A stretch of DNA of 64,000 nt from Lepisosteus oculatus. Lineage: Eukaryota > Chordata > Actinopteri > Semionotiformes > Lepisosteidae. A model generated the notes under the pieces. It worked only from the letters and a program-made list of their open reading frames with translations. It made no database searches and was not told the DNA's origin. Where the stretch lies: contig NC_090709.1 in assembly GCF_040954835.1 (NCBI RefSeq), forward strand, positions 40,156,975 through 40,220,974, written 5' to 3'. Positions 1 through 64,000 of the stretch are shown here, in pieces (the first letter of the stretch is position 1; the number at the start of each line of letters is the position of its first letter). The translations under genes were made by a program, and so were the position numbers.

Positions 1-238
1 CCCCTGTTCACTGGAGAGCCGGTGGAGGTGCTGTTTGACCCTGCAGGAGGTGGAAACTGGACCTCAGTGTGTTCTGTCCAGAGCAGCACAGCCAGCTGTG
101 TCCCCCAGTACAGAGACAGAGTGTCAGTGGACAATCAGGAGCTCAGACTGCAGGAGCTGAGGGCGTCTGATCAGGGGAGCTACACAGTGAGGGACCTTCA
201 GGGAAACAACATCAGCACTGTGATCGTCACTGTGGAGG
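1..238 (+). CDS. Ig-like receptor gene C, membrane-proximal Ig exon (5' end outside window)
   Basis: Position 1 is already in frame, and the frame stays open to a splice donor after 238 (GTGGAG-G, then GTGAGT), so the exon ends in phase 1. The encoded domain has the motifs VEVLFDPAGGG, NWTSVCSVQ and DQGSYTVRDLQGN, and nearly repeats the third Ig exons of genes A (6813-7097) and B (15017-15301). It has an Ig pattern (a Leu-rich E strand, then D-x-G-x-Y), but the F-strand cysteine is replaced (SYTVRD) and there are two cysteines eight residues apart near the C strand. Known biology: CD2/SLAM-type N-terminal V-like domains also lack the canonical disulfide. The role is inferred to be the stalk-side ectodomain of a type I membrane receptor. 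It lies on the opposite strand to A and B. Upstream exons lie outside the window. Confidence 0.8.
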
Positions 239-289
239 GTGAGTGGATAAGGGAGAGAGGAATTTGTAACTGATTAATAGGAGCTCCAG

Positions 290-1230
290 TCCCAGTCCAG
301 TAGAACAGTGCTGTTACAATAGGAGCTCCAGTCTCAGTCCAGTAGAACAGTCTGTTACAACAGGAGCTCCAGTCCCAGTGCAGTAGACCAGTCTGTTACA
401 ATAGGAGCTCCAGTCCCAGTCCAGTAGACCAGTCTGTTACAATAGGAGCTCCAGTCCCAGTGCAGTAGACCAGTCTGTTAAAATAGGAGCTCCAGTCCCA
501 GTGCAGTAGACCAGTCTGTTTCAATAGGAGCTCCAGTCCCAGTGCAGTAAAACAGTCTGTTACAATAGGAGCTCCAGTCCAGTAGAACAGTCTGTTACAA
601 TAGGAACTCCAGTCCCAGTGCAGTAGAACAGTCTGTTACAATAGGAGCTCCAGTCCCAGTCCAGTAGACCAGTCTGTTACAATAGGAGCTCCAGTCCCAG
701 TCCAGTAGACCAGTCTGTTACAATAGGAGCTCCAGTCCCAGTGCAGTAGACCAGTCTGTTACAATAGGAGCTCCAGTCCCAGTGCAGTAGAACAGTCTGT
801 TACAATAGGAACTCCAGTCCCAGTGCAGTAGAACAGTCTGTTACAATAGGAGCTCCAGTCCCAGTGCAGTAGAACAGTCTGTTACAATAGGAACTCCAGT
901 CCCAGTGCAGTAGAACAGTCTGTTACAATAGGAGCTCCAGTCCCAGTCCAGTAGAACAGTCTGTTACAATAGGAGCTCCAGTCCCAGTGCAGTAGACCAG
1001 TCTGTTACAATAGGAGCTCCAGTCCCAGTGCAGTAGAACAGTCTGTTACAATAGGAACTCCAGTCCCAGTGCAGTAGAACAGTCTGTTACAATAGGAGCT
1101 CCAGTCCCAGTCCAGTAGACCAGTCTGTTACAATAGGAGCTCCAGTCCCAGTCCAGTAGAACAGTCTGTTACAATAGGAGCTCCAGTCCCAGTCCAGTAG
1201 AACAGTCTGTTCCAATAGGAGCTCCAGTCC
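290..1230. repeat. 41-bp minisatellite in gene C intron, about 23 copies
   Basis: A unit beginning near AGGAGCTCCAGTCCCAGT recurs every 41 bp with scattered substitutions (gcagtag/ccagtag, agacc/agaac). It fills almost the whole intron between the Ig exon and the transmembrane exon of gene C. The last, decayed unit touches the 3' splice site at 1253-1254. The period is not a multiple of three and stop codons occur, so it is not coding. Confidence 0.95.
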
Positions 1231-1254
1231 TGTTGTGTCCTGTTCTCTCTGCAG

Positions 1255-1364
1255 GCTCCAGTCCTGGTGCCCGCTGGCCTGGAGGTCTCCAAGCCCTGCT
1301 GTGTGTCGTCCTGGCTCTGGGAGTCGGGGTGCTGTCCTGGTGGAGATGGAGGGACAGGAAATGA
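1255..1364 (+). CDS. Ig-like receptor gene C, transmembrane and terminal exon
   Basis: The acceptor (tctctctgcag) precedes 1255. Joining in phase 1 to the exon ending at 238 keeps the frame to TGA at 1362-1364. The exon encodes a short Gly/Pro-rich linker, then a hydrophobic segment (LQALLCVVLALGVGVLSW), then a basic stop-transfer end WRWRDRK. The cytoplasmic tail is therefore only about 6-8 residues and has no tyrosine. A receptor of this shape would need a partner to signal or would act as a decoy or adhesion molecule; that is inference. I see no charged residue inside the membrane segment, so adaptor pairing is not suggested. The tail is unrelated to those of genes A and B although the ectodomain exon is close. 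Confidence 0.8.
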
Positions 1365-1469
1365 CTCCAGGGGAGGACAGAGTATGGTTTGCTCATAATA
1401 GCTACAGGAGGTTACAGGAGTAGAGGGGCACGGGTTGTGTTTAAAGCAGATATAAGCTGTCACAGTCTG

Positions 1470-1550
1470 CTTGAACTTGAACTTGAACTTGAACTTTATT
1501 GCCATATGTAACCGGTACTGGTACAATGGAATTCTTACTTACTTGGGAAA
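1470..1550 (-). mobile_element. LINE 3'-end relic with (TTCAAG)n-type tail
   Basis: Three tandem copies of cttgaa at 1470-1490 followed by ctttattgcca read, on the - strand, as the end of a LINE with a short tandem tail. The LINE ends at 35060-35098 and 46555-46620 finish in a similar aacttgaac tail. It lies just downstream of gene C. Confidence 0.55.
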
Positions 1551-1984
1551 AGATGTACAGTTTTAACTACTGATGTGGGTGGGGGACACCCCAGACCTAT
1601 TGGGCTGGGATGCCCTGCAGCACTTATAAGGAATTACTGTATGAAATAGCATGTATGTGAACTACCTCAGTAGAGCTCTGTGATATTGTGATTGTTTTAC
1701 CTCATGAGGGTATTTTTGCATAAATATGGACGGGCGTTTTCTTTTAGTGTCTATGATGTGTTGTCATCTTTCTTGTCCTGAGGAAAGTTTTAGAAAAGTA
1801 TTAGAAAGGGACCAAGTGCTGTATTTTTCCACTGCGTTACAACCTGTTTATTAAAAGCCTGTACTGCCTGTAGCACGTTGATCTCTGACTCACTCTGCAG
1901 AGTGACAGCAGGGTGTCACTCTCTTCCTGTGGCTGTTTCTCACCTCAGAGGCGATGCGCTTGTGTTGCTGGTTTCACTCTGAAC

Positions 1985-2345
1985 AAGTCAGCAACACAGC
2001 CGGGCGGCTTGTTCCCCACCCCCACCCCCCTCTGTGTACAGAAGAGCCTCCTGTCCTGACTGGAGGAGCTCACCCAGCTGTGTCTGGAGAGAAGCCAGGG
2101 TATCGGCTTCAACCACAGGGCTGGGCAGCTTGTTCCCCACCCCCACCCCTCTCTGTGTACAGTAGAGCCTCCTGTCCTGAGTGGAGGAGCTCACCCAGCT
2201 GTGTCTGGAGAGGAGCCAGGGTATCGGCTTCAACCACAGGGCTGGGCAGCTTGTTCCCCACCCCCACCCCCCTCTGTGTACAGAAGAGCCTCCTGTCCTG
2301 ACTGGAGGACCTCACCCAGCTTCAGCTTTGGCAAAATGGCTGGGC
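1985..2345. repeat. 121-bp tandem repeat, 3 copies (family also at 9290-9775)
   Basis: The landmark GAGCCTCCTGTCCTGA recurs at 2044, 2165 and 2286, a period of 121 bp, and then decays. The same unit forms the array at 9290-9775. On the - strand one frame gives an amphipathic stretch (ASLQTQLGELLQSGQEALLY). No start, splice context or conservation argument makes it a gene. Confidence 0.9.
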
Positions 2346-2777
2346 AGCTTGTTCCACACTCCCGCCACACTCGGTGTAAAGAAGAGTCTCCTGTGTACTT
2401 TAGTGGTAACAGAAATTATTCCAAATCAAGTTACTTTTTCCTCTTACAGGGAACGATAGGAATTGCTCATTTTACGAGGGTAATTCGCTCTTAGGAAATT
2501 TCTTGAAACAGAGACTATATTATCCATAACTTTTGTAACCTTTTGTTTCGTTCATGGGGTTTGTAAGATCGCCCTCAGTTTCCTTAAATGAGGAACACCT
2601 TATGGTTGTGAAACAGCCCAAATCGTTAAAAAATAACATTCTTAATGTTTATTATAGACGATGATCGATGAGTCGATCGCTAGATATTTCTGAACCTCGG
2701 TGGCGCTGGAGAGACCGGTCTTGTTGGAAAAAAAAAATGCAACATAATCTCACACGCGTATCTCCGCCTCACTGCTT

Positions 2778-3010
2778 TCCCTGTGAGCCAATCACAAGGG
2801 TCCATAGTCGCCTACCTATGAACCAATCAGAAGTGTCTGTGCTGACCAATCAGGAGGGTTTGTGGGTTTCTCTGTGAATCAATCAGGAGCGTCCATCTGT
2901 GAACCAATCAGAAGTGAGTGTGTGCTTCTCTCGGAACCAATCAGAAGTGTCCGTGGTTTCCAATCAGGAGCGTCTGTGTTACAGGTCTGTGAACCAATCA
3001 GGAGCCCCGT
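2778..3010 (+). promoter_or_regulatory. Array of 8 CCAAT-type boxes
   Basis: The core (c/t)CAATCA(g/c) occurs eight times in the same orientation within about 230 bp: gagCCAATCAC, aaCCAATCAG (three times), gaCCAATCAG, atCAATCAG, ttCCAATCAG and a last aaCCAATCAG. Spacers are 25-45 bp. CCAAT boxes are the known binding site of NF-Y. The intervening sequence (about gtgtctgtg) is also semi-repeated, so the array arose as a degenerate minisatellite. Whether it regulates anything is not shown. It is followed by a dispersed-repeat end at 3040-3155. Confidence 0.6.
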
Positions 3011-3039
3011 TCTGTGACCAGTGGGCGTGTCTTCCTTGT

Positions 3040-3155
3040 GCTGCGGAAGTGAATGGTCTCTGTGTGAATTTCATTATTTTTATTGGCTTTGGCAACGCTG
3101 ATTGTACCCCTCGGTCACGCTAATAAAGCACCTTGAATTGGACTGAATTGTAATT
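3040..3155 (+). mobile_element. Dispersed repeat end with polyadenylation signal, + orientation
   Basis: The stretch from ttattggctttggcaacg to AATAAAgcaccttgaattg is the reverse complement of the copies at 5052-5165 and 19412-19515. AATAAA followed by a shared end is typical of a retroposon or retrogene 3' end. The family name is not recognised. Confidence 0.6.
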
Positions 3156-3749
3156 GACACGCGTGGATCTGAGACACTGTTCACCCATTTACGAACACCG
3201 AAAGACGGAAAGGCTTGACACGTGTTCCCCAGAGCCTGTGAGTACGGACGTTTCATTTTTCTGCCGAGAGTGTTTCGTCCAGATTTCGTGCGGCGCCTGG
3301 GGAAGGATTTGAGTTTGTTCTGGTCGTGGGGAGACAGGTGCGTGTGGGCCGAGTCTTGGGCTCGGAGCGGATCGCTTGCGGACAGTTTTCTGTTCGTTAC
3401 TCGTTTCCGTTCCGGATGTGTATTTGTAAGCGTCAGTGTATCTACCTTTTTTTCTTCGTTTATCGTTCATTAAAGACAAGAAAGTCCTTCAGCCCGTGAG
3501 GGTATGTGTAGGCTTATTCCCTGGGGTTTTGGGACGATGTTGTTTTCCTGCCACGGGGAAGCACCCACTCAAACTCGTGTCTCCCACTCGCTGAGTGGCA
3601 TCGGCTGAGCTGTTTCTCCTCCGTGTCGAACCCTGAGCCGGAGGGGAGCTCTGGGCCCCCTCAATCTCTCGATCCCTCCACAGTGAGGCGCTGTTCTCCC
3701 CCTGGAGCAGAAGCGGGCAGCTGGGGGGAGAGGGGAGGGCCCCTGGACT

Positions 3750-4580
3750 CTGACACTCAGCTGTGGGACCCCTTAGAGGACACAGGAGCCCCACTCCCAC
3801 TCCCACTGAGACACTGGGGCTCAGTGGGACAGCTCCTGACCCCTGACCCTGGGGCTGTGGGTTCAAACCCCTCTGTGGGACTTGATCTTTGTTTTTAAGT
3901 GGGGGCTGTGTCCCTCAGCCGTTCAGGTTCAAATCCCCAGCATAACCTGCAGGGTTATATTTCCAATCTCCTTCTTTCCCACAGTGACGCAGTGCTGAAC
4001 AAAAAGAGGGAGACCTTTGGGTGGGTGGGTGTGACCTGCCAGAGCTCAGCTAATGAACTCTGTGGCCTATGAAGGAGGAAGGCTTCGGTTCTGAAGCCTG
4101 GGTCCAGCAAGCGTTTCCTGCTGCATTTAATTTTGTCCTGGAACACGAACAGGTGGGGCATCTGGAGAGCAGGGCCTCGGTGTGGGGGGCGGTGACTGTG
4201 TGGTGGTGGGTTCGAGTCCTTGGGGAGGCCCAAACTCTGTTTTCCATTGAGTTCTCACCGAGAGTTTCCACCCTGCTGAGTAAAGATGGTGGGGCGGGTG
4301 TTTGAGTATGAGTGAAGGCTATGGACTTTTATACCCGGGAGTTCGAACCCAGAGCGAGTTCTGAGCCTTCTCTGGACTTGAGTTTGCGCACCCGGACTCG
4401 CTGATCAACAAGGGGCGGAGAAGAGATCGAAAAAAGAGATCGCCAGGATTTGAACCCAGAAACATCCAGCGCCAAGGACAGAGCTCTGACCTCTGACCCC
4501 ATCGGCTTATTGATCAGTGTGTTCAGGCTGGTCAGAATGGAATCGCAAATCGCAGACGACCTACCCCTCGCCATGACCGA
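3750..4580. mobile_element. Cluster of tRNA-like SINE heads in both orientations
   Basis: Pol III type boxes occur repeatedly. A box-A-like GGGGCTCAGTGGGACAGC lies near 3810, and box-B-like gtGGGTTCAAACCCC is near 3858. Others are caGGTTCAAATCCCC near 3927, tgGGTTCGAGTCC near 4208, gaGTTCGAACCC near 4340, and ggATTTGAACCC (- strand) near 4448. Head sequences resemble those in the palindrome at 39395-40010 and 41460-42085. None folds convincingly as a functional tRNA by eye (acceptor stems do not pair). Confidence 0.6.
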
Positions 4581-4674
4581 ATAGGAGCAAGAACACACCG
4601 CTGGGAAAAATGGTTATTAATCCTATTGATCCATCTAATCATCCAGGGGGGATTAATCATCCAGGCTGCACACT

Positions 4675-4765
4675 TGGGGGGGTGGAGGGGATCCCCCTGA
4701 CCTGTAAAGCGCTTTGAGTGGAGTGTCCAGAAAAGCGCTCTATAAGTGTGAGCAGTTATTATTAT
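4675..4765. mobile_element. Fish dispersed repeat with the AAAGCGCTTTGAGTGG motif
   Basis: Motifs of the type ggggatcccc, AAAGCGCTTTGAGTGG, tccagaaaagcgctctataa are shared with 5480-5600, 28320-28450 and 56690-56800. This is a short dispersed repeat common in fish genomes; its class is uncertain. Confidence 0.55.
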
Positions 4766-5051
4766 TAATTAAAGAATTGAAAACACTTCAGACCGTTTCC
4801 ATTCTCGTTGACTCAATCTAAGCGTCCCCTCCACAAATCCTCGCAAGTTGAATTTTTTCCATCACAAACATGATCTAGCATTTCAAGCGATGTACAGTGC
4901 GCTAACAGATGGTCACAGGTTCGAGGGGAGCGGCTGTGCTTTTTCTCCTAAGGCAGGAAAACCCTGTTTCAGTGAGAAACGAAGCCCGATCCCGCTCAGA
5001 AATATTCTCCATATATAATGTGCAATACATGACGTCCAACAGTGACTCTCA

Positions 5052-5165
5052 AGTCAATTCAAGGTGCTTTATTAGCGTGACCCATGGGTACAATCAGTGT
5101 TGCCAAAGCCAATAAAAATAAGAAAATTCACATGAAACAAAACAAAAAATAAAAGTAAAATAAAA
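5052..5165 (-). mobile_element. Dispersed repeat end, - orientation
   Basis: This is the reverse complement of 3040-3155 (caattcaaggtgctttatt, then a gtgaccnatgggtacaatca block). An A-rich stretch follows on the + strand. Confidence 0.6.
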
Positions 5166-5479
5166 TCGACAGACTTATTACAGATATTTACAAGACTCCC
5201 TCTCAGCTCCACTGAGCCCCGGCTCTCTGCTGCCCCCTTGTGGTCAGGACAGCTCTGCCCTGAGACTTTCTAACTTCATTGGCCCAGATGGGCAATGTGC
5301 TTTGCAGGCAGGTGAAACAGACAACACTCCTTTCACACATGAGCCCAGTACTGAAGAACAGACATGCCTGTATAACGAGAATGCAAATCTATATATAATT
5401 AAATACAAAAAAAGTAAATATTAATCCCTCTGCTCTCCTCCCCACTGAGAGCTGCTGTGTGTGAGAGGACTGGAGCATC

Positions 5480-5600
5480 ATCCAGGTGGGGTACACACTG
5501 GGGGGGGCTGGAGGGGATCCCCATGACCTGGGAAGAGCTCTGAGTGGAGGGTCCAGAGAAGAGCTCTAGACGTGCGAGGCGTCATTATTATTTTTATAAC
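5480..5600. mobile_element. Second copy of the AGCTCTGAGTGG dispersed repeat
   Basis: It contains catccaggtggggtacacac, ggatccccatgacctgg, agctctgagtggagggtcc, and a tail agctctagacg. It is diverged from the copy at 4675-4765. Confidence 0.5.
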
Positions 5601-5657
5601 AGAAAATAAATCTACAATCAGTTGTCAAATCAAGCAGGTTAACAGATATAAAATGAT

Positions 5658-5762
5658 TTAGTTCTGGTGCTCGTAGAGTCCAGGCAGCCCCCACCAGCGC
5701 TCTGAGGGGACGAGCTGGAAGTCGCTGGTCCTGTTCCCGTCGGTGATGATACTGGGCTCCCG
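5658..5762 (-). CDS. Candidate C-terminal cytoplasmic exon of receptor gene A
   Basis: On the - strand a (CA)n tract ending in CAG acts as a possible acceptor, followed by an open frame of 34 codons to TAA at 5658-5660. The frame starts REPSIITDGNRTSD and ends GLYEHQN. Third codon positions are almost all G or C, unlike the flanking sequence, which suggests coding. The tail holds one tyrosine (LYEH) with no ITIM or ITAM spacing. Linking it to the exon at 6412-6692 needs a donor that leaves phase 0; the best-looking donor there (CTCT-GTAAGG) would give another frame. So the exon is supported by composition and context only. Confidence 0.4.
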   Translation of the reverse strand, partial: REPSIITDGNRTSDFQLVPSERWWGLPGLYEHQN

Positions 5763-6400
5763 CTGTGTGTGTGTGTGTGTGTGTCCCTCCCCTGCTCACA
5801 GTGCTGCTCAGGCTGTCTTCAGGGTGTGTGTGTGTGGCTCCCCTGCTCACAGTGCTGCTCAGGCTGTCTTCAGGGTGTGTGTGTGTGGCTCCCCTGCTCC
5901 CAGTCCTGCTCAGGCTGTCTTCAGGGTGTGTGTGTGTGGCTCCCCTGCTCCCAGTCCTGCTCAGGCTGTCTTCAGGGTGTGTGTGTGTGTGGCTCCCCTG
6001 TTCCCAGTCCTGCTCAGGCTGTCTTCAGGGTGTGTGTGTGTGTGTCTCCCCTGCTCACAGTCCTGCTCAGGCTGTCTTCAGGGTGTGTGTGTGTGGCTCC
6101 CCTGCTCACAGTCCTGCTCAGGCTGTCTTCAGGGTGTGTGTGTGTGTGAGGCTCCCCTGTTCCCAGTCCTGCTCAGGCTGTCTTCAGGGTGTGTGTGTGT
6201 GGCTCCCCTGCTCACAGTCCTGCTCAGGCTGTCTTCAGGGTGTGTGTGTGTGGCTCCCCTGTTCCCAGTCCTGCTCAGGCTGTCTTCAGGGTGTGTGTGT
6301 GTGGCTCCCCTGTTCCCAGTCCTGCTCAGGCTGTCTTCAGGGTGTGTGTGTGTGGCTCCCCTGCTCCCAGTCCTGCTCAGGCTGTCTTCAGGGTGTGAAT
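5763..6400. repeat. 51-bp minisatellite, about 12 copies
   Basis: The landmark CTGTCTTCAGG recurs every 51 bp (53-55 where the internal (GT)n is longer). It lies between the transmembrane exon and the possible last exon of gene A, so it is probably intronic. Because 51 is divisible by three, long frames run through it on both strands; these are not genes. Confidence 0.95.
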
Positions 6401-6411
6401 CCCGGTGCTAG

Positions 6412-6692
6412 TCATGCAGGGACAGACCCAGGGACCGTCCTGCAGAATCCAGTCATGAGCCGCTCCTTACAGAGGAGGAGAGCAGGGCGGGGGCCGGGCA
6501 GTTCAGCACCGGTAATCGCCACCAGAGGTCCCGCGCTCTCGGCTGCCGAATCTCCGCAGACGCACCAGCGGCGCCCCCTGGTGTCGGCCTCTCTCCGCGT
6601 CCACCTCCTCGCCACGGCCACCGTAGCCACGACAACCAGAAGGACCCCCACCGCCACTCCGCACACGACAGCGATTCCACCACCAGGGGGCT
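6412..6692 (-). CDS. Ig-like receptor gene A, transmembrane and cytoplasmic exon
   Basis: The acceptor (cttcgacag) lies at 6693-6694. Joined in phase 1 to the Ig exon ending at 6813, the frame reads EPPGGG, then a membrane segment (GIAVVCGVAVGVLLVVVATV), then the basic stop-transfer ARRWTRR, then a tail that runs to TGA at 6412-6414 if not spliced. A donor-like CTCT-GTAAGG near 6490 could end the exon earlier and lead to the candidate exon at 5658-5762. The tail has no tyrosine in the read-through form. The intron before this exon is only about 120 bp. Neither membrane segment nor tail resembles gene B's. The end at 6412 is the least certain boundary. Confidence 0.65.
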
Positions 6693-6812
6693 CTGTCGAA
6701 GAGGGGCACACGCACACAAACACCGTAGTCCACCGTGATGTCAGGGAGGAAACCGCTGTCGGGTCTGTGGCGACGACGGTGCACAGGGCGGACCCCCGAG
6801 ACCTGCACTCAC

Positions 6813-7097
6813 CCTCCACAGAGACGATCACAGCGCTGATGGTGTTTCCCTGAAGGTCCCTCACTGTGTAGCTCCCCTGATCAGACGCCCTCAGCTCCTG
6901 CAGTCTGAGCTCCTGATTGTCCACTGACACTCTGTCTCTGTACTGGGGGACACAGCTGGCTGTGCTGTTCTGGACAGAACACACTGAGGTCCAGTTTCCA
7001 CCTCCTGCAGGGTCAAACAGCACCTCCACTGGCTCTCCAGTGAGCAGGGGGACAGACAGAGAGGCTCCAGCCTGCAGGGTGACAGTGTCTCTGCGAG
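6813..7097 (-). CDS. Ig-like receptor gene A, third Ig exon (cysteine-poor)
   Basis: This is a 285-nt exon (95 codons' worth) with acceptor tgtcttccag and donor GTGGAGG-GTGAGT, phase 1 on both sides, so it is a symmetrical cassette. The domain runs ARRDTVTLQAGASLSVPL, VEVLFDP, NWTSVCSVQ, YRDRVSVD, LRLQELRASDQGSYTVRD, ending SVEG. B-strand and F-strand cysteines are absent (SVPL and SYTV where Ig domains usually have Cys), while two cysteines eight apart sit near the C-C' region. There are N-glycosylation sites NWT and NST. It has the same length as the gene B exon at 15017-15301 and is almost identical to it. Confidence 0.85.
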
Positions 7098-7188
7098 CTG
7101 GAAGACAATCAAGACAGAGAGCGATATCAGAACCCCCCTCTGTCAGGAGTGGAGACCCCTCTAGTCCTCCTGCTGTAGACCTGCTCAC

Positions 7189-7467
7189 CCTCCACAGTGA
7201 CGATCGCAGTGCTGATGGTGTTTCCCTGAAGGTCCCTCACTGTGTAGCTCCCCTGATCAGCTGGTGTGAGGGAGCGCAGTGTCAGAGAGCCGTCCTGCAC
7301 CCACACTCTCTGCTCGTACCCGGGGCCAGGGAGCCCTGCGCTGCTCAGTAAGACTCTGGGAGACTGGGCAGATCCTGCAGGATCAAACAGCACCTCCACT
7401 GGCGCAGCAGTGTGGAGCGGGAGAGATAGACTGTCTCCGGACCGCAGGGTGAGGACGTCTGAATGAG
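7189..7467 (-). CDS. Ig-like receptor gene A, second Ig exon (no cysteines)
   Basis: The acceptor is ctctctctcag before 7467 (a second AG nine bases downstream would start the exon at 7458 in the same frame). The donor is GTGGAGG-GTGAGC. Phase 1 on both sides. The encoded domain starts near AHSDVLTLRSGDSLSLPL, contains PVEVLFDP, EQRVWVQDGSLTLRSL and DQGSYTVRDLQGN, and has no cysteine at all. It is a V-like fold by pattern but must be stabilised without the usual disulfide, as in CD2-family first domains. The C-terminal third is nearly the same as in the third Ig exon, so the two domains arose by internal duplication. Confidence 0.85.
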
Positions 7468-7595
7468 CTGAGAGAGAAGGACAGAAGTCCCCCTGATAAA
7501 GACAGTAATGACCTACATTTGTGTGATCAAATGTTTTGTTTCACAAACTTCCTGGGACTTTCTGTTCTGGTAGAAAAGAAATTCCCACCACTTAC

Positions 7596-7928
7596 CTGTG
7601 ATGATGAGATGGACACTTCCCAGAAATTTCAGCCGATCTCTCTCATGTTCGTACGAACACTTGTAGATGTCTTCATCAGAGAAGGAGGCGTGATGAAGAG
7701 TCAGGGAGAAGTTTCCTCGTCTGATCGTCTCTCTGGACACCTCAGCTCTGTTCTCGAACCCGGGGCCGGTGTAGAGTCTCCCATTGTTGTACTCACACAC
7801 ACGTCTGTCCTCTGTCTGCCACAGGAAGAAGAGCTGATCTTCTGGGGTCCCTCTGTAGGCTGATCCGTCACAGGGCAGAGAGACTGAACCCCCAAATCTC
7901 ACCGACACCGAGACAGGGTCTGCAGAGA
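7596..7928 (-). CDS. Ig-like receptor gene A, canonical V-set exon
   Basis: A 333-nt exon with acceptor ctgtctcag and donor ATCACAG-GTAAGT, phase 1 both sides. Hallmarks are VRFGGSVSLPCDG (B-strand Cys), FFLWQ (C-strand Trp), FENRAEVSRE, NFSLTLHHASFSDEDIYKC (F-strand Cys in Y-x-C) and a G strand LGSVHLIITG. It has an extra Cys in the C' region (RRVCEYN) and no J-like FGxG motif, so it is closer to butyrophilin/B7/CD300-style V-sets than to antigen-receptor V domains. This is the presumed membrane-distal ligand-binding domain. No leader exon matching gene B's (18090-18132) was found between here and 13946, so gene A may use a diverged leader or be leaderless. Confidence 0.85.
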
Positions 7929-7954
7929 CTGAGACAGACAGCAACACAACTAAA

Positions 7955-8470
7955 TTACACCCTGGAGAGAGACACAGCAACACAACTGGACACCCCCTGA
8001 CAGACACACACTGGAGAGAGACACAGCAACACAACTGGACACCCCCTCACAGACACACACTTGGAGAGAGAGACACAGTGACACAACTGGACACCCCCTG
8101 ACAGACACACACTGGAGAGAGAGAGAAAGACACAACTAGACACCCCCTGACAGACACACACTGGAGAGAGAGACACAGTGACACAACTAGACACCCCCTG
8201 ACAGACACACACTGGAGAGAGAGACACAGTGACACAACTAGACACCCCCTGACAGACACACACTGGAGAGAGAGACACAGTGACACAACTAGACACCCCC
8301 TGACAGACACACACTGGAGAGAGAGACACAGTGACACAACTAGACACCCCCTGACAGACACACACTGGAGAGAGAGACACAGCAACACAACTAGACACCC
8401 CCTCACAGACACACACTGGAGAGAGAGACACAGCAACACAACTAGACACCCCCTCACAGACACACACTCG
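7955..8470. repeat. 51-bp minisatellite upstream of the gene A V exon, about 10 copies
   Basis: The landmark GACACCCCCT recurs at 8190, 8241 and 8292, giving 51 bp. The unit continues with cagacacacactggagagag. The same family sits upstream of the gene B V exon (17520-17740) with about 4-5 copies, so copy number differs between the paralogues. Confidence 0.95.
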
Positions 8471-8484
8471 TGAGACATGGTTGA

Positions 8485-8730
8485 AGGGGAGCTGCAGAGC
8501 TATTTTTTATATTTCGGGGTTAGAAAGAACCGGCAGGGCTGTGCATTTCAAACCACAATGAAATTAAAATGTACACGGTGAATCTCCAATCAAAAAAAAA
8601 TATACAAACTTCCCAGGTCTGAGCAGAGCCCTGTTCTGCGATTCAGAACGAGGCCACAAAACTCCCGGTGAGCTGAAACGGCCTTATGACTCTGTAAACG
8701 AGCAGGCTTGCGAAAACCCCTCTTTTCCGC
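8485..8730. mobile_element. Dispersed element shared with 29155-29400
   Basis: Both places read ggggagct-cag-gct, then TTT-rich sequence, then a gcaaaccac-like block, then ttctgyrrttcag-acgaggc, then a ccttatgac-ctgtgaac-agcaggc block in the same order. This suggests two diverged copies of one transposable element or LTR-like sequence. The class is not recognised. Confidence 0.4.
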
Positions 8731-8859
8731 CAGTAGGAATATTGCTCTCGACTCTGGTATGGTGTTGCCGAGAAATACCACCTGCTTGACGACCCTGCCT
8801 GCGTCGCGCTGGAACATTCCTGCAGTGCAGCGTCTGCTGCACACCCTGAAACGAGTCTC

Positions 8860-9290
8860 TCCTACACACAGTTCACAGTTCAGCGGCCTGAGAAACTTTG
8901 AGCCAGACAGCAGGAGCAGCGAGGGTGAACCGGGAGTCTGTACCTCCGAGCCAGGTCTGCCAAGCCACAGCGACCCAGAGCGCTGTCGCGACGCCGAGCC
9001 GGAGGTTCTGACCCGGACCGCACCTGGCTGGCCTCCGGGCGGTGACCGCTCCGGGCGGGCCGCCCCGGCGCCCAGAGAATCCGTCTCCGGGCCTCGCTCC
9101 CATCGGCAGCGTCTTGGCCTTTCCTGGAGGGAGACAGGCAGCTGACTGGGGTTCCCGCCCGACTGGGGGACACCCAGGTAAGAGCAGGAGACGGGTCACG
9201 AGCAGGAGGAGCTCGTCTGGTTCGCTTGGGTTGGTGGTAGCGAATTGATCTGAGGGTCTCGACCGGCTGCGTCTGCAGAGAAGCAGCCCA
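8860..9290. other. GC- and CpG-rich stretch, no gene recognised
   Basis: This is rich in CpG (gaccgctccgggcgggccgc and similar). A long - strand frame crosses it but shows no known motif, and continues into the adjacent minisatellite. It could be a promoter-like region for something outside view, or degraded retroelement sequence. Confidence 0.3.
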
Positions 9291-9775
9291 AGCTTGTTCC
9301 CCACCCCTGCCCCCCTCTGTGTACAGCAGAGCCTCCTGTCCTGACTGGGGGAGCTCACCCAGCTGTGTCTGGAGAGAAGCCAGGGTATCGGCTTCAACCA
9401 CAGGGCTGGGCAGCTTGTTCCCCACCCCCACCCCCCTCTGTGTACAGTAGAGCATCCTGTCCTGACTGGAGGAGCTCACCCAGCTGTGTCTGGAGAGAAG
9501 CCAGGGTATCGGCTTGTTCCCCACCCTCACCCCCCTCTGTGTACAGCAGAGCCTCCTGTCCTGACTGGAGGAGCTCACCCAGCTGTGTCTGGAGAGAAGC
9601 CAGGGTATCGGCTTGTTCCCCACCCTCACCCCCCTCTGTGTACAGCAGAGCCTCCTGTCCTGACTGGAGGAGCTCACCCAGCTGTGTCTGGAGAGAAGCC
9701 GGGGTATCGGCTTCAACCACAGGGCTGGGCAGCCTGTTCCCCACCCCCACCCCCCTCTGTGTACCCACCGCACAC
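9290..9775. repeat. Tandem array of the 121/99-bp family
   Basis: GAGCCTCCTGTCC-type landmarks fall at 9329, 9450, 9549 and 9648: one 121-bp step, then 99-bp steps where 22 bp (cttcaaccacagggctgggc region) are missing. The 99-bp units keep a - strand frame open with repeated LASLQTQLGELLQSGQEAL. The repeat is shared with 1985-2345. Confidence 0.9.
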
Positions 9776-10433
9776 ACAAACACACACAGCAGTTCTGTTT
9801 TAGTCTGTGCCGTTCAAAACTCGCACCGGAACTCGATTGAAAGCCGTTCACTACCAGCACAAGCGACAGCGCTAATCATGCACGTTCTCCCTCGGCGTCC
9901 GGTTGCTAACGCGTTTGTGTTGGTGGTGGGGTGCCTTCATAAAATAGCTTTTTTTTTTTCCTAGCCCCGATGACGGCGTTTGCACGGCTTCTCGAACCCG
10001 TTTCAGGGCGGGATCCGTGCGATTAAAGCAGTTCTAGCAGGGCGGGCTGCGTCAGGAGGCACAGGGACGAGGGAAGGTGTTTATCCCTGTGCTGAAGAGA
10101 GGATGTGCAGCCTTATAATGTCATTGCAAGCTAAGCTCTCCGCCGAGAGGCTCTACTCACCTAGTGCGCTCCTCGTCAGCCCTGGACGGAGATTTCTGCG
10201 TCATCTTCCGCTCGGGAGAAAGAGCCGAGACAAAGTGAACAAGGTTCAGGACCGCCAACATTTTCAAACCTTGGCGCCTTGAGCGTCTGTCCCCTCCTCC
10301 TACTCCGACGTGACTGTCCTTTTACTTTCGGTTTAACTCTTTCGGTTCAGAGCAGCACTCTGCGGTCCCTAGGGTCTTGTTGGCCTCTTGTGACACGTGT
10401 GGCATCGGTGCGCCGCTCGTTTCTGTCGACGAA

Positions 10434-10497
10434 AACAAAGTCAAAGTTTTATTCTCCACCCCTCGTATTTCGGGGAAAATAAAACCTTGACTTTGTT
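10434..10497. repeat. Short inverted repeat
   Basis: The arms CAAAGTCAAAGTTTTATT and AATAAAACCTTGACTTTG are reverse complements with one mismatch, separated by about 26 bp that itself holds cccctc/ggggaa pairing. It lies just before the 66-bp array. Confidence 0.6.
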
Positions 10498-10547
10498 GAG
10501 GCGGCGTTCAAGAGACGCGAGTGCATCCGAAAGGGAGTGCATCTCTC

Positions 10548-11200
10548 TCTATTATTGAGAGACAGGCTCACTGTCTGTTCCTCAGGCTGGGACAGGAGAT
10601 CACACGCTGTATTATTATTATTGAGAGACAGGCTCACTGTCTGTTCCTCAGGCTGGGACAGGAGATCACACGCTGTATTATTATTATTGAGAGACAGGCT
10701 CACTGTCTGTTCCTCAGGCTGGGACAGGAGATCACACACTGTATTATTATTATTGAGAGACAGGCTCACTGTTCCTCAGGCTGGGACAGGAGATCACACA
10801 CTGTATTATTATTATTGAGAGACGGGCTCACTGTCTGTTCCTCAGGCTGGGACAGGAGATCACACACTGTATTATTATTATTGAGAGACAGGCTCACTGT
10901 CTGTTCCTCAGGCTGGGACAGGAGATCACACACTGTATTATTATTATTGAGAGACAGGCTCACTGTCTGTTCCTCAGGCTGGGACAGGAGATCACACACT
11001 GTATTATTATTATTGAGAGACAGGCTCACTGTCTGTTCCTCAGGCTGGGACAGGAGATCACACACTGTATTATTATTATTGAGAGACAGGCTCACTGTCT
11101 GTTCCTCAGGCTGGGACAGGAGATCACACACTGTATTATTATTATTGAGAGACAGGCTCACTGTCTGTTCCTCAGGCTGGGACAGGAGATCACACACTGG
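10548..11200. repeat. 66-bp minisatellite, about 10 copies
   Basis: The landmark CACACACTG recurs every 66 bp (10861, 10927 and so on). The unit holds (ATT)n, ttgagagacaggctcactg and ttcctcaggctgggacagg. Since 66 is divisible by three, frames of about 300 codons appear on both strands. A single unit with the same right-hand flank exists at 19590-19760, so this is a local expansion. Confidence 0.95.
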
Positions 11201-11320
11201 GGCTGACAGTTCAGCTGAGTTCCCTCCTCCCTCTCCCAGTAGGATCAGGACCCGTTGGGATTCTGGCAGGTGTGGGAGCTCTGGGATTAGATCTTTCTCT
11301 CTCGTCTCCCTTCCTCCTGC
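11200..11320. repeat. Flank shared with 19640-19760
   Basis: The sequence from agttccctcctccctctccc through gattctggcaggtgtggga matches 19661-19735 with few changes. This marks a duplicated segment in which only this copy has the expanded 66-bp array. Confidence 0.75.
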
Positions 11321-12470
11321 CAGCCCGAAATGTATTTTTAAAAACCCCAACACATTCACCAGTGCTACAGTCAGCCAACCCCCCCGGACGCGAGTATATT
11401 GCATGTTTCTGCGGAGGCAGACGACATGATCAATACAATTACGCCTCTCCCCCCCCAAGAGTGTGTGTGTGTGCGCGGGTCTTTTGTTTATAGGGAATAT
11501 GAACTCAATGCAAAAAAATAAAATAAAAGAAAGAAGTCGTTCTGATCTAATTGTCGAGAAACGGCGTTAATCGGAGCAGGACTCGGAGTACACCTATCGT
11601 CACTTCCTCATGGTTTCAAGCCATTTGATAGTATCTACAGTATATGTGCAAACATCAGTGTTTTACAGTAAGACACTCGATACTGCGGGTTATGCATGCA
11701 GTAGACAGAAGTGACAGGTCTGGGCTGAGTCTGGTCCACAAGTAAGCAGGCTGCCTAATGTGTTTTCCCTAAAATGAGGTTTCCGATAACTCCTGCAGGC
11801 TTGTGTCCGTGTTGCAGAGGGTCTTGAGTCCAGTGGGTCTGCTTTACTCTCTTTATCGAGGAGGAATATCAAAGGAACAGTCCACACTGACCAACTTCAT
11901 TTATTAATTATCAAAAAAACAAGTCAAAGCCGTCATTTGCAAACAAAGTCACACACGGTTGTAGTATAAAAATGGTGTATAAAAACATTGTCGTAGATAA
12001 AAAAAAACTTACAGCAAACCACAGTGCCAAACAGTGCGTTTGGAAACCTCATCAAAACTGAAAATGAACCATAAAAAAGCTGCTACTAGTCAATTAGAAA
12101 CGCGCTTAATGTCTCAGCTCCTGGTAATTAGTGATTCGAGTCGTCCATCCTAGAAGCCGAAAACTAACACTTTAAGGTAACTCCTGGTTGATGATAATGA
12201 TCAGATACGAACAGCTGCGGTTTCATAGAAAAGTAGGTAAAAAAAATCACTTCCAACTGAAACACAGAACCTAACGCCCAAGGAAATGTAAAACCCCCAA
12301 TCATTTCCTTCACTCACTCGAGACAGAAATAAAATGATTTTCCGTTCTGATTTTGCGATACCCCACTCGCTCACACATACCGAGAAAAAAAGTAAATGAG
12401 TCAACATTTCTGTACATCACTGTGCACTTGATTGAGTTTAAAGGGAGCATGCTTTTCAAGTCAAGGGGCA
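11320..12470. other. No gene seen; AT-rich intergenic sequence
   Basis: I see short A/T runs and a (GT)n near 11460, but no splice-bounded exon, no RNA gene and no recognisable element. Confidence 0.5.
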
Positions 12471-12471
12471 C

Positions 12472-13345
12472 AGAAAACTGGGAATTGTAGTTCTTCAATG
12501 CGACTGAGTCCCTTTGGGACTGAAGACTTGTGAGGCCCAGTGAATACTGGGAAGTGTAATTTTATAATTCTACTGACCTCTGCCCCTTTGGGACTGAAGA
12601 CTTGTGAGGCCCAGTGAATACTGGGAAGTGTAGTTCTTTAATTCTACTGATCTCTGCCCCTTTGGGACTGAAGACTTGAGGCCCAGTGTATGCTGGGAAG
12701 TGTAGTTCTTTAATGTTATTGTCCTCTGCCCCTTTGGGACTGAAGACTTGTGAGGCCCAGTGAATACTGGGAAGTGTAATTTTTTAATTCTACTGACCTC
12801 TGCCCCTTTGGGACTGAAGACTTGTGAGGCCCAGTGAATACTGGGAAGTGTAGTTCTTTAATTCTACTGATCTCTGCCCCTTTGGGACTGAAGACTTGAG
12901 GCCCAGTGTATGCTGGGAAGTGTAGTTCTTTAATGTTATTGTCCTCTGCCCCTTTGGGACTGAAGACTTGTGAGGCCCAGTGAATACTGGGAAGTGTAAT
13001 TTTTTAATTCTACTGACCTCTGCCCCTTTGGGACTGAAGACTTGTGAGGCCCAGTGAATACTGGGAAGTGTAGTTCTTTAATTCTACTGATCTCTGCCCC
13101 TTTGGGACTGAAGACTTGAGGCCCAGTGTATGCTGGGAAGTGTAGTTCTTTAATGTTATTGTCCTCTGCCCCTTTGGGACTGAAGACTTGTGAGGCCCAG
13201 TGAATACTGGGAAGTGTAGTATTTTAATTCTACTGACCTCTGCCCCTTTGGGACTGAAGACTCGTGAGGCCCAGTGAATAATGGGAAGTGTAGTTCTTTA
13301 ATTCTACTGATCTCTGCCCCTTTGGGACTGAAGACTTGAGGAATA
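12472..13345. repeat. About 73-bp tandem array carrying 12 ZNF143-like motifs, higher-order period of three units
   Basis: The motif CTGGGAAGTGTAGTTC (reverse complement GAACTACACTTCCCAG) recurs about every 73 bp from 12480 to 13290. The first copy, CTGGGAATTGTAGTTC, is a perfect match to the core of the known ZNF143/Staf site (ACTACAATTCCCAGCATGC). Three unit variants alternate in fixed order, distinguished by the sequence after the motif (ctactgacc, ctactgatc, gttattgtcc), so the array grew by triplication of a trimer of about 219 bp. The other conserved block is cccctttgggactgaagac. Confidence 0.9.
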
Positions 13346-13599
13346 AGAGCTGCCTGTCGGTGGGTTTTTAGAGCTGCCCAGCAGCGCTACGGACCTCTAC
13401 AATAAATAGTCTTGTTAAAAACATAGTAAGAAAGTTAGCCAAAAATAAAATAAAAAAATCCCCCATACAAAACCCCAACCCCATGAGCACCGCTCAGTCT
13501 CTAGTACGTTAGACATTTGTTCTGAGCAAGAGCACCTTGCGGCAGTTCAGAGCAATTAAACGGTCAAGGTTAAATCAGTTCCAAACACAGTAAAAACAC

Positions 13600-13795
13600 A
13601 TTTCAGGCGGGCAGCTGCGTCAGCATGCCAAGTGAGAGGTTTCTTCCCTGCCGGAAAGAGGAGAGAGAAAAACCGCAACGTTTCGGCTCTGAAGCCCCCT
13701 TCGGGTGTGAAGATCACAGCCGAAACGTTGCGTTTTCTCTCTCCTCTTTCAAGCAGGGAAGAAACCTCTCACTTGTTCCTTTGTTAAAAAACAAA
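13600..13795. mobile_element. Foldback (hairpin) element
   Basis: The stretch from AAGTGAGAGGTTTCTTCCC through GCAACGTTTCGGCTCTGA is matched in reverse complement by the stretch ending GGGAAGAAACCTCTCACTT, with arms of about 63 bp and a loop of about 20 bp. The left flank gcagctgcgtcagcatgcc is also present at 56150-56175 before a half-copy of the same element, so this is a mobile foldback/MITE-like family. Confidence 0.8.
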
Positions 13796-13945
13796 CAAAC
13801 ATTTGTTCAGTAAAAAAACTCAGTGCCGAACAATACAAAAAAAGAATAGAAAACGCACCTACAGTGGTCTCACCCAATATGTAAAGAGCTGACTACAGTG
13901 GTGTGACTACAGTTCCCCTTGAGAAGACCAGACAAGATCCTCGAG

Positions 13946-14403
13946 TCAGGATGTAGGATCACCACTGGGAATGGCTGGATCTTCACTGGGAACAGCAGGG
14001 TATCCGCTGGGAATGGCTGGATCTTCACTGGGAACAGCAGGGTGTCCATTGGGAATGGCTGGATCTTCACTGGGAACAGCAGGGTATCCGCTGGGAATGG
14101 CTGGATCTTCACTGGGAACAGCAGGGTGTCCGTCAGGAATGGCTGGATCTCCCTGCACCCCCACTCTCAGTGGGGCCCCCCGGTGGTCCGGCCAGGCTGT
14201 GGGACAGTGCTGGTGAGGAGGGCCGGTCAGCGTCTCGTCCTCCCTCTCCTCTCCAGGCGCCGGGCCCTCTGGTGCTGCCCGGTACGGCCCACTGCCCCCG
14301 AGTCTCCCCCTCTTACCCCAGATCACAGCCACCACTGCCAGGACACAGGTGCCAGCGAGGCCAGTGGCCACAGCACTGACCACACGGCTCCGGGTACGAG
14401 GGG
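13946..14403 (-). CDS. Ig-like receptor gene B, transmembrane and repeat-bearing cytoplasmic exon
   Basis: The acceptor ctcgccaacag lies at 14404-14405. In phase 1 the exon reads APRTRSRVVSA, a membrane segment (VATGLAGTCVLAVVAVIW), the stop-transfer KRGR, an acidic stretch (GEEREDE), then about four and a half copies of a 14-residue repeat (PAVPSEDPAIPSGY and variants), ending GDPTS and TGA at 13946-13948. The repeat is Pro/Ser-rich with tyrosine or histidine at the end of each unit, but lacks ITIM, ITAM or SH3-class PxxP consensus. A donor-like TGGG-GTAAGAG straight after the membrane segment could truncate the tail by splicing. It is unrelated to gene A's tail. Confidence 0.7.
13965..14150. 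repeat. 42-bp minisatellite inside the gene B tail
   Basis: A 42-bp unit (gggaatggctggatcttcac, then tgggaacagcagggt-tcc) occurs about 4.4 times. Being 14 codons long it keeps the reading frame, and most changes alter H/Y, N/S or D only. This is the one array in the window that is plausibly coding. Confidence 0.9.
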
Positions 14404-14434
14404 CTGTTGGCGAGGGAGAGACAGACACAGCGTC

Positions 14435-14940
14435 ACTGGGGCACGACACCTACAATCCTACAGACCGCACCCCCACACTCCTGGGGCACGACACCTACAA
14501 TCTTACAGACCGCACCCCCACACTCCTGGGGCACGACACCTACAATCCTACAGACTGCACCCCCACACTCCTGGGGCACGACACCTAAAATCCTACAGAC
14601 CGCACCCCCACACTCCTGGGGCACGACACCTACAATCCTACAGACCGCACCCCAACACTCCTGGGGCACGACACCTACAATCCTACAGACTGCACCCCAA
14701 CACTCCTGGGGCACGACACCTACAATCCTACAGACTGCACCCCCACACTCCTGGGGCGCAACATCTGGAGTCCTACAGACCGCACCCCAATACTCCTGGG
14801 GCGCAACATTTGGAATCCTACAGACTGCACCCCAATACTCCTGGGGCGCAACATCTGGAATCCTAAAGACTGCACCCCAATACTCCTGGAGCGCAACATC
14901 TGGAATCCTACAGACTGCACCCCAACATGTCTTGGACTCA
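14435..14940. repeat. 45-bp minisatellite in gene B intron, about 11 copies
   Basis: The landmark GGGGCACGACACCTACAATC recurs every 45 bp (14531, 14576). The copies nearest the Ig exon are diverged (gcgcaacatctggaatccta). The array lies between the third Ig exon and the transmembrane exon. On the - strand it is open in frame with the Ig exon if the donor at 15016 is ignored, but the donor GTGGAGG-GTGAGG is intact. Confidence 0.95.
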
Positions 14941-15016
14941 ACATCTTCCACAGGCTGTATTAACACAACCCTTAGATAAAAAACATGACCTGATGGGAAG
15001 AACTGAAGATCCTCAC

Positions 15017-15301
15017 CCTCCACAGAGACGATCAGAGCGCTGATGGTATTTCCCTGAAGGTCCCTCACTGTGTAGCTCCCCTGATCAGACGCCCTCAGCT
15101 CCTGCAGCCTGAGCTCCTGATTGTCCACTGACACTCTGTCTCTGTACTGGGGGACACAGCTGGCTGTGCTGCTCTGGACAGAACACACTGAGGTCCAGTT
15201 TCCACCTCCTGCAGGGTCAAACAGCACCTCCACTGGGTCTCCAGTGAACAGGGGGACAGACAGAGAGGCTCCAGCCTGCAGGGTGACATTGTCTCTGCGA
15301 G
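15017..15301 (-). CDS. Ig-like receptor gene B, third Ig exon (cysteine-poor)
   Basis: 285 nt, acceptor tgtcttccag, donor GTGGAGG-GTGAGG, phase 1 on both sides. It is almost identical to the gene A exon at 6813-7097; differences include PVEVLF after GD rather than GE, and QSST in place of QNST, which removes one N-glycosylation site. It has the same non-canonical cysteine pattern (VCSVQ...TASC, no Cys in B and F strands). Confidence 0.85.
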
Positions 15302-15392
15302 CTGGAAGACAATCAGGACAGAGAGCAATATAAGAACCCCCCTCTGTCAGGAGTGGAGACCCCTCTAATCCCCCTACTGTAGACCTGCTCAC

Positions 15393-15671
15393 CCTCCACA
15401 GTGACGATCGCAGTGCTGATGGTGTTTCCCTGAAGGTCCCTCACTGTGTAGCTCCCCTGATCAGCTGGTGTGAGGGAGCGCAGTGTCAGAGAGCCGTCCT
15501 GCACCCACACTCTCTGCTCGTACCCGGGGCCAGGGAGCCCTGCGCTGCTCAGTAAGACTCTGGGAGACTGGGCAGATCCTGCAGGGTCAAACAGCACCTC
15601 CACTGGAGCAGCAGTGTGGAGAGGGAGAGTCAGACTGTCTCCGGACAGCAGGGTGAGGACTTCTGAATGAG
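15393..15671 (-). CDS. Ig-like receptor gene B, second Ig exon (no cysteines)
   Basis: The acceptor is ctctctcag before 15671 with an in-frame alternative at 15662. The donor is GTGGAGG-GTGAGC. It reads AHSEVLTLLSGDSLTLPL, PVEVLFDP, DGSLTLRSLTPADQGSYTV. No cysteine. It is nearly identical to gene A 7189-7467. Confidence 0.85.
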
Positions 15672-16129
15672 CTGAGAGAGAAGGACACAAATCCCTTTGG
15701 TTAAAATTCTCTTTTGCTATGCCCTACCATTCAGTTGTCTGATCGTACGTAGCGTGTTCGAAATCTCTCATGACACAAGGAGCACTTCTCCAGATGTGAC
15801 TCACTCTGGAGAGTTTGTCTGCACACGGATCTGCCCCATCGGCTCCAAGCTCTCTTGCTCTTCTGTCCTGTCTCTGTGTTCCTGAGGCAGACTATCTACA
15901 ACTTACGGACAGTGAGTTCTCAGCTCTCCGTGCCCAGTGGATTAAACACCAGCCAGAAGAGCAGCCCGTCATGATGTCATTTCCTGTGCCTCTATGACCT
16001 TTGACCCCTGTGCATCCTGGGAGCTGAAGGCAGAGACGGTGTTCTTGAAATAACACAGAGGAAACACAGTCATTTGCGTTAGTGCTCTAGGACTGCATTG
16101 TTTCACATGACTTTCAATCTCGGCTTTAA

Positions 16130-16737
16130 TCCAGTGCAGGGCCGCAGGTGAGCTGGAGTCTATCCCAGCAAGCAACAGGCAGGGTTCACCCTGGACAGGA
16201 CACCAGTCCATCACAGGACACACACACACACTCACACACCCTGGACAGGACACCAGTCCATCACAGGACACACACACACACTCACAAACCCTGGACAGCA
16301 CACCAGTCCATCACAGGACACACACACACACTCACACACCCTGGACAGGACACCAGTCCATCACAGGACACACACACACACACACACACTCACACACTCT
16401 GGACAGGACACCAGTCCATCACAGGACACACACACACTCACACCCTGGACAGAACACCAGTCCATCACAGGACACACACACACACACACACACACATACA
16501 CACACACTCACACACTCTGGACGGGACACCAGTCCATCACAGGACACACACACACACCCTGGACAGGACGCCAGTCCATCACAGGACACACACACACTCA
16601 CACACCCTGGACAGGACACCAGTCCATCACAGGACACACACACACTCACACACCCTGGACAGGACACCAGTCCATCACAGGACACACACACACTCACACA
16701 CACACACACACCCTGGACAGGACACCAGTCCATCACA

Positions 16738-16776
<39 letters not shown>

Positions 16777-17010
16777 GGACAGGACACCAGTCCATCACAG
16801 GACACACACACACTCACACACTCTGGACAGGACACCAGTCCATCACAGGACACACACAGACACACCAGAGCCAGTTTTCCCAGAAGGAAAGTGACCCACC
16901 AGCATGTCTTTGGACTGTGGGAGGAAACCCACATGAACCCTGGGAGAACATGCAGACTCCACACAGACAGCAGCCCAGTCCGGCACTGAACCCAGGGCCC
17001 CATACTGTGC
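16130..17010 (-). mobile_element. SINE with an internal minisatellite (about 14 copies)
   Basis: Read on the - strand this is an ordered SINE: a tRNA-related/unique part (gggttcagtgccggactggg, tgtgtggagtctgcatgttc, gggtttcctcccacagtcca, aagacatgctgg), then many copies of a segment centred on tgtgatggactggtgtcctg with (TG)n, then the SINE end tgctgggatagactccagct. The central motifs are those of a SINE widespread in fish, V-SINE-like as I recall. A unit of about 45-55 bp has expanded inside it. It sits in the intron between the V and second Ig exons of gene B and is absent from gene A. Confidence 0.75.
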
Positions 17011-17153
17011 CACCTTCTGATTGAGCTGAGAGAGAAGGACAGAAGTCCCCCTGATAAAGACAGTAATGACCTACATTTGTGTGATCAAATGTTTTGTTTC
17101 ACAAACTTCCTGGGACTTTCTGTTCTGGTAGAAAAGAAATTCCCACCACTTAC

Positions 17154-17486
17154 CTGTGATGATGAGATGGACACTTCCCAGAAATTTCAGCCGATCTCTC
17201 TCATGTTCGTACGAACACTTGTAGATGTCTTCATCAGAGAAGGAGGCGTGATGAAGAGTCAGGGAGAAGTTTCCTCGTCTGATCGTCTCTCTGGACACCT
17301 CAGCTCTGTTCTCGAACCCGGGGCCGGTGTAGACTTTCCCATTGTTGTACTCACACACACGTCTGTCCTCTGTCTGCCACAGGAAGAAGAGATGATCTTC
17401 TGAGGTCCCTCTGTAGGCTGATCCGTCACAGGGCAGAGAGACTGAACCCCCAAATCTCACCGACACCGAGACAGGATCTGAGCACA
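17154..17486 (-). CDS. Ig-like receptor gene B, canonical V-set exon
   Basis: 333 nt, acceptor ctgtctcag, donor ATCACAG-GTAAGT, phase 1 on both sides. It reads CSDPVSVSVRFGG, SVSLPCDG, FFLWQTEDRRVCEYN, NFSLTLHHASF, DIYKCSYEHERDR, LIITG. Amino-acid differences from gene A are few and cluster in two places (GTPEDQ to GTSEDH, and NGRLY to NGKVY), which are loop positions. The flanking introns are also nearly identical to A's for several hundred bases. It joins in phase 1 to the leader exon at 18090. Confidence 0.9.
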
Positions 17487-17519
17487 CTGAGACAGACAGC
17501 AACACAACTAAATTACACC

Positions 17520-17740
17520 CTGGAGAGAGACACAGCAACACAACTGGACACCCCCTCACAGACACACACTGGAGAGAGAGACACAACTAGACACCCCCTG
17601 ACAGACACACACTGGAGAGAGAGACACAGCAACACAACTAGACACCACCTGACAGACACACACTGGAGAGAGAGACACAACTAGACACCCCCTCACAGAC
17701 ACACACTGGAGAGAGAGACACAGCAACACAACTAAATTAC
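17520..17740. repeat. Short copy of the 51-bp minisatellite upstream of the gene B V exon
   Basis: It has the same unit as 7955-8470 (gacaccccct, cagacacacactggagagag), about 4-5 copies with shortened units, then decays into related acacaac sequence to about 17950. Confidence 0.9.
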
Positions 17741-18089
17741 ACCCTCATAAACACAATGGGGAGAGACACAGCAACACAACAACACAGCTAGACATCACAC
17801 TCATAAACAGACGAAAGAGAGACAGAACACAAATAGACAACACCATCATAATCACACGAGAGAGAGAGGCAACACCACCACAAGACAACACACTTGCAAA
17901 CAGCTATCAGAGGCAAGAGACAGCAATACAACTCTCATAAACACACAGTAGAGTGAGAAACAGCAACAAAACTAAACAACAGGGTGTGTTGGTCAGTATT
18001 GGATGTATGCAGGTTGAATATATAGTGCTTTTTAAATTTGCTCCCATACGAGGAAGGGAATAATTCGAATAAATGTCTTGAGCTCTCAC

Positions 18090-18132
18090 CTCCATTGAAG
18101 AAGATCCCAGTGAAGACAGCCCAGAGCATCAT
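18090..18132 (-). CDS. Ig-like receptor gene B, signal-peptide exon
   Basis: Two adjacent ATGs (18130-18132 and 18127-18129 on the - strand) open the frame MMLWAVFTGIFFNG, followed by donor GGAG-GTGAGAG (phase 1). Joined to the V exon it continues VCSDPVSV. A short hydrophobic core (LWAVFTGIFF) followed by small residues suits a signal peptide cut near NGVCS. A stop or polar sequence precedes the ATG, so this is the natural start. Confidence 0.75.
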
Positions 18133-18249
18133 ACTGGGACTCTGCAGAGAGACACAGCACAGCAAATACAGAAACAGTCGCTATAACAAGGAACACATGA
18201 ATAAGACTCACTGACTTTTAGAACAGGCCCAATCATACTGTACTGTAGA

Positions 18250-18895
18250 TCAGGCATTTCAGAAACAGCAGGGCTGTCCAGTCCTGGTCCTGGAGGGGTC
18301 AGTGTGTGTGTCTGCAGAGTCTCCAGGGGTCTTTAAAGCAGGGCTGTCCAGTCCTGGTCCTGGAGGGGTCAGTGTGTGTGTCTGCAGAGTCTCCAGGGGT
18401 CTTTAAAGCAGGGCTGTCCAGTCCTGGTCCTGGAGGGGTCAGTGTGTGTGTCTGCAGAGTCTCCAGGGGTCTTTAAAGCAGGGCTGTCCAGTCCTGGTCC
18501 TGGAGGGGTCAGTGTGTGTGTGTGTGTGTGTGTGCAGAGTCTCCAGGGGTCTTTAAAGCAGGGCTGTCCAGTCCTGGTCCTGGAGGGGTCAGTGTGTGTG
18601 TGTCCTCAGAGTCTCCAGGGGTCTTTAAAGCAGGGCTGTCCAGTCCTGGTCCTGGAGGGGTCAGTGTGTGTGTGTCTGCAGAGTCTCCAGGGGTCTTTAA
18701 AGCAGGGCTGTCCAGTCTTGGTCCTGGAGGGGTCAGTGTGTGTGTCTGCAGAGTCTCCAGGGGTCTTTAAAGCAGGGCTGTCCAGTCCTGGTCCTGGAGG
18801 GGTCAGTGTGTGTGTGTGTCTGCAGAGTCTCCAGGGGTCTCTAAAGCAGGGCTGTCCAGTCCTGGTCCTGGAGGGGTCAGTGTGTGTGTCTGCAG
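18250..18895. repeat. 70-bp minisatellite, about 9 copies
   Basis: The unit gcagggctgtccagtcctgg, tcctggaggggtcagtgtg, tctgcagagtctccaggggt recurs every 70 bp with (GT)n length changes. It lies just upstream of the gene B leader exon, i.e. in or near its promoter region. Confidence 0.95.
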
Positions 18896-18959
18896 GACTA
18901 GAAGACCTGGGAGAAGCTGTTAAACTGTAACTAGAATCTGCCTGAAATCGTTACACCAG

Positions 18960-19400
18960 AAATCTAAATCCCGGATTTTGTAAACGAGACACCTGCCGCG
19001 ATAACTGACGCTCCTGATATTTTCACATGTCAAACGTCAGAGAGAAACGCCTCTATAAGAACACGGAAGTCAGGCTCGCCAGCACGTGGTCTGTCACACG
19101 ATGCCCCCCAGTGGCTGTAAATGTTTTTACCATGTGAGTTTTGATTTCAAATTTTGGCTGGTTGAAAAAGCTCTTTGTCTTTGTTCCGCAATGAAATCGC
19201 GTGGAATTGCAACCGGGGGTCGCCGTGGGCACTGGGTGGCCGCAGCTTCAGGCGTGTCCCAGGGGCCCCGAGGAAACGCACCCACTTCCACGCGTGGTTC
19301 ACGCGTGGCTCAGGCGGGGAACACTGGCGATCGGAACCGCGTGGCCGTTCCATGCGCTTTCGCGGAAGACTAAACGAAACCGCGCCAGCCTGCACAGGGT
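18960..19400. promoter_or_regulatory. CpG-rich region upstream of gene B
   Basis: CpG density rises (gcgtggaattgcaaccgggg, acgcgtggttcacgcgtggc, gcgtggccgttccatgcgct). No TATA box at a clear position. A + strand gene was not recognised. This is a possible CpG-type promoter, by composition only. Confidence 0.3.
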
Positions 19401-19411
19401 TTTATTTCCAA

Positions 19412-19515
19412 TCCAATTCAAGGTGCTTTATTAGCGTGACCGATGGGTACAATCAGCGTTGCCAAAGCCAATAAAAATAATAAAATTAACATGAAACGAA
19501 ACTAAAAACACATTA
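19412..19515 (-). mobile_element. Dispersed repeat end, - orientation
   Basis: The sequence caattcaaggtgctttatt, then gtgaccgatgggtacaatca, matches 5052-5165 closely and 3040-3155 in reverse. Confidence 0.6.
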
Positions 19516-19589
19516 AAAGCTACAGATATATTACAGACATTTACAACAAAGACATATCCTAAAATATTGACATGTACTGTAGACAGATG

Positions 19590-19760
19590 GAGCATTACTG
19601 GGAGACAGGCTCACTGTTCCTCAGGCTGGGACAGGAGATCACACACTGGGCTGCCAGTTCAGCGGAGTTCCCTCCTCCCTCTCCCAGTAGGATCGGGACC
19701 CGCTGGGATTCTGGCAGGTGTGGGAACTCTGGGACGAGATTTCTGAATTCGGGGAAGAAT
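19590..19760. repeat. Single-copy version of the 66-bp unit with its flank
   Basis: One copy of gagacaggctcactgttcct, caggctgggacaggagatca plus the flank ccctcctccctctcccagta matches the end of the array at 10548-11320. It shows the unexpanded state. Confidence 0.75.
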
Positions 19761-20184
19761 GTTTCTCTAATCCCAGAGTATCTCTCTCGCAGTCACAGTT
19801 TTTCTCTCTGTCTCTCTCCACAGCTGCGGGTTCGTGAGACACACACACACACACGCGCGTTCGGGCGACCCCCAAACACTCACCTGCCCGGATCACGCAG
19901 CTCCTTCTCCACCCCACCCGAGCGCCCACCCCCGCACCGATACCCCTCCAGCGGGCCGTGTGTGTCCGGCGCAGGAACAGAACTAAGACTGAGGAAGTTT
20001 CCACATGTCTGGCGTTTAGATATTTATAGTTGATCCGCACTCTCTCACTCTCTCTCACTCTCACTAGACTCTTTCGTTCTGACGAGGCGGGAGGAAATGA
20101 AAATATGAGGAAATGAAATCCGGATCAGAGAGCGGGAAAAAAGCGCTGACGGAGCACCAGTGGGCGGAGGGGAGAGAGAGAGAG

Positions 20185-20350
20185 AGACACCCCCCGGTCC
20201 CTGGATTCACTGGAGTGCGGGAGGAAACCGGCGCACCCCCCCGGAAGGAGCCCACTCGAACATGCAGCGAGAACATGCAGACTCCACACAGACAGCACCC
20301 CGGGTCCGGGATTGGACCCAGCGACCCAGCAACCCCTGCAGTGCAACTGT
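20185..20350 (-). mobile_element. SINE fragment (tRNA-related, V-SINE-like)
   Basis: Read on the - strand it contains gtctgtgtggagtctgcatg and ggtttcctcccgcactccag-type motifs, as in the SINE at 16130-17010. A box-B-like ggtccaatcccggacc lies at about 20305-20320. Confidence 0.6.
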
Positions 20351-20559
20351 GACTCCTGCTGCTGCAGTTCATTGATCTATTTCCATACTGCCTGCAGCAG
20401 AAGAGAGGCACAGCCAGACTGCAGTCAGACTGCGGCTCCTTCAGCTCATCCCCCGCCCGGGCTACACGGACACAGCTGTCACTGTATTGGGCACAACTGG
20501 ACCACTGGGACACTGGGACTGCACTGTATTGGGCACAACTGGACCACTGGGACACCATG

Positions 20560-20782
20560 GACTGCACACAGCCTGGACACATCGCAGCTCTGTGTAGACT
20601 GACCCCTGTCTGAGCTTCTCTTGTTCCATTTCTACCGCACTGTTCTCTACTATTACAGTCTGTCACCTTATTTTTGTAACCTGGAGCTCGCAGAAAAGAC
20701 ATTTCGTTGCCGGCAACCACTGCTGCACGCTGTCTTGCCGTGCCTTTGAGAAATAAACTTTGATTGATTGATTGTTTTTCCG
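20560..20782 (+). mobile_element. LINE 3' end with (TTGA)n tail
   Basis: The sequence ends in aataaactttgattgattga ttg, preceded by a typical 3' UTR with cagaaaagacatttcgttgc. A short tandem tail after a conserved end is the usual finish of CR1/L2/Rex-type LINEs. Only the 3' end is present. Confidence 0.6.
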
Positions 20783-20984
20783 CCATGAATATTATTCAGT
20801 ATTTATACAGGTTTGAATACCGTGTGGTGGAGAAAAAAAGCACGTGTGTATTATTTTATTGTTGTTTCTCACTACGGCTGCTCCTACAGAGGCTTATTTG
20901 AATGTTTACAGTTTGAAAAGGGGCGATTTGACACTTTTTTTTTACTTTTCTGTGTTTCCTCACAAGTTACTCGAGTTCTTACGA

Positions 20985-21180
20985 GAACAGGGTTTAAACA
21001 CATAAACCAGGCATGCGCGCTATGGGGGGGCGGGTTTAAGGTTCTGATTGGTCAGAAGTCGCTGGGAATGACAGAGACCTCAACCTATCAGAGGAGCTGT
21101 TCCCACAGCCGGGCTATTTGAACCGGTGGGAGGGGTGAGTCGTCATCTTGGCTGCAACTTGTGTTCAAGCAGACAGGTGC
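20985..21180 (+). promoter_or_regulatory. Candidate promoter and untranslated first exon, + strand
   Basis: A GC box (gggggggcggg, about 21025), an inverted CCAAT (ctGATTGGtcag, about 21041) and a YY1-like cgtcatcttggctgc (about 21141) lie in order. A donor-like AGACAG-GTGCTT follows at about 21175. It points into the left arm of the inverted duplication. No downstream coding exon could be attached. Confidence 0.35.
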
Positions 21181-22450
21181 TTCACTTGTCCTGCAATCAA
21201 AGGCGTTTTTATGTAGCTCAGCAAACATTTGCTTTTGCCGTTGCATTTTGCTGGAAAGCCGATAGATTATCGACGTGCTTTGTCGTCTTTTAAACTGTTC
21301 TAAACGAGAGGTGAATATTTTTAATGGGAAAGAAATGTTCGTGTTGCTGTGTGTTGATGTATCTGGTTGCAGAACACAGTTCTGAGGAGTTGGGCTCGTC
21401 TGGTGTTTTGTGATGTGTAGTCCGTGGTGTGGCGTTTTGTGGTTTTTATATTTATAAATATTTATCATTCCGTTGTGCAGTTTGTATCTGAAGTGTTTTG
21501 GCAAACGTTGCGCTGTTGACTCGTTTATTATACAATAGTTGCACTGCGGTGAAAACACACATTATGTTCGTCTTTAGTGAGTTATCGGACCTCACCTGCG
21601 CTTGCCGTATTTTGCAAAACAGTTAATTTATTTGGAAACGGAGAAGTGAAGCGTTGTTAGCAAATACACACGTGTTGTCGGATGTGTGTACTATGTGCTG
21701 TACAGTGTGTGTCTGTACTTCTTGACAAAGGGATAGGCACTTTCTGATGCTTGAGCTTGGGTCCGTGTTATAAACAACATCCATTTTGGGGGGGTTCAGT
21801 TTAAATTTTTGTCTTGGATAAACTAGGGCTTTAATATTACCGTTCAAAGATAATTCAAGCTACAAGTAAAGTATTTTTGTTGTAAAATGACATTTTCAAA
21901 CCTGGATATAACGACACCGACCCACAAAAACCACGCAATGCCCTTATAATAGAAACTATTTGTGTGCAGCATTAATTAGCAACAGATGCCCCCAGCTGCT
22001 CTTAAAGTCATCATTTAAAAAAGGCCTGAACTTGACCGGGTGCTTCACTTTTACTGCAATAAAAAGCGTTTTTCTCCAAGGTAAGGGGAAAAAGTTATGT
22101 AACTTCACAAACATTTGCTTTTGTCATTGCGTTTTGCTGGAAAAACGATAAATTATCACCGTGCTTCGTCGTCTTTTAAACTGTTCTCAACGCGAGGTGA
22201 ATATTTGTAATGGGGAAAAAGGATCATTTGCTTTTTGCTGATTGGTTACAAAGCACAGTTCTGGAAAGTTCAGGTTGTGTTGTGTTGTGGTTTAGCTGGT
22301 GTGTGTATATATATTATTCACCCGTTGTGCAGTTTCTATCTGAAGTGTTTTTGTTAACGTTGCACTGTTGACTCGTTTATTACAAAATAGTTTCACTGCT
22401 GGAAAAACAAACAAAACATTAAATAGCGGAAGATGCACACAGCTGCTCTT
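21175..22450. repeat. Diverged tandem duplication, offset about 860 bp
   Basis: The block aacatttgcttttg-c-ttgc, ttttgctggaa, cgatagattatc, gtgctt-gtcgtcttttaaac, gaggtgaatattt, then cgttgtgcagttt-tatctga, tgttgactcgtttatta occurs at about 21220-21545 and again at about 22105-22400. Both copies follow a gcttcact-tt-ctgcaat start. No coding frame is shared. Confidence 0.7.
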
Positions 22451-23000
22451 AGTCATTAATAAAACAGGTCTGTGACATTATTTCTTTCAAAGACCGTATT
22501 GGTGTTATCCGTGCTGGCATAATGCGAATAGTTCATGATATAAAAACAACCGGAAGATGAAAGCAGTAGATTGTTTTACTTTGTGTTGCGTTTGTAAATT
22601 CCTTCACTGTTAAAGAAAAAACATGTATTCAGAGGCAGCTACATTACACCCTCTCAAAAAAACAGGTTTTTCTGATGCACATTAACATGAGTGAGAGTCA
22701 GAGAGACTGTTCTCAGTTCTGTTTCTGTCTTGAGTCATTTTCACTCCACAGCTTCTCCCTGAAAACTGAGTCCTGCTGGTTTGTTTTACAGGCTTCTCTT
22801 ATAAATTAACACCTAGACTGTAACTATGTGCTGTTTCTTAATACTTTATAGGAAAATCTCATCATTTGCAATATAGTGGAGTATGTTTGCTAGCAAGATA
22901 TCAACGACTTTCAGTCAGAACCAGTGTTTTCTGTACACCAGGTGGAGTTTTGCACGAATGTCGGTTATTGTGCGAGACGTCGGTGTGAAATGGCGAGTGT
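22450..23000. other. No gene seen
   Basis: AT-rich unique-looking sequence between the duplicated promoter-proximal block and the outer edge of the left arm. No exon or element recognised. Confidence 0.4.
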
Positions 23001-23349
23001 GGAGTGACCAGGGCAGGTTGGGGTTCTAGTGATGGATTGGGGTGCACCTGCGAGCAGTGGGCTGGTGAGGACTGTCTGTGGGCTCATGTGGTCGTGTCTG
23101 TGGACGGGTGTCTCAGAGGGGCCTTCCAGCAGGTTCTCAGGAAGCTCTTCAGGAAGAGAGCCGGCAGAGGTCTGAAGTGGATCTCCTGGACTCGCCCCTG
23201 ACCGGTCTGCTCCCAGTCCTGGCCTGGACTCTGGGATTCGCTGTGGGAGCTGAGTCTTGGGTCAGGAGTCGATGCTGACTCACACACTGAGAGACAGACA
23301 GGCGCCACCCCAACCCTGCTCCACCTACACACAAACACACACAGAGTCC

Positions 23350-23900
23350 TACACAATTGCAAACTGGGTTTGGGAAGCTCCAGGACGGGTGGGGAGGGAC
23401 TGGGAATGTGGGGGCTGCTCCCCCTGATGATAGGAAATGGGACCAGGCAGCCAGGACTGGAGAGGGTGCCTCCAAACCTGCAGGTAGAGGACAGGGGGAC
23501 AGGGGACCCCCCCCATCAGCCAGGCAGGTGAGTGTAGAGCAGGTGAGTCTCTCCTTCACTGGGTTTCCCTCACAGGTGATGCTGGTCTTCATCGATCCTG
23601 CAGGGATGTGATCGGTCCAATCTGGGATTGACACACTCCGAGGGGGCAGAGCAGGAGTCGTCTCGGGGAGACGGACAGGCTGTCCCGACTGCCTTCCTCC
23701 TCCTCTTCTCTGCCTGCTGGAGCCTGTGAGGAAGAGGAGGATGACGAAGAGCTACTGATGACCCTGGTCCAGGTGGAGAGGGGATCTCCTTCCTTTTGTT
23801 GGGGTGGCGGAGGGTGACCCTCAGGGTGGTGTCCTGACCTGCTGTCTCTCCCTCAAGATCCTGGTCAGACTGCTGCCTCTAGACTCATGAAACATCATAG
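23350..23900. repeat. Arm repeat unit U, outer left copy (partial)
   Basis: It shares ggggagggactgggaatgtg, ggggctgc, tctccttcactgg and the acidic-frame block (gaggatgacgaagagct) with 51400-51960 on the other strand. On the + strand the block encodes an acidic stretch (EEDDEEL), preserved in the copies at 26650 and 51540, but no splice-bounded exon could be closed. Confidence 0.6.
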
Positions 23901-23929
23901 TCACTGCACTGGGTTTTTAATATAATAAT

Positions 23930-25250
23930 CGCTGCACTGTTTTCATGCCGAAGGACAGTCACTGTACTGTGTGTTCACTGTAATAATCACTGTACTGTTC
24001 ACTAATAATCACCATACTGTGTGTTCACTGTAATAATGACTGAACTCTGTTTTCATTGTGAGGGACAATCACTAATCGGTTTTTACTGTAATAATCGCTG
24101 TACTGGGTGTTCACTGTAATCATCACTACACTGGGTATTATTAATCACTGTACTGGGTGTTCAGTATAATAACTACTGGGTGTTCACTTCAGTAATCACT
24201 GCACTGAGTATTAATAGTCACTGTACTGGGTGTTCGGTATAATAACTGTAATGGGTGTTCACTGTAATCATCACTGCACTGGGTATTAATAATCACTGTA
24301 CTGTGTGTTCACCATAAACATCACTGTGCTGAGTATTAATAATCACTGTGCTGTTTATTTAATATAATAATCACTGAACTCTGTTTTCATAATGAGGGAC
24401 ACTCCCTATACTGTGTGTTCACTGTAATAATCACTGAACTCTGTTTTCATTGTGAGGGACAATCACTGTACTGGGTTTTTACTGTAATAATCACCATACT
24501 GTGTCTTCAGTATAATAATCACTGTGCTGGGCGTTCAGTATAATAACTACTGGGTGTTCACTTCAGTAATCACTGCACTGAGTATTAATAGTCACTGTAC
24601 TGGGTGTTCAGTATAATAACTGTACTGGGTGTTCACTGTAATCATCACTGCACTGGGTATTAATAATCACTGTACTGTGTGTTCACCATAAACATCACTG
24701 CACTGTTTATTTAATATAATAATCACTGAACTCTGTTTTCATTGTGAGGGACAATCACTGTACTGGGGGTTTACTGTAATTACCATACTGGGTATTCAGT
24801 ATAATCACTGCACTGTTAATATACTCACTGTACTTTGTGTTCACTGTAATGATCACTGAACTCTGTTTTCATTGTGAGGGAGAATCACTGTACTGGGTTT
24901 TTACTGTAATCACCATACTGGGTATTCAGTATAATTGCTTTATTGGGTAATTGATGTTATAGTAACTACTCCATTTTCACTGACAGTTGCTGTACTGGGT
25001 ATTTACTGTAAAATACTGTAAAAATCACTGTACCAGGTGTTCAGTATAATAAAAACTAGTGGGTGTTCACTATGACAGGCAAACACTGTGCTTGGTATTC
25101 ACTGTAATCATCACTGCACTGGGTGTTCAGTATAATAACTACTGGGTGTTCACTGTTATAATCACTGCACTGGGTATTAATTGTCACTGTACTGGGTGTT
25201 CAGAGTGCTGTCTGTTAATCACTGTACAGATCAGTCCTGTTTTTCAGTTG
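23930..25250. repeat. Degenerate satellite, unit about 25-30 bp
   Basis: Variants of aatcactgtactgggtgttc, agtataataat run through the region. A few blocks of about 340 bp repeat at higher order (the passage at 24110-24370 resembles 24520-24780). The mirror region in the right arm is 52600-53590. Non-coding. Confidence 0.85.
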
Positions 25251-25700
25251 TAGGTGGGCTCCTGAAAAGACTGCTGAGCCCAGAAGCAGGAGTGGGATTA
25301 GAGAGGAGGGACAGGTGAGGGGAGCTGTTTAAATCACCTGTGTGAGGCTGTCGGGGGCTGTGGGGCAGGGAGACACGGGGCTGTAGGAGGCTGTGGCGCA
25401 GGGGAGACACTGGGGAGGCTGTGGGGCAGGGGGACACTGGGAGGACGAGCTCAGTGTTGTTCCCATGCTGGTACCTCTCACTCATCCCCGCTGCAGCTCT
25501 GTGTGTGATTCACAGGACAGAAGTGTGGAGCTCACAGAGCAGAGGAAGTCAGAAACTCCTGCTGGAGCATCTGACTCAATATTCTGTACAAACAGGCAGA
25601 GAAACGACATTGGGCCTTTTTCTTGGATAGGAACTGTGCAATTCAGTCATCTGTTTCTTCTTGATTTTGTGCTGTTTATTTGGAGAAATTGTCTTTAACA
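25250..25700. other. G-rich short repeats, no gene
   Basis: Repeated gctgtggggcaggg-gacac motifs at about 25345-25445. I see no counterpart in the right arm and no gene. Confidence 0.4.
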
Positions 25701-25974
25701 GTGTTTTTTGTGATTAGTTTTACTACAGATTCACTGTACTGGGTATTCACATTAATGGTCAGTCACTTCTACAGTCTCTTGAATATTTACTGGAAACTCA
25801 CTGCAGTGGTTAGTCACTTTGACCGATTCACTAAGAAATAACCTCTGTACTGCACATTCACAAACTAGTAAGTTTCTTACCTCAATAATTACGACTTGCA
25901 TTTTCACTGTTAGTAGTTCAACACTAAACCAGTGTTTTTCCTGAATATTCACTCCACTGCTGGTCCCAGTCTGG

Positions 25975-26640
25975 CGAGAGCAGGAGGACTGGGGGTACCA
26001 CTGGAATCCTGAAAGAGGAAAAGTCAAGAGGGAGGACAGACACCCCGACATTGGAGCTCTCTCCCAGTCGGACACCAGGAGCCCTGACGCCCTCATCCTC
26101 CCCCATCGGCTCCATCTCTCCGGTCGTCTCGTCTGGACGTCGGGCTCCAGGATCTCAGGGAAGGTTCCCTCCTCCCAGCCCGGCTCAGGCCTGAGGAGTC
26201 TGGAAGATCTGGGAGAAGCCAACAGGAAGAAACTCCTCCTGGACCTCGACTCTGGGAGGAGCCCAGCGCCTGGACCCCCGCCCCGGAGACTCGGGCTGGC
26301 CAGGAGGAGGAGGAGGAGCCCAGGGGTGTCAGAACCTCTGAATGAGGTGAGGAAGGGGAGAGAGAGCCTGTGGACAACACCTGTGTTTCTCCAGGACGGG
26401 TCTCCAGAACAGCAGCCCTGGACCGGAGCAGTCGGGACTCGGTGGAGCACAGGCTGCCTTCAGGCCTGTTTATTCCCACCAGGAGCCAGGTCAGACCCTG
26501 TACCAGGCAGGAGAGGGCACCCCCAGACCTGCACAGGACAAGGGGTGTGTGACTGGTCGTACAAGATGGGACAGGGTACCCCCATAAGCAGAGGGTACAA
26601 GGTGCCAGACAGGTCGCTCCCTGCCCGCTTAAGCCTGTGA
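25975..26640. repeat. Arm repeat unit U, inner left copy
   Basis: Matches 52060-52480 and 55270-55560 in reverse orientation: gaataaacaggcctgaaggc, gcctgtgctccaccgag, gaggtccaggaggagtttct and tccagatcttccag-type blocks. All copies have frames open for 80-130 codons, rich in Ser/Pro/Arg, without a recognised domain. Confidence 0.7.
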
Positions 26641-26940
26641 GGGTGACGATGATGAAGAGCTGCAGATGCCCCTGGTCCAGGTGGAGAGCTGGACTCCTCC
26701 TGTCGGGGTGCCAGGGGGTGACCCTCAGGGCTGTGTCCTGACCTCCTGCTGTCTCTCGCCCACAAGGACCTGGTCAGTGTGCTGTTGACACTACACTCTC
26801 GAACCCGAGTCCAGCTCGAGCACAAGGTCAGGTTAGTCCTTTCACACCCAGGGCTGGAACCCACAACCCTACTAGTGAGAGGAGAACTGTTAATGCTCCA
26901 CCAGTATTGATATTGGTACATGATGAAATATTGTTCATTT
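26640..26940. repeat. Arm-conserved block with acidic frame
   Basis: The left (+) and right (-, 51240-51560) versions share gatgatgaagagctgcag, gggggtgaccctcagggctg, tgacactacactctcgaacc and accctactagtgagag. The conserved frame GDDDEELQ suggests a short acidic segment. Start, stop and splice sites cannot be fixed. Confidence 0.5.
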
Positions 26941-27339
26941 TAATTACCATTTATAATAGTCAAATTAATTCATTAGCAGCACCAGCATTAGAATCTAATT
27001 ATCGGTGCTGAATATGCACTACACCACCATCAGGAGCGGAAGAGTTCAGACGTCTCCGATTCATTAACTGGCTCCTCTGTGATTCTCAGGTGTAATATTA
27101 TTGTACTGTTGTCATTATGGTCTCCTGCGAGCTCATCTTGAGTGAAGGTTGGGCTCTGTCTGAGATGGCAGAGCCTTCAGACTCCTGAAACAGCTGCTCA
27201 GCCTACACCCCCGCCTCCTGCTCTCTGATGTCAACACCCACAAACCACGGGGTCAGGGGTCAAGGGTCAGGAGCGACTCCGGTACAGAGCAGATTTCCTG
27301 TTTTCCTTAATTTTCCAGCATGTCCAGAGGCTGACGTTG

Positions 27340-28340
27340 GGAAGACGGGTAGGAGGGGGCTGTTCCCAGCCGAGGGTGAGGGAGACGGAGCCTGAACACT
27401 GCAGCACAGGTTCTGAGCACAACGGCCTCTCTCCAGTCGGTAACGCCTGTCTGCTGTGCTCTCTGGTCCGGTGTGCTTTGTTACTCAGCTGTCTCTCCAG
27501 TCAGGTCCTGGAGGACTGAGGCTCTGTCTGCGAATCCAGGAATAATCCTGCGGTACCCACCCAGCAGTCCCAGGACTGAGCGGACTTGTCTGGGAGCGAG
27601 GCCGGGATCTCGTTGGCCCGGTGCTTGGACAGCCCAGTGGCCGGCGCCGTGCTCCAGGTGGACCGAACCGCTCCCTTCCCGCCCGGTCCTGCTCGGTGGG
27701 TCCCCCCCTTGAGGGACGTCTCGGTCGTTGCAGGCGCTCGGTCCAGGAGGGGGCGGTAGATGATGACATCATCACCATGCGCCCCTGGGAGGAAGTCTCC
27801 GCGGCCCCCTGGGGTCCAGAAGGCAGAGAGTTAACTGGAAGCAGACGTCCGGGCGTTTGGAGAGCAGCTGAGGCTTCAGAAGGTCAGTTCGTGTCGCAGT
27901 GTTCTTGCCAGAGGTCTGGTGGGCTGATCTGTGTGACTGTTCCTCGCCTCCCCAGTATGTCATCTGCCCGGGGCGCCTGCAGGTGTCGGGGGTCAAGTCC
28001 CCACAGAGTCTCGAACCTCCATCTCGCCTTCGTCGGGTCCAGAGCTCCGGGTTCTGCCCTGCTGGCTCACCGGTGGGGCTCGGTTCGGTCCAGTTTCACC
28101 AGGGTGTCTCGTTCTTCTTTCAGCTGCCTGGTCTGGACGGGCCGGCGCCCCTCGAGTCGGGTTTCAGGCCGGTCCCGTCTCCGTCGGCTCGATAACGCTG
28201 TGGTCTCGCCGCCCTCCCTCCTGACCAGTCCCAGAACGGAGCGGGAGAGGAGACGCTGGTCAGGTCCGGTCGTTGGTCTGTCCTCGGCTACATCCTTAGG
28301 AAGCTGGTCTGTCGGCACATAACTCTTTTATATAGCGCCT
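27340..28340 (-). pseudogene. Decayed Ty3/gypsy retroelement, reverse transcriptase region
   Basis: On the - strand, split over several frames, are the landmarks of a Ty3/gypsy pol: PRADDIL followed by a decayed LDL-x-x-W stretch (27950-27975), a DDVIIY catalytic-motif relic (27754-27777, with the preceding tyrosine lost), and QVRSVLGLLGGYRR plus ASVLQDLTG (27510-27592), which is the conserved junction between reverse transcriptase and RNase H. Frameshifts and stops separate them, and RNase H and integrase are not seen beyond 27340. The element is GC- and CpG-rich compared with its surroundings, and it lies only in the left arm. Confidence 0.7.
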
Positions 28341-29155
28341 TGATGGACCCTCCACTCAGAGCTCTTCCCAGGTCATGGGGATCCCCTCCACCCCCACCAG
28401 TACTCTCGCCACACAGCAGCTCCCAGTGGGGAGGAGAGCAGAGGGATGGAGCCAGTTCAGAGATGGGGCAGTGCAGTGGCTCTGTGCCTCAGAGGGACCC
28501 CCTGTCCGGGAGTGAGGGTGCGCTGCTCGGGCACGGCTCGTCCCTCGTCTTCAAGATGTCACTGGGAGACGCTCGGCTATTCCTCCTCTCCTGCCTCTCT
28601 TCCTGCAGACGGGGGGAAGCCTGGGGATCCCCGAAGGACCCTTCCAGGGGCGAACGTCGACCCCAGCACCCAGAGGTCCCGATCGGATCCCCGTCTCGGA
28701 CACGCGCTTCCGAAGCCGGCTCTTCGGAGTCTGACTGACCCGTCTGACCAGGCCGCCGGTCTCCGGGTGGGAAGGAGACGGATTCCCGGCGGGGTCTAGA
28801 CTGGCCCCAGTGGTCTGGGAGTGGAACCAGTTCCCTGGTCTGTTCCAGTGTCAGGTGGACAGTGTGTTCATGGTCAGACGGGTCTTTGTGTTTCTTCCAG
28901 GGGAAGACTTCAGGACCCTGAGTGGCGTGTTCACGGACGGCTCCCTGTCCTGCTCCTCTCCCTGTCCCCCCTGTCCCCCTGCTGCTCGGTGCCGCCGGTG
29001 AGCTGGCACGCTGGACAGGACCTGCGGCTCTGACTGGTACCCCTGGAGTGGCCAGGCCAGTGACGGCGTCCATCGGTTCGGGCCCTGGGTTCGTGTCTGG
29101 CCCTGGTTCTGGCCGGTCCAGTGTGTGTCCCGTCTTCACACACACACACCTGGGT
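28340..29155 (-). pseudogene. Probable continuation of the gypsy relic (protease/linker region)
   Basis: A 218-codon open frame on the - strand (28489-29145) with Arg/Pro/Ser-rich composition lies between the polymerase landmarks and the gag-like part. A dispersed AGCTCTTCCCAGG-type repeat is inserted at its 3' side (28320-28450). No protease active-site motif is certain. Assigned by position only. Confidence 0.35.
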
Positions 29156-29400
29156 TAGAGGGGAGCTACAGCGCTGTTTTAATTTCAGGGTGAGAGAGAA
29201 TCAGCATTGATCAGGGCGTTGCAAACCACGGCACGAGTCAAATGTGCACTTGGACTTGGGAAACCTCCTGTTGGCGTCACAGAATAGACCGAAATTCCAG
29301 GTACGTGCGGCGCTGTGTTCTGTAGTTCAGGACGAGGCAGAGGAGAAGTGACCCTATGACACTGTGAACAAGCAGGCCTGCTTTAATTCAATAGAAAGAT
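29155..29400. mobile_element. Dispersed element shared with 8485-8730
   Basis: Same ordered blocks as at 8485-8730 (ggggagct-cag, gcaaaccac, gttcaggacgaggc, agcaggc). It interrupts the gypsy-like region. Confidence 0.4.
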
Positions 29401-29867
29401 GACTCTCCGTTTCAAGATGGGTTTTGCCCACAAATACTCCTTGTGAACTCTGCACGTAGATCACGTCTCTGCGGTGAAGTATCTGCTGCACAATCGGTGC
29501 TCATTCGCTCATCACTGTGACTAGTGAGCAGGAAGGGCAGCTCCACATCGCGATGCCTGGGAACTCTTGCCCGAGGCCAGAGCAGGCGTTTCCAACCAAG
29601 TGGCGACACTTCAGTACTGTCAGGAAATTCACAATTCGGTGCCTAATTTGGAACGTGTCAACTTTTGCAAAACTCAAATTTTTTGGGGGGAGATTTAACA
29701 ACTGGGTTGAGAAATTGGGACTGCAGTTCATCTTGAAACAAGCTGTTGTGTTCGTTTTCTGTGTGATGAAGCCAGTCGCCCTTCACCACGGAGTCTTCCT
29801 CGGCCTCCACAGCCCCTGCTCCCAGTATGTCTCCGCGGGAGAGGCGGTCCGGGCGGGAAGGACCGGT

Positions 29868-30000
29868 CTGTCTCCTCCGGCCCAGTCGCTCCGCTCCCCT
29901 GGGCACAGGCACGGTACTGGTCTCCTCCGGCCCAGTCGCTCTGCTCCCCTGGGCGCGGGCACGGTACTGGTCTCCTCCGGCCCAGTCGCTCTGCTCTTCT
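29868..30000. repeat. Tandem repeat, about 54 bp, 3 copies
   Basis: The unit ctcctccggcccagtcgctc, tgctcccctgggc-c, ggcacggtactggt occurs three times inside the gypsy-like interval. Confidence 0.8.
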
Positions 30001-30970
30001 CTCTCTGCGCCTTGTCCTGTCTCCGGGGTCTCAATCGCCCGCAGCACAGGGAGGGAGTTCGCCTCGGACCACTCTCTCGCTGCGCCGGACCCCCAGCTGG
30101 GCGCGAGGCCTGGGGGTAACGCTCGCTCGGTGTGGATATCGGGCTCCGGTCTGGGGTCACTGACCTGGTCTCCTGGCCTGGGAGGGTTCTAAACTGGACC
30201 CCAGAGAAACAGCTGAGAGCCCTGGACATCATCAAGAACAGCCCCCGGGCCCCAAGCAGACCCTTCAGACCCCATTCAGGGCTGGACATGAACATGGCTG
30301 GACTCAGGCGATATAAACCTCTGGAAAGCTGTTCCAGTTCAGGGCTCTGTGGGAAGTGCACCTCGTGTGCGTCTCCTCTGTTCTCCACCGTTGTCGTTCC
30401 AGTCGACCTCATCTCGAACCCTCACGGGACTGTGCTGGGACTCCTCTCATCCCGACTCCTGGGAGCTCGTATCGGGATCTTGTGAGGAGTCCACCAGGAT
30501 GGGTTCGGTGACTCCTCAGTACTACCCACGGCCAGCCTCGAGCTGGGTCCCTCGGTTCTGACGGTCCTGTCTGCTTCAGGGTCTTCCTCCTGATCTCCAT
30601 GACCGCAGCGCAGGTCTTCCCAGCGGCTGTGTGCTGTCGGATCTTCCCACAGTCGTCACTGGGAGGAGACCCTCCCTGGAGTTAGAGGATCGCTGGTGTC
30701 ACCTGGGTGAGTCAGGTGTGGGACGTACAGTATCGGAGTACCTTTCTCTGGGGGGACGGGAGACACACTGGGGGTCTTTCAGTGTCCCTTCTGTCCACAT
30801 CCAAAGCACACAGGCGCTGTTTCCTTGTTTTCAGGGCCACTGTGGTCTGCAGAGAGCTGCCCTTCTCCTCTACACTCTACAGAGCGGGTTACCGAGCCCG
30901 GGAGCTGTCCAGGTCTGAGGTCAGTGGGCAGACAGTGGGAAGATGGAGGTGGGATACTCTCTGCTGTCCA
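30000..30970 (-). pseudogene. Gypsy relic, gag-like part with zinc-knuckle remnant
   Basis: On the - strand at about 30788-30815 the frame reads CFGCGQKGH, the first half of a CCHC zinc knuckle (C-x2-C-x4-H), followed by a stop or frameshift before the last cysteine. That is what is expected at the end of a retroelement gag. With the reverse transcriptase further along the same strand, the order gag then pol is correct for one element. Many stops elsewhere. No terminal repeats could be defined. Confidence 0.5.
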
Positions 30971-32275
30971 TCTTAATCCTAATTTTCCTGGATGTCCAGA
31001 GGCAGACAATGGAGAGACAGGTATAGTTGGGAGTTGGGATAGAAGTTGGATGCTTTCTCTGTAATCTTTTCCCTAATTTTCCAGGACATACTCAAAATTG
31101 ACAGTGGGAAGACGGTAATGTATGAAGATTGAACCTGTTCCTGTATTCTTTCCTAATTTTCCAGGATGTTCTGAGGAAGACAGTGGCGAGACAGGTATGG
31201 ATGTGAAGATGGAGTCGGGTTTGGGTGCTCTCTCCTCTCTTTTTCCCTAGTTTTCCAGGGTGTCCAGAAAAGTCAGTGGGAACACCAGTGTGGATGAAGT
31301 GTTGGGATGGAGGTTGAATGCTCTCTCCTGTCTTTCTTTTCCCTAATTTTCCAGAGTCCAGAGGCTTCCAGTGGGAAGATGGGTATGGATGAGGTGTTGG
31401 GGTTGACATTGGACTGTATTTTTCCAGGTTGTCCAGAGGCAGACAATGGAGAGATGGGTGTGGTTGGGATATAAGTTGGATGCTTTCTCTGTAATCTTTT
31501 CCCTAATTTTCCGGGATGTACTCAAAATTGACAGTGGGAAGACGGGTATGTATGAAGATAGAATATGGGAAGAGGTTCATTCCTAATTTTCCAGGATGTC
31601 CAAAAGCCAACAGTCTATGGATAGGAAGATAGATTGGGGATTCATGATCTCTCCTGTTTCTTTTCCCCAATTTTCCAGGATGGCCAGAGACTGCCAGTGG
31701 GAAGACAGGTATGGATGTGAAGATGGAGTTGGGGTTGGATGCTGTCTCCTGTTTCTTTTCCCTAATTTTCCAGGAGGTCCAGAAAAGTCAGTGGGAAGAC
31801 TAGTGTGGAGGAAGTGTTGGGATGAAGGTTGATGCTCAGTCCTGTGTTCATGTCTATGGTTTTCCCGAATGTCCAGAGGCTGACAGTGGGAAGACGGGTA
31901 TGGATGAGGAGTTGGAATGGAGCTTGGATGCTCACTCCTGTCTCTTTTCCCTAATTTTCCAGAGTCCAGAGGCTGCCAGTGGGAGGATAGGTATGGATGA
32001 GGTGTTGGAATTGACATTGGACTGTATTTTCCTTAATTTTCCAGGCTGGCCAGAGGCTGACAGTGGAAGACAGGTATGTATGAAGATTTGAAACCTCTCC
32101 TGTCTCTTTTTCCTAATTTTTCAGGTTATCCAGAGGCTGCCACTGGGAAGATGGGTATGTAGGAGGTGTTGGGATTGACATTGGACTGTATTTTCCTTAT
32201 TTTTCCAGGTTGTCCAGAGCCGGCCAGTGGGAAGACGGGTATGGCTGGGAGTTGGCATGGAGGTGAGAAGCTCTT
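30970..32275 (+). repeat. Array of about 15 exon-like cassettes (about 30 nt each) with splice signals, left arm
   Basis: Every 85-95 bp the pattern is: pyrimidine-rich tract, CCCTAATTTTCCAG, about 30 nt of conserved core, then GTATGG or GTATGTATG. The core reads, in phase 1, CPEADSGKT with a split glycine, so a spliced chain would be repeats of the decapeptide GCPEADSGKT. Most cores are 30 nt; a few are 28-29 nt or have lost AG or GT (units near 31260, 31760 and 31850), so not all are usable. The mirror array is at 48830-50790. It is either a real array of alternative mini-exons for a receptor or stalk protein, or an intronic minisatellite that captured one exon. Confidence 0.6.
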
Positions 32276-32399
32276 TCCTGTCTCTCTTCCTCCTTGTGGC
32301 GGTCTCTGTGACGTCTGTCTGTCTCTTGAGCTGTGTGTCTTTCTCTCAGTCCAGCTGCTTGTGCTCTGTAAAACACTACACTGCTGCAGTATTAAACAG

Positions 32400-32500
32400 G
32401 GCTTTTTGACTGTGGATTGCAGGTTTGATTCCAGAGGGGACACAGCCTTGTACCCCAGAGTGAGGTACTTTGCTCAGATGGACTGTTCGAATCATGGTTA
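32400..32500 (+). mobile_element. Degenerate tRNA-derived SINE
   Basis: A box-B-like gcaGGTTTGATTCC followed by acagccttgtaccccagagt gaggtactttgc is a common fish SINE body. It has a mirror copy at 48575-48660, so it predates the inverted duplication. Confidence 0.55.
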
Positions 32501-32579
32501 TCAGTGGCTGTACTGTAGGGAGTGGAGTGTTGACAATGGTGTACTCAATTCTCAAGAGTATTGTACCTTAATACACTGA

Positions 32580-35500
32580 CACGTCTGTGTGTTGAACTGT
32601 CACCTGAGCTGAACTTTGGTACTGCATGATACACCAGTGAGTTCTTTCCAATATTATATTTTAATACCCTCACCTGTGTACTGTACCCACATCTCCACTG
32701 AGCTTTAATATGCAAAACTGGGGTAATTATCAAGCCTGTACCTCTCTCCTGTACTGAGCCTTTATTCTGAGTGACACACCTGTGTGCTGAGCTCACACCT
32801 GGACTGGACTGTAGTACTGAAACCAGTGTGCTGAGCTCTCACTTGTAGTGAGTGTTAATTCTCACATTGACACACGAGTGCTGAACTCTCACCTTTACTG
32901 TGCTTTTATACTCAAAAGTGTGTACTGACCCCTCATGTGAACTGTACTATCATACTTAAACCAGTATAACCAGTGTGATACACCTGTGTGCTAAACCTTG
33001 ACTGTGCTTTAATACTCAAACCTCTGTGCTCAGCTCTCACCTGGACTGGACTAAAATATTTAAACCAGTGTGCTGAACCCTCACTTGTACCGAGTGTTAA
33101 TTCTCCCATTGACACACGAGCGCTGAACTCTCCCCTTTACTGTGCTTTCAAACCTGTCAAACTCAAACCTGTGTTGTAAACCTTCACACAGACTGGACTA
33201 TTAATACTTAAACAAGTTTGGTGAACTGAGCTTTAATATTCAAGTGATACACCTGTGTGCTGAACTCTCACCTTGACCGTTTTAATACTCAAACCTGTGT
33301 GCTCAATTCTCACCTGGACTGTACTGTAATACTCAAACCTGTGTACTGAACTCTCATCTCCACTGTGGTCTAATACAAACTCCAAAGGGCTGCACTGCTG
33401 TCTGTGCGGTGTGGTAATACTCCAAACTAGAAACTAAACTCGCCTTGACTGTTGTAATTCTCAAACCTCTGTGCTGGGCTCTCAGCTGTACTATACTGAT
33501 ACTCTGTACTGTATTGTAATCCTCAGATAAGTGGACTCACGGGTCTGACTGGTACAATTTTACAATGCTCAGACCTGTGTTCTGGACTCTCGCCAGTACT
33601 GAGCTTTCATACGCAATGATACCTTTGTGTTGAATTTTCACCTGTACTATACTATAAAACTTAAACCAGTGTGCTGAACTCTCAATTGTACTGTGCTTCA
33701 ATACTCAGTGACACACCAGTATGCTGAACTTCCACCTGCAGTGTTCTTTAATACATGAATCAGTGTGCTACACTCTTACCTTTTACTGAGTTGTAATGCT
33801 CAATGACACACCTGTGTGCTTTACTCTCACCTTGACTGTTTAATACTCACACCTGTGTGGTCAGTTCTCACCTGGACTCTAGCTTGTACTGACCTTTAGT
33901 ACTCAGTGACACATCAGTTTGCTGAGCCTTCACCTGCAGTGTATTGTAATACTCAGATGTGTGTGTGTGTGTGCTGGATTCTCAACTTTCTGTGCCTTAA
34001 TCCTGAAAGTGTTGTGGTCACCTCTCACCCGGACTGTACTAAAACATAACCTAGTGCTTTTTTCTGTGCCTTAATACTGAAACCTGTGTTCTGAACTCTC
34101 CTCTGCAGTGAGCTTTAATACAAAAACCTGTTTGCTTCTTTGTCGTCTGTAATGAGTGGTAATACGCAGACTGGTCATCTTTACTCTGGTCTTTTCTGTG
34201 CTTTAATCCTCTCATCGGTTTGGACATCTCTCTCCCTGACTGTACTAAACTACTTCACCCAGTGTGCTGAACTCTTGCTTGTACTGAGCTGTCATACTCA
34301 GTGACACAATCGGTTGTAGAACCCTCACCTGCAGTGTTTTATAATACTCAGCCCTGCATGATGAACTGTAACCTGTGCTGTTTTTGTGCAGTGCTCAGAC
34401 GTGTGTCCTGAACGGTCTCCCGTACTGAGCTTTAATCCACAACAGCACCCCTGTGTGCTGGGTTCTCACCTGTACTGTACAATACGAGTTAAACCAGTGT
34501 GCTGCTCTCACTTGTGCTGAGCCTCAGTACTAGACCAGTCTGCTGAACCTTCAGCTGTGGCGTGTTTTAATACTCAAATCTGTGTGCTGATCTGGACTGT
34601 TATAATACTCAGCCCTGTGTCGTGTGCTGAACTCTCATCTGTACTGTTTTGTAACCCACAGACCTGTGTACTGTACTGTGTTGTAATATATGGACTGGTG
34701 TACTGAACCGTCACCTGAACTCTGGAAAACAAGAGTACTGGAGCATTCGGGCCCGGAGTACCAGACTCGGAGACAGTTTTTACCCCCGCACTATCAAACT
34801 ACTAAACTCCCAGCCTCTCTCGCCTACGATCTGAACCCCACAGCGCCTTCTCTCTTACCACAAACTCACACACACATTGAAATCTACCCCTACCTCACAT
34901 GTCAAAAAGCTCACTCCACATCATTTCTGTCCTTTTTATTTCATTGTGTTGATGTTGTGTTGTACACTGCCTGTTGTCTTTCTTTTATTATACAATAGTA
35001 TTGTTTTTTTTTTGTACCACTTATCTGAGAGCCAGCTTACTAGCATTTCGTTATCCTATATACCTGTAGGTGAGTGTAATGACAATGAACTTGAACAGTG
35101 TTGTAACAGTCAGCCTGTGTCCTGTATTGCAGTGTTAATACTCAGACTTCAGGCTGAAAGTGTCCCCTGTCATCGATTGTAATACTGAGCCCTGTCTGTG
35201 GTAATCTGAACTATCGCCTATAGTGTGTTGTAAAACCCAGACCGATGTAGTGTTGCAGTCTAATAATTGGACCCATGTTCCAAACTGTCCTCTGTCATAC
35301 TCCTGCCTGTGTACTGTACTCTGCTGTAATAATGTGCTGACATGTCACCTCAATCCTCTTGTATTGCTCGACCCTCTGTCCCCTGATGTGAACTGTCCCC
35401 TCTCCTGTTGTAATACTGAAACCTGTGTGCTGTACGACAGTGTAATAATTGGACTGCGCTGCTGAACTGTATTGTAGCACTTGGAGCTGTCCATGGTCCT

Positions 35501-36930
35501 GTGCTGTAATAGTGTACTTCTGTGTGCTGATCTGTCACCTCTATGGTGTTGTAATACCCTGACTTGTGGACTGTGCTTTAGTCTATTCAGTTGACCAGTG
35601 TGCCAACTGGTTCTCTGTACTCTACTGTAAGATTCAGATCTCTGTATTGTACTCTTATGCGCATGGTCACCTGTACTCTAGTGTAATATCCAGGTCTTTA
35701 TTGTACTGTCATGTACTCTCATATGCCGGACTGTGTATTGTACTGTCATGGGAACTGTCTCCTACACTTCATTGTAAGATTCAGATCTGTATTGTACTGT
35801 GAAGTTAATTGTCCTCTGTCATATTCAGATCTCTGTATTATGGGTATTGTCACCTCTACTCTATTGTCATATGCAGGACTCTGTATTGTACTGTGAAGTG
35901 AAATGCCACCTGTACTTTAGTGTAAGATTCAGATCTCTTTGTTGTACTCTCGTGTGAACTGTCACCTGTACTGCACTGTAAAACTCAGATCCCTGTAGTG
36001 TACTGTCACCTGTACTCTATTGTATCAGTCAGATCTCCAGTGTATTGTGAAGTGAATTGTCCCCTGTACTGTACTGTCATATTCAGATCTTTGTATTGTC
36101 ATGTAAACTGTCACCTCTACTACAGTGTAAGACTCACATCTCTGTATTGTTCTGTTACCTGTATTCCATTGTAATATGCAGGATTCTGTATTGTACTGTG
36201 AAGTGAATTGTCCCCTGTACTGTACTGTCATATTCAGATCTTTGTATTGTCATGTAAACTGTCACCTCTACTACATTGTAAGACTCACATCTCTGTATTG
36301 TTCTGTTACCTGTATTCCATTGTAATATGCAGGACTCTGTATTGTACTGTGAAGTGAATTGTCCTCTGTACTCTATTGTCATATTCAGATCTTTGTATTG
36401 TCATATACACTGTCACCTGTACTCTACTGTAAGACTCAATTCTCTGTATAGAACTGTGAAGTGAACTGTCACCTGTACTCTGTCATACTCTGATTTCTAT
36501 TCTAATGTGAAGTGAATTGTCCCCTTGTATACTATTTTCATATTCAGATCTTAGTACACATGCACATAGTCACCTCTCCTCTATTGTAATATGCAGGACT
36601 CTGTATTGAACTGTCACCTGTACTTTATTTTAAGATTCAGATCTGTATTGGACTGTCACTTCTTCACTATTGTTTTCAGCTGTCTGGACTGTAGTCTGAT
36701 GTCAATTGTCACCTGTACTCTATTGTAACATTCAGGTCTCTGTATTGTACGGTGATTTGAACTGTCACCTGTACTCCATGGTAGTATTTTGCTTCCTGTA
36801 GGGAGATGCACTGTCTTGTCTACTGTGTTGTAGTATTTATCTTTGTATTGTACTCTCATGTACACAGTCATCTGTAATCTGTTGTAGTATTCCACTCTCT
36901 GTACTGTCTATTGTAAGACTTGTAGCTCAG
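32580..36930. repeat. Long degenerate satellite, left arm
   Basis: Variants of ctgaactctcacctgtactg, tactgtaatactcaaacctg, with units of roughly 45-65 bp, fill more than 4 kb, interrupted by the LINE at 34690-35098. From 35700 the variant is attgtactgtgaagtgaatt, gtcccctgtactgt, with near-exact local duplications (36025-36230 against 36180-36380). The mirror region is 44560-48530. Confidence 0.85.
34690..35098 (+). mobile_element. LINE 3' fragment, left arm
   Basis: The translated part contains TRLGDSFYP and a following IKLLNSQ, the C-terminal region found after reverse transcriptase in L2/Rex1-type LINEs, then a 3' UTR ending gacaatgaacttgaac. The upstream part is lost. The homologous insertion on the other strand at 46555-47030 is longer. 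Confidence 0.65.
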
Positions 36931-36949
36931 ACCTCTGTCCTAAACTTAG

Positions 36950-37640
36950 GAGAGGAAGTGTAAAATCTCCAGGCCTGATCTCTTCCCTGGTATGGTTGTA
37001 GAACAACATGCCTACTGCTATTTCACCTCTGTTGAGCAGCAGTGTTTAGTTATTTTGCTGCTCAACCGTTTGCCATGTCCTGCTCCACTACTCTACTCTC
37101 CCTTAATCAGAGCTGCCTTCTCTTCTGCAGTAACCACCCCGAGCTGAGGTTATTGTGGACATGATGTGTGAATTGTCTGTTCTCAGCCTATATTCCTTTG
37201 CTGTGCCCCTCGCAGAAGGTCTTGTTTTGTTAATGTAGCCTGTGGGGGCTACCCCCATGTCGGATGTGCAAGAGAGCTGATGGACCGGTCCCTAACGTGA
37301 CCGTGCAGGGTGAGTGAGCGAAGATTGATGCACCAACTGCCTGTGGCCACGCCGTCTTCACTGCTCAAGGGCGAGGAACCCCACTCCCAGGAGTCAAACC
37401 CCAGGAGCGGAAAGGAGTGAGAGTCTGGGGCAGTCCTGAGGGCAGGGCTGCTGTCTCTGTCCTCAGGGTGATCTCCTCCTGGCTCTGCTTCATACTGCAG
37501 AAGTGTTACCCAAGGTGTGGGAACTGAGGTGCAGTAACAGCCTTTGTCCACCAGCTAGTGTCTGACACAGAGATGGTCTGGTTTCCTTTCAATCTAATGC
37601 GCCTCCTTCCTCTCAGCTCCATGGTGCGGTCATCTGCTCC
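36950..37640. other. Low-repeat segment, no gene closed
   Basis: It includes a SINE-like tract (box-B-like ggGGTTTGACTCC on the - strand near 37395) and splice-like signals, but no frame can be closed. The right arm retains only part of it (43600-43700). Confidence 0.35.
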
Positions 37641-37764
37641 AGGCTGGACTCATCGGATACTGGGAGATACAGGTGGGACAGTGCTGGAGTGTGTGTACAA
37701 TGGGCCAGGGTAGGGGGTACAGTCTCAACTCTGTTACTCTCTCACTGGGACTGTCCTGCTTCAT

Positions 37765-37910
37765 GAACTACATTTCCCAGCAGGCCATGAGAAGGATTGT
37801 TGCCAATAGGCTTCCTCCCCTGGGTTCATAAGGTGCAGGCGTTGTGAATTCAGGCCTGCAGCCAGTGTATATAATGAGCTCAGAGACCGGTTGAACTGCA
37901 GAGGGCTGGA
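37765..37910 (+). promoter_or_regulatory. Candidate promoter: ZNF143-like site, CCAAT box, TATA box (left arm)
   Basis: GAACTACATTTCCCAGCAG (37765-37783) fits the ZNF143/Staf core. GCCAATA follows at 37802 and TATATAAT at 37868, all on the + strand. The spacing would put a start near 37900. The same three elements in the same order and near-equal spacing are kept on the - strand of the right arm (43391-43502). A - strand frame crosses it but shows nothing recognisable. The transcript it would drive is unknown. Confidence 0.5.
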
Positions 37911-38269
37911 GGCTGGAGGTACAAGTTCATACATGCTGTGGGTTTGTCACTGGGAAGGAAGAGGTTAAAGAGCAGGGGAAACTGGCTGAAGCTGTGATGA
38001 AAGAATATATATTGATCAACAAACTGGGTTATTTTTAATAAGATAGTTTTGTAACTCACTCTGCCCATTGTGTCAATTTTGCTGCTTTCTGACACTCCAG
38101 CTCATAGTGTGACAAACTTCACTGTGACTCTACGATGGTCCTGGTCACAACTGCAGGACCCAGACTGCAGTTGAGCTCTGTCAGCTGACCAGCTGGAGAA
38201 ACAGGATTGGTCAGGTGACAATTAAAAAGCAGGAAGTGGAGTCTCCCAGTGTTGCTGCAGCCAGAGCAG

Positions 38270-38700
38270 TGAGTGGAGGAAGGAGCTGCTGAAGAAAGAC
38301 CAGTTCACAGTTCTGTCTGTGTCCTTCCCAGCACAACCCCCTGCTCTCCTACAGTCAGGGCATGTGTTTCATCTCTCTCACTTCCACAGAGCTCAGCAGG
38401 ACGGGTTTGCTTTAGACATCGTTCATATACGATCTGGGATATGGTGTATGTACTCTACTACCTATTTTCCTGTTTTTCCATTGATCTAGAGTGGAAGTTT
38501 GCTGGTGACCCTGTGACAACTCACAGATTCTCCCCTCATGACGATCAACCTTTCTCACCAGCCCAGCAGTGGCCCTGACTGACCAGAAGATAAAGCCAGT
38601 TGTTTTTCCAGCTCAGAGGGGACAGGAGACCTGTCCTGACCCAGTGTCCAGTTGACAGCCCCACTCCCCGTCCAAGTGAGACGCAGGCAGATGGCTCTCA
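38270..38700. other. Arm-identical segment of unknown content (left)
   Basis: It appears identical to 42760-43190 on the other strand. A CCAAT-like gATTGGTcagg and an A/T-rich element (attaaaaagc here, attataaagc in the right arm) precede it at about 38205-38232. A 101-codon frame (38273-38578) is present in both arms, but codon use and lack of any domain make it doubtful. Confidence 0.4.
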
Positions 38701-39260
38701 GAACAAACACTTTCACAGCCAGGTAAGGAAGGTAAGGAAACGGTGTTCTTTATTCACAGTTTGGGATAAAGCAGTCCTGAAACCAGAAGACAAACCTCTA
38801 GTTCTTCTGCAAACTGTCGCTAGACATGCATCCAGACACAGCTCCCAGGCTCAGAAGTCAGACCTCCCCCTGACTCAGGTCTGCAGCTCTTCCCTCCTGC
38901 TCTGCTCAGCACAACTGCTCTCTGTCCCCAGCAGCACCAGACTGAAGGCCTCCCCTCCTGCCTTTTAACTGTCTCCCCACCAATCGTCTTCCACCAATTA
39001 GGCAGGTGATTATAGGCAGCAGGTTGTTCTCCTGGGCCTCGTTGGGGATGAAGGTCAGACCAGTGCCACTCTTGCCTGAACCTGCTGTGGTTTGGGAGAG
39101 GCGTGTGACGGGAAGGTGAAGTGGTTTTTGGGTCTTTCTGATCCCATATTATAATCAGTGTTAAACCTTTGCTGTAGTTTGTTTTGGGTCTCAGGATTAA
39201 CCTTGCTGGATGTCCTACAGGCTCACCCTCCTCATCCTCTGTGTTGGGACTCAGTTGTTC
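38700..39260 (-). mobile_element. LTR-like sequence (possible solo LTR), left arm
   Basis: Read on the - strand: two CCAAT-type boxes (cctaATTGGtgg, gacgATTGGtgg), a TATA-like agTTAAAAGGcagg about 20 bp later, a leader of about 200 bp, then gAATAAAgaacacc and a short end. Promoter followed by polyadenylation signal within 250 bp is the layout of a retroelement LTR. Internal genes and target duplications are not visible. The mirror copy is at 42200-42760. Confidence 0.5.
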
Positions 39261-39394
39261 CTGAAATCAATAAAAAATAAACCCAATTCAACTAGGAAAA
39301 CTGTGTGATTAGTTTTCCATGATGAGTAAAAGCATAAATGTTAAAATATGCAGAGAATTCAATGAAAATAAACAGCTTGTTTTTCAGAGGCTTT

Positions 39395-40010
39395 GATCCC
39401 ACAGCCCCAGAGTTAGAAACCCAGAGCTCTTCCACTGAGCCACAGTGTCTCTGTGAGTCTGGGGCTCCTGTGTGCTCTTGGTTTTCCCAGCTCAGGGTTC
39501 AAGACTGAGGGATAAAAGACAGACCGAATGAGCTCTCCTTCAGGACAGGAGCCAGTGGAGGAGTGGAGATGGTGCGGAGCTCCTGAGCCCAAGGTTGCAG
39601 GTTCAAGTCCTGGCTGAGAACTGAGGTGGGTTTGCAGTGTGGTTCTCCCCAGCAGTGACAGGGTGAGAAGTAAAAGCCCACAGCTCTCGTGTCTTTATTT
39701 ATCACCATGTTACTGTTCACAAGAATTAAATTAACAAAAGCTCCAGGTCCTTCCAGGATTTGAACCCACAACCTCCAGGCAGAAGTCCAGAGCGCTTCCC
39801 CTGAGCCGCAGTGTGTCTTTGTAGGTCTGGGGCTCCTGTGGGCTCTTGGTCTTCTTCCCAGGTCAGGGCTGAAACGGAGGGATAAGAGCCGGACCGAATC
39901 CCTCTCCCCTTGGGCCTGGAGCAGGTGGAGGAGTGGAGACGGTGCTGCATTCATGACCAGGAGGTTGTGGGTTCAAGTCCTGGCTGATCCCTGGTGAGTA
40001 TCGGAGGTGA
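39395..40010. mobile_element. Four tRNA-like SINE heads in alternating orientation, left arm
   Basis: Box-B-like sites lie at about 39396 (-, gctttgatccca), 39600 (+, caGGTTCAAGTCC), 39757 (-, ggATTTGAACCC) and 39968 (+, tgGGTTCAAGTCC), about 180-200 bp apart. Each is preceded by a box-A-like tggctcag-gg-agagc (for example 39435-39455, -). Acceptor stems do not pair well, so these are SINE-type derivatives and not working tRNAs. Confidence 0.65.
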
Positions 40011-41435
40011 GTATGTGGGCAGGATGATGGGGAGGGGCTATTACTGGGGGGTAGTGGGGGGGTGGAGGAGGCAGAGCAGGGCCAGGGGGAGGGGCAGCTA
40101 GTGGGGGGTGGGCTAGGAAGGGTAGAGCAGGGTAGCTGCTAGGTTAGGCAGGGGGTAGTGGGTGGTTAGGGTAGAGTAGCAGTAGAGGGAGGGGTAGTGA
40201 GTGGGTAGAGTAGGGTAGGGCTAGGATAGGATAGACAGTTAGGTGGGTGGGGTAGCACTAGGGGGAGGGGTAGCTCCAGTGGGGTAGTGGGGGGTAGGAT
40301 AGAGTAGGGCAGGGCTAGGGAGAGAGGTGGGGGGTGGGTGAGTAGGGCAGGGCTAGGGAGAGAGGTGGGGGGTGGGTGAGTAGGGCAGGGCTGGGGTAGG
40401 AAGAGGAGGAGGGAGGGGTGACAGGAGGAGGCAGGGCAGTGTAGGGGCAGGCAGGCAGGTAGGGCAGGGCTGGAGAGGTGAGGGAGGAGGAGTGGCAGGT
40501 GGCCTGGGCCTGAGGGGGCAGGAGGAGGAGCTGGGAGGGGGGCCCAGGCCAGGGTAGGAGGGAGGGGTGACAGGAGGAGGCAGGTAGAGCAGGGCAGTGT
40601 AGGGGCAGGCAGGCACGGAGAGATGAGGGGGCAGGTGGAGGAGCTGGGAGGGAGGTAGAGTGGAGGGGGCAGGCAAGGAGAGGTGAGGGAGGAGGAGTGG
40701 CAGGAGGGAGATAGAGCAGGAGAGGGGAGGAGGCAGGCCCAGAGCAGGGGAGGGGGGGGTGGAGATGAACCAGAAGTCACCATGAAAAAAAATTTTCATC
40801 TCCACCTGCCCCCTTCCCTCCTGGCCTGGGCCTGCCACTCCTCCTCCCCCCACCCCCCCTCTCTCCTTGCCTGCCCCACCTCCCTCCCTCCCTCCCAGCT
40901 CCTCCACCTGTCACCCCTCCCTCCTACCCTGGCCTGGGCCCCCCTCCCAGCTCCTCCTCCTGCCCCCTCAGGCCCAGGCCACCTGCCACTCCTCCTCCCT
41001 CACCTCTCCAGCCCTGCCCTACCTGCCTGCCTGCCCCTACACTGCCCTGCCTCCTCCTGTCACCCCTCCCTCCTCCTCTTCCTACCCCAGCCCTGCCCTA
41101 CTCACCCACCCCCCACCTCTCTCCCTAGCCCTGCCCTACTCTATCCTACCCCCCACTACCCCACTGGAGCTACCCCTCCCCCTAGTGCTACCCCACCCAC
41201 CTAACTGTCTATCCTATCCTAGCCCTACCCTACTCTACCCACTCACTACCCCTCCCTCTACTGCTACTCTACCCTAACCACCCACTACCCCCCTGCCTAA
41301 CCTAGCAGCTACCCTGCTCTACCCTTCCTAGCCCACCCCCCACTAGCTGCCCCTCCCCCTGGCCCTGCTCTGCCTGCTCCACCCCCCCACTACCCCCCAG
41401 TAATAGCCCCTCCCCATCATCCTGCCCACATACTC
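40010..41435. repeat. Polypurine/polypyrimidine centre of the inverted duplication
   Basis: From 40010 to about 40765 the + strand is G-rich (gggtagtgggggggtgg and many gggagg runs). From about 40795 to 41435 it is the matching C-rich complement (ccctcccagctcctcctcct). The turn is marked by GGAGATGAA (40761-40769) and its complement TTCATCTCC (40795-40803), with a 25-bp spacer containing a run of eight A. Long frames here are low-complexity Pro/Leu/Ser. Confidence 0.9.
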
Positions 41436-41459
41436 ACCTCCGATACTCACCTTGATTTA

Positions 41460-42085
41460 CTTACCAGGGATCAGCCAGGACTTGAACCCACAACCTCCTG
41501 GTCATGAGTGCAGCACCATCTCCACTCCTCCACCTGCTCCAGGCCCAAGGGGAAAGGGATTCGGTCCGGCTCTTATCCCTCCGTTTCAGCCCTGACCTGG
41601 GAAGAAGACCAAGAGCCCACAGGAGCCCCAGACCTACAAAGACACACTGTGGCTCAGGGGAAGAGCTCTGGACTTCTGCCTGGAGGTTGTGGGTTCAAAT
41701 CCTGGAAGGACCTGGAGCTTTTGTTAATTTAGTTCTTGTGAACAGTAACACGGTGATAAATAAAGACACGAGAGCTGTGGGCTTTTACTTCTCACCCCGG
41801 TCACTGCTGGGAAGAACCACACTGCAAACCCACCTCAGTTCTCAGCCAGGACTTGAACCTGCAACCTTGGGCTCAGGAGCTCCGCACCATCTCCACTCCT
41901 CCACTGGCTCCTGTCCTGAAGGAGAGCTCATTTGGTCTGTCTTTTATCCCTTAGTCTCAAACCCTGAGCTGGGAAAACCAAGAGCACACAGGAGCCCCAG
42001 ACTCACAGAGACACTGTGGCTCAGTGGAAGAGCTCTGGGCTTCTAACTCTGGGGCTGTGGGATCAAAGCCTCTGAAAAACAAGCT
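41460..42085. mobile_element. Four tRNA-like SINE heads, right arm
   Basis: Mirror of 39395-40010. The clearest unit, 41648-41712 (+), has box A TGGCTCAGGGGAAGAGC and box B tgGGTTCAAATCCTGG. Others are near 41482 (-), 41848 (-) and 42058 (+). Confidence 0.65.
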
Positions 42086-42199
42086 GTTTATTTTCATTGA
42101 ATTCTCTGCATATTTTAACATTTATGCTTTTACTCACCATGGAAAACTAATCACACAGTTTTCCTAGTTGAACTGGGTTTATTTTTTATTGATTTCAGG

Positions 42200-42760
42200 A
42201 ACAACTGAGTCCCAACACAGAGGATGAGGAGGGTGAGCCTGTAGGACATCCAGCAAGGTTAATCCTGAGACCCAAAACAAACTACAGCAAAGGTTTAACA
42301 CTGATTATAATATGGGATCAGAAAGACCCAAAAACCACTTCACCTTCCCGTCACACGCCTCTCCCAAACCACAGCAGGTTCAGGCAAGAGTGGCACTGGT
42401 CTGACCTTCATCCCCAACGAGGCCCAGGAGAACAACCTGCTGCCTATAATCACCTGCCTAATTGGTGGAAGACGATTGGTGGGGAGACAGTTAAAAGGCA
42501 GGAGGGGAGGCCTTCAGTCTGGTGCTGCTGGGGACAGAGAGCAGTTGTGCTGAGCAGAGCAGGAGGGAAGAGCTGCAGACCTGAGTCAGGGGGAGGTCTG
42601 ACTTCTGAGCCTGGGAGCTGTGTCTGGATGCATGTCTAGCGACAGTTTGCAGAAGAACTAGAGGTTTGTCTTCTGGTTTCAGGACTGCTTTATCCCAAAC
42701 TGTGAATAAAGAACACCGTTTCCTTACCTTCCTTACCTGGCTGTGAAAGTGTTTGTTCTG
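42200..42760 (+). mobile_element. LTR-like sequence, right arm
   Basis: Mirror of 38700-39260: cctaATTGGtggaagacg, ATTGGtgg, agTTAAAAGGcagg at about 42489-42502, and gAATAAAgaacacc at about 42703. The sequence looks identical to the left copy over this span. Confidence 0.5.
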
Positions 42761-43390
42761 AGAGCCATCTGCCTGCGTCTCACTTGGACGGGGAGTGGGG
42801 CTGTCAACTGGACACTGGGTCAGGACAGGTCTCCTGTCCCCTCTGAGCTGGAAAAACAACTGGCTTTATCTTCTGGTCAGTCAGGGCCACTGCTGGGCTG
42901 GTGAGAAAGGTTGATCGTCATGAGGGGAGAATCTGTGAGTTGTCACAGGGTCACCAGCAAACTTCCACTCTAGATCAATGGAAAAACAGGAAAATAGGTA
43001 GTAGAGTACATACACCATATCCCAGATCGTATATGAACGATGTCTAAAGCAAACCCGTCCTGCTGAGCTCTGTGGAAGTGAGAGAGATGAAACACATGCC
43101 CTGACTGTAGGAGAGCAGGGGGTTGTGCTGGGAAGGACACAGACAGAACTGTGAACTGGTCTTTCTTCAGCAGCTCCTTCCTCCACTCACTGCTCTGGCT
43201 GCAGCAACACTGGGAGACTCCACTTCCTGCTTTATAATTGTCACCTGACCAATCCTGTTTCTGCAGCTGGTCAGCTGACAGAGTTGTGCCCAGTGACAAA
43301 TCCACACAGAATGTGTGAACTTGCACCTCCAGGCTCCAGCCCTCTGCAGGAATTCAACCAGGCCCTGAGCTCTCTCTTTTGTGAGCTCCT

Positions 43391-43502
43391 CATTATATAC
43401 ACTGGCTGCAGGCTTCAATTGACAACACCTGCACCTTATCAACCCAGGGGAGGCAGCCTATTGGCCACAATCGTCCTCATGGCCTGCTGGGAAATGTAGT
43501 TC
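43391..43502 (-). promoter_or_regulatory. Candidate promoter: ZNF143-like, CCAAT, TATA (right arm)
   Basis: On the - strand: GAACTACATTTCCCAGCAG (43484-43502), GGCCAATA (43459-43466), GTATATAATG (43391-43400). It is the mirror of 37765-37875. The motifs are intact although flanking bases have changed (for example around the gcctattggccacaatcg stretch). Confidence 0.5.
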
Positions 43503-43699
43503 ATGAAGTCCTGCAGCAGGACAGTCCCAGTGAGAGAGTAGCAGAGGGTTGAGACTGTACCCCTGCCTTGGCCCATTTTACACACTAACACTGCCCCACC
43601 TGTATCTCCCACTGTAAGACCAGTCCAGCCTGGAGTGGGTGACTGCACCAGGGAGCGAATATCAAGGTGGTGCATTAGATTGAATAGCAAGCAGACTGA

Positions 43700-44560
43700 T
43701 CATCTCTGTGGCAGGGGACTTTTTTTCCCCTCTTGTGGCACTGGGTACAGCTGAGCAAGTAAGAATTCCACTAGGGTTGTGGTAGATGGCAAATATAAAA
43801 AAACCTGGACTCTTGCACCTCCTCTCCTGCACACACTGCCATCTGCTGGAGCACAGCTGTTACTGCACCTCAGCTCCCCCACTGGGGTAACTCTTCTGCA
43901 TGAGAGAGGTGCTGCAGCCCTTTAGACATGAATTGGTGACTGAGGAGTCTTCAATCTGAAACAGGTAGGAGGTTATACTGACAGAAGACAGAGCAGCCTC
44001 TGCCCTCAGGAAACCCCCAGACTCACCTCCTTACCCATGGCTCAGTTTGGGTCCTGGACCAGGGGTTTCACCTCTTTACTCTTGAGCAGTGAGGAGCTCC
44101 AGCTCTCCCCCTGTCTCTCGTGAGCACAGGCAGCAGCTGGATTAATATCCTCCCTCACACCTCGACTTACTGACCACAGGCACAGGGTAGGCAGCTCTCT
44201 TGACCTTCAGCTACAGGGGGAGTATGTTTGTGCACAACTCAGGATGACAGAGGCCACATTTCCCAAACATGACCTACTTCCTGTGAAGCCCGCCCGCCCG
44301 CCCGCGCGCCCACACACACACCTCACCCCACCCCAGCTTACCTCTGTTATTCAGGATACGGCAGCTCTGAACTTGAGGGAGAGGCTCAGCGCGGTGTAAC
44401 AGAATACGAAACAGTTCAGCACCAGATTGGGTCCATCTTTAAGTACTGGAGCTCACTAGAGGAAGAACATCAACGCCTGCCTTCAGCTGTGACAGCAGCA
44501 GACTGGTGTGTGGGCATGTGGGGAGGTTACACCAACACTAGTCAGAGCTCAGGACGCAGG
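43700..44560. other. No gene seen; short (CCCG)n at 44288
   Basis: It contains (cccg)5 with cgcgcccacacacac near 44288-44325 and otherwise unremarkable sequence. Correspondence with the left arm is weak here. Confidence 0.4.
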
Positions 44561-47500
44561 TCAACCATTTTTAAAAGAGAACAGGTCAGAGACAGGAGTG
44601 CTACAATACAGTACAGGTGAGAGTCCACCTTCAGGTACACAACAGTGCACTGAATAGGACAGTGGAGTACAGGGGAGCTGTTGGCCTCCTGGGGCAAGTA
44701 CTACAGTCCACAACTTTGGCTCTTAAAACACAATAGAGATAACAGTTCACATGATCGACAAGGCTAAAGGTTACAGTACTATATTAGTAACACTGTTTTA
44801 ACTACACATAGTACAGTGGATTAGTGGACAGAGGGCCCAGGGTTCATACACAGTACAAGTGACAGCTCAGTACAATAGTCCACATTCACCAGTACAGGAC
44901 ACAGATCTGACTCTTACACTAGAGTACAGGTGACCATTTAGTACACAGGTCCACTTATTATAGTGCAGTATAGGGCTTATGACTATATTACAACAGAATA
45001 CAGGTGACAAGTCAGGGTATTACACTAGATCACAGGTGATAGTTTGGCACACTGCTCTAATTACATTGTTGTACAACAGGGAGCTGGGTATTATATCATA
45101 CTTGTGACAGTTCACATCACCATACAATACTACACAGAGGTCTAGCTATTATAACAAGATAAGTAACATTTAACATAACAGCACAGTACCCATGTCTGAG
45201 TATTACACTAGAGTACAGGTAACAGTTTGGTACACTGAACACGTTATTACATTATAGTACAGTACCCATGGCTGGGTATTACAGCACCATACAGGTGACA
45301 GTTGACATCACAGTACAAGAGAGATCAGGATCTCACACTAGATTACAGGTGACAGTTTGGCACACTGCTCTAATTACACCATCATACAGCACAGAGGGCA
45401 TTACAAGTGACAGTTTACATCACCATACAGTACAGGTCTAGGTATTACTACAATATAGGTAACAGTTAACAGGAGAGTACAGTACACAGGACTGAGTATT
45501 ACACTAGAGCACAGGTGACAGTTTGACACTGCTGTGTTTATTACACTGTCATACAGCTGGGTGATACAACAATACAAGTGACCATTCACATCCCCATACA
45601 ACACACAGGGCTGAGTAATACAACAATACAGGAAACATTTAACATGACAACAGCATACGCATGTCTGACTATTAGCACAGGTGAGTGGTACAGTGAACTG
45701 GTTATTACATTATAGGACAGTACACATGGGTGGGTATTACAACACCATACAGTTGACAAGTCAGGGAATTACAATAGATTACAGGTGATAGTTTGGTACA
45801 CCAAACAGGTTATTACATTGTAAATCAGTACACATGGCAGGATATTACAAAACACTACAGGTGACAACAGTACAGTAGACAAGTCAGGGTATGACACTAG
45901 AGCACAGGGGACTGTTTCAGACTCAAGTCTGAATGTTACACTGAAATACAGAACAGAGGGTGACTGTTACAACAGTGTACAAGCACAGTTCAGTACAGCA
46001 GTCCATGTATTACAGCACAGTACGCCACACAGGACTGAGTATGACAACAGTACAGGTGACAGTTCAACACACTCGGCTCAGTCTTACAACAGTACAGGAC
46101 ACAGGGCTGAGCATTGGCACAGTACAGCTCATCACACAGATCTGAGTATTAAAACACTGCCGGTGAAGGTTCAACAAGCAGTTGTGTCACAGAATTAATA
46201 TCTAGTACAAGTGAGTTCAGCACAGTCCAGGTAAGAGGGGAGCACACATTTGAGTAATTATAATCATAATCAAGTGAGAGTAAAGCACACAGGTGTGTCA
46301 TTGAGTACTGAAACTGAGTAAAGGTGAGTGTAGCACACAGACTCAAGTATTAAAGTAACTTACCGCTGAAGGTTCACTCTACATCCATGTCACTGTGTAT
46401 TAAAGCTCAGTTACAAGTACGAGTTCAGCCACACTATTAGAGTACAGTCCACCTGTTTAAATAGAAGAGATGAGAGTTCAGCACCCTGGCATGAGTATTA
46501 TAAAGATCACTGCAGGTCAAAAGGTCAGCATACTGGTTTAACACTGAGGATTCAAGTCAAGTTCATCGTCATTATACTCATACAGGTATGTGGGACAACA
46601 AAATACTATCGAGCTTGTGCTCAGATGATAAGTAGCAAAAAGAAAACCAAATACAATACAATTATATAATAAAAGACAACAGGCAATGTGCAAAAACATG
46701 CATCAACAGAATGGAATAAAGGATAGAAATGTGGAGTGAGCTTTTTGACATGGAAGGTAGGGGTAGATTTCAATGTGTGTTTGAGTTTGTGGTAAGAGAA
46801 GGCACTGTGGGGTTCAGATCGTAGGCGAGAGAGGCTGGGAGTTGAATAGTTTGATAGTGCAGGGGTAAAAACCGTCTCCGAGTCTGGTAGCCCGGGCCCG
46901 AATGTTCCGGTACCGTTGTCCAGGTGGTAGAGGGTCATGCAGGCTGGAGCTGGGGTGGGTGGGGTCTTTGATGATGCCTAGAGCTTTCCTCAAGCCCCGT
47001 CTGTCATAAATGTCCTGTAGGTCCAATGGTTTTCACCATTGAAGGCCAGTACAAGTGATAGTTCAGTACACAACTCTGAGCAGAGCAAAATAGTACCAGT
47101 CTGCTGTGAGTTCACATCTCTATTACAACACAGTACAGGTTACAGTTCATCACACAGGGCTGAGTACCCTAATAGGACAGTTGCTAGTTTAGCATAAACA
47201 TCTGGGTATTAAAACACTGCAGGTGAAGGTTCAACAGACAGTTGTGTCACTGAGTATTAAATTTCAGTACAAGCGAGAGATGAGCACACTGCTTGAAGTA
47301 GTTTAGTACAGTCCGGGGGAGAGCTGAACACAGATTTGAGTATTAAAGCACAGAAAAGGCTAGAGTTTAGTGTACGGGTCTGAGTATTACCACACATTAC
47401 AGACAAGAATGAAGCATACAGGGTTTTGTATTAAAGCTCACTGCAGATGAGAGTTCAGAACTCAGGTTTCAGAATTAAAACAGAAAAAAGTACCAGTTAT

Positions 47501-48530
47501 ATTTAGTACAGTCCAGGTGAGAGCTGACCACACAGATCTGAGTATTAAAACATTAAATTAAAAATGGTGAAAAAGTAAATTATACAGGTGTGTCACTGAG
47601 TATTAAAACCTAGTAAAAGGTAAGAGTGTAGCACACAGATTTGAGTATTAAAGAACACTGCAGGTGAAAGTTCACCATACTGGGTCACTGAGTATTGAAG
47701 CGCAGTACAATCAAGAGTTCACTACAAGGTTCAGCATAGAGGCATGTCAGTGAATATTGAAGTTCAGTACAGGTGAGAGTTCAGCACAAGTCTGAGCATT
47801 ACAACAGTACAGTTCATCACACAGGGCTGAGTACTCTAATAGTACAGTTGACAGCTCAGCACACAGCCTTGAGTATTCCAGTTCAGTACAAGGGAGAGTT
47901 CAGCACACTGGTTTAAGTAGTTTAGTACAGTCCAGGTGAGGGTTTTCTCCACAGATGTGAGTGTTAAAATTAAGCTATAAAAAGGTGAGATTAAAGCACA
48001 CAGGTGTGTCAGTAAGTATTAAGTCTCACTGAGTAGCACACAGATTTGAGTATTGAAATACACTACAGATGAAGGTTCAGTATACACAGCACTGAATATT
48101 AAAGCTCACTTACAAGTTAGGGATTAGTACACTGGTTTAAAGTATTTTACTGCAGTTTGAGAATTAAAGCACAGTAAAGGTGAGTTTTGCACTCGTGTGT
48201 CAATGGGAGAACTAGATTAAGTACAAGTTCAGCACCCAGGTTTCAGTATTACAGCACAGTCCACAGGATAGCTCAGCACACAGGTCTGTCATTGAGAATT
48301 AAAGCTCAGGACAGGAGAGAGTTACTTACACAAGTGTGAGGATTACCAGTATTAACGATCAGTGCAGATGGGAGTACAGTACACAGGTTTGGGTGTTCAA
48401 GTATTATATAGGAAAGACTTCAGCACACTGGTCTATTTCATTGAGTAACAAAGCTCAGTACATTGAAAGTTCAACACAGACGTGTCAGTGTATTAAGGTA
48501 CAATAGTCTTGAGAACTGAGTACACCATTG
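44560..48530. repeat. Long degenerate satellite, right arm
   Basis: Reverse-complement variants of the left satellite (gagtattacactagagtaca, ggtgacagtttggtacactg; later cacaggtgtgtcactgagta, ttaaag). Interrupted by the LINE at 46555-47030. Confidence 0.85.
46555..47030 (-). mobile_element. LINE 3' fragment, right arm
   Basis: The - strand frame contains IYDRRGLRKALGIIKD, then HPSSSLHDPLPPGQRYR and TRLGDGFYP. This is the post-reverse-transcriptase C-terminal region of L2/Rex1-like LINEs, followed by the 3' UTR and a ttcaag-type tail near 46555. It is longer than the left copy and shares its insertion position in the satellite. Confidence 0.7.
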
Positions 48531-48569
48531 TCAGTACTCCACTCCCTACAGTACAGCCACTGATAACCA

Positions 48570-48665
48570 TGATCAGAACAGTCCATCTGAGCAAAGTACC
48601 TCACTCTGGGGTACAAGACTGTGTCCCCCTCTGGAATCAAACCTGCAACCCACAGTCAAAAAGCC
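48570..48665 (-). mobile_element. Degenerate tRNA-derived SINE, right arm
   Basis: Mirror of 32400-32500: gcaaagtacctcactctggg gtacaag, then ggaatcaaacctgc (box-B-like on the - strand). Confidence 0.55.
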
Positions 48666-48829
48666 CTGTTTAATACTGCAGAAGTGTAGTGTTTTACAGA
48701 GGACAGGCAGCTGGACAGAGAGAGACACACAGCTCAAGAGATGTCCCAGAGACCGACACAAGGAGGAAGAGAAAGACAGGAAAGAGCTTCTCACCTCCAT
48801 CCCAACTCCCAGCCATTCCCATCTTCCCA

Positions 48830-50795
48830 TTGGCAGCCTCTAGATAACCTGGAAAAATAAGGAAAAGACAGTCCAAAGTCAATCCCAACACCTTATCCAT
48901 ACCCATCGAGCATCCAAACTCCATTCCCACTGTCTGCCTCAGGACATTCTGGAAAACTACAGAAATGATCACAGGACAGAGCATCAGCCTCCATCCACAC
49001 AGGTCTCCCTGCTGTCTGCCCCTGCATTGGAGTCCATCTTGACCTTTTACCCCTGGTATTTTGGTGTTTGAGCTCAGAGAGCAGGAGACGCTGCTGGAGC
49101 CAGGAGAGCCCATCAACCCCATTCTGTCTTCCTCATCCACACTGGTCTTCCCACAGTCAGCCAGTCTTCCACTGTCTGCCTCAGGACATTCTGGAAAACT
49201 ACAGAAATGAACACAGGACAGAGCATCAACCTCCATCCCAACACTTCATCCACACTGGTCTTCCCACTGACTTTTCTGGACACCCTGGAGAACTAGAGAA
49301 AAGAGGAGAGAGCACCCAACCCCCACTCCATCTTCACATCCATACCTTTCTCTCCCCTGTCTTCCTCAGAACATCCTGGAAAATAAGGGAACAAGAACAC
49401 AGGAGAGGGTTCAATCTTCATACATACCCGTCTTCCCACTGGCAGCCTCTGGCCAGCCTGGAAAATAAGAAAAAAAGAGAGACAGGAGAGACCATCAACC
49501 TCCACTCCAACTCCCCTTCCACACCCATCTTCCCAGTGTCAATTTTATGGACATCCTAGAAAACCAGGGAAAATATTCTGGGAGAGAACATCCAACCTCT
49601 ATTCCAACTCCCAATCATACCCGTCTCTCCACTGTCTGCCCCTTGACATCCTGGAAAATTAGGGAAAAGAAAACAGGAGAGGATTTAAATCTTCATACAT
49701 ACATACCTGTCTTCCCAGTGTCAGCCTCTGAACTTGCTGGAAAACTAGGGAAGATACAGGAGAGGGTTTAAGTTTTCTGGACATCAAGATTAAAAGGAGA
49801 GAGCATCCAATCTCTATTCCAACCATACCCATCTTCCCACTGGCCACCTCTGGTCAGCCTGGAAAATACTACAGGAGAGAGTGTTCAGGATCAATCCCAG
49901 CACCACATCCACACCTGCCTCTCGACTGTCTGCTTGTGGACATCCTGGAAAATTAGGGGGAAAAGAAGATTCCCACCTCCATTCCAAATCCCCTTCCACC
50001 TCCGTCTTCCCACTGTCAATTATTTTGGACATCCTGGAAAATTTGGGAAAAGATTACAGGAGAGGGTAACCAACCTCTATCCCAACTCCCAGCCATACCT
50101 GTCTTCCCATTGGCAGCCTCTGGATATTCTGGAAAACTACAGAAATGAACACAGGACAGAGCATCAACCTCCATCCACATTGGTCTTCCCACTGTCTGCC
50201 CCTGCATTGGAGTCCATCTTGACCTTTGACCCCTGACATTTTGGTGTTGGAGCTCAGAGAACAGGAGACGCTGGAGACAGGAGAGACCAACAATCCCCAT
50301 TCTATCTTCCTATCCATACCTGTCTCCCCAGGGTCAGCCACTGGACATCCTGGAAAATTAGGGAAAGGAAAACAGGAGAGAGTTCAGTCTTCATACATAC
50401 CCGTCTTCCCAGTATCAGCCTCTGGTCAGCCTGGAAAATACGACAGGAGAGAGTTGAGCATCAATCCCAACACCACACCTGCCTCTCGACTGTTTGCTTG
50501 TGGACATCCTGGAAAGTTACGGGAAAAAGTTACAGGAGAGGGTAACCAACCTCTATCTCAACTCCCAGCCATACCCATCTTCCCCACTGTCCACCTCTGG
50601 TCAGCCTGGAAAATACGACAGGAGAGAGTTCAGAATCAATCCAAACACCACACCTGCCTCTCGACTGTTTGCTTGTGGACATCCTGGAAAATTAGGGAAG
50701 AGAAAACAGGAGAGGGTTCAAATCTTCATACATACAGGTCTTCCCAGTGTCAGCCTCCCGACTTACTGGAAAATGGAAGAAACGGGAGGGAGCAT
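48830..50795 (-). repeat. Array of about 20 exon-like cassettes, right arm
   Basis: Reverse complement of the 30970-32275 pattern. On the - strand the signals are ...TTTTCCAG, a core of about 30 nt (cch-gag-gc-gac-agt-ggg-aag), then GTATGGnTG or GTATGTATG. Frames again show CPEADSG and PEAANGK-type peptides. It is longer than the left array; units near 49000-49230 are spaced further apart. Confidence 0.6.
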
Positions 50796-50799
50796 CCCA

Positions 50800-51260
50800 C
50801 CTCCATCCCAGGACACGCTGCTGTAGGCTGCACAGCTGTGACAGCTGGTTTGTGTGTCTGAGGGCAACAGTCTCTCTGTGCCTGGTCATCTGTCTTCAGC
50901 CCAGCGTTCACATGTCACTCAAGAGAGAAAACCTGACCTTAACTATTACAGCTGTACAATAACTACACAACATCACTTGGCACAGAGGAGCTGTGTGGAT
51001 CCTATCACAACTACAGAGCAGAGGCATGTCTGAGCTCTCTGTTCTAGTCCTGATGGTGGTGTCATACAGATTACATACAGGTGACAAGAACACTGCTTCT
51101 ATCACTAGTGTTTCTGCTGAAAACAGTAGAACTGCTTCCATTACTAGTACTGCTACTGAAAACAACAATAATACTGCTTCCAATAATAGTGCGGCTAATA
51201 AATCTAGTAATAGTATTACTATTAATTCAAGAATAACTACTCCACCAGACTAATATCAAT
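50800..51260. other. Mostly unique sequence with a Ser/Thr/Asn-rich frame
   Basis: A + strand frame (50993-51253) is rich in Ser, Thr and Asn because of act/aat triplet drift; it lacks a signal or domain. No gene is called. This is where the left arm has the gypsy interval. Confidence 0.35.
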
Positions 51261-51560
51261 GCTAGTAACTTTATAACAGTTCTCTCACTAGTAGGGTTGT
51301 GTTCATGCCCTGAGTGTGACACAGGAGTGACAGGACTAACCTGACCTTGTGCTCGAGCTGGAGGGTGGTGTTGGACTCGGGTTCGAGAGTGTAGTGTCAA
51401 CAGCACAGTGACCAGGTCCTTCTGAGGGAGAGACAGCAGGAAATCAGGACACAGCCCTGAGGGTCACCCCCTGGAGCCCCGATAGGAGGAGTCCACTGGC
51501 TCGCCGCCTGGAGCTCATCTCAAAGGAGCAGCCTGAATCAGGGTCGCCTGCAGCTCTTCG
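51240..51560. repeat. Arm-conserved block with acidic frame, right copy
   Basis: Mirror of 26640-26940. On the - strand gaggatgaccatgatgacga agagctgcag encodes an acidic stretch (EDDHDDEELQ). Confidence 0.5.
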
Positions 51561-51689
51561 TCATCATGGTCATCCTCACAGGCTCCAGCAGGCAGGAGAT
51601 CAGGACACCCTGGATGTCTCCCCGAGACGACTCCTGCTCTTTCCCTTCTGAGTCTGTGGATCCAGATTGGTCCGATCAGCACCGATCAT

Positions 51690-52490
51690 GTAAGACCAGC
51701 GTCACCTGCGAGGGACAGCCAGTGAAGGAGAGACTCACCTGGTCTGCACTCACCTGCCTGGCGCCTCGTGCCCTTCAGTGCTGATGGGGTACCCTGTCCC
51801 CTCCTGTGCTGACCAGTCAAGAACATCCTCTTGTCCTCTAACTGCAGGTCTGGGGGTGCCCTCTCCAGCCTGGTACAGTGTTGCCCCACTTCACCCCTGG
51901 CTGCCTGATCCTGTTTCCCAACACGGGGGGCAGCTCCCACATTCCCAGTCCCTCCCCACCTGTCCCACAGCCTCCCTGACCTCTCCCTGCCTGCAGGGTC
52001 AGGTTCCTCCTGCAGGAGCTGTGTCTGGTGGGAATAAACAGGCCTGAAGGCAGCCTGTGCTCCACCGAGTCCCGACTGCTCCGGTCCAGAGCTGCTGTTC
52101 TGGAGAAACACAGGCGTGTTGTCCACAGGCTCTCTCTCCCCCTTCGGAGGTTCTGACACCCCTGTGTCTCCAGGCACTGGGCTCCTCCTCCTCCTGGTCA
52201 GCCCCAGTCCTCAGGGGGGTCCAGGCGCTGGGCACCTCCCAGAGTCGAGGTCCAGGAGGAGTTTCTTCCTGTTGGCTTCTCCCAGATCTTCCAGACTCCT
52301 CAGGCCTGAGCCGGGCTGGGAGGAGGGAACCTTCCCTGAGATCCTGGAGCCCGACGTCCAGACGAGACGACCGGAGAGATGGAGCCGATAGGGGAGGATG
52401 AGGGCGTCAGGGCTCCTGGTGTCCGACTGGGAGAGAGCTCCGATGTTGGGGCGTCTGTCCTCCCTCTTGACTTTTCCAGGGTTCCACAAA
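51690..52490. repeat. Arm repeat unit U, inner right copy
   Basis: Mirror of 25975-26640 joined to sequence found at 23350-23640 on the left, so the right copy keeps the intact order. A second right copy lies at 55080-55620. Confidence 0.7.
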
Positions 52491-52599
52491 GATCATGGTT
52501 GAGGATGTTCAGTGTCACACAGGAATGTTCTTTGGCTTCAACTGTCTGGTACCCCACTCCCTCCAGCTCTCACCTGGCTGGTACCCCACTCCTCTCACC

Positions 52600-53595
52600 A
52601 TTACAGTGAGCACAGAGAGACCCACTGGTTTAGTGACTCACCAATCCAGTGAATGCCCAGCACAGTGACTATAATACAATTATTAATGAAATAGACTGAC
52701 TATTTGTGTGCAGACATTTATTACAGTGAACACTCAGTACAAACCACAGTGAATACAAGGTATAGTGAATGAATCATTATGTATTACAGTGACAGGCCAC
52801 TACAGTAAATCTTTTACAGTGATTACTTAGCATAGTGACCAATCCCAGTGACACTACCCCCACTCCCCTCGTCATCCCAGTGAATACCCAGAACAGTGAC
52901 TATGTAGTACAATAATCATTCACAAAACAGAGGGACCGTTTTTGTGTGCAGCCATTTCTGTGAACACCCAGCAGAGTGAAGAGACAGTTATTCCTAAAAG
53001 ACAGTGACTGGTTTAGTGTCCAACATTTAATAAAATAATTAATAAGCAAAGACACGAACAAGCGTAGTGACTTACCATTTCAGGGAATATCTTGTAAACC
53101 ATTACTGTGAATTTCCAACACAAAGTTATCTGTGACAGTGAACACCCGGTACAGGGCCTATCAGTCACAGAGAATAATCATCACGCCGCTTATCTGTTAC
53201 ACTGAATACTCAGTACCAACCACAGTGAATACAAAGTATAGTGATTAAGTAATTATCTATTACAACAAATACCAATCACACTGACAGGCCACTACAGTGA
53301 ATACCTGTTAGGGATTACTTAGTACTGTGACTACCAATCCCAGTGACTAACCAGTACAGTGAATAAAAGTCAATATTCGGGACAAAGACTGGGCTGTGAC
53401 TAAACATTGCAATGACTAAGCAGTAAACTCACTATGCAACACAAAATATTCAGGAAAGAGCGACTGGTTTAGTGACTAAGAATCCCAGTGCATTCCCAGC
53501 ATGGGAAATAGGCCAATGAACTAATTATTCAGGAAACAGACTGAAGAGACTGTCTGGTTTAGTGGTTAACAAGTACAGAGAATATCCAGAAAAGG
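52600..53595. repeat. Degenerate satellite, right arm
   Basis: Variants of cagtgaatacaaagtatagt, gactaaccattacagtgaat. Reverse of the satellite at 23930-25950. Confidence 0.8.
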
Positions 53596-54050
53596 AGTCC
53601 TTGTTAATTCTGTCAGGTTTTCAGTTGTTTTGGTACAAAGCAGTCCCTTCATTAAGCGACTCCTGCAGACTTCCGCTGATCTGGTCCGAACGTCCGTCTG
53701 TGTTTTCCAGGGAATCTCGTGGGCTTGTGAGGAGGATCGGAGATGAACGACCATAACAAAAAGCTTTATTTACATATTCATACTTGGTCAGATATTAGGA
53801 TTAACATCATATGGTCAAAAGTCATTTCTATACTGTCGAAGCTCAAATCTACGTCCAGAATAAACCGGACACTGAAGTAGTTCTCAGCCCTGTCTAACTG
53901 CATTTTTGACAAATCTTTCATTTAAACTGAAACAAGACAGACGTCATTAACACTGTCAGTGACAAGACCTGCTTCCACTGTGCCCCAGAGCTCAAGGGTA
54001 TCAGACAGTCATCACTTCCACATCCAAACTCACAACCTTCTTTGAAATAC
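53595..54050. other. No gene seen
   Basis: Unique-looking sequence at the edge of the satellite, with no exon or element recognised. Confidence 0.4.
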
Positions 54051-54315
54051 AGGTCAGGTGCAACCCTGCATCTCTAGACCGTATACATACAGGACAGGTG
54101 CGTCTCTAGACCGTATACATACAGAACAGGTGCGTCTCTAGACCATGTGCCTCTAGACTGTATAAACACAGGTCAGGTGTGTCTCTAGACCATGTGCCTC
54201 TAGACTGTATAAACACAGGTCAGGTGTGTCTCTAGACCATGTGCCTCTAGACTGTATAAACACAGGTCAGGTGTGTCTCTAGATTATATACATACAGGAC
54301 AGGTGCGTCTCTCTC
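54050..54315. repeat. Tandem repeat, about 55-bp unit
   Basis: The unit gtctctagaccatgtgcctc, tagactgtataaacacaggt, caggt recurs three times with shorter related units upstream (54065-54140). Confidence 0.85.
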
Positions 54316-54443
54316 ACCTCTCTCTCCTGCTCCGTGACTGAGCCAGTGGAGACACATGCAGAAGGAGAGCAGAGAACAGGGTGAAGATCAGACTCACTCG
54401 TGCTGCGATCTCCTGTCAGGCTGGGCAGGGCTCAGGGTTCAAG

Positions 54444-54709
54444 TCAGGGGTAGGCTCTTCCTTTCCTGTAAAACACAAGTAGGAAGATCAGACAGCCTGC
54501 AGCACCAGTCAAGTCCCTTCCAGTGGTCAGAGGGATCATTCTCTGCTGTATAGGGTTTTTATAAGCCATTACCCCCACAGACGGGGTCTGCTTTCTCAAG
54601 CAGGTGGTCTCGTCTCGGAGTTTGAGGTCACAGGGCAGGGTGACTGCGTCCCCGAGTCGGACTGCTCTGAGCTTGGCTCCTCCAGAGACGACCGCCCACA
54701 CAGCAGCGC
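54444..54709 (-). pseudogene. Truncated V-domain receptor exon (gene E)
   Basis: The acceptor ttgtctctgcag lies at 54710-54711 and the frame starts AAVWAVVSGG, then LGDAVTLPCDLKLRDETTC. This matches the gene D V exon (63357-63707: AAVWAVVSG, LGDTVTLPCDLELRHETTW). The C-strand Trp is changed to Cys with loss of two residues. The match fades after about PIQQ, and the second half of the domain, including the F-strand cysteine and J-like motif, is missing. The frame then runs to a stop at 54444. It is best read as a 3'-truncated copy of the gene D family, lying inside the right arm of the inverted duplication. Confidence 0.65.
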
Positions 54710-55079
54710 CTGCAGAGACAATATAAAGACGACAGAAAATCACATCGCATGACCCCACACATCACCCTGAACCACACACAGAGAACAAACTCCATTCTCT
54801 ACCTGGCTGATCCAGGATCCCAGCTGTGCCTGGTCAGGACAGAGGTGGGACACTCCTGAGAGAGATCACCCTGATCTCACGGACTCCATCAGGGAGCAGG
54901 ACTTCCAGACTGTGTCCCTGTATGAGCGAACCTGCGGGACACGTCCAGCATCTCTATTGAGAAACAGGACAGCTCAGAGTTTTAAACCAACACCTGGAGA
55001 CTCCACTGAGTAACACATGATACTCATGGCAAAAAAATCCTTTGAGCAATCTTCTGTAGTGGCCTCTGTAGTTCAAATA

Positions 55080-55620
55080 TCAGAGAGTACAGTGTTGCCC
55101 TACAGTTTTACCCCATTTCACCCCTGGCTGCCTGATCCTGTTTCCCCAACACGGGGGGCAGCTCCCACATTCCCAGTCCCTCCCCACCTGTCCTACAGCC
55201 TCCCTGACCTCTCCCTGCCTGCAGGGTCAGGTTCCTCCTGCAGGAGCTGTGTCTGGTGGGAATAAACAGGCCTGAAGGCAGCCTGTGCTCCACCGAGTCC
55301 CGACTGCTCCGGTCCAGAGCTGCTGTTCTGGAGACCCGTCCTGGAGAAACACAGGCCTGTTGTCCACAGGCTCTCTCTCCCCCTTGTTCCGTAGTTCTGA
55401 TGACAACCCTGGGCTCCTCCTGGTCAGCCTGAGTCTCCAGAGGGTCCAGGCTCTTCCTCCTCTTCCTGGTCAGCCCGAGTCTTTGGGGGGGGTCCAGGCA
55501 CTGGGCTCCTCCCAGAGTTGAGGTCCAGGAGGAGTTTCTTCCTGTTGGCTTCTCCCAGATCTTCCGGACTGCTCCGGATGGGAGGGAGACACAGCCGGAA
55601 CACCGGAGCAGGAGGTCAAC
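55080..55620. repeat. Arm repeat unit U, outer right copy
   Basis: Closely similar to 51880-52290 in the same orientation (cctggctgcctgatcctgtt, cccacattcccagtccctcc, gaataaacaggcctgaaggc). Confidence 0.7.
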
Positions 55621-56140
55621 ATCTCAGCTCCAGTTCCCAAGACTGAGGCGGGTTCACTCCTCCGGGCTCCTCTCCTTCATCAACCCCTCAGCCCCCATTT
55701 CAGATAACTCACTACCCCAGTTACTTTACCCAGGGGGCACTTTGGGGTTTCAGTGAGAAGCCAACGAGCTCTGCTCCCCGGATCTGGGGGGACACGCCTG
55801 CGTCACACTCACCGGGGACAAGGCTGAGAGAATCACACTGCACCTGTGCAGGGCTGACAGAGCTCTCCTCGAGTAACTAAGAGCTGGGAGTGATACTCAC
55901 AAGCACAGACAAGATGGCTTCTCCCTTTCGCAGCCTGAAACTGCAGAGTGTGCTGAACCAGACTTCAATGATCTCCAAGCATTGAGCGACTCACAAAAAG
56001 CTCAGAAGGGGACATGCACATTTGACACTTGCATCTCTTGCAAAGTTTTTTAAATAAGTTGTAAATGTGTTAATAGAAATGGTTTAAAACTAAGATGTTT
56101 CATATAAACCATTACAGTACAACATCTCCTAATCTTAGTT
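55620..56140. other. No gene seen
   Basis: No splice-bounded frame, element or RNA gene recognised. Confidence 0.4.
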
Positions 56141-56144
56141 CAGG

Positions 56145-56265
56145 TGGGGAGCTGCATCAGCATGCCTAGTCTGCAAAGGAACAAGTAATTATTATTCCCT
56201 GCTAAAAGAGAAGAAAACAACGTTTCAGCTGTGAAGCCTCCTTCAGGGGATCTCCTCATCTTTAA
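56145..56265. mobile_element. Half copy of the foldback element
   Basis: ggagctgcatcagcatgcc followed by ttccctgctaaaagagaag and aacaacgtttcagctgtgaa gcctccttcagggg match the left half of 13600-13795. The second arm is missing. Confidence 0.65.
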
Positions 56266-56689
56266 TATTTCCATATACTTTTTTAAGTTCATAAAATTAG
56301 ACAATCTCATCTCCCACTTTCTTTGGGTGGGATCTTTACCTAAATCAGAACTGAGCCATTAGATAAGAAGAGTTATGCAGTTTGTAACGAAGAAGTATGA
56401 ATATTGACGTTACTGCCGTTAACTAGGGGAACAGACACAGGCCTGCAGGGTTGAAGTCAGCTCACAGGACTAACCCCCGCTATATTAAGGCGACTAATCA
56501 ATGTCTCGCATCCAAAAAACACAAATATTTCTCACTTGTCCCAGGAGAGTGGCATAGTTCCGGGGAGCTCAAAAGGTTCATTAAACAGAATTATCAAGTG
56601 TCTGGAGTCAGCCAGAAAAGCTCCTCATTAAAATCACGGAGCTCTAAACTGGAAACAAAGGTCTTCAGTGCACAGAGAATAATAATTAT

Positions 56690-56805
56690 AATTAATAAGT
56701 GCTTAACACTTATATAGCGCTTTTCTGGAAACTAGAAACTTTTCTGGACACTCCCCCCAGAGCGCTTTACAGGTAATGGGGACTCCCCTCCACCACAACT
56801 AATGT
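56690..56805. mobile_element. Dispersed repeat with TATAGCGCTTTTCTGG
   Basis: cttatatagcgcttttctgg, ctggacactccccccagagc gctttacaggtaatggg: a better-preserved copy of the family at 4675, 5480 and 28320, in the opposite orientation to 4675. Confidence 0.65.
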
Positions 56806-56963
56806 GCAGAACATTTATTAATTAAAAACAGGATATTTTATCATTACCAGCACGCACAGTCACACCCCTGAAACGTGTACTAAGCTATTTCAGACGCTTT
56901 TTGGAAGCGGACGTGTCGGTGCTGCTCTAGAGAGGCTCGGTCAGCGTGTGTCCGGATACTCAC

Positions 56964-57190
56964 CGCTCACGCCGGGTCAGCCGCCCGTCCGCCGGAAACT
57001 CGCCCATTTCAAAGCCCACAGCGAGGTCGAGTGACCCGGAATATCGGTTGAGCATGAGACTCTGGTTATGATCTTCACCTATCTTAGAAAACGGCAGCAG
57101 CGAAGAGACAGAACAAATTTCGCCGCTACCGCAAAACAGCAAACGCACCTGCTACATTCCAAACGAAGGAACAACATCCGGCGCTCTTTT
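56964..57190 (-). promoter_or_regulatory. Candidate first exon with CpG promoter, - strand
   Basis: On the - strand a CRE-like tgacgtcat and a downstream gccggatgttgttcc (ETS-like) lie upstream at 57165-57200. The exon would run from about 57150 to a very good donor CG-GTGAGTATCC at 56963/56964. CpG content is high (gccggcggacgggcggctgaccc). A 62-codon frame starting at 57148 ends at 56960 but its ATG context is poor, so the exon may be 5' UTR. It points toward gene E and the right arm. Confidence 0.45.
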
Positions 57191-57279
57191 ATGACGTCAG
57201 GAAGGCTCGTCGCTAACAAGGGGGGCGGGTCCAGGTGATATTCCTGGGCCTGATTGGACAGATGTGGATTACGTACCTA

Positions 57280-57900
57280 AGGCGGTGCCAGCGCATGTGA
57301 CTTTCATCAAAACAATACTGGCTTGTATCTCTTGTAATTGACTTACACTGGCACGTTATTGTAGACACAAAGTGAAACGATCTGGGAAGAGTCCTGTTTG
57401 AACTGTTCGAAGTAGATGCAAAGGCGTGTTTACAGACTTACAGATTTCGAAATGTAAAAACATGAAAGCTGAGCGGACCTTATCTTTATTTGCTGTTTAA
57501 ACTTTTTTATAGTGTGTATTTGCATTGTAATATGTACCCCTGACGATGTAACTGATATGTTATATGCGCTCTTGTTTGTATTCTTTTTCCTCTTGCTTTA
57601 CTAATAAAAAGTTAAACAAATAAAAATAATAATACATCGTACTGGCTAACTTTAATCTCCGGTAACCCCGTTTATTAATATAACAATACCATAGCACAAC
57701 TCTCTCTCTCCAATTCACTCTTTCAATTGAAAAGATGCTTTAGGGTCGTAAAAGAGCTTCAGGATTTCCAAATCAAACATACATGCAGATCAGCGCTGCA
57801 CAACAGGGGGAAATAAAGCAGTAAATATTGTAAAATTGGTGTGTTGATACAGTGTGTCTAATAAGAGTCTGAACAGGCTGTAGTACAGCCCAAAGTCTGT
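57280..57900. other. No gene seen
   Basis: AT-rich, with AATAAA sites at about 57603 and 57815, which could be 3' ends of + strand transcripts, but no upstream frame supports this. Confidence 0.35.
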
Positions 57901-57919
57901 CTCTGTCCTTTACAATGAG

Positions 57920-58095
57920 ATCAGTCAGTATCGGTCAGTACTGTGTCCTGTAGGTCCAGACCTGAGCTCCTCTGTGGTCAGTCAGTATCGGTCAGTACAC
58001 TGTCCTGCAGGTCCAGAGCCCAGCTCCTCTGTGGTCAGTCAGTATCGGTCAGTACTGTGTCCTGCAGGTCCAGTCAGTATTGGTCAGTAGGGTTT
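57920..58095. repeat. About 63-bp tandem repeat, 3 copies
   Basis: The unit gtcagtatcggtcagtac, tgtcctgcaggtccaga, cagctcctctgtg recurs from 57925 to 58090. Confidence 0.85.
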
Positions 58096-58879
58096 GCTGT
58101 GGGCTTGAAGAGACAATTCACTGCTTCATAAAAACATTTCTGTAACACCAGTGAACTGTGTCACGTTCAAGACACAAGACAAACTGGGAGCAGGAACAGT
58201 GAAATACTAACCAGACACAAAGACACAAAGGGAATAAACTGTGTTCTTTTTTACTGTGAATATTAATAAAGTGTTTTTACAGGCTGGTGGAAATAGTTGT
58301 GGTTGAGAAAATGAGAACTGTGGGTTTGTACATCTCTAGTAGTGTTGTGATCTCATGTATTTTGCACACGGAGAAGAATCGGTCACTCACACACCCCCCC
58401 ACACCCTCTCTGCTCTCCTCTCAGATCAAACACACAGGTCCTGCAGTCTCGCTGTCAGTGGAAACACTGGGGGGGGGGGAGAGATGAGGTCTCTGTCACC
58501 TCTGATGCCCTCACACCTCTCCCCAGCTCTGTGCTCTGCGCAGGTTTAAAACACAGAACTGGGCTCTGTGGTTTTCAGAGTTTGCTGACACCAGCTACAG
58601 CTACACTCATGGTCTTAATATAACTCAGGGTAGACGAACCAGCTCTGGGTGGTCAGAGTGGGCAGCAGGAAAAAAAAACCTCTGAGCCCCGATGAGCTGA
58701 CCTCGAATTTAAATGAGACTAAAGCAGCCTTTTTGTCACTGCTTTTTGTTTTTGGTGCAAATTAATATTTGAACATGAACCTAAAAAGAAAAGCAACACG
58801 ACTTCTGTTGGCTCCCTTTTTTTTTCTATTCCCCAAAAAGAACAGGGTGACATCAATTCAATTTCGTCGGGTCCTTTGA

Positions 58880-59055
58880 AGAACAAGACCCTTCTGCATC
58901 TGTCCACATTGGCTACAGCGAAGACATCTGCACGCCTCCTGGGTCTCGGGTTCGATTCCCGGGCTGAGACGCGCTGTCTGTGTGGAGTTTGCATGTTCTT
59001 CCCTCCTAAATTCCAGACACGTCGGGCGTGGGTCTGTGTCACATAAACCAGTTGC
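58880..59055 (-). mobile_element. tRNA-headed SINE
   Basis: A box-B-like gggttcgattcccgg (58945-58960) and downstream gtgtggagtttgcatgttct match the fish SINE seen at 16130 and 20185. An AT-rich region with (GTT)n follows at 59205. Confidence 0.6.
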
Positions 59056-59059
59056 GAAC

Positions 59060-60136
59060 GGGCTCATTAAACAGTCCCCCCACTCATCCCTAACGCTTTC
59101 GGGTCAGAAGACAGAATTCGCTTCAGACAATCAGCTAATTACTGATCACTAATTTATGTAATACCGTGAGCACTGCTGGTTGCCAGAACTTGCCTGAGGC
59201 GGGTTGCTGTTGTTGTTGTTGTTGTTATTGAGGAATCACTATTTCAGAAACAGGAAGTGAAACTCTTGACACAAAAACTGAACAGCAGCAGCAATTGTGC
59301 ACCGACAGCTTCGCCACTCGAGTCTTTTCACGACAAATTGCCGACACGGGTGGAGGAATGCTGGCTCTCCAACGCTGCACAATTAATCGCAATTATGTCC
59401 CTGTTTCCACACGTAAACTGGAAGCGAAAACGGAACCCAATTTGTTCCTCACGGTAGAAATGCATGCATTGTACACCCAGTATAACCGAACAAATGTCAT
59501 ATAATTACATCACGAATTTCCAGCCCCAAAATCACACGGTTCAATGAGAAAAAAATATATAAACATGTGAAATTAAGATAGTCAATTCATATAGTTGGTT
59601 ATTTTATGATTAAGTATATAAGCTGTTTATTACTGTATAAAATTCGCTACAGCATACAACATTCGTCGTGTACAACTGACCTACAGTACCTCTTTAGGCT
59701 AGCGTTGGGTAGGCTAAACATTGCTTTTCTTAAACTTCAGTCCTGTTTAACATTTCATACATATTTGTGTTATTTTCCGCTTAACGCGCGGAGAGTCTCG
59801 TATTTCTGATTTTACAGACACAAAATTCCTCTTCAGCAGATTTCGTCTGTTGAATCCGAAGCCCGTTAAACCGACGGTTTACTGTGAAAACTGCTCACCC
59901 GCCCTGAGGGTTTCTATTTTGATCGAGAAAGGTACCGAACTGTTATCGAAATGAACATTTTGATGACTGATTAACTGCGGAAGACCTTTCACAAAAGCCC
60001 TGCACATGTCTTAACTGGGAAAATACTCTGTTTAATTGTTTCATCTCGGGTTGAGCCAAACACGGAAGACTGCTGTCCCACCGCCGGTATCAACAGACCT
60101 GTTTCAGAAAACTCCTGGGGAAAAGCTCGTCTAAAG
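59060..60136. other. No gene seen downstream of gene D
   Basis: AT-rich with a (gtt)n run at 59206-59230. It probably includes the 3' UTR of gene D on the - strand, but no polyadenylation signal could be assigned. Confidence 0.4.
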
Positions 60137-60301
60137 TCAGTAACCGAGACGCGCCGTTGTCCTCTTGCCCGCCTGCCCGGTTCGGGCGCGGCCGATGTCC
60201 GAGTAGGTGCAGGACTCCGGGCTCTGGACCGGACTTCTCCTGCTGCGGTTCGGCGCGGCTCGGATGTCCAGGGTGGCGTACTGGACCTCTGTCTCCTCGT
60301 C
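60137..60301 (-). CDS. Inhibitory receptor gene D, ITIM-bearing last exon
   Basis: The acceptor ggcttttcccag precedes 60301 and the frame is phase 0: DEETEVQYATLDIR, a basic stretch, then SPESCTYSDIGR, ending ARLGY and TGA at 60137-60139. VQYATL fits the ITIM consensus (I/V/L/S-x-Y-x-x-L/V/I), the known docking site for SHP phosphatases. CTYSDI is an ITIM-like second site whose -2 residue is Cys and so does not fit strictly. Position, motif and phase all agree with the cytoplasmic end of a fish inhibitory Ig receptor. GC-rich at third positions, unlike the flanks. Confidence 0.85.
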   Translation of the reverse strand, partial: DEETEVQYATLDIRAAPNRSRRSPVQSPESCTYSDIGRARTGQAGKRTTARLGY

Positions 60302-60830
60302 CTGGGAAAAGCCAACACGAAGCTCACCGGACAGCTGAGCACGGCTCCGGGCTTCGAACTGCGGCAACTTTCGATACGCACGTTTTAATGACTCTTTACT
60401 GTCATTTAACGAACACCTGACAGCAACTTCTCAAACGGGAGCGCAGACTGCTGGCTTGCACTCACTTCACTGACAGGAAAAGGGCCAGCGGGCTCGGTTC
60501 CGAGGTATCGCACAGTACTACTGCAGCCCTACAGATCTCCAGCGTCCAGTACTGAGCAAACACACATATCAATCACAATAAAAGACTGAATCCTTAACCG
60601 TACCTTTCTCAACAGACGGAATATTTAGATGGTTTCGGTTCCATTGGACTCTCTGCTCTGTTTTCCACTGTGTTCTACAGTACGTACCAGAACACATTTT
60701 TTTTTTCTGGCACATGTCCTGGCCATGTTCCGGCACGTGTTCCTGGAGTGTGTTGTTCTATGGAGTGTGTCATGGAAATGTACTTCGGCATGTTGTGGGA
60801 ATGATATTTGCTCCGAGAGAGACAGGGTAC

Positions 60831-60898
60831 CTGCTGGCGGTCCTGCTCTCCTCTCCTGCTCCTCCTGCTCTGCGGGGGGTCTGTAGTGTGTCTGGCCC
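60831..60898 (-). CDS. Inhibitory receptor gene D, first cytoplasmic exon
   Basis: A 68-nt exon with acceptor ctgccaacccag and donor CAGCAG-GTACCC. If entered in phase 1 from the transmembrane exon it gives a hydrophilic, Arg/Gln-rich linker (GARHTTDPPQSRRSRRGEQD) and leaves in phase 0, exactly the phase the ITIM exon needs. That agreement of three independently placed junctions is the main support. Another frame through the exon would not join. Confidence 0.65.
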
Positions 60899-61284
60899 CT
60901 GGGTTGGCAGAGAAGGAAGAAACAGACACCTGCTGTCACACACTGCTGCGATCAGGCAGGAGCAGCACAAGGAGACAGACTAGACTCAGTCAGGGAATCA
61001 TGATTCCCTTTGGGATCAATAAAGTCTTATCTATCTATCTAGGTAGTCTGCATTGTCTGCTATACACCACAATTTATAACAGGACAATAGTTCTATGAAA
61101 AAGACAGCAGTGCAGAGTTTAATCAGAAATAAACACTGCAGATTGTTCATATTGTCCCCAGACGTGTGAGCTACTGTACATGTGTACTTGTAAAGGTATT
61201 TAATCAAGTCTGGACACCCCCTGCTGTTTATCACCTATACATGTATAAGGGAATCATCTACCTGACTAAAGGTAAGCACTGAGC

Positions 61285-62060
61285 AAAGTTATTATATCAA
61301 CAAATACTGTCGGTGTCTCACTGAGCCCTGTCGCTGTCTCACTGAGCATTGCCACCATATTACTGAGCACTGTCGCTGTCTCACTGAGCACTGTCGCTGT
61401 CTCACTGAGCACTGCCACCATATTACTGAGCACTGTCGCTGTCTCACTGAGCACTGTCGCTGTCTCACTGAGCACTGCCACCATATTACTGAGCACTGTC
61501 GCTGTCTCACTGAGCACTGCCACCATATTACTGAGCACTGTTGCTGTCTCACTGAGCACTGCCACCATATTACTGAGCACTGTCGCTGTCTCACTGAGCA
61601 CTGTCGCTGTCTCACTGAGCACTGCCACTATATTACTGAGCACTACTGCTGTCTCACTGAGCACTGCCACCATATTACTGAGCACTGTCGCTGTCTCACT
61701 GAGCACTGTCGCTGTCTCACTGAGCACTGCCACCATATTACTGAGCACTGTCGCTGTCTCACTGAGCACTGTCGCTGTCTCACTGAGCACTGCCACCATA
61801 TTACTGAGCACTGTCGCCGTCTCACTGAGCACTGTCGCTGTCTAACTGAGCACTGCCACCATATTACTGAGCACTGTCGCTGTCTCACTGAGCACTGTCG
61901 CTGTCTCACTGAGCACTGCCACCATATTACTGAGCACTGTCGCTGTCTCACTGAGCACTGTCGCTGTCTCACTGAGCACTGCTACAATATTACTGAGCAC
62001 TGTCGCTGTCTCACTGAGCACTGCTACAATATTACTGAGCACTGTCATTATCACAGGTTT
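61285..62060. repeat. 21-bp minisatellite in gene D intron, about 36 copies
   Basis: Two 21-bp variants, cactgtcgctgtctcactgag and cactgccaccatattactgag (each written here once as a 21-mer split: cactgtcgctgtctcactga+g and cactgccaccatattactga+g), alternate in groups of two or three to one. Frames are open because 21 is divisible by three, but a stop (gtctaactgag) interrupts the longest. It lies between the transmembrane and cytoplasmic exons of gene D. Confidence 0.95.
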
Positions 62061-62185
62061 CCTGGCAGTCCAGATTGGCCTGTACTTCGTGTCTGTATGT
62101 GACTCCCCTTATCACACTAGAAGCAGGAAGAAGCGCTTCAGGCAGGAGGCAGCGACTGTATCCGACACCATCAATATCATCTTGC

Positions 62186-62341
62186 CTTTCCGGTGACAGA
62201 GGCAGCAGACGCAGGCGGAGGAGACCAGGGCCGAGAGCAGGGCGCAGACTGGAGGGACCCACACCAGCAGGGTACAGCACTCACGGTGGGGTTCAGTCCT
62301 ACAGGTGGCATTTTCAGACATGTTGTTCAGTTGCTCTGGCG
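62186..62341 (-). CDS. Inhibitory receptor gene D, transmembrane exon
   Basis: The acceptor tttgttgtag precedes 62341. In phase 1 it reads APEQLNNMSENATC (two N-glycosylation sites, NMS and NAT), a short stalk with Cys pair, then a membrane segment (LLVWVPPVCALLSALVSSAC), then CHRK. The exon closes at AAAG with a GC-type donor (GCAAGA), a known minor donor class, leaving phase 1. If that donor is not used the frame runs on for about 25 codons. No charged residue is present in the membrane span, which fits an inhibitory rather than an adaptor-dependent receptor. Confidence 0.7.
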
Positions 62342-62584
62342 CTACAACAAAAATGTTGTAAAGATCAGAAGATTGCTAGAAGACCGCAGATTATTCTCAC
62401 CATTCCATCCATCTCTTATCAAAGAGCCCCTTGTTGTCACAGTAAAACCCAGAACCTCTCCTGGAAACCCTGGGCTCAAGACAGGGCAGAGACAGAGAGA
62501 ACAGGACTGTTCTCCTGGTACACAGGACACCAGAGCCAGTCCATCACAGGACGTCACTACACCAGAACTTCAGAACAGTTACAA

Positions 62585-63345
62585 GCTGTCCTGACAGGAA
62601 ACAGGAACAGTCCATCACAGGACACACACACACTCACACAGCCTGGACAGCACACCAGTCCATCACAGGACACACACACACACCCTGGACAGCACACCAG
62701 TCCATCACAGGACACAAACTCTCACACACCCTGTACAGGACACCAGTCCATCACAGGACACACACACACACTCACACACCCTGTACAGGACACCAGTCCA
62801 TCACAGGACACACACACACACTCACACACCCTGGACAGGACACCAGTCCATCACAGGACACACACACACACTCATACACCCTGGACAGGACACCAGTCCA
62901 TCACAGGACACACACACTCACACACCCTGGACAGGACACCAGTCCATCACAGGACACACACACACTCACACACCCTGGACAGGACACCAGTCCATCACAG
63001 GACACACACACACACTCCCACACCCTGGACAGGACACCAGTCCATCACAGGACACACACACACACTCCCACACCCTGGACAGGACACCAGTCCATCACAG
63101 GACACACACACACACTCCCACACCCTGGACAGGACACCAGTCCATCACAGGACACACACACACACTCACACACCCTGGACAGGACACCAGTCCATCACAG
63201 GACACACACACACACACTCACACCCTGGACAGGACACCAGTCCATCACAGGACACACACACTCACTCACACACCCTGGACAGGACACCAGTCCATCACAG
63301 GACACACACACACACACTCACACTCTGGACAGGACACTTAACAAA
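62585..63345. repeat. Minisatellite in gene D intron, about 15 copies (same family as in the SINE at 16130)
   Basis: The unit ggacaggacaccagtccatc, acaggacacacacac, actcacacaccct of about 48-52 bp is the same as that expanded inside the SINE of gene B. Here the SINE ends are not clear; cagagccagtccatcacagg at about 62530 is the decayed edge. It lies between the V and transmembrane exons of gene D. Confidence 0.95.
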
Positions 63346-63356
63346 ACTGTTCTCAC

Positions 63357-63707
63357 CTCCTCCATGGAGCCTCAGCCTGGTGCCTTTTCCTATCTGTACC
63401 TCTCCCCTCTCTCTGGTGGTGCAGTAATACAGCCCCTGGTCTGTCTCTGTGACCCCCTCAATCCTCAGACTGGAGGAGTTAGTGGAGGGGTTCAGCACCA
63501 GGCTGAAGCGAGAGTCCGGTCTATTCTTGTAGTCAAAAGGCTCAGTCTGCTGCTCCACGTGGTTCTTACTGGCTAAAATCCTCAGAGCCAGGGTCTCCTT
63601 ACGCTGCAGAAACCAGGTGGTCTCGTGTCGGAGCTCGAGGTCACAGGGCAGGGTGACTGTGTCCCCCAGACTGACTGCTCCAGAGACCACAGCCCACACA
63701 GCAGCGC
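63357..63707 (-). CDS. Inhibitory receptor gene D, V-type Ig exon with J-like motif (NITR-like)
   Basis: 351 nt, acceptor attctctgcag, donor GGAGGAG-GTGAGA, phase 1 on both sides. Hallmarks are VSLGDTVTLPCDLELR (B-strand Cys), HETTWFLQRKE (C-strand Trp), DSRFSLVLNPSTNSSSLRI, ETDQGLYYC (F-strand Cys) and then IGKGTRLRLHG, which fits the J-type G-strand pattern (F/I-G-x-G-T-x-L). In one exon, V plus J-like sequence without rearrangement signals is the defining feature of novel immune-type receptors of ray-finned fish. With the ITIM exon it forms an inhibitory receptor of NK/ITR type. The leader exon is not in view (the region 63720-63930 has none). A truncated relative lies at 54444-54709. Confidence 0.85.
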
Positions 63708-63936
63708 CTGCAGAGAATTCGGAAAGGACTTTATGCTGGTCTGGAAAGCATAGAAAATCATACTACATCATCGTAAGGCCTATTGGAGACTTTTTACATT
63801 CAGAATTAAAACAGTTTTCAAATTATAGCGAGTTGTGTTCCTATTGAAAATTGCAGAGCTACTTACAATGGCTAGTCGGTAATTATTAGTTGAACAAAGT
63901 CTGGCACTTTGCAAATACTGTAAGTAGGCAGTATGG

Positions 63937-64000
63937 CTTTTGGGGTCTGAAGCAGGAGGTGTCAGAAAAGTTACCGCAGGGATAACTGGCCAAGCGTTCA
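63937..64000 (+). pseudogene. 28S rRNA fragment with a 10-bp deletion (runs off the window)
   Basis: AGCAGGAGGTGTCAGAAAAG, then TTACCGCAGGGATAACTGGC, then CCAAGCGTTCA is the highly conserved peptidyl-transferase-region sequence of large-subunit rRNA. In intact vertebrate 28S, a ten-base stretch (CTTGTGGCGG) separates aactgg from CCAAGCG; here it is missing, with ggc repeats at the break suggesting slippage or microhomology repair. One base in TTACCACAGGG is also changed. So this is not a functional copy. The match begins near cttttgggg at 63937 and the sequence before it is not rRNA, so the fragment is 5'-truncated. Confidence 0.85.

Follow-up and report, generated by a model that had tools for sequence, protein, structure and literature searches.

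Organization of the locus

The window, the 64,000-nucleotide stretch of Lepisosteus oculatus DNA analyzed here, contains a large inverted duplication. The nearest genes identified, by Pfam scan, are immunoglobulin-domain exons, and the neighborhood is one of immune receptors. The duplication is composed of two inverted arms of ~12-15 kb each, which reach outward to ~26.0 and ~52.5 kb in a blastn self-comparison. A count by eye of exact inverted matches (at least 25 bp) joining the two arms gave 17 outside the core and the dispersed repeat E, of which 15 lie in strict mirror order around position 40,782. The two exceptions are at 31532, in a cassette array, and at 33799, where the sequence is rich in repeats and blastn gives several other hits. 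The locus thus has the form of a palindrome, with two inverted arms, mirror order, and a short center. Both comparisons bear out the original prediction of a long inverted duplication and show its mirror blocks to be collinear. Its proposed extent of 23.0-55.62 kb does not hold, since those ends are copies of repeat E and the mirror is demonstrated to ~26.0/52.5 kb only. Below, left-arm features are given on the plus strand and right-arm features on the minus strand; the center and the largest left-only insert carry no strand.

At the center, a 25-bp spacer (40770-40794) separates the halves of a perfect 12-bp stem (40758-40769 / 40795-40806). The midpoint, 40782, is near the ~40.75 kb originally predicted. 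A 7-bp stem, ATGAAAA/TTTTCAT, spans 40782-40799. The surrounding region (40575-40950) is an asymmetric minisatellite with between-arm indels of 1 to 61 bp, and positions 40575-40634 have no partner in the right arm. The central minisatellite (40636-40772) is the most dissimilar part of the core, with 9 substitutions and several indels.

The outer arms

The left cassette array (30922-32290, plus strand) is made up of units with a splice-acceptor-like motif, ~30 nt, and a donor-like motif, and is mirrored by the right cassette array (48765-50810, minus strand). Closer to the center, a left-arm block at 32150-33365 is 83.9% identical to 47765-48907, counting substitutions only. Three further blocks within 34013-35266 have partners within 45810-47532 and are 75-89% identical. 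Two blocks just beyond the core, 37496-37555 and 37562-37954, are 88-89% identical to 43845-43900 and 43289-43714, respectively. In the right arm, the blocks and satellites of 43289-48907 mirror 32150-37954, both by blastn and by exact inverted matches.

A left-only insert of ~3.4 kb (27400-30850) lies inside the cassette array and has no blastn partner in the right arm. A phmmer search allowing matches up to E 10 returned a weak reverse-transcriptase-like match to Gag-Pol / RT chains (E 0.033) on the minus strand at 27484-27768, and a Pfam scan of ten pieces from the insert, with hits allowed up to E 0.1, found nothing. This one match weakly suggests a retroelement. The insert (27.4-30.85 kb), together with a 221-bp indel at the core edge, agrees with the predicted indels of up to ~3 kb.

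The outermost blocks of the blastn self-comparison are both copies of repeat E: E1 (26000-27008, plus strand), whose mirror partner is 51178-52477, and E2 (51163-52500, minus strand). In pairwise comparison, three copies (26.0-27.0, 51.2-52.5, and 55.1-55.6 kb) share 94-96% identity over 280 to 851 aligned sites; a fourth copy, at 23.4-23.9 kb, is less similar, sharing 85-87% with each of these. Where alignable, the copy at 55.1-55.6 kb is about as similar as the mirror partner. The outer block had been labeled a LINE, but a coding LINE is unsupported, as the open frames scanned in it gave no Pfam hit.

The core

The homogenized core occupies 38176-40769 in the left arm (plus strand) and 40795-43283 in the right arm (minus strand). 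Up to 40574 it differs by 19 substitutions in 2361 aligned sites; the minisatellite at the center, with its 9 substitutions, is not counted because it aligns unreliably. An exact match of 1060 bp (38226-39285, plus strand / 42174-43233, minus strand) lies in the core's outer half. The adjacent stretch, 39286-40068 (plus strand), contains tRNA-like (SINE-like) units and has 17 substitutions in 783 bp (2.2%). The first of these lie at 39286, 39322, 39419, 39500, 39501, 39507, and 39526. The original prediction described 38270-39500 and 41950-43190 as identical base for base; this is correct within the 1060-bp tract and fails inward from 39286. Nor is the identical tract innermost, since both the 783-bp stretch and the central minisatellite lie closer to the center, and arm identity shows no rise in that direction.

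Two runs of aligned sites in the core, 1060 and 468 long, are free of substitutions. With evenly spread differences, the longest run has a simulated p of 0.00024 (19 substitutions), or 0.0006 when a tight cluster is collapsed (17). Both runs together were seen in 0 of 100,000 simulations, as was the longest run when the 9 minisatellite substitutions were added (28/2461). The CpG observed/expected ratio is similar in the two zones (0.18 in the 1060-bp zone vs 0.20 in the 783-bp zone), so CpG content does not explain their difference in divergence.

The core appears to be derived from repeats and low-complexity sequence, and contains promoter-like and SINE-like sequences. The one core open frame scanned had no Pfam match. 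In the window, no Rfam family reached the gathering threshold and the tRNA search found none. The polymerase III A/B-box pattern has a single match in the window, at 41650-41702, in the right-arm partner of 39286-40068. A SINE-like pattern had 0 matches in the genome_contigs collection.

The identity step and the core edge

Arm identity follows a step, and not the graded profile originally predicted. Core blocks are 97-100% identical, and identity drops suddenly to ~88% at 37954/43289. Beyond this edge the selected blocks are 75-89% identical (substitutions only; K2P 0.12-0.30), followed by 96.8% at 26017-26482 / 52025-52477, a similarity that is due to repeat E. Across the edge, the block that ends at 37954 has 47 differing sites out of 388, compared with 2 out of 1110 for the first stretch of the core. 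The core (38176-40574) is ~19-fold less diverged than eight selected outer blocks (19/2361 vs 456/2979; Fisher p ~7e-96); these blocks were chosen from BLAST hits, so their 15% divergence is a biased, low estimate. Identity above 99% does not extend along the full length of the arms, as the inner 2.5 kb alone is 97-100% alike. The core arms differ far less than the age of the duplication would imply, with age read from the outer arms and core and outer arms presumed to have been duplicated jointly.

The step adjoins a stretch of 221 bp present in the left arm only (37955-38175, plus strand); the right arm has ~5 bp there in the alignment. By eye, no direct repeat matches at the core ends (38176 / 43283), and arm homology resumes past the left-only stretch. 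A transposon with long inverted ends is an unlikely identity for the core, given that no target-site duplication was seen by eye and that homology carries on outside.

Uniform arm identity had been proposed as the sign of an assembly artifact. Identity is instead stepwise, and the mirror continues to 26.0/52.5 kb. The step profile and the diverged outer arms rule out the whole palindrome as a fold-back artifact; an artifact could be confined to the core.

A probable old duplication with a converted core

The preferred explanation, to which a probability of roughly 0.6 is assigned, is that the fold-back duplication is old and that its outer arms have escaped homogenization while arm-to-arm gene conversion, bounded by an indel, keeps the core alike. 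Conversion is the best reading because divergence is ~19-fold lower in the core than in the selected outer blocks, shifts abruptly at the edge, and is unevenly spread within the core. An old duplication with inner conversion was also the original prediction, and this part stands without the gradient, extent, and centerward rise once attached to it. Against conversion stand its basis in a single sequence and the absence of any such rise.

The inverted duplication would have arisen with the 12-bp inverted repeat at its center; fold-back or template-switch synthesis of DNA is a plausible route, and the fold-back origin is itself inferred. In the outer arms, alignable blocks would since have diverged until 75-89% identity was left, large indels would have accumulated, and the divergence suggests that these parts stopped recombining. 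Exchange may have continued within the inner 2.5 kb of both arms, with gene conversion homogenizing the core outward as far as the 221-bp heterology. The pattern suggests two or more bouts: the ~2% divergence of 39286-40068 would date from an older one, and the identical 1060-bp tract from one that is recent. Exchange of SINE-like units with copies elsewhere could have added divergence to the 783-bp zone. Minisatellite indels would have made the center asymmetric and so less prone to form cruciforms and to break.

Alternative explanations

The identity step would also arise if the core had been duplicated separately and more recently. The palindrome would then be nested and of two ages, consisting of old outer arms with a single-copy spacer and a 2.5-kb core duplicated in inverted orientation by a second, recent fold-back, with no ongoing conversion. 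The 221-bp left-only stretch at the step is expected of a remnant of the former spacer. The 12-bp stem at the center is of the type used in fold-back priming, and yeast fold-back duplications are described as beginning at short inverted repeats (PMC10622511). A single recent event, however, predicts evenly spread differences, and 0 were found in 1060 bp followed by 17 in 783 bp. The new copy must also have joined the right arm no more than ~5 bp from the start of left-arm homology. In addition, CACAA of the right arm (CACAACT with flank) recurs in order in the left-only stretch, a weak hint that this stretch was once present on the right as well; by hand estimate, chance recurrence is roughly 1-20%. 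A two-age origin is considered unlikely.

Marginally less likely still is an assembly error limited to the core. The two halves would be alleles, or one locus read twice through fold-back or chimeric reads, placed tail to tail inside a genuine old duplication. Two alleles can show ~1-2% divergence together with identical kilobase stretches, and consensus polishing can also yield a long identical tract. Yet the core sits amid an older mirror, where a palindromic junction is expected, and a center with a spacer and minisatellites unequal on the two sides is unlike a plain fold-back read.

Very improbable is purifying selection in place of conversion, acting for instance on a cruciform that is required or on regulatory sequence common to both arms: structural selection was argued by the authors describing similar nematode repeats (PMC1803023) and the core does contain promoter-like and SINE-like sequences, but its seemingly repeat-derived, low-complexity character, with no Pfam match in the one open frame scanned and no Rfam family at gathering threshold, speaks against it, and the sharp edge at the indel and the 0 vs 17 differences in adjacent stretches would be left unexplained.

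Comparison with known palindromes

Conversion-maintained palindromes are already known elsewhere. In mammalian sex-chromosome palindromes, inverted arms are likewise kept alike by arm-to-arm conversion in tracts of a few kb (PMC3723533, PMC8981503). The size seen here fits measured conversion tracts, as the mean tract reported for human palindrome P6 is 2068 bp (PMC3723533). The comparison drawn in the original prediction applies to mechanism and nothing further. As described, sex-chromosome palindrome arms are longer (median 37 kb in a conserved primate X set) and >99% alike, and human Y palindromes have mostly non-duplicated spacers (PMC3723533, PMC8981503), whereas here most of the arm has escaped.

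Intergenic inverted repeats of Caenorhabditis are also similar, with a near-perfect core between inverted flanks and a central asymmetry named there as stabilizing (PMC1803023). One example has 2207-bp arms, a 126-bp spacer, and 99.7% identity; gene conversion is one mechanism offered, and the authors favor selection on structure (PMC1803023). The flanks in that system are identified paralogous genes in three species (PMC1803023), while the present locus, seen in a single sequence, is flanked by cassette arrays, satellites, and repeats. In yeast fold-back inverted duplications the palindrome is likewise centered on a short inverted repeat and its small spacer, but these are laboratory-induced rearrangements (PMC10622511), in contrast to an old homogenized locus. 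Among the literature matches listed, no homogenized inverted duplication in a fish immune-receptor cluster was recognizable by title or start of abstract.

More speculatively, conversion may have retreated to the indel-bounded core of a decaying palindrome in an immune-receptor neighborhood of a fish-like genome, where both arms retain inward-pointing arrays of 30-nt cassettes with splice-like sites at their borders, and read-through transcripts would run across the center and form a long hairpin RNA. This combined picture is a long shot.

If confirmed in relatives, the locus would be a compact natural example of palindrome death, with homogenized and escaped states at one locus. A boundary at a single 221-bp heterology would make the idea that indels stop conversion testable across species. 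If the chromosome is an autosome, the locus would be an example outside the sex chromosomes. Otherwise, the palindrome would be an ordinary feature of repeat-rich gene clusters.

Mirror order and extent

The palindrome holds up as a genuine feature that makes biological sense and belongs to a known kind. Opposite-strand self-comparison of the window gives one dominant match, 38176-43283 against itself, followed outward by a weaker chain. Exact inverted arm-to-arm matches of at least 25 bp lie in strict mirror order in 15 of 17 cases (counted by eye, leaving out the core, i.e., the inner ~2.5 kb of each arm, and the dispersed repeat E). From the centre outward, both sides carry the core, the 37.5-37.95 kb block, a satellite, the 34.0-35.3 kb blocks, a satellite, the 32.15-33.4 kb block, a cassette array, and repeat E. 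These results bear out the long inverted duplication in mirror order of the original prediction. Its wider outer limits do not hold; the arms end at ~26.0 kb on the left and ~52.5 kb on the right. The left arm is ~3 kb longer, in keeping with an insert at ~27.4-30.85 kb that is present on the left only and sits within the left cassette array, with a lone cassette left over at 27.3 kb.

The cassette arrays (30922-32290, plus strand; 48765-50810, minus strand) are composed of ~80-95-bp units with an acceptor-like TTTTCCAG, ~30 nt, and a donor-like GTATG or GTGTG, and look like putative micro-exon arrays. In both arms they are oriented towards the palindrome centre. By one pattern, the stretch between the two sites is exactly 30 nt in 6 of 13 units on the left and 11 of 15 on the right. 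One frame is open in 16 of these 17 and a second one in 15, which makes for weak frame evidence. Beyond the left end of the mirror, a ~28-bp satellite (TCACTGTACTGTGTGTTCACTGTAATAA) occupies 23959-24780, with related sequence up to ~25.2 kb; it has no inverted partner in the self-comparison list of the window.

Identity along the arms

Counting substitutions only, core blocks are 97-100% identical between arms. Moving outward, identity is 87.9% at 37.56-37.95 kb, 89.3% at 37.50-37.56 kb, 75.3% at 35.07-35.27 kb, 88.9% at 34.7-35.1 kb, 81.7% at 34.0-34.4 kb, 83.9% at 32.15-33.4 kb, 86.1% at 26.6-27.0 kb, and 88.2% at 26.50-26.61 kb. The 96.8% at 26.0-26.5 kb says little about arm divergence. 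This block lies in repeat E, whose third copy (55.1-55.6 kb) shows 94.6% and 95.7% identity to the other two over the parts that align (280 and 419 sites). With that block left out, the eight outer blocks differ at 456 of 2979 pooled sites; true divergence is higher, since the blocks were chosen from BLAST matches. The profile has a flat top, an abrupt drop, and an irregular low stretch of 75.3-89.3% (26.0-26.5 kb apart), not the gradient originally predicted.

Differences within the core

The core at 38176-40574 has 19 substitutions in 2361 aligned sites. Two are at its outer edge, none are in 38226-39285 (1060 bp), and 17 are in 39286-40068 (783 bp). The next stretch, 40069-40574 (468 aligned sites), has only indels of 1 bp and 38 bp. 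A further 9 substitutions, with several indels, lie in the minisatellite at the centre (40636-40772). The base-for-base identity previously noted thus stands over 1060 bp; its exact extent was wrong, given the 17 substitutions that follow. When 19 differences are placed at random, a substitution-free run of at least 1060 arises in 0.024% of simulations, and in 0.06% with a tight cluster collapsed (17 differences). The two main zones are similarly depleted in CpG (0.18 in the 1060 bp, 0.20 in the 783 bp). Inside the identical tract, 42480-42730 and its mirror 38730-38980 carry TTAAAAGG and, ~200 bp on, AATAAAG, putative LTR-like signals resembling those of retroelements.

Patchy arm-to-arm copying at different times is the simplest reading of the core differences. 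Gene conversion of the inner part, as first proposed, is probably right. The core edge coincides with a left-only 221-bp stretch, and this heterology may have halted conversion outward. Separate formation of the core from the outer arms is less preferred; it requires the junction to fall only a few bases from the old homology, and under it the differences should be evenly spaced. For these reasons, conversion stopped by heterology is the favoured, still tentative, account.

Centre of the palindrome

The centre has a perfect 12-bp stem around 25 bp, a 7-bp stem alongside, and a purine-rich minisatellite of unequal copy number between arms. Fold-back duplications primed by short inverted repeats are described in yeast (PMC10622511), and central asymmetry is described as stabilising long palindromes (PMC1803023). 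By analogy, fold-back origin at a short stem and stabilisation by asymmetry would both fit, and neither is proved.

Genomic setting

The window is 49.9% G+C by base counts (41%-62% in 2-kb bins) and eukaryotic in appearance, with 82 tandem-repeat rows. Near 17 and 63.5 kb, the minus strand carries immunoglobulin V-set exons (Pfam V-set, E 2.9e-12 and 1.8e-13, respectively); the one near 63.5 kb has further matches in PDB to antibody and T-cell-receptor chains. The window is presumably fish-like, by its resemblance to multigene families such as the novel immune-type receptors. The stretch with immunoglobulin-domain exons is directly duplicated (6808-7500/15012-15704, 96% alike; 7458-8448/17016-17978, 88%), and part of it is also present inverted at 1-245 (97%), so the neighbourhood duplicates often. 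Minisatellites at 16187-16865 and 62670-63337 have a common ~50-bp unit (CCCTGGACAGGACACCAGTCCATCACAGGACACACAC) in direct orientation (~87% alike); a third array, 5773-6397, matches them weakly in inverted orientation (~63%).

Pfam gave no matches up to E 0.1 for a subset of open frames sampled at 25.9-54.8 kb (7 from a set of 10 and all 9 of a second set). Among the 7 is an immunoglobulin-like fragment that falls beyond the mirror, at 54.4-54.8 kb. This frame (54447-54761, minus strand), itself without a Pfam match, is similar to the first part of the 63.3-63.75 kb V-set exon, has the AGAAVWAVVSG motif in common with it, and is broken off; it is likely a receptor pseudogene fragment.

Comparison with known palindromes

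Mammalian sex-chromosome palindromes share the proposed mechanism; for human P6, a mean conversion tract of 2068 bp is given (PMC3723533). Closest in anatomy are Caenorhabditis intergenic repeats, as described in PMC1803023; one example has 2.2-kb arms that are 99.7% identical and lie between two inverted paralogues. The authors name conversion as one mechanism and, in the end, favour selection on structure. The near-identity over the whole arm that is usual in maintained palindromes is absent here. This looks like a palindrome that has escaped homogenisation over most of its length.
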